Of a stretch of 64,000 nucleotides of DNA, positions 1 to 64,000 are shown piece by piece. The position numbers and the translations under genes are program-made. Origin of the DNA: Eutreptiella sp. 'Long Island Sound 2002' (Eukaryota > Euglenozoa > Euglenophyceae > Eutreptiales > Eutreptiaceae); assembly GCA_964036045.1 (NCBI GenBank), contig OZ038386.1:11928113-11992112 (forward strand). Direction: 5' to 3'. The notes below the pieces were generated by a model, which saw only the letters and a program-made list of their open reading frames with translations, did not search any database and had not been told where the DNA came from. The number at the start of each line of letters is the position of its first letter. The stretch's first letter is position 1.

Positions 1-3000
1 GCGCCGTCTACGCCCCCTTGCGGAGGCCCCCACGTGGGTGAGCCCGCAAGGTTTCGCCGGTGCCCTGGACCACATCTTCCTCCGCGCCCCTTCGGAAGCA
101 GCCCACACCACGGAGGTGCGCTCCGATTCCAGTTTCCCATCTGACCACCTACCCGTAACCGCCACCCTCCATGACCTCCCGCCAGCGCCCCAATTGGTAT
201 GCCCTTCGAAAAAGGGCCGCTTCCCCATCCCGCGGGAGCCCCTCGCCAGCCAGCTCCGCACCCTCAACGACACCTTTCGGGCCGAACTCACTACGCCGCC
301 CCCAGGCGCGCCCCAAGCGCAGCCATGCTATACCGAGGTGACCTCAGCGCTATACGCCGCGGCTACGGCTGCCTACGGGCCTCCCGTCCCCAGCCAGCCG
401 GTACCGTCGACGGTACGTGTCCACGTCACCAACCTTCAACGCTACACCCTCGCCTACCCGGATTGGGCGTCCCAATCGTCACACCTCGTGGAGGTCGCCC
501 GCCTCAAAGAACGCATCCGAGCGGCCTGGGACGTTCTCCTTCTGGAGAAAGATGTAGGGCTGGCGCCCCTACCCGCTGCCCCTGGCCAGCCCACCAAAGT
601 GGACTACCGCCGCACGTTAGGGGCGCGCTACGTACCCCCAGCGGATCCGGTCTACGTGGTGGGCGTCCCGGTACCTCTTCATCAACAAGCCGCCGTTGCG
701 TTGGACCAGCTGCGCCAAAGGCACCTTGCCCCTCTTGAGGCGCTTTAGCTCGCGCGCGTCCGGACCATCACGGGATGGGAGGGCAGGCTGCTCGGCCCAC
801 CACCCAGCGCCACCACCGCAAACCTGCGAGCCATCATCCGCCGGGCGGCGGCCACTGTGCCGTACCACGATTTACTGGTGTACCAGCTGTTCGGACAATT
901 GGAGGATGCCCAATTTGCGACGATCGTGAACCTGATCAACAGTATTCTCCGTGGGGTGCCCGTGCCCCAGGCACACTCTGCAGACTTCATCAACCTTCCG
1001 AAAAAGACGCCGCACGGCCCCATTGCGAACGGCAGGCCGCTGACCAACCTGGCCACGATATGAAAGCTCACGGCTGCCCTCATCAAAGACCACTACCAGC
1101 CCCGCCTGGTTCAGGGCGGCATCCTGCCGCCCTACCAGTTCGGGATGTCCCCGCACTGCTCCTCCGTGGAGCTACTCCGCGTCCTACACGATGTATGGTG
1201 GGACCGCTGGCGCAGGCGCCTCGAAGCGTGGGTCCTGTCGGACGATGTCCGCCACGCGTATGGCTCCATCAACCACACCACCGAGTACGCCGTCCTCACC
1301 GCCGCAGGGATCTCCCCTGCCGACGCCGCGACCCTTCAGCACCATGACCGCGCCCTTGAGGTGCACATGGGGGGGGCTGACGGTCGCTCTCCGTCCTCCA
1401 CTCGGTTGGGGGCCGGCACGGGGCAAGGGTGCCCCGTGTCCGGCATGAAGTACTGCATATATGGCGAAGTTCGAGGGCACGAGGCCTGCCGTTCCGTCCC
1501 CCCCACCGACACCCCCGCGGGCCCGCTGAACCGGGTTCTCCTGATGGATGATACCCAGTGGCTGCCCGGCGACCGTTGCCACTTGCCCGCCCTCACCAGC
1601 GGCATTGAGAGGGCAGGCCGCCTCACCAACCTCCACTCTGACCCGACCAAAACGGTCTTGATCGGCACCGACATGCGCGATGGTCAGGTCTATTTCCTCA
1701 ACGACACGGTATAGCTCAACGGTCACCCCGTGCGATGTGCCACGAGCCAGGACTACGTCCGCGTTCTTGGCCGCCATGCCCTTCCCCACCTCTTCCATCC
1801 CGTCGACTCCAGGCGCCTGTTCTCGGGCACCCGCGCTGCGTGCCGGGCGCTCCGCGCCCCGCGACTCCCCGCCCACTACCCCCTCGCCATGTATACCGCC
1901 AAGTGTCATGGGACGGTCAACTGGTTTACCAGTGTCCGCCCCCCCTCCTACGGGGCCCTGCGCGTGCTGGACGCCATGACTGCCTCGGCCATGCGCGCCA
2001 CCGCTGGGTGGACCCTCTCCGCCTCTGCTCACTTCCTCCGCGAGGTCCCCGAAGGGGGAGTCGTTATCCCCCCGGCACCGGTCGTTGGGTTTACTAACTT
2101 CTTCTGCGTCTACATCCGGCACCTGAACCACCCCAACTCCCTGGTCTGCCGGTCCACGCGCCACGGGCTCCTGACTGCCCTCTGGCGGTTCCATCCTTCC
2201 CAGCCCTGCCTCACCCCAGAGCTCGGGCTCCGGTGCACCGCACACCCCACGGACCACGATCTATTTGTCGCCCTGTGCCACCGGTGCGACATCGCCATCC
2301 ACTTACCCCCTGACAGCCATCTGCCACACCACACCCCCCATGTGCTGGCCCTGTCGTCACCCGGACTCGAGGTCCAGGACACCCACGCGTGGATGCTTGC
2401 AGGCCATCGCAGTACAGAGGACGCGCGACGGAAGGGGTGGCCCCGGGCCTCGCCCCGCCCCACTCCGCCGGTCGGCACCGTCCCCCCGGTTAGACGCTGC
2501 CAAGCGGTGACTGCGACCGTCCCCACGTTCTCCTGGCTCCCTGAAAACTATGGGATCCTCCACGACGCGTCGTGGTGCCCAAAGACCCGACGCTGCGGCG
2601 GGGCAGTGGCGGTGTTCTGCCCCGTCACCCTCCGGTACCAGGTGTACCCCGTCCCCATCCCCTTGAGGCTGGACAGCGCCTACACGGCGGAGCTGTACAC
2701 GGCATGGGTGGCCCTCACCGCCAAGGGGCCCTCAGCCGACCCTGCCATCGGCTTCCGGTCCGGTGCGTGGCACTTTGCGGACTGCAAGGGGTACATCACG
2801 GCGCAGGAAGGGCGCCGCGAGCCGGAAGACTCGCTACAAGGAGATCTCATAAGATCGTGTCGCGACATGGCCCACGGTCACGCCCCTCCCCATCACCTCT
2901 ATTCCCATATCGCCGGCACCTGGCTCGATACCCTGCTGGACCAGGTGGACGAAGCGGCAGGGCAAGCTGCGGACACTTGCCCAGACGCCGTGGGATGGCT

Positions 3001-4600
3001 CGGCCCCCTACAGCAACCCCGCGTCTGCTTCTCCCACGCGGGCCTCCAGGTCCACGACGCCGTGCCCCACGCGCGCCGCGCCTTGCTCGCCTCCCACCAC
3101 GCCTATTCTGCGTCCCCCCCGCCTCAGCGCCGCCCCGACCTCAACGAGTACGCCAACATCGTCAGCCACGGCCTCATCACATGGGGGGACCACCTCACGG
3201 TCACCGGCATCCGCATCTCCCTGTTCCCCCCAAGGGATGCGTCCTGCCCCCTCTGCACCATGCCCGCCTCCGGGGACCACATCCTCTCATGCCCGCTAGA
3301 CCCGCTCATCCGCGCCCACTACCATCGGTGGCTTGCGGCCCGACTCTCTCAGAGGTGCCATGCCTGGCGCCACTGTACGCCCACTGCTTGGGGCACCCTC
3401 GTCCTTTGGGGGGACGAGCCGTTCATACTGGCTGTGGATGGCTCCCCGGCCCACCACACCATCTCAACCTACACTATTGGTCGTCTCGGAGCCATCTCCA
3501 CGCCACACAGGGATGCCCTGCTGCACAGAGGTCTGCGTCCTGCGCGTCTCCGTCGCCTACTCTGCGACGTCGTTCTCACTACCGTCCTCCTACATAAGCG
3601 GCACGCGGTGCCCGTTCTACCTCTTGCCGACCACCTCTCCCCCCTACCTCGGGCCCCCGTGAACCAGTCCCTCGCCAACGACCCACCGCCAGAGTGGTAT
3701 CACGTTGCCAACTGGGCCCCAACGCCCGGCTCGGGCAGGTGGCCGGCCTGGGACGTCCTCCTAGGACTCTGGCTATCAGGGGACCTCCTCCTGGCCCCTA
3801 AGGTGAAGTCCGCCATCTCCACCCGGAACAAGCGCAGTCCGTACCGCGTCCTGTATGTGTACATCGAGAAGAACCAGATGTCGCCGGCCGTGCGGCAGGA
3901 GATTGAGCTGAAAGCCCATGACGTGATCATCTTGGACAGTCTCGGACGGCACGGGCTTGCCCCCCATCTCCCGGATCGACGCCGCCTCTGGGCCATCCAT
4001 TACGGTGGCAATGGACGGAGCCTAGAGGCCGGCCTCTGTGGAGATGTGATCCCCTCGCGGTGTGCCGCACTACATTCCGCGTTCTCGGCCATCATCACTG
4101 CGGCTTCCCAAGGACCCCGCACGGTCTTCAAGGACATGCAGGTGTCCCTGTGACGGCCCGCACCGTGGCCTTGTCCCCGCCCGTGACCCGTCCTCGACCT
4201 CACGCGCCCGGACAGCTCCGGTGCAGCGCGCAGTCGTGCCGGACCGCGCTCCTTGTCTGGCGGCGTTCTAAGTCGGAGGTGATGCCCCGGGAGACCCACA
4301 TCTTCCGTGCCCGTTGATCTTGGAACGCTTACTCGGGTGGATCCAGGACAGTTCGGAGCGGTTGGTGGCCGGAACCGGAGAGCAGATCGAACCGTAGCGT
4401 TGTCGTACACCGACGTTGTGACCCAGACGGCCTGCTGGGAGGAGCGTTCTCAGGTGTGCGACGAGATTCGTCTTGCTCTAGCGGAGGTAAGACGGAGGAC
4501 TCCCTCGGCAGAGCCTGCGTGGGGCCCCCGAGGGACGACGCCAAGGCTCACCGTACGTGGGACCGCGGCAGGCGCTCCTCCTCCTCCTCCTCCTCCTCAG
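1..4600 (+). mobile_element. LINE family A, copy A1 (5' part outside window)
   Basis: This is the 3' half of a non-LTR retrotransposon that is complete at 33602-43055 and 45265-54741. It enters the window inside ORF2, just upstream of the end of the endonuclease domain. ORF2 is followed by a 3' UTR (4154 to about 4570) and a (CTC)n tail at about 4575-4598, after which the 8-bp satellite starts at once. It differs from A2 and A3 by many more substitutions than they differ from each other, and it carries three nonsense codons, so it is the oldest or most relaxed copy here. Confidence 0.93.
2..4153 (+). pseudogene. LINE A1 ORF2 fragment: end of endonuclease, RT, RNase H, zinc knuckle; three nonsense codons
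   Basis: The frame is continuous from base 2 to the TGA at 4151-4153 but is interrupted by TAG 746-748 (TCA in A2 and A3), TGA 1061-1063 (TGG) and TAG 1712-1714 (TAC). There is no frameshift, so all damage is point mutation. The fragment opens in the last part of the AP-type endonuclease (LDHIF, then SDHLPV). RT motif A (VLSDDVRHAY) is near 1232, motif B (GTGQGCP) near 1415 and motif C (LMDD) near 1541-1552. RNase H starts near 2550 (HDASW) and the C-terminal C-x2-C-x7-H-x3-C knuckle lies near 3245-3290. The terminal residues differ from A2 (ending QVSL rather than continuing to RP). The product would be non-functional. Confidence 0.92.
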
Positions 4601-7494
4601 CCACTCACCCACTCACCCACTCACCCACTCGGCCACTCACCCACTCACCCACTCACCCACTCACCCACTCACCCACTCACCCACTCACCCACTCACTCAC
4701 TCACCCACTCACCCACTCACCCACTCACCCACTCACCCACTCACCCACTCACCCACTCACCCACTCACCCACTCACCCACTCACCCACTCACCCACTCAC
4801 CCACTCACCCACTCACCCACTCACCCACTCACCCACTCACCCACTCACCCACTCACCCACTCACCCACTCGCCCACTCGCCCACTCACCCACTCACCCAT
4901 TCACCCACTCACCCACTCACCCACTCACCCATGCACCCATGCACCCACTCACCCACTCACCAACTCACCCACTCACCCACTCACCCACCCACCCAGCCAC
5001 CCACTCACCCACTCAACCACTCACCCACTCACCCACTCACCCACTCACCCACTCGCCCACTCACCCACTCACCCACACACCCACTCACCCACTCAGCCAC
5101 TCACCCACTCACCCACTCACCCACTCATCCACTCACCCACTCACCCACTCACCCACTCACCCACTCACCCACTCGCTCACTCACCCACGCACCCACTCAC
5201 CCACTCACCCACTCACCCACTCACCCACACACCCACCCACCCACTCACCCACTCACCCACTCACCCAGTCACCCACTCACCCACTCACCCACTCACCCAC
5301 TCACCCAGTCACCCACTCACCCACTCACCCACTCACCCACTCACCCACTCACCCACTCACCCACTCATCCACTCACCCACTCACCCACTCACCCACTCAC
5401 CCACTCACCCACTCACCCACTCACCCACTCACCCACTCACCCACTCACCCACTCAACCACTCACCCACTCACCCACTCACCCACTCACCCACTCACCCAC
5501 TCACCCACTCACCCGCTCACCCACTCACCTACTCACCCACTCAGCCACACACCCACTCACCCACTCACCCACTCACCCACTCACCCACTCACCCACTCAC
5601 CCACTCACCCACTCATCCACTCACCAACTCACCCACTCACACACTCACCCACTCACCCACTCACCCACTCACCCACTCACCCACTCACCCACTCACCCAC
5701 TCACCCACTCACCCACTCACCCACTCACCCACTCACCCACTCACCCACTCACCCACTCACCCACTCACCCACTCACCCACTCACCCACTCACCCACTCAC
5801 CCACTCACCCACTCACCCACTCACCCACTCACCCACTCACCCACTCACCCACTCACCCACTCACCCACTCACCCACTCACCCACTCACCCACTCACCCAC
5901 TCACCCACTCACCCACTCACCCACTCACCCACTCACCCACTCACCCACTCACCCACTCACCCACTCACCCACTCACCCACTCACCCACTCACCCACTCAC
6001 CCACTCACCCACTCACCCACTCGCCCACTCGCCCACTCACCCACTCACCCATTCACCCACTCACCCACTCACCCACTCACCCATGCACCCATGCACCCAC
6101 TCACCCACTCACCAACTCACCCACTCACCCACTCACCCACCCACCCACCCACCCACTCACCCACTCACCGACTCACCCACTCACCCACTCACCCACTCAC
6201 CCACTCACCCACTCACCGGCTAACCCACACACCCACTCACCCACTCAGCCACTCACCCACTCACCCACTCACCCACTCATCCACTCACCCACTCACCCAC
6301 TCACCCACTCACCCACTCACCCACTGGCTCACTCACACACTCACCCACTCACCCACTCACCCACTCACCCACTCACCCACACACCCACTCACCCACTCAC
6401 CCACTCACCCACTCACCCACTCACCCACACACCCACTCACCCCCTCACCCACTCACCCACTCACCCACTCACCCACTCACCCACTCACCCACTCACCCAC
6501 TCACCCACTCACCCACTCACCCACTCACCCACTCACCCACTCACCCACTCACCCACTCACCCACTCACCCACTCACCCACTCACCCACTCACCCACTCAC
6601 CCACTCACCCACTCACCCACTCACCCACTCACCCACTCACCCACTCACCCACTCACCCACTCACCCACTCACCCACTCACCCACTCACCCACTCACCCAC
6701 TCACCCACTCACCCACTCACCCACTCGCCCACTCGCCCACTCACCCACTCACCCATTCACCCACTCACCCACTCACCCACTCACCCATGCACCCATGCAC
6801 CCACTCACCCACTCACCAACTCACCCACTCACCCACTCACCCACCCACCCACCCACCCACTCACCCACTCACCGACTCACCCACTCACCCACTCACCCAC
6901 TCACCCACTCACCCACTCACCGGCTCACCCACACACCCACTCACCCACTCACCCACTCACCCACTCACCCACTCACCCACTCATCCACTCACCCACTCAC
7001 CCACTCACCCACTCACCCACTCACCCACTGGCTCACTCACACACTCACCCACTCACCCACTCACCCACTCACCCACTCACCCACACACCCACTCACCCAC
7101 TCACCCACTCACCCACTCACCCAGTCACCCACTCAGCCACTCACCCACTCACCCACTCACCCAGTCACCCACTCACCCACTCACCCACTCACCCACTCAC
7201 CCACTCACCCACTCACCCACTCATCCACTCACCCACTCACCCACTCACCCACTCACCCACTCACCCACTCACCCACTCACCCACTCACCCACTCACCCAC
7301 TCACCCACTCAACCACTCACCCACTCACCCACTCACCCACTCACCCACTCACCCACTCACCCACTCACCCGCTCACCCACTCACCCACTCACCCACTCAC
7401 CCACACACCCACTCACCCACTCGGCCACTCACCCACTCACCCACTCACCCACTCACCCACTCACCCGCTCAGCCACTCACCCACTCACCCACTC
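4601..7494 (+). repeat. 8-bp satellite array S1, (CACTCACC)n
   Basis: About 2.9 kb of head-to-tail 8-bp units with scattered single-base variants (CATCC, CAGCC, CAACC, CTGGCTCA, CGGCTCA). Variant clusters recur at multiples of 8: the doublet of ATGCACCC starts at 4931, 6083 and 6787 (1152 and 704 bp apart), so higher-order units of hundreds of bases have been duplicated. The - strand reads TGAGTGGG and can form G-quadruplexes (GGG every 8 bases). All three + frames lack stops; the Thr-His-Pro-Leu-rich translation is not regarded as a protein. Confidence 0.97.
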
Positions 7495-7745
7495 GGCGGA
7501 GGTTCCCCAGCGAGAGGAGGCCGCTGGGGTTTGCCATCGGAGACAGCTCACCTCCCTAAATAACGAAAATCCGCGAACCCCCCCCCCCCCAGAAAACAAG
7601 CAAGAACCTCCGGGGGCGAGAGTTGGGACCCTCCCCCATGCGCCTTGGGCCATGAATTAACATGCGCCCCCAGTTAAAACAGCCTCCCCTGACCTGTGGT
7701 CAGAGAAAGCTGAGCCAGCCCCGGGGGGGAGTGGCTCAGGGTGTT
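7495..7745 (+). other. C1 conserved 5' head
   Basis: This matches the C2 head at 17751-18000. It contains a perfect 8-bp hairpin, CCCCAGCG / CGCTGGGG, with a 9-base loop at about 7506-7530; C2 keeps this stem with one bulged C. A run of 13 C near 7579-7591 follows. The block about 7603-7660 (starting AGCAAGAACCTCCGGGGG) is nearly identical in C1 and C2. It may hold an internal promoter, but no clear Pol III box was identified. Confidence 0.6.
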
Positions 7746-7747
7746 GC

Positions 7748-8435
7748 CAGCCGCCCCCCTCCCCCCTTACAGCGCGAGGCCAACAGCCTGTGGTGAGGCC
7801 ACGCATCGCGCTTGCAGCCCAGGCACCAATATCCTCCTGGTGAGGGCCTCGGTGGGGGAGACGCCAAAAGCCTGTGGTGAGGCGCCCCCCCCCCCCCCAT
7901 GCACGCCCCTTGGCGCACCCCACGCGCAGCCCCACGCAGCGCTCCTGCGCAGCACCACAGCGCGCCTGTGCGCAGCCCCACGCAGCGCTCATGCGCAGCC
8001 CCAAACAGCGCTCATGCGCAGCCCCATGCTGCGCCCCTGCGTGTCTCCATGCCGCGCCCCTGCGCAGCCCCAAGCAGCGCTCATGCGCAGCCCCAAGCTG
8101 CGCTCACGCGCAGCCCCATGCTGCGCCCCTGTGTGTCCCCATGCTGCGCCCCTGCGCAGCCCCAAGCAGCGCTCATGCGCAGCCCCAAGCAGCGCTCATG
8201 CGCAGCCCCACGCAGCGCTCATGCACAGCCCCATGCTGTGCTCAAGCGGGGCCCCATGCTGCGCCCCTGCGCAGCCCCATGCCAGCCGCCCCCCTCCCCC
8301 CTTACAGCGCGAGGCCAACAGCCTGTGGTGAGGCCACGCATCGCGCTTACAGCCCAGGCACCAATATCCTCCTGGTGACGGCCTCGGCGGGGGAGACGCC
8401 AAAAGCCTGTGGTGAGGCCCCCCCCCCCCCCCCCA
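7748..8435 (+). repeat. 153-bp direct repeat pair inside C1
   Basis: The block 7748-7900 (from CCAGCCGCCCCCCTC to a run of C) recurs almost unchanged at 8281-8435. It carries the motif AGCCTGTGGTGAGGC twice per copy. The interval is filled with minisatellite units. C2 has a related module three times (18033, 18361, 18772), so the module is part of family C and multiplies with the minisatellite. Confidence 0.8.
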
Positions 8436-11400
8436 TGCACGCCCCTTGGCACACCGCAGGCGCAGCCCCACGCAGCGCTCCTGCACGGCACCACTGTGCG
8501 CCCGTGCGCAGCACCATTGTGCGCCCGTGCGCGGCCCCCTGCTGCGCCCATGCGCACCCCCACGCTGCGCCCCTGCGCAGCCCCGCGCAGCGCTCATGCG
8601 CAGCCCCATCCTGCGCTCCTGCTGACACCTCCCACGCTGCCCCCCTTGCCGTGCGTAGTCACACGCTACGCCCCAGCGCGGCCCCACACTGTGCCCCGGC
8701 GCAGCCCCACGCAGCGCTCTTGCGCAGCCCCGCGCTTCTCCACGGCTTATTCCCACGCTGTGCGCATGCGCAGCCCCATGCCGCGCCCATGCGCGGCCCC
8801 ACGCTGCGCCCCTTGCACAGCCACACGCTGCGCCCCTGCGCAGCCCCATGCGCAGCCCCATGCCGCCCCCATGCGCGGCCCCATGTTGCGCCCTTGCGCA
8901 GCCCCACGCTGTGCCCCTGCGCAGCCCCACGCTGCGGCCCTGCGCAGCCCCATGCGCAGCACCATGCTGCGCCCCTGCGCAGCTCCAAGCTGCTGCGCCC
9001 CTGAGCGGCCCCATGCTGCCGCGCCCCTGCGCAGCCCCACGCTGCGCCCCTGCGCAGCCCCATGCTGCCGCGCCCCTGCACAGCCCCGTGCTGATGTGCC
9101 CCCCCGCAGCCCCATGCTGCCGCGCCCCTGCGCCGCCTCGTACTGCTGCGCCCCTGCGCAGCCCCACGCGGCGCCCCTGCGCAGCCCCACGCTGCTGCGC
9201 CCCCCAGCAGCACCATGCTGCTGCGCCCCTGCGCAGCCCCGTGCCGCTGCACCCCTGCGCAGCCCCACGCTGCTGCGCCCCATGCGCAGCCCCATGCTGC
9301 TGCGCCCCTGCGCAGCCCCACGCTGCTGCGCCCCTGCGACACCCCACGCTGCTGCGCCCCAGCGCAGCCCCACGCTGCGCCCATGCTGCAGCCCCATGCG
9401 CGGTCAATACTGCTTTCCTGCCAGTGCCACGCTGCGCCCGTGCGCAGCCCCACGCTGCTGCGCCCCTCCGCAACCCCATGCTGCTGCGCCCCTGCGCAGC
9501 CCCATGCAGCTGCGCCCCAACACAGCCCCATGCAGCTGCCCCCCTACGCAGCCCCACGCTGCTGCGCCCCTGCGCAGCCCCACGCTGCGCCCATGCTGCA
9601 ACCCCATGCGCGGCCCCATGCTGCTTTCCTGCCAGCCCCACGCCGCGCCCCTGCGCGGCTCCACGCTGCTGCACCCAAACGCAGCCCCATGCAGCTGCGC
9701 CCCTGCGCAGCCCCACGCTACTGCGCCCCTGCGCAGCCCCACGCTGCTGCGCCCCTGCGCAGCCTCACGCTGCGCCCCTGCGCAGCCTCACGCTGCTGCG
9801 CCCCTGCGCAGCCCCACGCTGCTTCGCCCCTTGCGCAGCCCCACGCTGCGCCCCTGCATAGCCCCACGCTGCGCCCCTACACAGCCTCACACCGCCGCGC
9901 CCCTGCGCAGCCCCACGCTGCTGCGCCCCTGCGCAGCCCCACGCTGCTTCGCCCCTTGCGCAGCCCCACGCTGCGCCCCGGCATAGCCCCACGCTGCGCC
10001 CCTGCGCAGCCCCATGCTGCTGCGCCCCTGCGCAGCCGCATGCTGCTGCGCCCCTGAACAGCCCCACGCTGCTGCGCCCTTGCGCAGCCCCATGCTGCTG
10101 CGCCCCTGCGTGGGCCCGTGCTGCTGCGCCCGTGCGCAGCCCCACAATGCTGCGCCCGTGCGCAGCCCCACGCTGCTGCGCCCCTGCGCAGCCCCATGCT
10201 GCTGCGCCCCTGAACAGCCCCACGCTGCTGCGCCCCAGCGCAGCCCCACGCTGCGCCCATGCTGCAGCCCCATGCGCGGTCAATACTGCTTTCCTGCCAG
10301 TGCCACGCTGCGCCCGTGCGCAGCCCCACGCTGCTGCGCCCCTCCGCAACCCCATGCTGCTGCGCCCCTGCGCAGCCCCATGCAGCTGCGCCCCAACACA
10401 GCCCCATGCAGCTGCCCCCCTACGCAGCCCCACGCTGCTGCGCCCCTGCGCAGCCCCACGCTGCGCCCATGCTGCAACCCCATGCGCGGCCCCATGCTGC
10501 TTTCCTGCCAGCCCCACGCTGCGCCCCTGCGCGGCTCCACGCTGCTGCGCCCAAACGCAGCCCCATGCAGCTGCGCCCCTGCGCAGCCCCACGCTACTGC
10601 GCCCCTGCGCAGCCCCACGCTGCTGCGCCCCTGCGCAGCCTCACGCTGCGCCCCTGCGCAGCCTCACGCTGCTGCGCCCCTGCGCAGCCCCACGCTGCTT
10701 CGCCCCTTGCGCAGCCCCACGCTGCGCCCCTGCATAGCCCCACGCTGCGCCCCTACACAGCCTCACACCGCCGCGCCCCTGCGCAGCCCCACGCTGCTGC
10801 GCCCCTGCGCAGCCCCACGCTGCTTCGCCCCTTGCGCAGCCCCACGCTGCGCCCCTGCATAGCCCCACGCTGCGCCCCTGCGCAGCCCCATGCCGCTGCG
10901 CCCCTGCGCAGCCGCATGCTGCTGCGCCCCTGAACAGCCCCACGCTGCTGCGCCCTTGCGCAGCCCCATGCTGCTGCGCCCCTGCGTGGGCCCGTGCTGC
11001 TGCGCCCGTGCGCAGCCCCACAATGCTGCGCCCGTGCGCAGCCCCACGCTGCTGCGCCCCTGCGCAGCCCCATGCTGCTGCGCCCCTGAACAGCCCCACG
11101 CTGCTGCGCCCTTGCGCAGCCCCACGCTGCTACGCCCCTGCGCAGCCCCACGCTGCTACGCCCCTGCGCAGCCCCACGCTGCTGCGCCCCTGCGCAGCCC
11201 CACGCTGCTGCGCCCCTGCGCAGCCCCACACTGCTGCGCCGCTGCGCAGCCCCACGCTGCTGTGCCCCTGCGCACCCCCCGCGCAGCCCCGTGTTGCTCC
11301 GCCCCTGCGCAGCCCCATGCAGAGCCCCTGCTCCGAAGCTACACGCTGCTGCGCCCCTGTGCAGCCCCGTGTTGCTGCACCTTTGCGCAGCCCCTGGCCG

Positions 11401-13290
11401 CTGCGCCCCTACGCAGCCCCGTGCTGCTGCGCCTTTGCGCAGCCCCACGCTGCTGCGCCCCTGCACAGCCCCATGCTGTGCCCCTGCGCAGCTCCGTGCT
11501 GCTGCGCCCCTGCACAGCTCCACGCTGCCGCGCCCCTGCGCAGCCCCACGCTGCGCCCCTGCGCAGCCCCACGCTGCTGCGCCCCTGCGCAGCCCCACAC
11601 TGCTGCGCCCCTGCGCAGCCCCACGCTGCTCTGCCCCTGCGCACCCCCCGCGCAGCCCCGTGTTGCTGCGCCCCTGCGCAGCCCCATGCAGAGCCCCTGC
11701 GCAGCCCCACGCTGCTGCGCCCCTCCGAAGCTTCACGCTGCTGCGCTCCTGCGCAGCCCCGTGTTGCTGCACCTTTGCGCAGTCCCTCGCCGCTGCGCCC
11801 CTACGCAGCCCCGTGCTGCTGCGCCTTTGCGCAGCCCCACGCAGCTGCGCCCCGTCGCAGCCCCATGCTGCGCCCCTGCGCAGCCCCACGCAGCTGCGCC
11901 CCTGCGCAGCTCCGTGCTGCTGCGCCCCAGCACAGCTCCACGCTGCTGCGCCCCTGCGCAGCCCCACGCTGCTGCGCCCCTGCGCAGCTCCAGTCTGCTG
12001 CGCCCCTGCGCAGCCCCACGCAGCTACGCCCCTGCGCAGCCCCACGCTGCTGCGCCCCTGCGCAGCCCCACGCTGCTGCGCCCCTGCGCAGCCCCACACT
12101 GCTGCGCCGCTGCGCAGCCCCACGCTGCTGTGCCCCTGCGCACCCCCCGCGCAGCCCCGTGTTGCTCCGCCCCTGCGCAGCCCCATGCAGAGCCCCTGCT
12201 CCGAAGCTGCACGCTGCTGCGCCCCTGTGCAGCCCCGTGTTGCTGCACCTTTGCGCAGCCCCTCGCCGCTGCGCCCCTACGCAGCCCCGTGCTGCTGCGC
12301 CTTTGCGCAGCCCCACGCTGCTGTGCCCCTGCACAGCCCCATGCTGCGCCCCTGCGCAGCTCCGTGCTGCTGTGCCCCTGCACAGCTCCACGCTGCTGCG
12401 CCCCTGCGCAGCCCCACGCTGCGCCCCCGCGCAGCCCCACGCTGCTGCGCCAATGCGCAGCCCCACACTGCTGCGCCGCTGCGCAGCCCCACGCTGCTGT
12501 GCCCCTGCGCACCCCCTGCGCAGCCCCGTGTTGCTGCGCCCCTGCGCAGCCCCATGCAGAGCCCCTGCGCAACCCCACGCTGCTGCGGCCCTCCGCAGCT
12601 TCACGCTGCTGCGCCCCTGCGCAGCCCCGTGTTGCTGCACCTTTGCGCAGTCCCTCGCCGCTGCGCCCCTACGCAGCCCCGTGCTGCTGCGCCTTTGCGC
12701 AGCCCGACGCTGCTGCGCCCCTACGCAGCCCCATGCTGCGCCCCTGCGCAGCCCCACGCAGCTGCGCCCCTGCGCAGCTCCGTGCTGCTGCGCCCCAGCA
12801 CAGCTCCACGCTGCTGCGCCCCTGCGCAGCCCCACGCTGCTGCGCCCCTGCGCAGCTCCAGTCTGCTGCGCCCCTGCGCAGCCCCACTCTGCTGCGCCGC
12901 TGCGCAGCCCCAGGCTGCTGCGCCCCTGCGCAGCCCCGCACTGCTGTGCCCCCGCGCAGACCTACGCTGCTGCGCCCCCCCGCAGCCCCAGGCGGCGCCC
13001 ATGCGCGGCTCCACGCCGCGCAGTCCCGCGTTGTGCCCCAGCGCAGCCGCATCCTGCGCTCCAGCGCCGCCGCTGCCGCACCCCTGCGCGGCCCCATCCC
13101 GCGCCCCTTGCACAGCCCCACGCTGCGCCCATGCGCAATTCCACGCTGCGCACAGCGCAGCCCCACGCAGCACCTTAGCACAGCTGCATGCTGCGCCCTT
13201 TGCGCAGCCGCATGCTGCTCCCCAGCACAGTTCCACGCTGCGCACCTTGCGCAGCCGCAGGCCGCGGCCGCACGCTGCGCCACTAGCACA
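7900..13290 (+). repeat. 23/26-bp GC-rich minisatellite, core of C1
   Basis: The unit is GCGCAGCCCCACG followed by one or two CTG triplets (CTGCGC or CTGCTGCGC) and CCCCT, giving 23-bp and 26-bp versions. The first part (7900-8600) has mostly ATGCGCAG and CTCATG variants; the CTGCTG version dominates from about 9180. Each unit contains the palindrome CTGCGCAG. The array is open in several frames on both strands; these translations are shadows. Confidence 0.93.
9386..10750 (+). repeat. 876-bp higher-order duplication in the C1 minisatellite
   Basis: A distinctive interruption (CGGTCAATACTGCTTTCC) occurs at 9401 and again at 10277, and the sequence around each copy matches for several hundred bases, including the CAGCTGCCCCCCTACG variant. 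A second interruption (CCCCTGCGTGGGCCCG) is shared by about 10105 and 10980. This indicates segmental duplication of large multi-unit blocks. Confidence 0.8.
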
Positions 13291-13925
13291 GCCCTGTGCG
13301 CTGTTCCTCGCTGCGCCTTGTGCAGCCCCACGCAACGCTCCTGCGCGGCCCCAGACTGCGCCTTAGTGCAGCCGCATGCCGCACCCTCTCACGGCCCCCT
13401 TGCGGCGCCCCTTCGGCGGCTCCGCGTTCCGCCCGAGCGCAGCCCCACGCTGCACTCCTTGCGCAGCCGCTGCGCCCCAGCCGAGCTCCAGGCTACGCAG
13501 CCGCATGCCGCACCCCTGCGCGGCCCCACACTGTTCCCCTGCGCAGTCCTACGGAGCCCCCCTGCTCGGTCACCCAGCGCGTTCCAGCGCAGCCACACGC
13601 AGCGCCCCCGGTGCAGCCAATGCGCCCCAGCCCAGCTCCACATGCTGCGCCCCTGCTCAGTCACGCGCTGCGCCCCGGCCCCGGCGAAGCCCCATGCTGC
13701 GCCCCAGCAAAGCCCCACACTGCCACGCTGCGCAGCCGTTGCACCCCAGCACAATCCCAAGCAACACCCCTGTGTAGCGGCCCCGCACAGCACCCCTGCG
13801 CGGTGCCCCGCTGCGCCCATGCACATCCCCACGCTGCCCCCCCCCCCCCTCCCAGAAAAAAACCGCCGCAGCGCAGGTACACCCCCACCGCCCCACCCAC
13901 ACCGAACGCGGACCCCCCCCCCCCC
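13290..13925 (+). repeat. Degenerate end of the C1 minisatellite
   Basis: Here the units become irregular. CAGCCCCACGC and GCGCAGCC fragments still recur but spacing and sequence drift, and there are runs of 10 C (about 13840) and 13 C (about 13914). This is the expected decay at the edge of a tandem array. No gene is seen. Confidence 0.65.
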
Positions 13926-14108
13926 CTGAAACCGGCAAGTGTCAGCCCCCGGTGGCGCGGGGTGCTGCCACGGGCCGCCCGCTTCGACCCGACTTGGCGG
14001 GACCGAGTAAGCCGCCCTATGGCGGTTGGGAGCCCCTCGTTTTCTGGGTCCCCCTCCAGCTGTGCTGGTGCCTCGGGCGGGTCGACCTGAAACCTGAAAC
14101 CTGAAAAC
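13926..14108 (+). other. C1 conserved 3' end with stem-loops and (CCTGAAA)3 tail
   Basis: This aligns with C2 23286-23477. Visible stems are CCGCC-CTAT-GGCGG (about 14011-14024), CCAGC-TGT-GCTGG (about 14056-14068), and a longer-range pairing of TCGACCC (about 13984) with GGGTCGA (about 14080). The last 22 bases are three copies of CCTGAAA and then satellite. Structured 3' ends followed by short tandem tails are typical of LINE and SINE RNAs read by a reverse transcriptase; the RT that would read this one is not known. Confidence 0.65.
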
Positions 14109-17100
14109 CACTCACCCACTCACCCACTCACCCACTCACCCACTCACCCACTCACCCACTCACCCACTCACCCACTCACCCACTCACCCACCCACCCACT
14201 CACCTACTCACCCACTCACCCACTCACCCACTCACCCACTCACCCACTCACCCACTCACCCGCTCACCCACTCGCCCACTCACCCACTCACCCACTCACC
14301 CACTCACCCACTCACCCACTCACCCACTCACCCACTCACCCACGCACCCACTCACCCACTCACCCACTCACCCACTCACCCACTCACCCATTCACCTAAT
14401 CACCCACTCACCCACTCACCCACTCACCCACTCACCCACTCACCCGCTCACCCACTCGCTCACTCACCCACTCACCCACTCACCCACTCACCCACTCACC
14501 CACTCACCCACTCACCCACTCACCCACTCACCCACTCACCCACTCACCCACTCACCCACTCACCCACTCACCGACTCACCCACTCACCCACTCACCCACT
14601 CACCCACTCACCCACTCACCCACTCACCCACTCACCGACTCACCCACTCACCGACTCACCCACTCACCCACTCACCCACTCACCCACTCATCCACTCACC
14701 AACTCACCCACTCACCCACTCACCCACTCACCCACTCACCCACTCACCCACTCACCCACTCACCCACTCACCCACTCACCCACTCACCCACTCACCCACT
14801 CACCCACTCACCCACTCACCCACTCACCCACTCACCCGCACACCCACTCACCCCCTCACCCCCTCACCCACTCACCCACTCACCCACTCACCCACTCATC
14901 CACTCACCCACTCACCCACTCACCCACTCACCCACTCACCCACTCACCCACTCACCCACTCACCCACTCAGCCACTCACCCACTCACCCACTCACCCACT
15001 CACCCACTCAACCACTCACCCACTCACCCACTCACCCACTCACACACTCACCCACTCACCCACTCACCCACTCACCCACTCACCCACTCACCCACTCACC
15101 CACTCACCCACTCACCCACTCACCCACTCACACAATCACCCACTCACCCACTCACCCACTCACCCACTCACCCACTCACCCACTCACTCACTCACCCACT
15201 CACCCACTCAGCCACTCACCCACTCACCCACTCACCCACTCACCCACTCACCCACTCACCCACTCAGCCACCCACCCGCTCACCCATGCACCCACTTACC
15301 CACTCACCCACTCACCCACTCACCCACTCACCCACCCACCCACTCACCCACTCACCCACTCACCCACTCACCCACTCACCCACTCACCCACTCACCCACT
15401 CACCCACTCACCCACTCACCCACTCACCCACTCACCCACTCACCCACTCACCCACTCACCCACTCACCCACTCACCCACTCACCCACTCACCCACTCACA
15501 CACTAACCCACTCAGCCACTCATCCACTCACCCACTCACCCATTCACCCACTCACCCACTCACCCACTCACCCACTCACCCACTCACCCACTCACCCACA
15601 CACCCACTCACCCACTCACCCACTCACCCACTCACCCACTCACCCACTCACCCACTCACCCACTCACCCATGCACCCATGCACCCACTCAGCCACTCACC
15701 CACTCACCCACTCACCCACTCACCCACCCACCCACCCACCCACTCACCCACTCACCCACTCACCCACTCACCCACTCACCCACTCACCCACTCACCCACT
15801 CACCCACACACCCACTCACCCACTCACCCACTCACCCACCCACCCACTCACCCATCCACCCACACACCCACTCACCCCCTCACCCCCTCACCCACTCACC
15901 CACTCACCCACTCACCCACTCACCCACTCACCCACTCACCCACTCACCCACTCACCAACTCACCCACTCACCCACTCACCCACTCACCCACTCACCCACT
16001 CACCTTCTCACCCACTCACCCACACACCCACTCACCCCCTCACCCCCTCACCCACTCACCCACTCACCCACTCACCCACTCACCCACTCACCCACTCACC
16101 CACTCACCCACTCACCCACTCACCCACTCACCCACTCACCCACTCACCCACTCACCCACTCACCCACTCACCCACTCACCCACTCACCCACTCAACCACT
16201 CACCCACTCACCCACTCACCCATTCACCGACTCACCCACTCACACACTCACCCACTCACCCACTCACCCACTGACCCACTCACCCACTCAGCCACTCACC
16301 CACTCACCCACTCACCCACTCAGCCCCTCACACAATCACCCACTCACCCACTCACCCACTCACCCACTCACCCACTCACCCACTCACTCACTCACCCACT
16401 CACCCACTCACCCACTCACCCATGCACCCACTCACCCACTCACCCACTCACCCACTCGAGCACTCAGCCACCCACCCACTCACCCATGCACCCACTCACC
16501 CACTCACCCACTCACCCACTCACCCGGCCACCCACTCACCCACTCACCCACTCACCCACTCACCCACTCACGCACTCACCCACTCACCCACTCACCCACT
16601 CACCCACTCACCGACTCACCCACTCACCCACTCACCCACTCACCCACTCACCCACTCACCCACTCACCCACTCACCCACTCACCCACTCACCCACTCACA
16701 CACTCACCCACTCACCCACTCACCCACTCACCCACTCACCCACTCACCCACTCACCCACTCACCCACTCACCCACTCACCCACTCACCCACACACCCACT
16801 CACCCACTCACCCACTCACCCACTCACCCATTCACCCACTCACCCACTCACCCACTCACCCACTCACCCACTCACCCACTCACCCACTCACCCACTCACC
16901 CATTCACCCACTCACCTACTCACCCATTCACCCATGCACCCATGCACCCACTGACCCACTCACCCACTCACCCACTCACCCACTCACCCACCCACCCACC
17001 CACCCACTCACCCACTCACCCACTCACCCACTCACCCACTCACCCACTCACCCACTCACCCACTCACCCACACACCCACTCAGCCACTCACCCACTCACC

Positions 17101-17748
17101 CACCCACCCACTCACCCACTCACCCACACACCCACTCACCCCCTCACACCCTCACCCACTCACCCACTCACCCACTCACCCACTCACCCACTCACCCAGT
17201 CACCCACTCACCCACTCACCCACTCACCCACTCACCCACTCACCCACTCAGCCACTCACCCACTCACCCACTCACCCACTCACCCACTCACCCACTCACC
17301 CACTCACCCACTCACCCACTCACCCACTCACCCACTCACCCACTCACCCACTCACCCACTCACACACTCACCCAGTCACCCACTCACCCACTCACCCACT
17401 CACCCACTCACCCACTCACCCACTCACCCACTCACCCACTCACCCACTCACACAATCACCCACTCACCTACTCACCCACTCACCCACTAACCAATCACCC
17501 ACTCACTCACTCACCCACTCACCCACTCACCCACTCACCCATGCACCCACTCACCCACTCACCCACTCACCCACTCACCCACTCAGCCGGGCACCCACTC
17601 ACCCATGCACCCACCCACCCACTCACCGACTCACCCACTCACCCACTCACCCACCCACCCACTCACCCACTCAGCACTCACCCACTCACCCACTCTCCCA
17701 CTCACCCACTCACCCACTCACCCACTCACCCACTCACCCACTCACCCT
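14109..17748 (+). repeat. 8-bp satellite array S2
   Basis: 3.6 kb of CACTCACC units with variants including CACCG, TCATC, CACACA and CCCCTCA. Its right part (about 17455-17748), with markers AACCAATCACCC, CAGCACTCACCC and ACTCTCCCACTC, is repeated in S3 (about 24175-24480) and S4 (about 30655-30960). C2 interrupts this block 56 bases after the CTCTCCC marker. Confidence 0.97.
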
Positions 17749-17750
17749 CA

Positions 17751-18032
17751 GCGGAGGTTCCCCAGCGCGAAGAGGCCGCCTGGGTTTTGCCATGGGAGGT
17801 AGCTCGCCTCCCAAAACACACGAAACCGCATGCCCCCCCCCCCCCCAGGGACAGCCAGCAAGAACCTCCGGGGGCGAGAGTTGGGACCCTCCCCCATGCG
17901 CCCTGGGCCATGAACCGACATGAGCCCCGTAAGAAACAGCCTCTGCTGGCCTGTGGCCATGCACAACTGAGCCAGCCCCGGGGGGAACCAGCCTGAACGG
18001 CCCCCCGGCGCGCCCCCCCCCGACAGCGCGGG
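17751..18032 (+). other. C2 conserved 5' head
   Basis: It contains the CCCAG / CTGGG hairpin equivalent to the C1 hairpin and a second stem GGGAGG-N7-CCTCCC at about 17793-17811, which is weaker in C1. A 14-C run is present near 17834. The block near 17858-17912 is almost identical to C1 7603-7660. The two heads diverge in the homopolymers and at their 3' side. Confidence 0.6.
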
Positions 18033-18886
18033 GCCAAAAACCTGTGGTGAGGCCCTCGCGCACACGCTGGCCCGGGCCCCAATAACCTCCTGGTGAGGAG
18101 CCCGGCGCCTGGGGGGGTCGCCAAAAGCCTGTGGTGAGGCGCCCCCCCCCCCCCCTCCTGCGCCTCCCAAGTCTGTGCCCCTGCACAGCCCCAGTCTGCG
18201 CCCCTGCGCAGCCCCAGTCTGCGCGCATGCGCAGCCCCAGTCTGCGCCCCTGCGCAGCCCCAGTCTGCGCCCATGCGCAGCCCCAGTCTGCGCCCATGCG
18301 CAGCCCCAGTCTGCGCCCCTGCGCAGCCCCAGTCTGCACTCCTGCACAGCCCCAGTCTGCGTATTGGGGCCCTCGCGCACACGCTGGCCCGGGCCCCAAT
18401 AACCTCCTGGTGAGGAGCCCGGCGCCTGGGGGGGTCGCCAAAAGCCTGTGGTGAGGCGCCCCCCCCCCCCCCTCCTGCGCAGCCCCAGTCTGCGCTCCTG
18501 CGCAGCCCCAGTCTGCGCCCATGCGCAGCCCCTGTCTGCGCCCATGCGCTGCCCCAGTCTGCGCCCCTGCGCAGCCCCAGTCTGCGCCCCTGCGCAGCCC
18601 CAGTCTGCGCCCATGCGCAGCCCCAGTCTGCGCCCCTGCGCAGCCCCAGTCTGCGCCCCTGCGCAGCCCCAGTCTGCGCCCATGCGCAGCCCCAGTCTGC
18701 GCCCATGCGCAGCCCCAGTCTGCGCCCCTGCGCAGCCCCAGTCTGCGCTCCTGCACAGCCCCAGTCTGCGTATTGGGGCCCTCGCGCACACGCTGGCCCG
18801 GGCCCCAATAACCTCCTGGTGAGGAGCCCGGCGCCTGGGGGGGTCGCCAAAAGCCTGTGGTGAGGCGCCCCCCCCCCCCCCCTCCT
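18033..18886 (+). repeat. Threefold spacer module in C2
   Basis: A block of about 115-125 bp, from CCTCGCGCACACGCTGG to a run of C, occurs at 18052-18163, 18369-18474 and 18779-18884 with almost no differences, separated by 9-16 minisatellite units. Each copy holds GCCTGTGGTGAGGCG. This is the C2 version of the C1 153-bp repeat. Confidence 0.82.
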
Positions 18887-21800
18887 GCGCAGCCCCAGTC
18901 TGCGCTCCTGCGCAGCCCCAGTCTGCGCCCATGCGCAGCCCCTGTCTGCGCCCATGCGCTGCCCCAGTCTGCGCCCCTGCGCAGCCCCAGTCTGCGCCCC
19001 TGCGCAGCCCCAGTCTGCGCCCCTGCACAGCACCAGTCTGCGCCCCTGCGCAGCCCCAGTCTGCGCCCCTGCGCAGCCCCAGTCTGCGCCCATGCGCAGC
19101 CCCAGTCTGCGCCCATGCGCATGCCCAGTCTGCGCCCATGCGCATCCCCAGTCTGCGCCCCTGCGCTGCCCCAGTCTGCGCCCATGCGCAGCCCCAGTCC
19201 GCGCCCCTGCGCAGCCCCAGTCTGCGCTCATGCGCAGCCCCAGTCTGCGCCCCTGCGCAGCCCCTGTCTGCGCTCATGCGCAGCCCCTGTCTGCGCCCAT
19301 GCGCAGCCCCAGTCTGTGCCCCTGCGCAGCCCCAGTCTGCGCCCATGCGCAGCCCCAGTCTGCGCCCCTGCGCAGCCCCAGTCTGCGCCCCTGCGCGGCC
19401 CCAGTCTGCGCCCCTGCGCAGACCCAGTCTGCGCGCATGCGCAGCCCCAGTCTGCGCGCATGCGCAGCCCCAGTCTGCGCCCCTGCGCAGCCCCAGTCCG
19501 CGCCCCTGCGCAGCCCCAGTCTGCGCCCATGCGCAGCCCCAGTCTGCGCCCCGGCGCAGCCTCAGTCTGCGCCCCTGCGCAGCCCCAGTCTGCGCGCATG
19601 CGCAGCCCCAGTCTGCGCCCCTGCGCAGCCCCAGTCTGCGCCCCTGCGCAGCCTCAGTCTGCGCCCCTGCGCAGCCCCAGTCTGCGCGCATGCGCAGCCG
19701 CAGTCTGCGCCCCTGCGCAGCCCCAGTCTGCGCCCCTGCGCAGCCCCAGTCTGCGCCCCTGCGCAGCCCCAGTCCGCGCCCCTGCACAGCCCCAGTCCGC
19801 GCCCCTGCGCAGCCCCAGTCTGCGCTCCTGCGCAGCCCCAGTCGGCGCCCACGCGCAGCCCCAGTCTGCGCCCCTGCGCAGCCCCAGTCTGCGCCCCTGC
19901 GCAGCCCCAGTCCGCGCCCCTGCACAGCCCCAGTCCGCGCCCCTGCGCAGCCCCAGTCTGCGCTCCTGCGCAGCCCCAGTCGGCGCCCACGCGCAGCCCC
20001 AGTCTGCGCCCTTGCGCAGCCCCAGTCTGCGCCCCTGCGCAGCCCCAGTCTGCGCCCATGCGCAGCCCCAGTCTGCGCCCCTGCGCAGCCCCAGTCTGCG
20101 CGCCTGCGCAGCCCCGGTCTGCGCCCATGCGCAGCCCCAGTCTGCGCCCCTGCGCAGCCCCAGACTGCGCCCCTGCGCAGCCGCAGTCTGCGCTCCTGCG
20201 CAGCCCCAGTCTGCGCCCCTGCGCAGCCCCGGTCTGCGCCCCTGCGCAGCCCCAGTCTGCGCCCCTGCGCAGCCCCAGTCTGCGCCCCTGCACAGCCCCA
20301 GTCTGGCCCATGCGCAGCCCCAGTCTGCGCTCCTGCGCGGCCCCAGTCTGCGCCCCTGCGCAGCCCCAGTCTGCGCTCCTGCGCAGCCCCAGTCTGCGCC
20401 CCTGCGCAGCCCCAGTCTGCGCCCATGCGCAGCCCCAGTCTGCGCGCATGCGCAGCCCCAGTCTGCGCTCCTGCGCAGCCCCAGTCTGCGCCCCTGCGCA
20501 GCCCCGGTCTGCGCTCATGCGCAGCCCCAGTCTGCGCCAATGCGCAGCGCCAGTCTGCGCCCCTGCGCAGCCCCAGTCTGCGCCCCTGCGCAGCCCCAGT
20601 CTGCGCCCCTGCACAGCCCCAGTCTGCGCCCATGCGCAGCCCCAGTCTGCGCCCCTGCGCAGCCCCAGTCCGCGCCCCTGCACAGCCCCAGTCCGCGCCC
20701 CTGCGCAGCCCCAGTCTGCGCCCCTGCGCAGCCCCAGTCTGCGCTCCTGCGCAGCCCCAGTCTGCACCCACGCGGAGCCCCAGTCTGCGCCCCCGCGCAG
20801 CCCCAGTCTGCGCCCCTGCGCAGCCCCAGTCTGCGCCCATGCGCAGCCCCAGTCTGCGCCCCTGCGCAGCCCCAGTCTGCGCCCCTGCGCAGCCCCAGTC
20901 TGCGCCCCTGCGCAGCCCTGGTCCGCGCCCCTGCGCAGCCCCGGTCCGCGCCCCTGCGCAGCCCCAGTCTGCGCCCCTGCGCAGCCCCAGTCCGCGCCCC
21001 TGCGCAGCCCCAGTCTGCGCTCATGCGCAGCCCGAGTCTGCGCCCCTGCGCAGCCCCTGTCTGCGCTCATGCGCAGCCCCAGTCTGCGCCCATGCGCAGC
21101 CCCAGTCTGCGCCCCTGCGCAGCCCCAGTCTGCGCCCATGCGCAGCCCCAGTCTGCGCCCCTGCGCAGCCCCAGTCTGCGCCCCTGCGCGGCCCCAGTCT
21201 GCGCCCCTGCGCAGCCCCAGTCTGCGCCCCTGCGCAGACCCAGTCTGCGCGCATGCGCAGCCCCAGTCTGCGCGCATGCGCAGCCCCAGTCTGCGCCCCT
21301 GCGCAGCCCCAGTCTGCGCCCCTGCGCAGCCCCAGTCTGCGCCCCGGCGCAGCCACCGTCTGCGCCCCTGCGCAGCCCCAGTCTGCGCCCATGCGCAGCC
21401 CCAGTCCGCGCCCCTGCGCAGCCCCAGTCTGCGCCCATGCGCAGCCCCAGTCTGCGCCCCGGCGCAGCCTCAGTCTGCTCCCCTGCGCAGCCCCAGTCTG
21501 CGCCCCTGCGCAGCCCCAGTCTGCGCCCCTGCGCAGCCCCAGTCTGCGCCCCTGCGCAGCCTCAGTCTGCGCCCCTGCGCAGCCCCAGTCTGCGCGCATG
21601 CGCAGCCGCAGTCTGCGCCCCTGCGCAGCCCCAGTCTGCGCCCCTGCGCAGCCCCAGTCTGCGCCCCTGCGCAGCCCCAGTCCGCGCCCCTGCACAGCCC
21701 CAGTCCGCGCCCCTGCGCAGCCCCAGTCTGCGCTCCTGCGCAGCCCCAGTCTGCGCCCATGCGCAGCCCCAGTCTGCGCCCCTGCGCAGCCCCTGTCTGC

Positions 21801-23205
21801 GCTCATGCGCAGCCCCAGTCTGCGCCCATGCGCAGCCCCAGTCTGCGCCCCTGCGCAGCCCCAGTCTGCGCCCATGCGCAGCCCCAGTCTGCGCCCCTGC
21901 GCAGCCCCAGTCTGCGCCCCTGCGCGGCCCCAGTCTGCGCCCCTGCGCAGCCCCAGTCTGCGCCCCTGCGCAGACCCAGTCTGCGCGCATGCGCAGCCCC
22001 AGTCTGCGCGCATGCGCAGCCCCAGTCTGCGCCCCTGCGCAGCCCCAGTCTGCGCCCCTGCGCAGCCCCAGTCTGCGCCCCGGCGCAGCCACCGTCTGCG
22101 CCCCTGCGCAGCCCCAGTCTGCGCCCATGCGCAGCCCCAGTCCGCGCCCCTGCGCAGCCCCAGTCTGCGCCCATGCGCAGCCCCAGTCTGCGCCCCGGCG
22201 CAGCCTCAGTCTGCGCCCCTGCGCAGCCCCAGTCTGCGCGCATGCGCAGCCCCAGTCTGCGCCCCTGCGCAGCCCCAGTCTGCGCCCCTGCGCAGCCTCA
22301 GTCTGCGCCCCTGCGCAGCCCCAGTCTGCGCTCATGCGCAGCCGCAGTCTGCGCCCCTGCGCAGCCCCAGTCTGCGCCCCTGCGCAGCCCCAGTCTGCGC
22401 CCCTGCGCAGCCCCAGTCCGCGCCCCTGCACAGCCCCAGTCCGCGCCCCTGCGCAGCCCCAGTCTGCGCCCCTGCGCAGCCCCAGTCCGCGCCCCTGCAC
22501 AGCCCCAGTCTGCGCCCCTGCGCAGCCCCAGTCTGCGCCCCTGCGCAGCCCCAGTCCGCGCCCCTGCACAGCCCCAGTCCGCGCCCCTGCGCAGCCCCAG
22601 TCTGCGCTCCTGCGCAGCCCCAGTCGGCGCCCACGCGCAGCCCCAGTCTGCGCCCTTGCGCAGCCCCAGTCTGCGCCCCTGCGCAGCCCCAGTCTGCGCC
22701 CATGCGCAGCCCCAGTCTGCGCCCCTGCGCAGCCCCAGTCTGCGCGCCTGCGCAGCCCCGGTCTGCGCCCATGCGCAGCCCCAGTCTGCGCCCCTGCGCA
22801 GCCCCAGACTGCGCCCCTGCGCAGCCGCAGTCTGCGCTCCTGCGCAGCCCCAGTCTGCGCCCCTGCGCAGCCCCGGTCTGCGCCCCTGCGCAGCCCCAGT
22901 CTGCGCCCCTGCGCAGCCCCAGTCTGCGCCCCTGCACAGCCCCAGTCTGGCCCATGCGCAGCCCCAGTCTGCGCTCCTGCGCGGCCCCAGTCTGCGCCCA
23001 TGCGCAGCCCCAGTCTGCGCCCCTGCGCAGCCCCAGTCTGCGCCCCTGTGCAGCCCCAGTCTGCGCGCATGCGCAGCCCCAGTCTGCGCCCCTGCGCGGC
23101 CCCAGTCTGCGCCCCTGCGCAGCCCCAGTCTGCGCCCATGCGCAGCCCCCGTCTGCGCCCCTGCGCAGCCCCAGTCCGCGCCCCTGCGCAGCCCCTTGCC
23201 TTGAC
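18160..23205 (+). repeat. 23-bp minisatellite, core of C2
   Basis: More than 200 units of 23 bp: GCGCAGCCCCAGTCTGCGC plus CCCT, CCAT, TCCT or GCAT. Within each unit GCGCAG and CTGCGC are inverted repeats around a 7-base loop, and across units CTGCGC-N4-GCGCAG is also a hairpin. Higher-order copies are evident: the marker AGCCACCGTC lies at 21351 and 22087 (736 bp, exactly 32 units), and GTCTGGCCCATG at 20301 and 22945 (about 115 units). Several frames on both strands are open for kilobases; these are not genes. Confidence 0.95.
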
Positions 23206-23477
23206 TGGCACCCCCGAGACGCGACCCACTCAACGCGCGGGGAACCCAACCTGACCCCAAATCCAGCGGAGCCCCCCCCCCCCCCACACACCCAAAACCA
23301 CGGCAGGTGTCAGCCCCTGGTGGCGCAGGGTGCGGGCATGGGCCGCCCGCTTCGACCCACCCTGGCGGGACCGAGTAAGCCGCCATGTGGCGGTTGGGTG
23401 TCCCACATTTTCAGGGAACCCCTCCGGCTGTGTCGGAGCCTCGGGCGGGTCAACCAGATACCAGATACCAGATACCA
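23206..23477 (+). other. C2 conserved 3' end with stem-loops and (CCAGATA)3 tail
   Basis: Unique sequence and a 14-C run are followed by the part shared with C1. Stems are CCGCCA-TG-TGGCGG (about 23380-23393) and CCGGC-TGT-GTCGG (about 23427-23439). The latter differs from C1 by an A-T to G-C pair exchange at the third position and a G-T pair at the fourth. GACCC (about 23354) can pair with GGGTC near the end. The tail is three CCAGATA units, then satellite. Confidence 0.65.
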
Positions 23478-26400
23478 CCCACTCACCCACTCACCCACTC
23501 ACCCACTCACCCACTCACCCACTCACCCACTCACCCACTCACCCACTCACCCACTCACCCACTCACCCACTCACCCACTCACACACTCACCCACTCACCC
23601 ACTCACCCACTCACCCACTCAGCCACTCACCCACTCACCCAGTCACCCACTCACCCACTCACCCCCTCACCCACTCACCCACTCACCCACTCACCCACTC
23701 ACCCACTCACCCACTCACCCTCTCACCCACTCACCCACTCACCCACTCACCCACTCACCCACTGACCCACTCACCCACTCACCCATTCACCCACTCACCC
23801 ACCCACCCACTCACCCACTCACCCACTCACCCACTCACCCACTCACCCACTCACCCACTCACCCACTCACCCACTCACCCACTCACCCACTCACCCATTC
23901 ACCCACTCACCCACTCATCCACTCACCCACTGACCCACTCACCCACTCACCCACTCACCCACTCACCCACTCACCCACTCACACACTCACCCACTCACCC
24001 ACTCACCCACTCACCCACTCACCCACTCACCCACTCACCCACTCACCCACTCACCCACTCACCCACTCACCCACTCACCCACTCACACACTCACCCAGTC
24101 ACCCACTCACCCACTCACCCACTCACCCACTCACCCACTCACCCACTCACCCACTCACCCACTCACCCACTCACACAATCACCCACTCACCTACTCACCC
24201 ACTCACCCACTAACCAATCACCCACTCACTCACTCACCCACTCACCCACTCACCCACTCACCCATGCACCCACTCACCCACTCACCCACTCACCCGCTCA
24301 CCCACTCAGCCGGGCACCCACTCACCCATGCACCCACCCACCCACTCACCGACTCACCCACTCACCCACTCACCCACCCACCCACTCACCCACTCAGCAC
24401 TCACCCACTCACCCACTCTCCCACTCACCCACTCACGCACTCACCCACTCACCCACTCACCCACTCACCCACTCACCCACTCACCCACTCACCCACTCAC
24501 CCACTCACCCACTCACCCACTCACCCACTCACCCACTCACCCACTCACCCACACACCCACTCACACACTCACCCACTCACCCACTCACCCACTCACCCAC
24601 TCACCCACTCACCCACTCACCCAGTCACCCACTCACCCACTCACCCCCTCACCCACTCACCCACTCACCCACTCACCCACTCACCCACTCACCCACTCAC
24701 CCTCTCACCCACTCACCCACTCACCCACTCACCCACTCACCCACTGACCCACTCACCCACTCACCCATTCACCCACTCACCCACCCACCCACTCACCCAC
24801 TCACCCACTCACCCACTCACCCACTCACCCACTCACCCACTCACCCACTCACCCACTCACCCACTCACCCACTCACCCATTCACCCACTCACCCACTCAT
24901 CCACTCACCCACTCACCCACTCACCCACTCACCCACTCACCCACTCACCCACTCACCCACTCACACACTCACCCACTCACCCACTCACCCACTCACCCAC
25001 TCACCCACTCACCCACTCGGCCACACACCCACTCACCCACTCACCCACTCACCCACTCATCCACTCACCCACTCACCCACTCACCCACTCACCCACTCAC
25101 CCACTCACCCACTCACCCACTCACCCACTCACCCACTCACCCACTCACCCACTCACCCACTCACCCACTCACCCACACACCCACTCACCCACTCACCCAC
25201 TCACCCACTCACCCACTCACCCACTCACCCACTCACCCACTCACCCACTCACCCACTCACCCACTCACCCACTCACCCACTCACCCATTCACCCACTCAC
25301 CCACTCACCCACTCACCCATGCACCCATGCACCCACGGACGCACTCACCCACTCACCCACTCACCCACTCACCCACCCACCCACCCACCCACTCACCCAC
25401 TCACCCACTCACCCACTCACCTACTCACCCACTCACCCACTCACCCACACACCCACTCACCAACTCACCCACTCACCCACTCATCCACTCACCCACTCAC
25501 CCACTCACCCACTCACCCACTCACCCACTCATCCACTCACCCACTCACCCACTCACCCACTCACCCACTTACCCACTCACCCACTCACCCACTCACCCAC
25601 ATACCCACTCACCCACTCACCCACTCACCCACTCATCCACTCACCCACTCACCCACTCACCCACTCATCCACTCACCCACTCACCCACTCACCCACTCAC
25701 CCACTCACCCACTCACCCACTCACCCACTCACCCACACACCCACTCACCCACTCACCCACTCACCCACTCATCCACTCACCCACTCACCCACCCACACAC
25801 TCACCCACTCACCCACTCACCCACTCACCCACTCACCCACTCACCCACACACCCACTCACCCACTCACCCACTCACCCACTCATCCACTCACCCACTCAC
25901 CCACTCACCCACTCACCCACTCACCCACTCATCCAGTCACCCACTCACCCACTCACCCACTCACCCACTCACCCACTCACCCACTCACCCACACACCCAC
26001 ACACCCACTCACCCACTCACCCACTCACCCACTCATCCACTCACCCACTCACCCACTCACCCACTCACCCACTCACCCACACACCCACTCACCCACTCAC
26101 CCACTCACCCACTCACCCATTCACCCACTCACCCACTCACCCACTCACCCATGCACCCATGCACCCACTCACCCACTCACCCACTCACCCACTCACCCAC
26201 TCACCCACCCACCCACCCACCCACTCACCCACTCACCCACTCACCCACTCACCCACTCACCCACTCACCCACTCACCCACTCACCCACACACCCACTCAC
26301 CCACTCACCCACTCACCCACCCACCCACTCACCCACTCACCCACTCACCCACACACCCACTCACCCACTCACCCACTCACCCACCCACCCACTCACCCAC

Positions 26401-28670
26401 TCACCCACTCACCCACACACCCACTCACCCACTCACCCACTCACCCACCCACCCACTCACCCACTCACCCACACACCCACTCACCCACTCACCCACTCAC
26501 CCACTCACCCACTCACCCACTCACCCACTCACCCACTCACCAACTCACCCACTCACCCACTCACCCACTCACCCACTCACCCACTCACCTTCTCACCCAC
26601 TCACCCACACACCCACTCACCCCCTCACCCCCTCACCCACTCACCCACTCACCCACTCACCCACTCACCCACTCACCCACTCACCCACTCACCCATTCAC
26701 CCACTCACCCACTCACCCACTCACCCACTCACCCACTCACCCACTCACCCACTCACCCACTCACCCACTCACCCATTCACCCACTCACCCACTCACCCAC
26801 TCACCCACTCACCCACTCACCCATTCACCGACTCACCCACTCACACACTCACCCACTCACCCACTCACCCACTCACCCACTCACCCACTCACCCACTCAC
26901 CCACTCACCCACTCACCCACTCACCCACTCACCCACTCACCCACTCACCCATTCACCGACTCACCCACTCACACACTCACCCACTCACCCACTCACCCAC
27001 TCACCCACCCACCCACCCACCCACTCACCCACTCACCCACTCACCCACTCACCCACTCACCCACTCACCCACTCACCCACTCACCCACACACCCACTCAC
27101 CCACTCACCCACTCACCCACCCACCCACTCACCCACTCACCCACACACCCACTCACCCCCTCACCCCCTCACCCACTCACCCACTCACCCACTCACCCAC
27201 TCACCCACTCACCCACTCACCCACTCACCCACTCACCAACTCACCCACTCACCCACTCACCCACTCACCTTCTCACCCACTCACCCACACACCCACTCAC
27301 CCCCTCACCCCCTCACCCACTCACCCACTCACCCACTCACCCACTCACCCACTCACCCACTCACCAATTCACCCACTCACCCACTCATCCACTCACCTTC
27401 TCACCCACTCACCCACACACCCACTCACCCCCTCACCCCCTCACCCACTCACCCACTCACCCACTCACCCACTCACCCACTCACCCACTCAACCACTCAC
27501 CCACTCACCCACTCACCCACTCACCCACTCACCCACTCACCCACTCACCCACTCACCCACTCACCCACTCACCCACTCACCCACTCACCCACTCACCCAC
27601 TCACCCACTCACCCACTCACCCATTCACCGACTCACCCACTCACACACTCACCCACTCACCCACTCACCCACTCACCCACTCACCCACTCACCCACTCAC
27701 CCACTCACCCACTCACCCACTCACCCACTCACACAATCACCCACTCACCCACTCACCCACTCACCCACTCACCCACTCACCCACTCACTCACTCACCCAC
27801 TCACCCACTCACCCACTCACCCATGCACCCACTCACCCACTCACCCACTCACCCACTCGAGCACTCAGCCACCCACCCACTCACCCATGCACCCACTCAC
27901 CCACTCACCCACTCACCCACTCACCCACCCACCCACTCACCCACTCACCCACTCACCCACTCACCCACTCACCCACTCACCCACTCACCCACTCACCCAC
28001 TCACCCACTCACCGACTCACCCACTCACCCACTCACCCACTCACCCACTCACCCACTCACCCACTCACCCACTCACCCACTCACCCACTCACCCACTCAC
28101 ACACTCACCCACTCACCCACTCACCCACTCACCCACTCACCAACTCACCCACTCACCCACTCACCCACTCACCCACTCACCCACTCACCCACACACCCAC
28201 TCACCCACTCACCCACTCACCCACTCACCCATTCACCCACTCACCCACTCACCCACTCACCCACTCACCCACTCACCCATTCACCCACTCACCCACTCAC
28301 CCACTCACCCACTCACCCACTCACCCACTCACCCACTCACCAACTCACACACTCACCCACTCACCCACTCACCCACTCACCCACTCACCAACTCACCCAC
28401 TCACCCACTCACCCACTCACCAGCTCACCCACTCACCCACACACCCACTCACCCACTCACCCACTCACCCACTCACCCACCCACCCACTCACCCACTCAC
28501 CCACTCACCCACTCACCCACTCACCCACTCACCCACTCATCCACTCACCCACTCACCCACTCACCCACACACCCACTCACCCACTCACCCACTCACCCAC
28601 CCACCCACTCACCCACTCACCCACACACCCACTCACCCCCTCACACCCTCACCCACTCACCCACTCACCC
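23478..28670 (+). repeat. 8-bp satellite array S3
   Basis: The longest uninterrupted array (5.2 kb). It is rich in CACACACCC, ATCCACTC, CACCTTCTCACC and CACCCCCTCACC variants arranged as recurring blocks. The first ~700 bases (23478-24200) resemble 24430-25200, so the array contains duplicated segments of about 1 kb. B1 follows directly. Confidence 0.97.
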
Positions 28671-30372
28671 CTGGTGACCTGGCACCAGTCTAAAAACCCT
28701 CAGGATGGTAGCTGTGGGACGGATTGCCCACACGCACTGCCACGCTCGAAGTCAGTCGTGATACGTCTCGATTTCTCGTGCGTCTTCCCTGTGTCAGGCC
28801 GGGCCCACCCCGCCCGCCAACCGTCCAGGACCCCTCCCTGGGCCAGACATGCAGTCCTGTGGGGGACAGATGCACATACGTGGCCTCCCCCCGACCGCCA
28901 GACGCCAACGTGGCGCCTGCCCCGACAGCTCTGCGCCGACATGGCGCGAGCTCAATGGCAGGGCACCATCGTGGCGCCGCGAAAGTACCCGTGCGCCGTC
29001 GTGGCGCGGCCTTCTGGGCAGAGCGCCGTCGTGGCGCGGCCTTCTGGGCAGAGCGCCGTCGTGGCGCGGCCTTCTTGGCAGAGCGCCGCCGTGGCGCCGC
29101 CCAAACAGTCCGTGGAAAGATCTTCGGGGCAGAGCGCCATCGTGGCACTGCCCAGCCGTGACGCCAGTCCAGTGGCGAAGCGCCATCGTGGTGCCGCCAG
29201 CGTGCACGTGCGCCATCGTGGCGCGGCTGACGCACAGGTATGCCATTGCTGTGCCTCCTCTAGGGCCATGCGACACCAGCACAGTCGCAGAGCACCACCG
29301 TGGTGCCGCCAACGCCCGGGTACGCCGTCGCGGCGCCGACTGAACGCCCGTGCGTTGTCGTGGCGCCGGCTCAGTGGCAGAGCACAATCGTTGTGCCACC
29401 AACACGCACGTGCGCCGTCGTGGCGCGGTTTCCGGTGCAGAGCGCCACCGTGGCGCCGCCCAGACCCGTGGAACGTTTGCGCCAGCCTTGCCATGGTGTT
29501 TCCTCCAGGCCAATATTCGAGGCACCATTGTTGGGTCTGCACCTGGCGCTCCGCTAACCGTAACACCTCGTGCAGGGGTGCTTTGTCGTCGACGGTGCTC
29601 ACCGCCTCGCGTGACTTCGGCGGTCCTCACCGCCTCGCCCAGCCACCAGGCGCAATGGCAGGACACCGTCGTGGTGCCTTCGCCGTAGACGTACGCCGTC
29701 GTGGCGCGACCTCCAGGGCAGAGCACCACAGAAGCACCGCCCCAACAGCCAAGCACCAATGTGCCGCGACAACGATGGCGGAGCACCACCGTGGTGCCGC
29801 CAACTCACCAGTGCGTCGCCACAGCACGACCTCCGGGGCAGTGCGCCACCATGGCGGCGCCCAGACAACCGTGCGCCAACAAGGCGCTGACGCACGTCCC
29901 GCACCCACAGAACCCGGGGGTACCCAGGCCACCGGCGGTGCGCGTGATCGTGTAACGTGACCGTACTCGCGCCGCCGGCGGTACTCAGCCCGCCGGCAGT
30001 GCGCAAAGTCGTGCTGGGCCGCGTTCTATTTAGCCCGGCGACGTTTTCAAGTCGGGGGTGATGCCCCGGGAGACCCACACCTTCCGTGCCCGTTGATCCT
30101 GGGACATCTCCTCGGGTGTTATCCAGGACAGTTCGGAGCGGTCGGTGGCCGGGACCGGAGAGCAGATCGGACCGTAGCGTGGTCGTACACCGGCGCTTAG
30201 ACCCAGACGGCCTGCTGGGAGGGGCGTTCTCAGGTGAGCGGCGAGATTCGTCTTACTCTAGCGGAGGTAAGACGGAGGACTCCCTCGGCAGAGCCTGCGT
30301 GGGGCCCCCGAGGGACGACGCCAAGGCTCACCGTACGTGGGACCGCGGCAGGCGCTCCTCCTCCTCCTCCTC
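28671..30372 (+). mobile_element. Family B element, copy B1: non-autonomous partner of LINE A
   Basis: 1.7 kb. It begins CTGGTGACCTGGCACCAG, the same head as LINE A (33602 and 45265), and matches it for about 75 bases. It ends with about 320 bases matching the A 3' UTR (from TGATGCCCCGGGAGACCC near 30059) and the same (CTC)n tail. The internal 1.2 kb is unrelated to A and consists of short inverted repeats (GCGCCA-TCG-TGGCGC and relatives) with a 30-bp tandem (GCCGTCGTGGCGCGGCCTTC then TGGGCAGAGC) three times at about 29004-29093. No protein family is recognisable. Non-autonomous elements sharing both ends with a LINE are known, for example NARTc with L1Tc. Confidence 0.85.
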
Positions 30373-31566
30373 ACGCACTCATCCACTCACCCACTCAGCC
30401 AGTCACCCACTCACCCACTCACCCACTCACCCACTCACCCACTCACCCACTCACCCACTCACCCACTCACCCACTCACCCACTCACCCACTCACCCACTC
30501 ACCCACTCACCCACTCACCCACTCACCCACTCACCCACTCACCCACTCACCCACTCACCCACTCACACACTCATCCACTCACCCACTCACCCACTCACCC
30601 ACTCACCCACTCACCCACTCACCCACTTACCCACTCACCCACTCACCCACTCACACAATCACCCACTCACCTACTCACCCACTCACCCACTAACCAATCA
30701 CCCACTCACTCACTCACTCACTCACCCACTCACCCACTCACCCATGCACCCACTCACCCACTCACCCACTCACCCACTCACCCACTCAGCCACCCACCCA
30801 CTCACCCATGCACCCACTCACCCACTCACCGACTCACCCACTCACCCACTCACCCACCGACCCACTCACCCACTCAGCACTCACCCACTCACCCACTCTC
30901 CCACTCACCCACTCACCCACTCACCCACTCACCCACTCACCCACTCACCCACTCACCCACTCACCCACTCACCCACTCACCCACTCACCCACTCACCCAC
31001 TCACCCACTCACCCACTCACCCACTCACCCACTCACACACTCACCCACTCACCCACTCACCCACTCACCCACTCACCCACTCACCCACTCACCCAGTCAC
31101 CCACTCACCCACTCACCCCCTCACCCACTCACCCACTCACCCACTCACCCACTCACCCACTCACCCTCTCACCCACTCACCCACTCACCCACTCACCCAC
31201 TCACCCACTGACCCACTCACCCACTCACCCATTCACCCACTCACCCACTCACCCACTCACCCACTCACCCATGCACCCACTGACCCACTCACCCACTCAC
31301 CCACTCACCCACTCACCCACCCACCCACCCACCCACTCACCCACTCACCCACTCACCCACTTACCCACTCACCCACTCACCCACTCACCCACTCACCCAC
31401 TCGGCCACACACCCACTCACCGACTCACCCACTCACCCACTCATCCACTCACCCCCTCACCCACTCACCCACTCACCCACTCACCCACTCACCCACTCAC
31501 CCACTCACACACTCACCCACTCACCCACTCACCCACTCACCCACTCACCCACTCACCCACTCACCC
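30373..31566 (+). repeat. 8-bp satellite array S4
   Basis: 1.2 kb of CACTCACC units between B1 and B2. It contains an uninterrupted copy of the block in which C2 is inserted in S2 (markers AACCAATCACCC at about 30690, CTCTCCC at 30896, CCAGTCACC at about 31093). Confidence 0.97.
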
Positions 31567-33223
31567 CTCGTCAGGCCGGGCCCACCCCGCCCGCCACCCG
31601 TCCAGGACTCCTCCCTGGGCCAGAGGTGCAGCCTGTGAGGGGCAGATGCACCCCTGCCACACACAGTGCACCTGCTCGATATCTGGTGGCCTGGCACCAG
31701 GATAAAAACCCCCAGGATGGTAGCTGTGGGACGGATTGCCCACAAGCACGGCCAGGCAACGGCCATGTGTTTACCCACTCACTCACTCACTCACTCACCC
31801 ACTCACTCACTCGCTCACTCACCCGCGTCAGCCCAGGGCCCACCCCTGCCACCCTCCGAGGGCCCCCCAGCCGCCCAGGCTCACCCACGCTCCCCCTTCA
31901 CGCGCCGGCTCACTGGCAGGGTACCACCGTGGTGCCGTCGACAAATACGTGCGCCGCCGTGGCAAGATCTTCGGGGCAGAGCGCCATCGTGGCACTGCCC
32001 AGCCGTGACGCCAGTCCAGTGGCGAAGCGCCATCGTGGTGCCGCCAGCGTGCACGTGCGCCATCGTGGCGCGGCTGACACACAGGTATGCCATTGCTGTG
32101 CCTCCTCTAGGGCCATGCGACACCAGCACAGTCGCGGAGCACCACCGTGGTGCCGCCAACGCCCGGGTACGCCGTCGCGGCGCCGACTGAACGCCCGTGC
32201 GTTGTCGTGGCGCCGGCTCAGTGGCAGAGCACAATCGTTGTGCCGCCAACACGCACGTGCGCCGTCGTGGCGCGGTTTCCGGTGCAGAGCGCCACCGTGG
32301 CGCCGCCCAGACCCGTGGAGCGTTTGCGCCAGCCTTGCCATGGTGTTTCCTCCAGGCCAATATTCGAGGCACCATTGTTGGGTCTGCACCTGGCGCTCCG
32401 CCAACCGTGACACCTCGTGCAGGGGTGCTTTGTCGTCGGCGGTGCTCACCGCCTCGCGTGACTTCGGCGGTCCTCACCGCCTCGCCCAGCCACCAGGCGC
32501 AATGGCAGGACACCGTCGTGGTGCCTTCGCCGTAGACGTACGCCGTCGTGGCGCGACCTCCAGGGCAGAGCATCACAGACGCACCGCCCCAACAGCCAAG
32601 CACCAATGTGCCGCGACAACGATGGCGGAGCACCACCGTGGTGCCGCCAACTCACCAGTGCGTCGCCACAGCACGACCTCCAGGGCAGCGCGCCACCATG
32701 GCGGCGCCCAGACAACCGTGCGCCGACAAGGCGCTGACGCACGTCCCGCACCCACAGAACCCGGGGGTACCCAGGCCCCCGGCGGTGCGCGTGATCGTGT
32801 AACGTGACCGTACTCGCGCCGCCGGCGGTACTCAGCCCGCCGGCAGTGCGCATAGTCGTGCTGGGCCGCGTTCTATTTAGCCCGGCGACGTTTTCAAGTC
32901 GGGGGTGATGCCCCGGGAGACCCACACCTTCCGTGCCCGTTGATCCTGGGACATCACCTCGGGTGTTATCCAGGACAGGTCGGAGCGGTTGGTGGCCGGG
33001 ACCGGAGAGCAGATCGGACCGTAGCGTGGTCGTACACCGGCGCTTAGACCCAGACGGCCTGCTGGGAGGGGCGTTCTCAGGTGTGCGACGAGATTCGTCT
33101 TACTCTAGCGGAGGTAAGACGGAGGACTCCCTCGGCAGAGCCTGCGTGGGGCCCCCGAGGGACGACGCCAAGGCTCACCGTACGTGGGACCGCGGCAGGC
33201 GCTCCTCCTCCTCCTCCTCCTCC
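31567..33223 (+). mobile_element. Family B element, copy B2
   Basis: 1.66 kb. It starts with GTCAGGCCGGGCCCACCCC, and the A-like head (CTGGTGGCCTGGCACCAG) comes about 120 bases later at about 31683. In B1 the order of these two modules is reversed. A short (CTCA)n tract at 31775-31820 follows. From about 31960 to the end it is nearly identical to B1 29120-30372, including the A-derived 3' end and the (CTC)n tail. No coding potential is recognised. Confidence 0.85.
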
Positions 33224-33601
33224 ACTCATCCACTCACCCACTCACCCACTCACCCACTCACCCACTCACCCACACACCCACTCACCCACTCACCCACTCA
33301 CCCACTCACCCACTCACCCACTCACCCACTCACCCACTCACCCACTCACCCACTCACCCACTCACCCACTCACCCACTCACCCACTCACCCACTCACCCA
33401 CTCACCCACTCACCCACTCACCCACTCACCCACTCACCCACTCACCCACTCACCCATTCACCCACTCACCCACTCACCCACTCACCCATGCACCCATGCA
33501 CCCACTGACCCACTCACCCACTCACCCACTCACCCACTCACCCACCCACCCACCCACCCACTCACCCACTCACCCACTCACCCACTCACCCACTCACCCA
33601 C
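33224..33601 (+). repeat. 8-bp satellite array S5
   Basis: Only about 380 bp of satellite separates B2 from LINE A2. It contains the ATGCACCC doublet near 33487 that marks higher-order units elsewhere. Confidence 0.97.
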
Positions 33602-33680
33602 TGGTGACCTGGCACCACTCTAAAAACCCTCAGGATGGTAGCTGTAGGACGGATTGCCTACACGCACTGCCACGCTCGAC
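33602..33680 (+). promoter_or_regulatory. Conserved A/B 5' leader with two stem-loops (A2)
   Basis: The first ~75 bases are shared by A2, A3, B1 and (internally) B2 and B3. Stem-loop 1 is CTGGTG-N6-CACCA(G/C). Stem-loop 2 is TGTAGG-N8-CCTACA in A2 and A3 but TGTGGG-N8-CCCACA in all three B copies, a compensatory exchange. TCTAAAAACCC lies between the stems. A head shared by autonomous and non-autonomous elements and starting at base 1 resembles the Pr77 promoter/ribozyme leader of trypanosome elements in position; function here is inferred only. Confidence 0.6.
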
Positions 33681-34370
33681 ACCAATCGTGAATCGTCGTG
33701 ATAGTCGTGCCACCACGTGACTCAGCTCTGCCATCGTGGCCCCCTCTCCGCTCAACTCCACCCGTATGGTGCACTCTCTCTCTCCCTCTTCATCCCGTGT
33801 CTCCAAGGGCTGAGTGCCGCACCTCAAGTGCGTCCCTCCCCCTTGCAAGCCGTTTCCTGCTCACAGTGGGCACGTCGTTATACGTTCGGCCCTGGCAAGA
33901 CGTCGACCTCGCCGTGGCAATCTTCCAGGCCGCTACGCGGGGAGTTGCGACGGGGACTGCATTCGACATATCCGCCGCTCAAGCGTGACGCCTTGTGCAG
34001 GGGTATCATCAGTCGTCCGATTCGTCGTCCCAACGTGGGGCCCCTCGCTCCCGTGCGCCACTAGGGTTGCAGCACCACGCGCCAGCGCGGTGCTCCCCTC
34101 GCACCCCCGCCCTGTGTGTCCTGGGACCCCCGCTCACCAACCCGGTCCGCCAGGCGGCCCCATGTTACTCCGCGCCATCGCGCCATGCTCTTTGTTTTGT
34201 CACACTATGGCCACGCTCGTGGTACCCCTTGTATCTCTCCTGCGCGCCCCATCCGACTGGGGCTGCCTATGATGTCAGTGCACCTCCGTTTGCCGACACC
34301 TCGATCTGCTCCCCCCCCCCCAAACATTTTGCGGCCACAGGCCACCCGCTCTTTTCTCGCCACAGCTACC
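33681..34370 (+). other. A2 5' UTR
   Basis: About 690 bases between leader and ORF1. The counterpart in A3 (45344-46032) is almost identical, but its C-run near 45977 differs in length from that at 34313, which shifts the upstream frame. This shows that the apparent in-frame extension to 34116 is not coding. An open frame at 33698-33988 is present in both copies but shows no protein-like constraint. Confidence 0.6.
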
Positions 34371-37300
34371 ATGTCAGACCGCTCAACACCGTCCCAGGAC
34401 ACCCCCTCTCCCGCCCCCGACACCGGTCGAGGCGGCGCCATTCGTCGGGGGCCGTTCCCCATGTTTCTGATGGACATCGCCCAGTCCGACGATGCTGACC
34501 GTCTGCTGCGAGAACTGGACATGCTGAAGGATGACGCACTGGAAGCGGCAGATACGGCTATCCAGGCCACCGACCCCGCCCTGGCTGACTTGTGTGATGC
34601 CCTGCGATGGACGGCTGCCAACGGCGACATCCAGGCTATTACAGCGGTGACGGGGGTGTGGACGCCGCGGGGGCTCCTGCTCACAGCCACCGTAACGGTC
34701 GCCGCAGGCCCGTCTGACACGAAGGTCATCGAACACGTCCCCCTGTCGCTGGTACAAGGAGGCCCACTGCTGGAGTATATCTCCAAGGACCCTGAGGCCC
34801 TCACAGCGGCTCTCGTCACGCGGTGGAGCCCAAGCCATGCCCCAATCTCGGCGTCATGCCTCCGCAACCAAGTCTTCAAGGGCCTGTACACAGCCCGCGA
34901 ACAGCCACCGCCCGTCGACACTGCCGGCCCTCCGGACATCCAAAGCCAGAAGGTCTCCCACAAGATCCACAAGCCCATCAGCCAGTTCCTTGCCCCCCAC
35001 CTCAGACCGTCATGGGACCGCCTCCGCACCCGAGAGGTAGTTGCGGCCTTTTGGGCGCCACCCAACGACGTGCATGCGGTCCTGCAGGCAGCCCACATCC
35101 CGACAGCAGACCTCGTCCCGCTGAAGTTCGGGCTCGTAGCGTGGGCCTCCTCCGTCTGCCTCACAGGACAGTACACGCCAGCCCCCGTTCCCACACCCCC
35201 CGCCGTCGCCAACAAGGGCATTTCGACCCCCGAGCAGCTGCGGCCGCTGCTCGAGTGCTCGATCTTGCCGATCCGCAGCGTGGAGCTGCTGCATCAGATC
35301 GAGCAGGCTGGCGAGCACTCCTGGGCCACAGCCCCCACTTTCGCCCTGCTGCAGGCCGGCATCGCCGACACCGCCAACCCGCCCCCGCTCACGCCGCCCA
35401 GCCACGCACCTTACCTCACCAAAGGGCAAGCAGCGCCCAGCCCCGCCGGCACTCTGTTCGCCACGGCGGCGTTCACCCCAGCGTCAGCCCTGTACAAGGC
35501 CCAGGGCAAGCCCACCCCCTCAGGGTCCGAACCATCGCCTTCATCACTGTTGCCCGAACAGACAAGGCTTTCTTTCAATCTCCCAGAGCCTGCCTCCCAG
35601 GTACCACCGGCTGCCGCAGACCCCACGCCTCCGGAGTCACCGGCCCCGGCCGTCGGGTCGGCCTCCCCCAGCCCCTCCCAGGTGGGGGAGCCTTTCGTCC
35701 CGGACCTGGATGTCACGGCCTACTCCACCGACTACGCTCAATTGCATGACGAGTATGAGGCCCAACGACGGGAGCTGGCCGTGGCACGGGGCGACCTGGA
35801 GTCCCTCACGCGGGATCTGGACGCGGTGCGCACCGAACGGGATAATGCCCAGCAGCAGGCCCAGCGTTGCGCCGCGGCACAGCGGCAGACCGAAGCCGTT
35901 AGGCTCAACAACTTCATCAGGTCGGTACCCCCCCTCCTGTCCATCGCCACCAGACTCCACGGCCTCCAGTCCACGCCGCCGGCATTCGCCAACGCCGTGC
36001 GCAGTACCGTTCCGGCTTCATTCGAGCTGCCCCCCCCCGGCTCTCAGCAGTTCCTGGTCCTCGTGCCGGTCATCCTCGCCACAGCAGTTCTCACCTCGCC
36101 CGAGGCACCCAACCTCGAGGAATTGGCCGACGTCCTCCGTAGGGCTATGGCCGCGCCAGGCGCCGTGCCGGTCCCGGAGGCCCCTGCGCGTGCCCGGACC
36201 CGATCCCTAAGCCGAGGGCGGTCTCTGCCTTTCGGGCACCGGGCGCGACCGCCCAGCCGCCGCCGTCTCTGCCGTCGCCTGCCGATGCCGCCCTGACCGA
36301 CCTGCTGGAGTGGATCCCGGAGATCCCCAAGGGCTGTGAGGACGAGGTTGCGCACGCGCTCCACCTCCAGCTCTTCCGCCAGTACGGCGCGAAGGTCAAC
36401 ACCCTCCCGCAGTCGCCGATCCGGGAGCAGTGGGCCTGGGTCCACAGCCACGCGCCCAGCCTGCCCGGCATCGCGGAAGTCCTGCGCTCCTTCCTCTCCA
36501 ACCCCCCTGCAGTCCAGCGGGTTTCCGCCAGCCCAGCCACCTCCCCATCAGAAGCTGCAGCCGCCAACCAGGCACAGGGCGCAGCGAAAAAGAAGGGGTA
36601 TACACCCCAAAAAATCGATCCGCAAGTTTACTCGAAAGCCCTGTGGGTCGGCTGGCAAGAAGTCGACGATCCGCCGTCCGGTGAAGTTGATGCAGGACTC
36701 CTCGGTGGTATCCTTCGGGATAAATTTGGTGCAGGCCTTTCCTCCATTACTGAAGAACAATTGAACCATACATCCAAGTTCACAATCGTCGGAATCCGAC
36801 CAGCAGAGTACGAGCGCAGCATGCGACTGACGAGGCAACACACGGCTCGTGGCTGGCGAGTGACGTGGGCCGAATCGAAGAAACAACCGTTCACGCCCTG
36901 GGTGCCTGACCCTGACCGAGACCATCCGCCCCGGAAGACTCATCGGGGAAGCCGCGGGAAGCAGCGCCGTCCACGGGACCCTGACGATCAGGTGGACCTT
37001 ACGGCAACGTCGGGATCGGACGGAGAACCAGACTCCAAATATCAGCGCAGGTACAGCCCCCGCCCCTCGGACCGGTCCCCGTCCCGCCGCCGCAGCCCAG
37101 GCCATCGCCGCGACAGCCCGCCGCCGAGGCGTCGCAGCGCGTACCGCGATGAGCCACAAGCGCTTTCCAGCCGCCACGACCACCATGCAGCAGCCCCCCT
37201 CCTGCCCTACCCGTACTCGGGGGACCCCCACGACCCCCGAGTGGCCATGGCCCACAACCCCTACGCTCCCCCGCCCTGGAGCCCCCCAGCCGACCCCCAC

Positions 37301-37627
37301 CGCTACCAGCCGTACTTCGGTCGGCGTCCGCGGGACCGGCAACCCGGGACATGGCGGGGCGCAACGAGGACATCCCTGCCGCCGTGTCTCAGCTCCGCCA
37401 CTCCCACCTCGACGGCGTCCCCCATGTCCGGAACCTGCACCTGGGCGCATACACTCCCAGCTCCCCCCCCAGAGAGTGGGGCCTGGTACCGGTACCGGCC
37501 TCGGGCACTGCCCAGCTCATCACGCCCCCCTACGCCCTCGAAATGTGCCTGCACCTGCCGGTGGGTGTGCACTACTACCGGGCGTGCAGCGGGGCGGACC
37601 CCTGGCCCCGTAACGTTCTGTCGTTAG
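34371..37627 (+). pseudogene. LINE A2 ORF1: coiled-coil, basic SR-rich nucleic-acid-binding type protein; frameshifted, stop lost
   Basis: The start ATG at 34371 (context ACCATGT) opens MSDRSTPSQ. The first frame runs to TGA 36294-36296 (641 residues). A Pro/Ser-rich stretch (about residues 350-450) leads to a probable coiled coil at 455-520, rich in Glu, Arg, Gln and Ala. The protein then continues in another frame: from about 36200 that frame reads PIPKPRAVSAF, then DLLEWIPEIPKG, a folded-looking segment (SKALWVGWQEVDD to FTPWVPD, about 36620-36905), and a basic Ser/Arg-rich tail (about 36915-37150). A3 has 22 more bases at the break, which restores the frame. The normal stop (TAA in A3) is CAA at 37340-37342, so the frame overruns ORF2 to 37627. 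No CCHC knuckle is seen. The role as ORF1p/RNA chaperone is inferred from position. Confidence 0.72.
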
Positions 37628-40600
37628 TGGGCGCCGTGCACTGTGTGCAGGTGACGGGCTCCCATCAGTTGCAGCTCTGCCGCAAGGGCCTGCCACCCAC
37701 CTCCTTCATCTTGCCCGAGCATCACCACGTGGTCCTCCCACAATCCCTACACAGCCGCGTCTCCATCACAGCCACAGGCCTCACCCGGGCCAGTGTCTTG
37801 GCGATGGCGGCCACGTACCACCACCGGCACCTCCCCAAGTGGGTGCGAGGCCTACCTTGCGCCCTCCCCGCAACCGTGGACCGCAAGCTAACCCAGCACT
37901 CCACCGCCGCCGGCTCCTGCCCTGGTCCCCCCCCCACCGGCCACGTGTCGCCCCGCCCAGACGTGATGACCCTCAACGTGCAGATGTCCCTGCGACCCAA
38001 GCTCCGCGCCCTGGACGTCCTGGTGCGCGAGTGCCAGTACCCGCTAACCCTGCATGTTCAAGAAGCGGGGCCCCTGATCATCCAGCGGGTGCACCCCCTG
38101 TACCACACCATCCAGGCACCTGCAAGAATAGCTGGGGGATGTGCCACTCTCCTCTACAGGACCCCGGACCTGGTCGTGACCGGCCACAGCGCCCACCCGT
38201 CGGGACGAGCCCTCGTCACGCACTTCACCATGGCTGGCGTGACCCACTGCCACGCCAACGTGTATTTCCCCGCCGACCGGAACCTCGACACCCTCCAAGA
38301 AATCCTGGATTGGGTGTACCCGTACCTCCTCCTCACCCCGGCTAGAGTGGTTGTCCTGACAGGGGACCTGAACGCCAACTGCCGCTGGGTCTCGCACCTC
38401 CCTGTCTCCCCTGCCTCCCTCTGTGACCTCGTCCTCCCCACGCTCACGCGCCTTGGGATGCGCCGTCTACGCCCCCTCGCGGAGGCCCCCACGTGGGTGA
38501 GCCCGCAAGGTTTCGCCGGTGCCCTGGACCACATCTTCCTCCGCACCCCTTCGGAAGCAGCCCACACCACGGAGGTGCGCTCCGATTCCAGTTTCCCATC
38601 TGACCACCTACCCGTGACTGCCACCCTCCATGACCTCCCGCCAGCGCCCCAATTGGTATGCCCTTCGAAAAAGGGCCGCTTCCCCATCCCGCGGGAGCCC
38701 CTCGCCAGCCAGCTCCGCACCCTCAACGACACCTTTCGGGCCGAACTCGCTACGCCGCCCCCGGGCGCGCCCGAAGCACAGCCACGCTATACCGAGGTGA
38801 CCTCAGCGCTATACGCCGCGGCTACGGCTGCCTACGGGCCCCCCGTCCCCAGCCAGCCGGTACCGTCGACGGTACGTGTCCACGTCACCAACCTTCAACG
38901 CTACACGCTCGCCTACCCGGATTGGGCGTCCCAATCGTCACACCTCGTGGAGGTCGCCCGCCTCAAAGAACGCATCCGAGCGGCCTGGGACGTTCTCCTT
39001 CTGGAGAAGGATGTAGGGCTGGCGCCCCTACCCGCTGCCCCTGGCCAACCCACCAAAGTGGACTACCGCCGCACGTTGGGGGCGCGCTACGTACCCCCAG
39101 CGGATCCGGTCTACGTGGTGGGCGTCCCGGTACCTCTTCATCAACAAGCCGCCGTTGCGTTGGACCAGCTGCGCCAAAGGCACCTTGCCCCTCTTGAGGC
39201 GCTCTCACTCGCGCGCGTCCGGACCATCACGGGATGGGAGGAAAGGCCGCTCGGCCCACCACCCAACGCCACCACCGCAAACCTGCGGGCCATCATCCGC
39301 CGGGCGGCGGCCACTGTGCCGTACCACGACTTACTGGAGTACCGGCTGTTCGGACAATTGGAGGATGCCCAGTTTGCGGCGATCGTGAGCCTGATCAACA
39401 GTATTCTCCGTGGGGTGCCCGTGCCCCAGGCACACTCTGCAGACTTCATCAACCTTCCGAAAAAGACGCCGCACGGCCCCATTGCAAACGGCAGGCCGCT
39501 GACCAATCTGGCCACGATATGGAAACTCACGGCTGCCCTCATCAAAGACCACTACCAGCCCCGCCTGGTTCAGAACGGCATCCTGCCGCCCTACCAGTTC
39601 GGGATGTCCCCGCACTGCTCCTCCATGGAGCTACTCCGCGTCCTACACGATGTATGGTGGGACCGCTGGCGCAGACGCCTCGAAGCGTGGGTCCTGTCGG
39701 ACGATGTCCGCCACGCGTATGGCTCCATCAACCACACCACCGAGTACGCCGTCCTCACCGCCGCAGGGATCTCCCCAGCCGACGCCGCGACCCTTCAGCA
39801 CCATGACCGCGCCCTTGAGGTGCACATGGGGGGAGCTGACGGACGCTCTCCGTCCTCCACCCGGCTGGGGGCCGGCACGGGGCAAGGGTGCCCCCTGTCC
39901 GGCATGAAGTACTGCATATATGGCGAAGTTCGGGGGCAGGAGGCCTGCCGTTCCGTCCCCCCCACCGACACCCCCGCGGGCCCGCTGAACCGGGTTCTCC
40001 TGATGGATGACACCCAGTGGCTGCCCGGCGACCGTTGCCATTTGCCCGCCCTCGCCAGCGGCATTGAGAGAGCGGGCCGCCTCACCAACCTCCACTCAGA
40101 CCCAACAAAAACGGTCTTGATCGGCACCGACATGCGCGATGGTCAGGTCTATTTCCTCAACGACACGGTATACCTCAATGGTCACCCCGTGCGATGTGCC
40201 ACGAGCCAGGACTACGTCCGCGTCCTTGGCCGCCATGCCCTTCCCCACCTCTTCCATCCCGTCGACTCCCGGCGCCTGTTCTCGGGCGCCCGCGCTGCGT
40301 GCCGGGCGCTCCGCGCCCCACGACTCCCCGCCCACTACCCCCTCGCCATGTATACTGCCAAGTGTCATGGGACGGTCAACTGGTTTACCAGTGTCCGCCC
40401 CCCCTCCTACGGGGCCCTGCGCGTGCTGGACGCCATGACCGCCTCGGCCATGCGCGCCACCGCTGGGTGGACCCTCTCCGCCTCTGCTCACTTCCTCCGT
40501 GAGGTCCCCGAAGGGGGAGTCGGTATACCCCCGGCACCGGTCGTTGGGTTTACTAACTTCTTCGGCGTCTACATCCGACACCTGAACCACCCCAACTCCC

Positions 40601-42645
40601 TGGTCTGCCGGTCCACGCGCCACGGGCTCCTCACTGCCCTCTGGCGGTTCCATCCTTCCCAGCCCTGCCTCACCCCGGAGCTCGGGCTCCGGTGCACCGC
40701 ACACCCCACGGACCACGATCTATTTGTTGCCCTGTGCCACCGGTGCGACATCGCCATCCACTTACCCCCTGACAGCCATCTGCCACACCACACCCCCCAT
40801 GTGCTGGCCCTGTCGTCACCCGGACTCGAGGTCCAGGACACCCACGCGTGGATGCTTGCGGGCCATCGCAGTACAGAGGACGCGCGACGCAAGGGGTGGC
40901 CCCGGGCCTCGCCCCGCCCCACTCCGCCGGTCGGCACCGTCCCCCCGGTTAGACGCTGCCAAGCGGTGAACGCGACCGTCCCCACGTTCTCCTGGCTCCC
41001 TGAGAACTATGGGATCCTCCACGACGCGTCGTGGTGCCCGAAGACCCGGCGCTGCGGCGGGGCAGTGGCGGTGTTCTGCCCCGTCACCCTCCGGTACCAG
41101 GTGTACCCCGTCCCCATCCCCTTGAGGCTGGACAATGCCTACACGGCGGAGCTGTACACGGCATGGGTGGCCCTCACCGCCAAGGGGCCCTCAGCCGACC
41201 CTGCCATCGGCTTCCGATCCGGTGCGTGGCACTTCGCGGACTGCAAAGGGTACATCACGGCGCAGGAAGGGCGCCGCGAGCCGGAAGACTCGCTGCAGGG
41301 AGATCTCATAAGATCGTGTCGCGACATGGCCCACGGTCATGCCCCTCCCCATCACCTCTATTCCCATATCGCCGGCACCTGGCTCGATACCCTGCTGGAC
41401 CGGGTGGACGAAGCGGCAGGGCAAGCTGCGGACACTTGCCCGGACGCCGTGGGATGGCTCGGCCCCCTACAGAAACCCCGCGTCTGCTTCTCCCACGCGG
41501 GCCTCCAGGTCCACGACGCCGTGCCCCACGCGCGCCGCGCCTTGCTCGCCTCCCACCACGCCTTCTCTGCGTCCCCCCCGCCACAACGCCTCCCCGACCT
41601 CAACGAGTACGCCAACATCGTCAGCCACGGTCTCGTCACATGGGGGGACCACCTCACGGTCACCGGCATCCGCCTCTCCCTGTTCCCCCCAAGAGATATG
41701 TCCTGCCCCCTCTGCACCATGCCCGCCTCCGGGGACCATATCCTCTCGTGCCCGCTAGACCCGCTCATCCGCGCCCACTACCATCGGTGGCTTGCGGCCC
41801 GACTCTCTCAGAGGTGCCATGCCTGGCGCCACTGTACGCCCACTGCTTGGGGCACCCTCGTCCTTTGGGGGGACGAGCCGTTCATACTGGCTGTGGACGG
41901 CTCCCCGGCCCACCACACCATCGCAACCTACACTGTTGGTCGTCTCGGAGCCATCTCCACGCCACACAAGGATGCCCTGCTGCACAGAGGTCTGCGTCCT
42001 GCGCGTCTCCGTCGCCTACTCTGCGATGTCGTTCTCACTGCCGTTCTCCTACATAAGCGGCACGCGGTGCCCGTTCTACCTCTTGCCGACCACCTCTCTC
42101 CCCTACCGCGGGCCCCCGTTAACCAGTCCCTCGCCAACGACCCACCGCCAGAGTGGTATCACGTAGCCAACTGGGCCCCAACGCCCGGCTCGGGCAGGTG
42201 GCCGGCCTGGGACGTCCTCCTAGGACTCTGGCTATCAGGGGACCTCCTCCTGGCCCCTAAGGTGAAGTCCGTCATCTCCACCCGGAGCAAGCACAGTCCG
42301 TACCGCGTCCTGTATGTGTACAACGGGTCGAACCAGATTCCGCCGACCATGTGGCAGGAGATTGAGCAGAATCCCCATGACGTGATCATCTTGGACAGTC
42401 TCGGACGGCACGGGCTTGCCCCTCATCTCCCAGGTCGACGCCGCCTCTGGGCCATCCATTACGGTGGCAATGGACGGAGCCTGGAAGCCGGCCTCTGTGG
42501 AGATGTGATCCCCTCGTGGTGTGCCGCACTACATTCTGCGTTCTCGGCCATCCTCACTGCGGCTTCCCAAGGACCCCGCACGGTCTTTAAGGACATGCAG
42601 GTGGCCATGGGTCGGCCCGCCCCGTGGCCCTGTCCCCGCCCGTGA
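37351..42645 (+). CDS. LINE A2 ORF2: AP-endonuclease / reverse transcriptase / RNase H polyprotein, intact
   Basis: This is the enzyme of target-primed reverse transcription, 1764 residues from ATG 37351, eight bases after the ORF1 stop position seen in A3. The N-terminal ~200 residues are unrecognised. The AP-like endonuclease occupies about 203-425, with N209 (MTLNVQ), E238 (HVQEAG), D339 and N341 (GDLNAN), D393-H394 (LDHIF) and D418-H419 (SDHLPV). RT is about 690-950, with motif A VLSDDVRHAY (781-790), motif B GTGQGCPLSG (from 842) and motif C LMDD (884-887), where Met replaces the usual Ala or Val. RNase H has D1225, E1267, D1297, H1339 and D1353. A zinc knuckle C1452-x2-C1455-x7-H1463-x3-C1467 follows, then about 300 unassigned residues. 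All catalytic residues looked for are present, so the product may be active. Confidence 0.95.
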   Translation: MAGRNEDIPAAVSQLRHSHLDGVPHVRNLHLGAYTPSSPPREWGLVPVPASGTAQLITPPYALEMCLHLPVGVHYYRACSGADPWPRNVLSLVGAVHCVQVTGSHQLQLCRKGLPPTSFILPEHHHVVLPQSLHSRVSITATGLTRASVLAMAATYHHRHLPKWVRGLPCALPATVDRKLTQHSTAAGSCPGPPPTGHVSPRPDVMTLNVQMSLRPKLRALDVLVRECQYPLTLHVQEAGPLIIQRVHPLYHTIQAPARIAGGCATLLYRTPDLVVTGHSAHPSGRALVTHFTMAGVTHCHANVYFPADRNLDTLQEILDWVYPYLLLTPARVVVLTGDLNANCRWVSHLPVSPASLCDLVLPTLTRLGMRRLRPLAEAPTWVSPQGFAGALDHIFLRTPSEAAHTTEVRSDSSFPSDHLPVTATLHDLPPAPQLVCPSKKGRFPIPREPLASQLRTLNDTFRAELATPPPGAPEAQPRYTEVTSALYAAATAAYGPPVPSQPVPSTVRVHVTNLQRYTLAYPDWASQSSHLVEVARLKERIRAAWDVLLLEKDVGLAPLPAAPGQPTKVDYRRTLGARYVPPADPVYVVGVPVPLHQQAAVALDQLRQRHLAPLEALSLARVRTITGWEERPLGPPPNATTANLRAIIRRAAATVPYHDLLEYRLFGQLEDAQFAAIVSLINSILRGVPVPQAHSADFINLPKKTPHGPIANGRPLTNLATIWKLTAALIKDHYQPRLVQNGILPPYQFGMSPHCSSMELLRVLHDVWWDRWRRRLEAWVLSDDVRHAYGSINHTTEYAVLTAAGISPADAATLQHHDRALEVHMGGADGRSPSSTRLGAGTGQGCPLSGMKYCIYGEVRGQEACRSVPPTDTPAGPLNRVLLMDDTQWLPGDRCHLPALASGIERAGRLTNLHSDPTKTVLIGTDMRDGQVYFLNDTVYLNGHPVRCATSQDYVRVLGRHALPHLFHPVDSRRLFSGARAACRALRAPRLPAHYPLAMYTAKCHGTVNWFTSVRPPSYGALRVLDAMTASAMRATAGWTLSASAHFLREVPEGGVGIPPAPVVGFTNFFGVYIRHLNHPNSLVCRSTRHGLLTALWRFHPSQPCLTPELGLRCTAHPTDHDLFVALCHRCDIAIHLPPDSHLPHHTPHVLALSSPGLEVQDTHAWMLAGHRSTEDARRKGWPRASPRPTPPVGTVPPVRRCQAVNATVPTFSWLPENYGILHDASWCPKTRRCGGAVAVFCPVTLRYQVYPVPIPLRLDNAYTAELYTAWVALTAKGPSADPAIGFRSGAWHFADCKGYITAQEGRREPEDSLQGDLIRSCRDMAHGHAPPHHLYSHIAGTWLDTLLDRVDEAAGQAADTCPDAVGWLGPLQKPRVCFSHAGLQVHDAVPHARRALLASHHAFSASPPPQRLPDLNEYANIVSHGLVTWGDHLTVTGIRLSLFPPRDMSCPLCTMPASGDHILSCPLDPLIRAHYHRWLAARLSQRCHAWRHCTPTAWGTLVLWGDEPFILAVDGSPAHHTIATYTVGRLGAISTPHKDALLHRGLRPARLRRLLCDVVLTAVLLHKRHAVPVLPLADHLSPLPRAPVNQSLANDPPPEWYHVANWAPTPGSGRWPAWDVLLGLWLSGDLLLAPKVKSVISTRSKHSPYRVLYVYNGSNQIPPTMWQEIEQNPHDVIILDSLGRHGLAPHLPGRRRLWAIHYGGNGRSLEAGLCGDVIPSWCAALHSAFSAILTAASQGPRTVFKDMQVAMGRPAPWPCPRP

Positions 42646-43055
42646 CCCGTCCTCGACCTCACGTGCCCGGACCGCTCCGGTGCTGCGCGCAGTCGTGCCG
42701 GACCGCGCTCCTTGTCTGGCGGCGTTCTAAGTCGGAGGTGATGCCCCGGGAGACCCACATCTTCCGTGCACGTTGATCTTGGAACGCTTACTCGGGTGGA
42801 TCCAGGACAGTTCGGAGCGGTTGGTGGCCGGGACCGGAGAGCAGATCGAGCCGTAGCGTTGTCGTACACTGACGTTGTGACCCAGACGGCCTGCTGGGAG
42901 GAGCGTTCTCAGGTGTGCGACGAGATTCGTCTTGCTCTAGCGGAGGTAAGACGGAGGACTCCCTCGGCAGAGCCTGCGTGGGGCCCCCGAGGGACGACGC
43001 CAAGGCTCACCGTACGTGGGACCGCGGCAGGCGCTCCTCCTCCTCCTCCTCCTCC
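42646..43055 (+). other. LINE A2 3' UTR and (CTC)n tail
   Basis: About 400 bases that are the most conserved part shared by A1 (4154-4600), A3 (54329-54741) and the three B copies. It includes TGATGCCCCGGGAGACCC, GGATCCAGGACAG and a GGAGGTAAGACGG motif that resembles a 5' splice donor (AG|GTAAGA). It ends in GGCAGGCG and (CTC)n, then the satellite starts with ACTCACC. The CTC tail can pair with the GAG of the - strand satellite (TGAGTGGG), which would suit priming of reverse transcription on the target. Confidence 0.75.
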
Positions 43056-45264
43056 CCCACTCACCCACTCACCCACACACCCACTCACCAACTCACCCAC
43101 TCACCCACTCATCCACTCACCCACTCACCCACTCACCCACTCACCCACTCACCCACTCATCCACTCACCCACTCACCCACTCACCCACTCACCCACTCAC
43201 CCACTCACCCACTCACCCACTCACCCACACACCCACTCACCCACTCACACACTCACCCACTCATCCACTCACCCACTCACCCACTCACCCACTCATCCAC
43301 TCACCCACTCACCCACTCACCCACTCACCCACTCACCCACTCACCCACTCAACCACTCACCCACACACCCACTCACCCACTCACCCACTCACCCACTCAT
43401 CCACTCACCCACTCACCCACTCACCCACTCACCCACTCACCCACTCACCCACTCACCCACTCACCCACTCACCCACACACCCACTCACCCACTCACCCAC
43501 TCACCCACTCATCCACTCACCCACTCACCCACTCACCCACTCACCCACTCACCCACCCATCCAGTCACCCACTCACCCACTCACCCAGTCACCCACTCAC
43601 CCACTCACCCACTCACCCACTCACCCACACACCCACTCACCCACTCACCCACTCACCCACTCATCCACTCACCCACTCACCCACTCACCCACTCACCCAC
43701 TCACCCACTCACCCACTCACCCACTCAACCACTCGCCCACTCGCCCACTCACCCACTCACCCACTCACCCACTCACCCATGCACCCATGCACCCACTCAC
43801 CCACTCACCCACTCACCCAATCACCCAGTCACCCACCCACCCACCCACCCACTCACCCACTCACCCACTCACCCACTCACCCACTCACCCACTCACCCAC
43901 TCACCCACTCACCCACTCACCCACTCACCCACTCACCCACTCACCCACACACCCACTCACCCACTCACCCACTCACCCACTCACCCACTCACCCACTCAC
44001 CCACTCACCCACTCACCCACTCACCCACTCATCCACTCACCCACTCACCCACTCACACACTCACCCACTCACCCACTCATCCACTCACCCACTCATCCAC
44101 TCACCCACTCACCCACTCAGCCACTCACCCACTCACCCACTCACCCACTCACCCACTCACCCACTCACCCACTCACCCACTCACCCGCTCAGCCACTCAC
44201 CCACTCACCCACTCACCAACTCACCCACTCACCCACCCACCCACTCACCCTCTCACCCACTCACCCACTCACGCACTCACCCACTCACCCACTCACCCAC
44301 TCACCCACTCACCCACTCACCCACGCACCCACTCACCCACTCACCCACTCACCCACTCACCCACTCACCCACTCACCCACTCACCCACTCACACAATCAC
44401 CCACTCACCCACTCATCCACTCACCCACTCACCCACTCACCCACTCACCCACTCACCCACTCACCCACTCACCCACTCACCCACTCACCCACTCACCCAC
44501 TCACCCACTCACCCACTCACCCACTCACCCACTCACCCATGCACCCACTCAGCCACTCACCCACTCACCCACTCACCCACACACCCACTCACCCACTCAC
44601 CCACTCACCCACTCACCCACTCACCCACTCACCCACTCACCCACTCATCCACTCACCCACTCACCCACTCACCCACTCACCCACTCACCCACTCACCCAC
44701 TCACCCACTCACCCACTCACCCACTCACCCACTCACCCACTCACCCACTCACCGACTCACCCACTCACCCACTCACCCACTCACCCACTCACCCACTCAC
44801 ACACTCACCCACTCACCCACTCACCCACTCACCCACTCACCCACTCACTCACTCACCCACTCACCCACTCACCCACGCACCCACTCACCCACTCACCCAC
44901 TAACCAACTCACCCACTCACCCACTCACCCACTCACCCACTCACACAATCACCCACTCACCCACTCACCCACTCACCCACTCACCCACTCACCCACTCAC
45001 CCACTCACCCACTCACCCACTCACCCACTCACCCACTCACCCACTCACCCACTCACCCACTCACCCACTCACCCACTCACCCACTCACCCATGCACCCAC
45101 TCACCCACTCACCCCCTCACCCACTCACCCACACACCCACTCACCCACTCACCCACTCACCCACTCACCCACTCACCCACTCACCCACTCACCCACTCAT
45201 CCACTCACCCACTCACCCACTCACCCACTCACCGACTCACCCACTCACCCACTCACCCACTCAC
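43056..45264 (+). repeat. 8-bp satellite array S6
   Basis: 2.2 kb between A2 and A3. It is rich in CACACACCC and TCATCC variants near A2, similar in style to the right half of S3. A (CACAATCACCC) marker recurs at about 44392 and 44943. No gene. Confidence 0.97.
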
Positions 45265-45343
45265 CTGGTGACCTGGCACCAGTCTAAAAACCCTCAGGAT
45301 GGTAGCTGTAGGACGGATTGCCTACACGCACTGCCACGCTGGA
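45265..45343 (+). promoter_or_regulatory. Conserved A/B 5' leader with two stem-loops (A3)
   Basis: Stem-loop 1 here is the perfect CTGGTG-N6-CACCAG, and stem-loop 2 is TGTAGG-N8-CCTACA as in A2. The leader begins directly after CACTCAC of the satellite, in a different register from A2 and B1. Confidence 0.6.
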
Positions 45344-46032
45344 CACCAATCGTGAATCGTCGTGTTAGTCGTGCCACCACGTGACTCAGCTCTGCCATCG
45401 TGGCCCCCTCTCCGCTCAACTCCACCCGTATGGTGCACTCTCTCTCTCCCTCTTCATCCCGTGTCTCCAAGGGCTGAGTGCCGCACCTCAAGTGCGTCCC
45501 TCCCCCTTGCAAGCCGTTTCCTGCTCACAGTGGGCACGTCGTTATACGTTCGGCTCTGGCAAGACGTCCACCTCGCCGTGGCAATCTTCCAGGCCGCTAC
45601 GCGGGGAGCCGCGACGGGGACTGCATTCGACGTATCCGCCGCTCAAGCGTGACGCCTTGTGCAGGGGTATCATCAGTCGTCCGATTCGTCGTCCCAACGT
45701 GGGGCCCCTCGCTCCCGTGCGCCACTAGGGTTGCAGCACCACGCGCCAGCGCGGTGCTCCCCTCGCACCCCCGCCCTATGTGTCCTGGGACCCCCGCTCA
45801 CCGACCCGGTCCGCCAGGCGGCCCCATGTTACTCCGCGCCATCGCGCCATGCTCTTTATTTTGTCACACTATGGCCACGCTCGTGGTACCCCTTGTTTCT
45901 CTCCTGCGCGCCCCATCCGACTGGGGCTGCCTATGATGTCAGTGCACCTCCGTTTGCCGACACCTCGATCTGCTCCCCCCCCCCAACATATTGCGGCCAC
46001 AGGCCACCCGCTCTTTTCTCGCCACAGCTACC

Positions 46033-49026
46033 ATGTCAGACCGCTCAACACCGTCCCAGGACACCCCCTCTCCCGCCCCCGACACCGGTCGAGGCGGCGC
46101 CATTCGTCAGGGGCCGTTCCCCATGTTTCTGATGGACATCGCCCAGTCCGACGATGCTGACCGTCTGCTGCGAGAACTGGACATGCTGAAGGATGACGCA
46201 CTGGAAGCGGCAGATACGGCTGTCCAGGCCACCGACCCCGCCCTGGCTGACTTGTGTGATGCCCTGCGATGGACGGCTGCCAACGGCGACATCCAAGCTA
46301 TTACGGCGGTGACGGGGGTGTGGACACCGCGGGGGCTCCTGCTCACAGCCACCGTAACGGTCGCCGCAGGCCCGTCTGACACGAAGGTCATCGAACACGT
46401 CCCCCTGTCGCTGGTACAAGGAGGCCCACTGCTGGAGTATATCTCCAAGGACCCTGAGGCCCTCACAGCGGCTCTCGTCACGCAGTGGAGCCCAAGCCAT
46501 GCCCCAATTTCGGCGTCACGCCTCCGCAACCAAGTCTTCAAGGGCCTGTACACAGCCCGCGAACAGCCACCGCCCGTCGACACTGCCGGCCCTCCGGACA
46601 TCCAAAGCCAGAAGGTCTCCCACAAGATCCACAAGCCCATCAGCCAGTTCCTTGCCCCCCACCTCAGACCGTCATGGGACCGCCTCCGCACCCGAGAGGT
46701 AGTTGCGGCCTTTTGGGCGCTACCCAACGACGTGCATGCGGTCCTGCAGGCAGCCCACATCCCGACAGCAGACCTCGTCCCGCTGAAGTTCGGGCTCCTG
46801 GCGTGGGCCTCCTCCGTCTGCCTCACAGGACAGTACACGCCAGCCCCCGTTCCCACACCCCCCGCCCTCGCCAACAAGGGCATGTGGACCCCCGAGCAGC
46901 TGCGGCCGCTGCTCGAGTGCTCGATCTTGCCGATCCGCAGCGTGGAGCTGCTGCATCAGATCGAGCAGGCTGGCGAGCACTCCTGGGCCACAGCCCCCAC
47001 TTTCGCCCTGCTGCAGGCCGGCATCGCCGACACCGCCAACCCGCCCCCGCTCACGCCGCCAAGCCACGCACCTTACCTCACCAAAGGGCAAGCAGCGCCC
47101 AGCCCCGCCGGCACTCTGTTCGCCACGGCGGCGTTCACCCCAGCGTCAGCCCTGTACAAGGCCCAGGGCAAGCCCACCCCCTCAGGGTCCGAACCATCGC
47201 CTTCATCACTGTTGCCCGAACAGACAAGGCTTTCTTTCAATCTCCCAGAGCCTGCCTCCCAGGTACCACCGGCTGCCGCAGACCCCACGCCCCCAGAGTC
47301 ACCGGCCCCGGCCGTCGGGTCGGCCCCCCCCAGCCCCTCCCAGGTGGGGGAGCCTTTCGTCCCGGACCTGGATGTCACGGCCTACTCCACCGACTACGCT
47401 CAATTGCATGACGAGTATGAGGCCCAACGACGGGAGCTGGCCGTGGCACGGGGCGACCTGGAGTCCCTCACGCGGGATCTGGACGCGGTGCGCACCGAAC
47501 GGGATAATGCCCAGCAGCAGGCCCAGCGTTGCGCCGCGGCACAGCGGCAGACCGAAGCCGTTAGGCTCAACAACTTCATCAGGTCGGTACCCCCCCTCCT
47601 GTCCATCGCCACCAGACTCCACGGCCTCCAGTCCACGCCGCCGGCATTCGCCAACGCCGTGCGCAGTACCGTTCCGGCTTCATTCGAGCTGCCCCCCCCC
47701 GGCTCTCAGCAGTTCCTGGTCCTCGTGCCGGTCATCCTCGCCGCAGCAGTTCTCACCTCGCCCCAGGCACCCAACCTCCAGGAATTGGCCGACGTCCTCC
47801 GTAGGGCTATGGCCGCGCCAGGCGCCGTGCCGGTCCCGGAGGCCCCTGCGCTTGCGCCCGAACTGTCGTTCGCAGTCCCGTAACCGATCCCTAAGCCGAG
47901 GGCGGTCTCTGCCTTTCGGGCACCGGGCGCGACCGCCCAGCCGCCGCCGTCTCTGCCGTCGCCTGCCGATGCCGCCCTGACCGACCTGCTGGAGTGGATC
48001 CCGGAGATCCCCAAGGGCTGTGAGGACGAGGTTGCGCACGCGCTCCACCTCCAGCTCTTCCGCCAGTACGGCGCGAAGGTCAACACCCTCCCGCAGTCGC
48101 CGATCCGGGAGCAGTGGGCCTGGGTCCACAGCCACGCGCCCAGCCTGCCCGGCATCGCGGAAGTCCTGCGATCCTTCCTCTCCAACCCCCCTGCAGTCCA
48201 GCAGGTTTCCGCCAGCCCAGCCACCTCCCCATCAGAAGCTGCAGCCGCCAACCAGGCACAGGGCGCAGCGAAAAAGAAGGGGTATACACCCCAAAAAATC
48301 GATCCGCAAGTTTACTCGAAAGCCCTGTGGGTCGGCTGGCAAGAAGTCGACGATCCGCCGTCCGGTGAAGTTGATGCAGGACTCCTCGGTGGTATCCTTC
48401 GGGATAAATTTGGTGCAGGCCTTTCCTCCATTACTGAAGAACAATTGAACCATACATCCAAGTTCACAATCGTCGGAATCCGACCAGCAGAGTACGAGCG
48501 CGGCATGCGACTGACGAGGCAACACACGGCTCGTGGCTGGCGAGTGACGTGGGCCGAATCGAAGAAACAACCGTTCACGCCCTGGGTGCCTGACCCTGAC
48601 CGAGACCGTCCGCCCCGGAAGACTCATCGGGGAAGCCGCGGGAAGCAGCGCCGTCCACGGGACCCTGACGATCAGGTGGACCTTACGGCAACGTCGGGAT
48701 CGGACGGAGAACCAGACCCCAAATATCAGCGCAGGTACAGCCCCCGCCGCTCGGACCGGTCCCCGTCCCGCCGCCGCAGCCCAGGCCATCGCCGCGACAG
48801 CCCGCCGCCGAGGCGTCGCAGCGCGTACCGCGATGAGCCACAAGCGCTTTCCAGCCGCCACGACCACCATGCAGCAGCCCCCCTCCTGCCCTACCCGTAC
48901 TCGGGGGACCCCCACGACCCCCGAGTGGCCATGGCCCACAACCCCTACGCTCCCCCGCCCTGGAGCCCCCCAGCCGACCCCCACCGCTACCAGCCGTACT
49001 TCGGTCGGCGTTCGCGGGACCGGTAA
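46033..49026 (+). pseudogene. LINE A3 ORF1: one in-frame TAA in an otherwise continuous 997-codon frame
   Basis: ATG 46033 to TAA 49024-49026 is one frame with a single nonsense codon, TAA 47881-47883, at residue 617. The N-terminal half, coiled coil, C-terminal domain and SR-rich basic tail are as in A2, and only a few residues differ. Immediately before the TAA, A3 has a segment (reading LAPELSFAVP) that is altered in A2, so the break point coincides in both copies. The true stop lies eight bases before the ORF2 ATG, which is suitable for termination-reinitiation. This copy shows best that ORF1 is one long protein rather than two. Confidence 0.75.
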
Positions 49027-49034
49027 CCCGGGAC

Positions 49035-52000
49035 ATGGCGGGGCGCAACGAGGACATCCCTGCCGCCGTGTCCCAGCTCCGCCACTCCCACCTCGACGGC
49101 GTCCCCCATGTCCGGGGCCTGCACCTGGGCGCATACACTCCCAGCTCCCCCCCCAGAGAGTGGGGCCTGGTACCGGTACCGGCCTCGGGCACTGCCCAGT
49201 TCATCACGCCCCCCTATGCCCTCGAAATGTGCCTACACCTGCCGGTGGGTGTGCACTACTACCGGGCGTGCAGCGGGGCGGACCCCTGGCCCCGTAACGT
49301 TCTGTCGTTAGTGGGCGCCGTGCACTGTGTGCAGGTGACGGGCTCCCATCAGTTGCAGCTCTGCCGCAAGGGCCTGCCACCCACCTCCTTCATCTTGCCC
49401 GAGCATCACCACGTGGTCCTCCCACAATCCCTGCACAGCCGCGTCTCCATCACAGCCACAGGCCTCACCCGGGCCAGTGTCTTGGCGATGGCGGCCACGT
49501 ACCACCACCGGCACCTCCGCAAGTGGGTGCGAGGCCTACCTTGCGCCCTCCCCGCAGCCGTGGACCGCAAGCTAACCCGGCACTCCACCGCCGCCGGCTC
49601 CTGCCCTGGTCCCCCCCCCACCGGCCACGTGTCGCCCCGCCCAGACGTGATGACCCTCAACGTGCAGATGTCCCTGCGACCCAAGCTCCGCGCCCTGGAC
49701 GTCCTGGTGCGCGAGTGCCAGTACCCGCTGACCCTGCATGTTCAAGAAGCGGGGCCCCTGATCATCCAACGGGTGCACCCCCTGTACCACACCATCCAAG
49801 CACCTGCAAGAATAGCTGGGGGATGTGCCACCCTCCTCTACAGGACCCCGGACCTGGTCGTGACCGGCCACAGCGCCCACCCGTCGGGACGAGCCCTCGT
49901 CACGCACTTCACCATGGCTGGCGTGACCCACTGCCACGCCAACGTGTATTTCCCCGCCGACGGGAACCTCGACACCCTCCAAGAAATCCTGGATTGGGTG
50001 TACCCGTACCTCCTCCTCACCCCGGCTAGGGTGGTTGTCCTGACAGGGGACCTGAACGCCAACTGCCGCTGGGTCTCGCACCTCCCTGTCCCCCCTGCCT
50101 CCCTCTGTGACCTCGTCCTCCCACGCTCACGCGCCTTGGGATGCGCCGTCTACGCCCCCTTGCGGAGGCCCCCACGTGGGTGAGCCCGCAAGGTTTCGCC
50201 GGTGCCCTGGACCACATCTTCCTCCGCACCCCTTCGGAAGCAGCCCACACCACGGAGGTGCGCACCGACTCCAGTTTCCCATCTGACCACCTACCCGTGA
50301 CTGCCACCCTCCATGACCTCCCGCCAGCGCCCCAATTGGTATGCCCTTCGAAAAAGGGCCGCTTCCCCATCCCGCGGGAGCCCCTCGCCAGCCAGCTCCG
50401 CACCCTCAACGACACCTTTCGGGCCGAACTCGCTACGCCGCCCCCGGGCGCGCCCGAAGCGCAGCCACGCTATACCGAGGTGACCTCAGCGCTATACACC
50501 GCGGCTACGGCTGCCTACGGGCCCCCCGTCCCCAGCCAGCCGGTACCGTCGACGGTACGTGTCCACGTCACCAACCTTCAACGCTACACGCTCGCCTACC
50601 CGGATTGGGCGTCCCAATCGTCACACCTCGTGGAGGTCGCCCGCCTCAAAGAACGCATCCGAGCGGCCTGGGACGTTCTCCTTCTGGAGAAGGATGTAGG
50701 GCTGGCGCCCCTACCCGCTGCCCCTGGCCAACCCACCAAAGTGGACTACCGCCGCACGTTGGGGGCGCGCTACGTACCCCCAGCGGATCCGGTCTACGTG
50801 GTAGGCGTCCCAGTGCCTCTTCATCAACAAGCCGCCGTTGCGTTGGACCAGCTGCGCCAAAGGCACCTTGCCCCTCTTGAGGCGCTCTCACTCGCGCGCG
50901 TCCGGACCATCACGGGATGGGAGGAAAGGCCGCTCGGCCCACCACCCAACGCCGCCACTGCAAACCTGCGGGCCATCATCCGCCGGGCGGTGGCCACTGT
51001 GCCGTACCACGACTTACTGGAGTACCGGCTGTTCGGACAATTGGAGGATGCCCAGTTTGCGGCGATCGTGAACCTGATCAACAGTATTCTCCGTGGGCTG
51101 CCCGTGCCCCAGGCACACTCTGCAGACTTCATCAACCTTCCGAAAAAGACGCCGCACGGCCCCATTGCAAACGGCAGGCCGCTGACCAATCTGGCCACGA
51201 TATGGAAACTCACGGCTGCCCTCATCAAGGACCACTACCAGCCCCGCCTGGTTCAGAACGGCATCCTGCCGCCCTACCAGTTCGGGATGTCCCCGCACTG
51301 CTCCTCCGTGGAGCTACTCCGCGTCCTACACGATGTATGGTGGGACCGCTGGCGCAGACGCCTCGAAGCGTGGGTCCTGTCGGACGATGTCCGCCACGCG
51401 TATGGCTCCATCAACCACACCACCGAGTACGCCGTCCTCACCGCCGCAGGGATCTCCCCAGCCGACGCCGCGACCCTTCAGCACCATGACCGCGCCCTTG
51501 AGGTGCACATGGGGGGAGCTGACGGACGCTCTCCGTCCTCCACCCGGCTGGGGGCCGGCACGGGGCAAGGATGCCCCGTGTCCGGCATGAAGTACTGCAT
51601 ATATGGCGAAGTTCGGGGGCACGAAGCCTGCCGTTCCGTCCCCCCCACCGACACCCCCGCGGGCCCGCTGAACCGGGTTCTCCTGATGGATGACACCCAG
51701 TGGCTGCCCGGCGACCGTTGCCATTTGCCTGCCCTCGCCAGCGGCATTGAGAGAGCGGGCCGCCTCACCAACCTCCACTCAGACCCAACAAAAACGGTCT
51801 TGATCGGCACCGACATGCGCGATGGTCAGGTCTATTTCCTCAACGACACGGTATACCTCAATGGTCACCCCGTGCGATGTGCCACGAGCCAGGACTACGT
51901 CCACGTCCTTGGCCGCCATGCCCTTCCCCACCTCTTCCATCCCGTCGACTCCCGGCGCCTGTTCTCGGGCGCCCGCGCTGCGTGCCGGGCGCTCCGCGCC

Positions 52001-54328
52001 CCACGACTCCCCGCCCACTACCCCCTCGCCATGTATACTGCCAAGTGTCATGGGACGGTCAACTGGTTTACCAGTGTCCGCCCCCCCTCCTACGGGGCCC
52101 TGCGCGTGCTGGACGCCATGACCGCCTCGGCCATGCGCGCCACCGCTGGGTGGACCCTCTCCGCCTCTGCTCACTTCCTCCGTGAGGTCCCCGAAGGGGG
52201 AGTCGGTATACCCCCGGCACCGGTCGTTGGGTTTACTAACTTCTTCGGCGTCTACATCCGACACCTGAACCACCCCAACTCCCTGGTCTGCCGGTCCACG
52301 CGCCACGGGCTCCTCACTGCCCTCTGGCGGTTCCATCCTTCCCAGCCCTGCCTCACCCCGGAGCTCGGACTCCGGTGCACCGCACACCCCACGGACCACG
52401 ATCTATTTGTTGCCCTGTGCCACCGGTGCGACATCGCCATCCACTTACCCCCTGACAGCCATCTGCCACACCACACCCCCCATGTGCTGGCCCTGTCGTC
52501 ACCCGGACTCGAGGTCCAGGACACCCACGCGTGGATGCTTGCGGGCCATCGCAGTACAGAGGACGCGCGACGCAAGGGGTGGCCCCGGGCCTCGCCCCGC
52601 CCCACTCCGCCGGTCGGCACCGTCCCCCCGGTTAGACGCTGCCAGGCGGTGACTGCGACCGTCCCCACGTTCTCCTGGCTCCCTGAGAACTATGGGATCC
52701 TCCACGACGCGTCGTGGTGCCCGAAGACCCGGCGCTGCGGCGGGGCAGTGGCGGTGTTCTGCCCCGTCACCCTCCGGTACCAGGTGTACCCCGTCCCCAT
52801 CCCCTTGAGGCTGGACAACGCCTACACGGCGGAGCTGTACACGGCATGGGTGGCCCTCACCGCCAAGGGGCCCTCAGCCGACCCTGCCATCGGCTTCCGA
52901 TCCGGTGCGTGGCACTTCGCGGACTGCAAAGGGTACATCACGGCGCAGGAAGGGCGCCGCGAGCCGGAAGACTCGCTGCAGGGAGATCTCATAAGATCGT
53001 GTCGCGACATGGCCCACGGTCATGCCCCTCCCCATCACCTCTATTCCCATATCGCCGGCACCTGGCTCGATACCCTGCTGGACCGGGTGGACGAAGCGGC
53101 AGGGCAAGCTGCGGACAATTGCCCGGACGCCGTGGGATGGCTCGGCCCCCTACAGAAACCCCGCGTCTGCTTCTCCCACGCGGGCCTCCAGGTACACGAC
53201 GCCGTGCCCCACGCGCGCCGCGCCTTGCTCGCCTCCCACCACGCCTTCTCTGCGTCCCCCCCGCCACAACGCCTCCCCGACCTCAACGAGTACGCCAACA
53301 TCGTCAGTCACGGTCTCGTCACATGGGGGGACCACCTCACGGTCACCGGCATCCGCCTCTCCCTGTTCCCCCCAAGAGATACGTCCTGCCCCCTCTGCAC
53401 CATGCCCGCCTCCGGGGACCATATCCTCTCGTGCCCGCTAGACCCGCTCATCCGCGCCCACTACCATCGGTGGCTTGCGGCCCGACTCTCTCAGAGGTGC
53501 CATGCCTGGCGCCACTGTACGCCCACTGCTTGGGGCACCCTCGTCCTTTGGGGGGACGAGCCGTTCATACTGGCTGTGGATGGCTCCCCGGCCCACCACA
53601 CCATCGCAACCTACACTGTTGGTCGTCTCGGAGCCATCTCCACGCCACACAGGGATGCCCTGCTGCACAGAGGTCTGCGTCCTGCGCGTCTCCGTCGCCT
53701 ACTCTGCGATGTCGTTCTTACTACCGTTCTCCTACATAAGCGGCACGCGGTACCCGTTCTACCTCTTGCCGACCACCTCTCTCCCCTACCGCGGGCCCCC
53801 GTTAACCATTCCCTCGCCAACGACCCACCGCCAGAGTGGTATCACGTAGCCAACTGGGCCCCAACGCCCGGCTCGGGCAGGTGGCCGGCCTGGGACGTCC
53901 TCCTAGGACTCTGGCTATCAGGGGACCTCCTCCTGGCCCCTAAGGTGAAGTCCGTCATCTCCACCCGGGGCAAGCACAGTCCGTACCGCGTCCTGTATGT
54001 GTACAACGGGTCGAACCAGATTCCGCCGACCATGTGGCAGGAGATTGAGCAGAATCCCCATGACGTGATCATCTTGGACAGTCTCGGACGGCACGGGCTT
54101 GCCCCTCATCTCCCAGGTCGACGCCGCCTCTGGGCCATCCATTACGGTGGCAATGGACGGAGCCTGGAAGCCGGCCTCTGTGGAGATGTGATCCCCTCGT
54201 GGTGTGCCGCACTACATTCTGCGTTCTCGGCCATCCTCACTGCGGCTTCCCAAGGACCCCGCACGGTCTTTAAGGACATGCAGGTGGCCATGGGTCGGCC
54301 CGCCCCGTGGCCCTGTCCCCGCCCGTGA
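49035..54328 (+). pseudogene. LINE A3 ORF2: APE / RT / RNase H polyprotein with one-base deletion
   Basis: It starts as in A2 and reads through the N-terminal region and most of the endonuclease. One C is then missing in a run (CCC at 50120-50122; A2 has CCCC), so the first frame ends at 50183 and the remainder continues in another frame from about 50124 to TGA 54326-54328. The break falls between GDLNAN and the LDHIF/SDH motifs, so the endonuclease is split while RT, RNase H and the C-x2-C-x7-H-x3-C knuckle stay intact in the second frame. A homopolymer sequencing error is a fair alternative explanation. Differences from A2 are otherwise few and mostly silent or conservative. Confidence 0.9.
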
Positions 54329-54741
54329 CCCGTCCTCGACCTCACGCGCCCGGACCGCTCCGGTGCTGCGCGCAGTCGTGCCGGACCGCGCTCCTTGTCT
54401 GGCGGCGTTCTAAGTCGGAGGTGATGCCCCGGGAGACCCACATCTTCCGTGCACGTTGATCTTGGAACGCTTACTCGGGTGGATCCAGGACAGTTCGGAG
54501 CGGTTGGTGGCCGGGACCGGAGAGCAGATCGAGCCGTAGCGTTGTCGTACACTGACGTTGTGACCCAGACGGCCTGCTGGGAGGAGCGTTCTCAGGTGTG
54601 CGACGAGATTCGTCTTGCTCTAGCGGAGGTAAGACGGAGGACTCCCTCGGCAGAGCCTGCGTTTGGCCCCCGAGGGACGACGCCAAGGCTCACCGTACGT
54701 GGCACCGCGGCAGGCGCTCCTCCTCCTCCTCCTCCTCCTCC
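54329..54741 (+). other. LINE A3 3' UTR and (CTC)n tail
   Basis: Near-identical to 42646-43055. The tail has more CTC units than A2, and the following satellite begins CACTCACCC without transition. Length variation of the tail between copies is usual for LINE tails made by slippage. Confidence 0.75.
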
Positions 54742-57007
54742 TCCACTCACCCACTCACCCACTCACCCACTCACCCACTCACCCACTCACCCACTCACCC
54801 ACTCACCCACTCACCCACTCACCCACTCACCCACTCACACACTCACCCACTCACCCACTCACCCACTCACCCACTCACCCACTCACCCACTCACCCACTC
54901 ACCCACTCGCCCCCTCACACAATCACCCACTCACCCACTCACCCACTCACCCACTCACCCACTCACCCGCTCACCCACTCACCCACTCACCCTCTCAACC
55001 ACTCACCCACTCACCCACTCACCCACTCACCCACTCACCCACTCACCCACTCACCCACTCACCCACTCACCCACTCACCCACTCACCCACTCACCCACTC
55101 ACCCACTCACCCACTCACCCACTCACCCACTCACCCACTCACCCACTCACCCACTCACCCGGTCATCCACTCACCCACTCACCCACTCACCCACTCATCC
55201 ACTCACCCACTCACCCACTCACCCACTCACCCACTCACCCACTCACCCACTCACCCACTCACCCACTCACCCACTCACCCACTCACCCCCTCGCCCACTC
55301 ACCCACTCACCCACGCACCCACTCACCCGCTCACCCACTCACCCACTCACCCACTCACCCACTCACGCACTCACCCACTCACCCTCTCAACCACTCACCC
55401 ACTCACCCACTCACCCACTCACCCACTCACCCACTCACCCACTCACCCACTCACCCACTCACCCACTCACCCACTCACCCACTCACCCACTCACCCACTC
55501 ACCCACTCACCCACTCACCCACTCACCCACTCACCCACTCACCCACTCACCCACTCACCCACTCACCCACTCACCCACTCACCCACTCACCCACTCACCC
55601 ACTCACCCACTCACCCACTCACCCACTCACCCACTCACCAACTCACCCACTCATCCACTCACCCACTCACCCACTCACCCACTCACCCACTCACCCACTC
55701 ACACACTCACCCACTCACCCACTCACCCACTCACCCACTCACCCACTCACCCACTCACCCACTCACCCACTCGCCCACTCAACGGCTCACGCACTCACCG
55801 ACTCACGCACTCACCCACTCACCCACTCACCCACTCACCCACTCACCCACTCACCCACTCACCCACTCACCCACTCACCCACTCACCCACTCACCCACTC
55901 ACCCACTCACCCACTCACCCACCCACCCACTCACCCACTCACGCACTCACCCACTCCCCCACTCACCCACTTACCCACTCACCCACTCACCCACTCACCC
56001 ACTCACCCACTCACCCACTCACCCACTCACCCACTCACCCACTCACCCACTCACCCACCCACCCACTCACCCACTCACGCACTCACCCACTCCCCCACTC
56101 ACCCACTTACCCACTCACCCACTCACCCACTCACCCACTCACCCACTCACCCACTCCACCACTCCACCACTCCACCACTCCACCACTCCACCACTCCACC
56201 CACTCACCCACTCACCCACTCACCCACTCACCCACTCACCCACTCGCCCACTCACCCACTCACCCACTCACCCACTCACCCACTCAGCCACTCACCCACT
56301 CAGCAACTCACCCACACACCCACTCACCCACTCACCCACTCACCCACTCACCCACTCACCCACTCACCCACTCGCCCACTCAACGGCTCACGCACTCACC
56401 CACTCACGCACTCACCCACTCACCCACTCACCCACTCACCCACGCACCCACTCACCCACTCACCCACTCACCCACTCACCCACTCACCCACTCACCCACT
56501 CACCCACTCACCCACTCACCCACCCACCCACTCACCCACTCACGCACTCACCCACTCCCCCACTCACCCACTTACCCACTCACCCACTCACCCACTCACC
56601 CACTCACCCACTCACCCACTCCACCACTCCACCACTCCACCACTCCACCACTCCACCACTCCACCCACTCACCCACTCACCCACTCACCCACCCACCCAC
56701 TCACCCACTCGCCCACTCACCCACTCACCCACTCACCCACTCACCCACTCAGCCACTCACCCACTCAGCAACTCACCCACTCACCCACTCACCCACTCAC
56801 CCACTCGCCCACACACCCACTCACCAACTCACCCACTCACCCACTCACCCACTCACCCACTCACCCACTCACCCACTCACCCACTCACCCACTCACCCAC
56901 TCACCCACTCACCCACTCGCCCACTCACCCACTCACCCACTCACCCACTCACCCACTCGCACCACTCCACCACTCCACCACTCCACCACTCCACCACTCC
57001 ACCACTC
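54742..57007 (+). repeat. 8-bp satellite array S7 with embedded 9-bp blocks
   Basis: 2.27 kb of CACTCACC with GCACTCAC and CTCCCCCAC variants. It contains three short blocks of the 9-bp unit CACTCCACC at about 56152-56200, 56618-56664 and 56962-57006. A marker (CAACGGCTCACGCAC) recurs at 55780 and 56381, 601 bp apart. Confidence 0.96.
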
Positions 57008-59048
57008 CTCGTCAGGCCGGGCCCACCCCGCCCGCCACCCGTCCAGGACTCCTCCCTGGGCCAGAGGTGCAGCCTGTGAGGGGCAGATGCACCACTGCCA
57101 GACACAGTGCACCTGCTCGATATCTGGTGGCCTGGCACCAGGATAAAAACCCCCAGGATGGTAGCTGTGGGACGGATTGCCCACAAGCACAGCCAGGCAA
57201 CGGCCACGTGTTTACTCACTCACTCACTCACTCACTCACTCACTCACTCACTCACTCACTCGCTCACTCACCCGCGTCAGCCCAGGGCCCACCCCTGCCA
57301 CCCTCCGAGGGCCCCCCAGCCGCCCAGGCTCACCCACGCTCCCCCCTCACGCGCCGGCTCCCTGGCAGGGTACCACCGTGGTGCCGTCGTCGAACGCGTG
57401 CGCCGCCGTGACACGATCTTCGGGGCAGAGCGCCATCTAGCACTGCCCAGCCGTGACGCCAGTCCAGTGGCGAAGCGCCATCGTGGTGCCGCCAGCGTGC
57501 ACGTGCGCCATCGTGGCGCGGCTGACGCACAGGTATGCCATTGCTGTGCCTCCTCTAGGGCCATGCGACACCAGCACAGTCGCAGGGCACCAGCGTGGTG
57601 CCGCCAACGCCCGGGTACGCCGTAGCGGCGCGACCTCTGGGGCAGAGCGCCGTCGCGGCGCCGACTGAACGCCCGTGCGTTGTCGTGGCGCCGGCTCAGT
57701 GACAGAGCACAATCGTTGTGCCGCCAACACGCACGTGCGCCGTCGTGGCGCGGTTTCCGGTGCAGAGCGCCACCGTGGCGCCGCCCAGACCCGTGGAGTT
57801 CAGTGGCAGAGCGCCATCGTGGTGCCGTCAACGTACACGTGCGCCACCGTGACGCAATCCTTAGGGCAGATCGCCACCGCGGCGCTGCCCAGACAGCCCT
57901 ACGCCGACATGGCGCCAGGTCAGTGACGTGGCACCACCGTGGTGCAATCAACGTACACGTGCGTCGTCGTGGCGCAACCTTCAGGGCAGAGCGCCACCGT
58001 GGCGCTGCCCGGACAGCCAGTTCAGTGGCCGAGCGCCATCGTGGTGCCGCCAACGTACACGTGCGCCACCGTGACGCAGTCCTCAGGGCAGATCGCCACC
58101 GCGGCGCTGCCCAGACAGCCCTACGCCGACGTGGCGCCAGTTCAGTGACGTGGCACCACCGTGGTGCAATCAACGTACACGCGCGCCGTCGTGGCGCAAC
58201 CTTCAGGGCAGAGCGCCACCGTGGCGCTGCCCAAGCGGTCTTCGTGCGCCAGCCTAGCCATGGTGTGTCCTCCAGGCCAATGGTCGAGGCACCATGGCGG
58301 GGTCTGCACCTGGCGCTCCGCCACCCTCCGTGACACCCCGTGCAGAGGTGACGAGTCATCGGCGGTACTCACCGCCTCACCTGCCATCGGCGAACGTCGC
58401 CGTCTCGCTTGGGCACCATCGCGGTGCCACTTTCTCCATCACGTGCCGTCTCGGTGCACGTATCGTAGAGCTCGTCGTTAGGGCTCGGCCGTTGCGGCCG
58501 GGCGTCGTCGGTGACCTCCACAGCGGTGCACCACCGTGGTGCTGTGGCCGTGACGCACGTCCCGCCCTCACAGAACCCGGGGGTACCCAGGCCACCGGCG
58601 GTGCGCGTGATCGTGTGGCGTGACCGTACTCGCGACGCCGGCGGTACTCAGCCCGCCGGCAGTGCGCATAGTCGTGCTGGGCCGCGTTCTATTTAGCCCG
58701 GCGACGTTTTCAAGTCGGGGGTGATGCCCCGGGAGACCCACACCTTCCGTGCCCGTTGATCTTGGAACGCTGACGCGGGTGGATCCAGGACAGGTCGGAG
58801 CGGTTGGTGGCCGGGACCGGAGAGCGGATCGGACCGTAGCGTTGTCATACACCGGCATTGTGACCCAGACGGCCTGCTGGGAGGAGCGCTCTCAAGTGTG
58901 CGACGAGATTCGTCTTGCTCTAGCGGAGGTAAGACGGAGGACTCCCTCGGCAGAGCCTGCGTGGGGCCCCCGGGGGACGACGCCAAGGCTCATGGTACGT
59001 GGGACCGCGGCAGGCGCTCCTCCTCCTCCTCCTCCTCCTCCTGCTCCT
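57008..59048 (+). mobile_element. Family B element, copy B3
   Basis: 2.04 kb. It has the same start as B2 (GTCAGGCCGGGCCC), then the A-like head (about 57124), a longer (CTCA)n tract (57215-57270), the inverted-repeat core, and the A-derived 3' end. It is longer than B1 and B2 because of extra tandem copies in the core. Its 3' end is closer to A (TGATCTTGGAACGC) than those of B1 and B2 are. It is the only element followed by the 9-bp array instead of the 8-bp satellite. Confidence 0.83.
57798..58240 (+). repeat. 222-bp tandem duplication in B3 core
   Basis: GTTCAGTGGC starts a copy at 57798 and another at 58020, and the two copies match over nearly the whole unit. Each contains hairpin arms such as GCACCAC-C-GTGGTGC and GCGCCAC-C-GTGGCGC. 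B1 and B2 lack this duplication. Confidence 0.82.
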
Positions 59049-59451
59049 CCACCACTTCACCACTCCACCACTCCACCACTCCACCACTCCACCACTCCAC
59101 CACTCCACCACTCCACCAGTCCACCACACCACCACTCCACCACTCCACCACTCCACCACTCCACCACTCCACCACTCCACCACACCACCACTCCACCACT
59201 CCACCACTCCACCACTCCACCACACCACCACTCCACCACTCCACCACCCCACCACCCCACCACCCCACCACTTCACCACTCCACTGCTCCACCACTCCAC
59301 CACTCCACCACTCCACCGCTCCACCGCTCCACCACTCCACCACTCCACCACACCACCACTCCACCACTCCACCACTCCAGCTCTCAAGCACTCCACCACT
59401 CCACCACTCCACCACTCCACAACTGCACCACTCCACCACTCCACCACTTTG
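59049..59451 (+). repeat. 9-bp satellite array S8, (CACTCCACC)n
   Basis: About 45 units of a 9-bp relative of the main satellite, one C longer, with variants CACCACACC, CACCACCCC and CACTTCACC. It is the last satellite before non-satellite DNA on the right. Frames in both directions are open because the unit has no stop; they are not genes. Confidence 0.96.
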
Positions 59452-59609
59452 GAGGGGCCGAAAGAGCGGACTAACACGGAAGGAGACTCGAATGCAAACG
59501 CCAGGGGCGCCACGAGGACGAAAAGGCGGCAGCAGGAAAAAGCGGAAGGGCAGACACGGAGAGCATGCACTAGTACAAGCGAGCATGAGGGAGGGGGATG
59601 GGAAGCATG
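59452..59609. other. Unique-looking sequence, no gene recognised
   Basis: A short purine-rich transition between the 9-bp array and the 65-bp repeats. I see no motif or coding signal. Confidence 0.5.
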
Positions 59610-60070
59610 CGAGGAGCACACAGCGAGCACGCGCAGCGGTGAACAGGAGCCAGGAGGCCCAGGACGCCGCACATACAACACCGCACACAAAGCGTGCACA
59701 CCGGTGAACAGGAGCCAAGGGGCCCAGGACACCGTACACACGACACAACGCACCGAGGCAGGCACACCGGTGAACAGGAGCCAAGCGGCCCAGGACACCG
59801 CGCACGCAACAACACACAGCGAGCGTGCACACCAGAGAACAGGGACCAAGCAGCCCAGGACACAGCACCCGCAACACCACACACAGAGCGTGCACGCCGG
59901 TGAGCAGGAGCCAGGAGGCCCAGGAAACTGAGCACGCAACACCGCACACAAGGCGTGCACAGCGGTGAACAGGAGCCAAGAGGCCCAGGACGCCGAACAC
60001 GCGACACCACACACGGAGCGAGCACACCGGAGAAGGGGGGCCAGGGGGCCCAGGACACCGAACACGCAAG
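59610..60070 (+). repeat. 65-bp tandem repeat, about seven units
   Basis: GTGAACAGGAGCCA or a variant begins units at 59639, 59704, 59770, 59835, 59900, 59965 and 60030, that is every 65 or 66 bp. Each unit also contains GGCCCAGGA and a CACACA-rich part. Units are diverged by roughly a tenth or more by eye. Cys/Trp-rich open frames on the - strand reflect the repeat. Confidence 0.88.
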
Positions 60071-60101
60071 AGGCCGGGGCCGCGGCACTGGGGAAGGGGG
60101 C

Positions 60102-60405
60102 GGGAAGGGAGCGACCCGCGCTAGGCGCAGGAAACGGTCCCCGGATGGATGAGGATCCAGAGGGCCCGCGCCACAGGGTTGCTGGCGGCCCGGTGGAGTA
60201 TAAACACGGGATGAGGGATGGGACGGGGCCGCAAGACAGCCCAGGGGATTAGGCCGGGAAGGGAGCGACCCGTGCTAAACGCACGAAGCGGTCCCCGGAA
60301 GGAAGAGGCCCCAAAGGGCCAGCGCCACAGGGTAGCAGGGAACCCGGTGGGGTATAAACACGGGATGAAGGGACAAGGGGACGGGGCGGGGAAGGGTTTG
60401 TGGCT
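60102..60405 (+). repeat. 154-bp direct duplication
   Basis: GGGAAGGGAGCGACCCG occurs at 60102 and 60256, and both copies continue through GCGCCACAGGGT to GGTATAAACACGGGATGA / GAGTATAAACACGGGATGA. The TATAAACA element is TATA-like, but no gene follows. Confidence 0.82.
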
Positions 60406-61152
60406 AGGGCCGCACAACAGACCGACGGGGTAGAGAGTCCATGGGACGCAGGGAACGGGCCAGTGCCGGGATGAGGCAAAGGGGAATGGGACATGGGAAG
60501 GGCGGGGAGGCCGAAAGCGCCAAGCAACAGCCCCATGGGATTGGGAAACCGGTCGCCATGGAGTGGTGAAACATGGGCCAACCATGGGGAGCCTGGCCAC
60601 GGGAAGTCGGGAAAATGCCCTGAACTCCGGGACGGCCGTGAGGTGTCCGCAGGGGTGAGGGTTGACCTGGAGATCCCCGGGTCAATGGCCTGAGTACACG
60701 TAGGTTCACGCGTGAGCGGGACCTTAGGGAATGTGGAAAGGGTCGCCCCCTGATCTCCAGCCGTGGATGGACGACAACCAAGTGCATCCGGGAGCCGAGT
60801 GGGTACCCGAGCCCGTGAGGGATGGGGAGTGGTCGAATGTGGTTGACAGAGAGAAATGCTCCGCTGTTGGCGAGGGCTTTCCACAGGAAACCCGCCTGCA
60901 GGCGCTCAATAGGCTGTGCTAGGGGGGGAAGGCCGGGGGATCCTTCGAAGGGTGACCGGGGGGAGCTGAAACCGAGAGGGCAGCGACTGAAGGGAGCCTA
61001 CCACCGGTCATGCCCCAAGGGAACCTGGTTGAAGTTCTCGGCCGCCAGGGGAACTGATGGTGGAGAGCACTCCTTCCCGCCAGAGGCGGCCACCATGTAA
61101 AACAAACAAGGAGATGTCAGATGAGGCTGCGGACGCGGCCGCCCTTACTTAC
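60406..61152. other. No gene or repeat family recognised
   Basis: G-rich on the + strand with only short open frames and no motif that I can assign. At 61144-61161 there is a short (TTAC)n tract which abuts the integrase fragment and supplies its last stop. Confidence 0.5.
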
Positions 61153-61878
61153 TTACTTACTCAGTTCACGGTCACGAATGTGTGTCAGGTTAGTCCCAGC
61201 CTGGTTAGCCAGAGACTGCTTGTGTTCCAGCCAATCTCCCACAGGGCTCTTGAAGTCCTCAGGAAAGGGGGGTTTGAAGAACCATGCAGGTCGCCCTCCA
61301 TGGAACAGTTCGTGGGGAGTGAAACCCGTAGAAGAGCTCCGCTGTGAGTTCATGGTCAGCACTGCCCAGGGCACTAGGCGTACCCAGTCCTTGGTACGCT
61401 CTTGTTATATCAGGATTCTTAAGTTTTGCTCCACCACACGGTTCTGTCTCTCACAGAGAGGGTTAGACGTGTGGGTATAGGGCACACCTGTGGTTACCTC
61501 CACGTTGAGGGTATTTAGCACTCGTTTGTACCACCCAGTGTCACTGCAGATGAGTACATCCTCGTCAGAGTGCACCTGCTTAGGTGCCCCATAGGGTTCA
61601 AACCATTGTTCGACCAACAGTTTCACAGTCTGCTCACCTGTGATTTTCTTATTGCAAGGGTACACACGGGTGAAGCGAGATAGGCCACAGGTGACCACTA
61701 GGCAACTATCATAGCCGCCGAAGCGTGGTAGGCCGTGGATGAAATCCACGTAGAGAAGAGAGGTAGCACAATAGGGTATGGGTAAGCTGGAGATCAGGCC
61801 CCTATCCCTACTGTTTTTTGCACTGAACGGCGCCTCTTGTGGCTGGCCAGGCCGGGGAGAATGGTTCTTGCGCGCCAA
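61153..61878 (-). pseudogene. Ty3/gypsy-type retrotransposon integrase fragment, degenerate
   Basis: The - strand frame from 61878 to 61153 encodes the catalytic core of a retroviral-type integrase, the enzyme that inserts LTR-retrotransposon cDNA. The DDE triad is visible as VDFIHGLP (D), HSDEDV (D) and NPLCERQNR (E). After the core, STGFTPHELFHGG is the typical post-core helix region. A TAA at 61405-61407 interrupts the frame directly after the core, and the frame then continues to a TAA inside an AGTAAGTAAG tract at 61153. Upstream, TGA lies just before 61878, so the zinc-binding HHCC domain is absent. No LTR, RT or protease is seen. It is an old fragment unrelated to the satellite elements. 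Confidence 0.88.
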
Positions 61879-62293
61879 GCTTTTTCAGGGAGGGGCGGGA
61901 GCCCGAAACCAAGTTCAATCGCGGGCTGAGTACCGCTGCACATTGCTGTCCTCCTCTGCCTTATCTCAATGAGACCTGGCAGCCCCGTTATAGACAACCG
62001 CAGAGCCGGGGTCTCTGCCTCATTCCCGAAAGCTGTACGGCTGCGGTTTTGGGGTTAGAGCATGACGGCTTGAGCACGGGGGGTGGCTTGGGGGAGGGAT
62101 TCATTTGCAGAAGTGACTGGTGAGTGCCAGTGTGGTAGTACTGATTCGTTGCGCCGTGTTAGGGCTGTTGAGGGCCGGCGTGAGAGAAACGTGTAAGTGT
62201 GGCTTTTTCAAAGAGATGACACGTTTCACGGAGGTGAGGACGATTGTGAGTTTGTGCTCACGGGGGAGGGGGGGGCTGGTGCGAAGTACCTTG
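61879..62293. other. No gene recognised
   Basis: Between the integrase fragment and the - strand LINE. The right part (about 62100-62293) is probably the 3' UTR of that LINE, but its end cannot be defined because no tail or target duplication is apparent. Confidence 0.4.
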
Positions 62294-63999
62294 TTATGCG
62301 GAGAGAACGGGCGGAAACAGGGGCAGAAGCGACGAGGGGGGGTGCTGGTTGAGGGGGGGGGGGAGGTTGAACATGTCCCGGATTGTGAGCGGCCGTTTGG
62401 GGGGCGGGGGCTCGGGCTGAGGTTGGCTTGCGGTATTGCGTTTCAGCGATAGAGGCCGGACAGGTCTTGGGGGCTGGCGGGCGTGTTTCCGAGCTTTGGC
62501 GTGTGCCGCAAGGGATGGGGGACGGGGGCGCTTGGGAGGCTTGTGTGCCACTTTGTCCGGGAGGAGGGGGGAGGGTGGTAGGCGGGGGGGGGGGCGCTGT
62601 AGGGCGGTGTGTGATGTGCTGTAAGGCGACCAGGGGCGTCCCCGGGAGTTGGGGCCCGTGGAGGGGGTGAGCGGGGCTGAGGGGGGGTTGTCGTTTAGCC
62701 ATTCCGGCGTGCGGTATAGGGCATTGAGGAGCAGGGGAACACGACCCTTTAGGGCGAGTTTTAAGTCATGACAGTGTGCTGGTTCTCTTCGGCCGGAGGG
62801 GGGGGTTGTGAGTTTGGTGTACAGGGACGTGAGGACAAGTCCCCGGACGAAATTGCGCCTCCCCCCGACGTGTGTGGTCGCGGACCACCATTGGGACATC
62901 ACCGTGGTGAAGGGGGGGCCCAAGAACTGAATGTAGGTTTGCACCAGGTGTTCGCACGTTGGGCATTGTGAGACGAAAGAGATAACATCCATTGGGTGCG
63001 GGTCGGGGCAAGCGTGGCAATGGCGAGGGCGCAAGCTGTCGTGGAAAGCAAACGGCGCCATGTTGAAATTTCCGAAGGACCATTGGAAAGGGAGGCCTTG
63101 GAACCATGAAGTGTGGTTGTAAAAACGGAAGCTGGACGGTGCGTGGATGTTTTCGTGTTTGTGGCAAGGGAGGAGGTGCTTGATTGAGGTGGTAGTGAGT
63201 TTGTGTATGACGGGGAGGGGGCCTCTGGATATGCACCCTATCGGGGGGGGGGGGGAAGGAGGGAGGGGTCCCAGATCGTCACGTGGGCGGCCCACTTTGA
63301 GTAAGCCTCCGAGATTTCATTTCCCACGAACCCGGCGTGCCCCTTGATCCACCCCCAACCCTGGATCATCCCCGGGCGTAGGAAGGCCTGGATGGACTGA
63401 AGAGAGGATTCCCACGTGCCGGCTGGCGAGCGTGACGGGAGGTCTGGGGGGCTGCTCGGGGAGAGAACAGTGATAACGTGGAGGTTGTCCCCTAGCACGG
63501 CAAAGGTGAGGTGCGGGTGAGATGCAAGGGCCCACCGTAGGAACATAATAGCCGCCCAGAGCTCCGATCCCTCTGAGGACTGGTATGGGGACGTTTGGCA
63601 CAGCACCCATCTGGAGCCATTTGGTAAACACAGGGTGGCTGCAGACCCGTAGCCCAAGGCGCCCGCTGAGCCATCCAAGTGCACCCATGTCGTGCCGGGG
63701 GACGATGTGAGGAGGAGGGCAAGGGCTGCTTCACAACCCCATTCTTCGAGGTCATCGGGTCCAAGGGAGTGAGGTTCATCTGGGAGCTGGTACAGCTCGC
63801 CATGCAGTGACGAGTCGAGCAGGACTCCGCCGTGTGGCCCGGGGGGGGGGGGGGGGTCGAGGATGTACTCTTGGGGGTGGAGAAGGGGGGGGGTAAGTAG
63901 TTCGTGGTGCCCCGCCAGTTGGGGGCGGACAAAAATGGCTGGGTTTTGAAAGGTGTACTCTTTTTCCTTGCGGCGGAGACCGGGTTCTTTGATGTTGTC
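62294..63999 (-). pseudogene. LINE (family D) ORF2 3' part: RNase H and C-terminal C4 motif, frameshifted at a C-run, 5' end outside window
   Basis: The - strand frame is open from the window edge (63999) to 63238. It holds an RNase H: D in HLDGSAG (about 63673), E in SSEGSELWAA, D in LGDNLHVI, and KGHAGFVGNE, where the last acidic position is Glu in NEISEAYS. Just after WDPSLLPPPP the coding strand has a run of 13 C (63243-63255), and the protein continues in another frame to TGA near 62294. That part has RPRHCHACPDPHP and SQCPTCEHL, a C-x2-C-x14-C-x2-C motif, followed by a Pro-rich basic C terminus ending near TIRDMFNLP. It is not related to LINE A beyond family level. A second run of 16 G at 63841-63856 makes the length uncertain. 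Slippage or sequencing error at the homopolymer could create the apparent frameshift. Confidence 0.82.
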
Positions 64000-64000
64000 G

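Follow-up and report, generated by a model that had tools for sequence, protein, structure and literature searches.

LINE A of Eutreptiella sp. 'Long Island Sound 2002' probably inserts through target-primed reverse transcription, chiefly into a wide variety of tandem arrays, with nicking of the G-rich strand; it probably also moves the non-autonomous element B, whereas the unrelated element C would depend on another helper. This reading was obtained from eight retroelement copies in the window (the whole 64,000-nucleotide stretch of DNA analysed) and from searches of the genome.

Composition of the window

The copies and the arrays between them are as follows.

A1, 1-4596, +, 3' part of a LINE truncated by the window start, ORF2 interrupted, (CTC)n tail
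Array S1, 4601-7494, +, CACTCACC
C1, 7495-14107, +, unrelated to A/B, GC-rich 23/26-bp repeats inside, 7-bp tail repeat (CCTGAAA)n
Array S2, 14108-17747, +, CACTCACC
C2, 17748-23475, +, second copy of C, tail (ACCAGAT)n
Array S3, 23476-28670, +, CACTCACC
Empty site CCCACT in S3, 25428-25433, +, paralogous to the insertion site of A2 but uninterrupted
B1, 28671-30372, +, non-autonomous, A-type start CTGGTGACCTGGCACCA, A-type 3' end of about 370 bp, (CTC)n tail
Array S4, 30383-31566, +, CACTCACC
B2, 31567-33222, +, non-autonomous, A-like start preceded by 116 additional bases
Array S5, 33230-33602, +, CACTCACC
A2, 33603-43055, +, full-length LINE, ORF2 open at 37351-42645 (1764 aa)
Array S6, 43056-45265, +, CACTCACC
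A3, 45267-54742, +, full-length LINE, ORF2 in two overlapping frames (49035-50183 and 50141-54328)
Array S7, 54743-57007, +, CACTCACC, right half with three CTCCACCA stretches, the last (56960-57007) adjoining B3
B3, 57008-59046, +, non-autonomous, start of the B2 type, between CTCCACCA stretches
Array S8, 59047-59448, +, CTCCACCA

All eight copies (A1-A3, B1-B3 and C1-C2) lie on the + strand, an arrangement with a chance probability of 1/128, as the initial annotation had calculated. Its further statement that every junction is with CACTCACC or a 9-bp variant holds for A, C, B1 and B2, whose junctions inside the window are with CACTCACC arrays, but not for B3, which is flanked on both sides by CTCCACCA (about 49 bases before it, at 56960-57007, and 59047-59448 after it), a repeat with a unit length of 8 bp and not 9 bp. 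Satellite makes up 80% of the non-element DNA in the window, so that all eight copies would fall in satellite by chance with a probability of 0.17 and confinement within the window is in itself weak proof of targeting.

LINE A and its partner B

Sequence features identify A as a non-LTR retrotransposon (LINE) that encodes a predicted APE-type endonuclease and reverse transcriptase. ORF2 of A2 matched RVT_1 (E 1.2e-6, 28.8 bits, below the Pfam cut-off of 29.6) and Exo_endo_phos_2 (E 1.6e-4, 21.9 bits, below the cut-off of 27.4). Among 13 members of the A family, RVT_1 was matched by ten at E<=0.1, Exo_endo_phos_2 by seven and Exo_endo_phos by two (best E 3.7e-7). Reverse transcriptase and APE-type endonuclease domains are both features of LINEs, as are the short, variable target duplication and simple (CTC)n 3' tail found for A/B. 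A2 and A3 are 98.7% identical, and A1 is 96.5-96.8% identical to them. Two protein searches, the second with the reverse transcriptase part, retrieved A's own family alone; searches of the PDB by sequence and by profile and of Rfam gave no matches, NCBIfam gave none above any cut-off, tblastn of A ORF2 against phages gave none, and an exact satellite 40-mer was absent from viral contigs. The predicted structure of the endonuclease (EN) had a pLDDT of only 38 and was set aside.

B has no recognised coding region, and a self-comparison of the window gave no match between its middle part and A. However, the two elements have their start in common as well as a 3' end of about 370 bp with about 90% identity, the part thought necessary for recognition, which suggests that A's enzyme probably moves B, although such similarity is in itself no proof of trans-mobilisation. 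In the predicted RNA fold of the 3' end common to A and B, just 2 of 123 pairs carry changes on both sides, and no conserved structure is claimed.

Element C

C1 and C2 lack a recognised coding region and have both ends in common as well as 7-bp tail repeats, and fixed ends with a repeat-type 3' tail fit a retroposed element. The C 3' end aligned to that of A with a score no better than for shuffled sequence, giving no sign that C is a partner of A. In the genome, CACTCACC was present within 30 bases downstream of 6 of 139 exact C ends, a count that overlooks altered tails and those longer than 30 bases. We infer that C has a helper of its own, probably another LINE, absent from the window, that is able to use the CACTCACC satellite. 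The proposal in the initial annotation of three families sharing one target was therefore borne out for A and B in so far as they have common ends and, probably, machinery, and not for C, whose ends are unrelated and which is found only now and then in this satellite and mostly in other places.

Target arrays across the genome

Thirty A/B-type copies were fetched as the best matches to B3, a non-random sample (40 scored among 1584 first-look candidates) that contains B3 itself and the duplicate pairs L022/L023 and L026/L027. A flank was counted as an array when a repeat of period >3 began <=60 bases from the tail start. By this rule tandem arrays adjoin 25 of the 30 copies, with more than 12 kinds of unit ranging from 5 to 47 bp; one 47-bp repeat accounts for 10 of the 25, and CACTCACC is the 3' flank in just two of the 30. 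The background came from the first 20 of 40 random stretches, which had been taken from 19 contigs whose length was known; its array share was 20.9%, counting arrays of any period and including two stretches that are practically all array. Against a background of 0.21, 25/30 gives P ~5e-13 on the assumption of independent copies, which does not hold for a few of them. No clear array surrounds L008, L021, L028 or, perhaps, L025, and arrays are therefore not an absolute requirement.

A second sample consisted of 87 read-through ORFs, which run out of 3' ends at other places in the genome; of these, four had no usable flank and 19 were unclassed. CACTCACC or TGAGTGGG was the flank in 5 of the 87, in a sample biased against long CACTCACC arrays by the restriction of candidates to 110-350 aa.

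Strand of insertion

In the 2.28 Gb of genome searched, the A/B tail was matched 105 times directly before CACTCACC and not once before its reverse complement; for the C tail these counts were six, two of them in the window, and zero. The 100 A/B matches listed represent 81 distinct places, four of which belong to the window, and these 81 form 31 clusters, with mixed direction in none of the 19 multi-copy clusters. Direction in CACTCACC thus follows one strand, and seems to be set by the strand of the repeat and not by chance. Genome-wide the link between orientation and CACTCACC is much stronger than in the window, on which the initial annotation had based it, and insertions in both orientations within CACTCACC, which it had named as counter-evidence, were looked for and not seen.

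Outside CACTCACC, the strand rule is supported for simple repeats. Thirty-four read-through ORFs were selected by eye, and in all 13 with well-fitted (>=0.67) short repeats readable on both strands the sense strand carried more C than G. In the 47-bp repeat, CACT is equally frequent on both strands and both insertion directions occur, 25 against 11 by an automatic rule, which misplaced one or more of the 11 (P0062 was wrongly assigned to this repeat, and in P0094 CACCA comes first). For start positions, 26 and 11 ORFs were chosen and 25 and 10 used, with P0085, P0074 and P0076 added and P0062 and P0094 excluded. In the commoner direction, 14 of 25 starts fell inside one 4-base window, while the 10 starts used for the opposite direction showed no significant clustering (P 0.19). 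Since 10 of the 25 copies in arrays belong to this one repeat, with its two directions, only for CACTCACC can the strand rule be called firm.

These observations bear on an explanation in which insertion is broad and near-random and the copies in arrays are the survivors of selection that purges genes and unique DNA. L021 and L028, which have target duplications in non-array DNA, are in keeping with it, as is an array share of about one fifth of the genome sample. However, this explanation is unlikely given the excess of copies in arrays over that share, the clustered starts of the commoner direction in the 47-bp repeat and a strict CACTCACC strand rule, which would be unexpected from selection alone. 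A mild nick preference combined with selection is possible.

Strict specificity of all three families for the CACTCACC/TGAGTGGG satellite, close to the confinement to one 8-bp satellite proposed initially, would account for the window, where all copies but B3 join CACTCACC and B3 joins the CTCCACCA variant, and for the 81 distinct places among the matches listed. It is nevertheless very improbable: the satellite flanks the small minorities of A/B copies, read-through ORFs and C ends given above, and copies with both ends and target duplications in other arrays refute it. The many copies outside the satellite are an outcome that the initial annotation itself had named as decisive against confinement.

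Insertion into pre-existing arrays

Comparison with the paralogous empty site in S3 gave a target duplication of 6 bp, CCCACT, for A2, and because that site is uninterrupted A2 was inserted into an already existing satellite. Empty sites for C1, C2, B1, B2 and A3 were sought and none was found. Among 14 B copies with both ends, 13 have target duplications of 6-11 bp, the remaining copy being ambiguous within its array, and in 11 the arrays to the left and right are of one kind.

Satellite segments are themselves duplicated, as S2, S3 and S4 have two indels in common, spaced by 180 bp, and the flanks are identical within each of the fetched pairs L022/L023 and L026/L027, so that a single insertion might have been spread inside the satellite by unequal exchange or segmental duplication. 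However, same-family pairs in the window had no flank variant bases in common in seven of ten comparisons, and in the other three, all of B, 4/67, 5/78 and 7/49, against 21 and 7 in the empty-site control. With hardly any common flanks, the copies represent separate insertions; the A2 empty site is intact and other copies lie in different arrays with different duplications, which leaves duplication of one insertion highly implausible. An origin of the arrays by growth from the 3' tail of an element already inserted, suggested by the C-richness of the tail and of several arrays alike, is hardly conceivable and is refuted for the copies examined by the same array kind at the 5' end of 11 of 14, the uninterrupted site in S3 and units of 47, 42 and 25 bp unlike the tail.

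Proposed mechanism

In the preferred reading, target-primed insertion of A, mostly into varied tandem arrays, would start with a nick by its endonuclease in the array's G-rich strand, and the freed 3' end would prime copying of a (CUC)n-ended RNA, so that the sense strand of the element would follow the C-rich strand; the target duplication of 6-11 bp would result from A/B insertion. The choice of strand would presumably be made by the A endonuclease. More tentatively, and with somewhat less than even confidence, this enzyme may recognise arrays as a class through a short motif of the G-rich strand in a repeated or structured context and not through a fixed sequence, with at least one further lineage, C, obeying the same CACTCACC strand rule. 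If so, any one-sided C-rich array would be a home for A/B.

Relation to known elements

Site-specific LINEs are usually bound to one gene or one repeat, and TRAS and SART, of the R1 clade, occupy the telomeric repeats of silkworm. B resembles the internally deleted derivatives of R2 (SIDEs) and the SINEs that depend on LINEs in retaining both A ends without a recognised coding region and differs in a middle part without a match to A. Waldo, Mino, Kibi and Koshi are microsatellite-targeting LINEs. SART is reported to insert in the orientation opposite to that of TRAS (PMC10088271), and like A/B both are LINEs within short tandem repeats whose strand governs their direction. Their target is a telomeric repeat, in contrast to the many array kinds, spread over contigs, that hold A/B and set these apart from R1-clade elements with a single telomeric target. 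The site-specific behaviour initially likened to that of TRAS/SART and R1/R2 therefore stands as regards target selectivity, a direction that follows the satellite strand and the A2 empty site, and falls short as regards the number of targets.

Togen families target (TG)n, and some HERO families are also microsatellite-targeting (PMC4640811). Togen, HERO, Waldo, Mino, Kibi and Koshi are like A/B in having non-coding simple repeats as target. HERO belongs to restriction-like-endonuclease clades, and Togen's placement near HERO and NeSL is not settled, whereas A has an APE-type domain and occurs in units of 5-47 bp. To our knowledge, microsatellite-targeting LINEs use one simple motif per family. 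Other LINEs associated with telomeres, among them Zepp of Chlorella, also have copies in tandem repeats (PMC10088271) and resemble A/B in this respect; they are telomeric, whereas the A/B arrays are on many contigs. No described system on a CACTCACC satellite was apparent among the titles listed from open-licence papers, and absence from print is not claimed.

A is best read as a broad new form of repeat-targeting LINE that mobilises B. The association of one satellite with one element should not be inferred from a single window. The occurrence of A/B in many arrays, with a strict strand rule in the one followed across the genome, would allow a natural test of endonuclease choice of repetitive DNA in the absence of a fixed sequence, for which the various arrays, with their two flanks and duplications, could serve directly as substrates, and would explain satellites interleaved with uniformly oriented retroelements.

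Elements and arrays in the window

Arrays identified in the window by Tandem Repeats Finder comprise seven long ones built of CACTCACC and a single one of CTCCACCA, and three element families were delineated between the arrays by masked self-comparison. Family A is a LINE: A2 (33603-43055) and A3 are 98.7% identical across ~9.47 kb, and the third copy, A1, is truncated by the window start. ORF2 of A2 is open over 1764 aa, and its matches to a reverse transcriptase and an endonuclease model, though consistent, are weak and fall below Pfam cut-offs (among 13 family members, the reverse transcriptase model matched 10 and the endonuclease model 7 at E<=0.1). Reading by eye 3' of the reverse transcriptase also gave a stretch resembling RNase H and a CCHC-like motif, neither of them reported by Pfam. 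The family is large, ORF2 protein clusters P0002 and P0007 (90% identity) having 385 and 125 members. B1-B3 (1.7-2.0 kb) contain A's start, preceded in B2 and B3 by 116 further bases, and terminate in ~370 bp of A's 3' end; the middle of B3 (57582-58233) has its own internal repeats of 60 to 222 bp. C1 and C2 have both ends in common, an interior packed with 23/26-bp repeats and a tail of 7-bp repeats, and comparison of their ends with A and B revealed no similarity. Beyond the last array, the following features were recorded:

59637-60069, 65-bp repeat, 6.6 copies, just past the last array (Tandem Repeats Finder)
61405-61884, - strand, integrase core domain fragment (rve), outside the satellite, E 4.7e-7, just below cut-off
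63238-63999, - strand, RNase H-like open frame, E 1.7e-4, below cut-off
62294-63316, frame without a Pfam match, coming after the RNase H-like frame

The rve fragment is perhaps from a Ty3-type LTR element, and the two frames look like another retroelement in the opposite direction.

Orientation relative to the satellite strand

All eight window elements are carried on the + strand and, as initially annotated, their junctions run straight into CACTCACC, with the exception of B3, which is instead flanked on both sides by CTCCACCA units. Satellite makes up 80% of the non-element DNA of the window (P 0.17 for eight of eight in satellite by chance); judged inside the window alone, confinement to satellite is weak evidence. 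Orientation was counted genome-wide as an A/B tail followed by two CACTCACC units within 30 bases, yielding 105 matches, which include overlapping hits at one place, and none into reverse-complement units. The 100 matches listed represent 81 distinct places (four inside the window) in 31 clusters, and among them none of the 19 clusters with at least two copies was of mixed direction. C ends led into CACTCACC six times (two in the window) and never into its reverse complement, out of 139 exact C ends, in a count blind to tails longer than 30 bases or altered. The direction of A/B thus follows the satellite strand very clearly, and there is modest support for the same in C. The single orientation proposed initially was borne out in CACTCACC; in place of one target common to three families, A and B have ends and probably machinery in common, and C, with unrelated ends, lies in this satellite only sometimes.

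Insertion history

The left flank of A2 matches satellite array S3 (23476-28670) as far as 25433 and the right flank matches it starting at 25428, with 296 of 300 bases identical on each side and 21 and 7 variant bases in common, so S3 carries the A2 site in paralogous, uninterrupted form, with CCCACT as the target duplication. Empty sites of the other five tested insertions were sought and none was found. When same-family pairs were compared at similar distance from the element ends, no flank variants were in common for A2/A3 (left and right), A1/A2, A1/A3, B1/B2 left or C1/C2 (left and right), and few for B1/B2 right (7/49) and two B3 comparisons (4/67 and 5/78). Together with the empty site, this speaks for separate insertions and against duplication of one. 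One and the same pair of small indels, 180 bp apart, recurs in arrays S2, S3 and S4 (17495/17675, 24218/24398 and 30698/30878), indicating that satellite segments have been copied around elements.

Flanks of A/B copies genome-wide

The 3' end of B3 was used to query the 2.28 Gb assembly (window, C9:11928113-11992112), giving 1584 first-look candidates, from which 40 were taken for scoring and 30 for reading. An array was accepted with a period >3, a score >=100, a length >=60 and a start <=60 bases away. By this measure, 25 of the 30 copies read enter a tandem array after the (CTC)n tail, or 22/27 once the window's own B3 is set aside and each of two duplicate pairs is counted once. With score and length limits unchanged, twenty random 10-kb stretches are 20.9% array, and two of the twenty are practically all array. 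Among the remainder, a brief CTCA run leads to the next element in L014 and a degenerate repeat follows the tail in L025; no clear array lies after it in L008, L021 and L028. The array units are of 5, 8 (two kinds), 10, 12, 21, 24, 25, 30, 31, 42, 46 and 47 bp; a 47-bp repeat hosts ten of the 25 and CACTCACC two, which refutes the proposed confinement to one satellite. In random stretch L050 the 47-bp repeat adjoins (GGTGT)n, so this unit occurs also away from the fetched copies. Both ends were fetched for 14 B copies (12 without duplicates): the same array kind lies on both sides in 11, and a target duplication of 6-11 bp is present in 13 and ambiguous in one. The duplications mostly start with CC, which may partly be tail.

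A large protein collection was screened for ORFs that cross the A/B 3' end and continue into flanking DNA (candidates of 110-350 aa); it yielded 87, 83 of them with usable flank. Automatic sorting assigned 28 to short-period repeats, 36 to the 47-bp repeat and 19 to no class, and only 5 enter CACTCACC directly; the sample is biased to stop-free flanks and blind to long CACTCACC arrays, and hence demonstrates the breadth of flanks, not proportions. C exceeds G on the sense strand in all 13 well-fitted short repeats readable on either strand, and CACT is equally frequent on the two strands of the 47-bp repeat. ORFs in the latter run 25 in one direction and 11 in the other (at least one of the 11 misassigned). 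In the commoner direction, 14/25 starts lie inside one 4-base window, matched by 0/20000 random sets; clustering of the 10 usable opposite starts was not significant (P 0.19). Seven ORFs continue into a further element that faces the same way; in two others, both in the 47-bp repeat, the element that follows has the opposite direction.

Proposed mechanism and known systems

Insertion in arrays, target duplications and the strand rule in CACTCACC are observed. Most probably the G-rich strand is nicked and A's RNA copied there, where the C-rich tail could pair with the ...GG end at the nick, and a second-strand cut 6-11 bp off gives the duplication. A's enzyme probably also carries B via the common 3' end, and C probably has a separate helper. 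Strand-asymmetric arrays (CACTCACC, CACCA) would permit a single direction, and a motif on both strands, as in the 47-bp unit, both directions. A motif of two to four bases is common everywhere and does not by itself explain the array preference, to which the density of the motif, an unusual structure of the DNA or survival may each contribute.

LINEs are described in silkworm telomeric repeats (TRAS, SART) and Chlorella telomeres (Zepp) (PMC10088271), in (TG)n (Togen) and, for some HERO families, in microsatellites (PMC4640811), and R2 families with target specificity lost are also described (PMC5035012). As described in these sources, TRAS, SART, Zepp, Togen and those HERO families have one target motif per family, whereas A/B occupies many array kinds. 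Beside the repeat-targeted LINEs as portrayed there, what is new is one family in many array kinds with a strict strand rule in CACTCACC, the array tested genome-wide.
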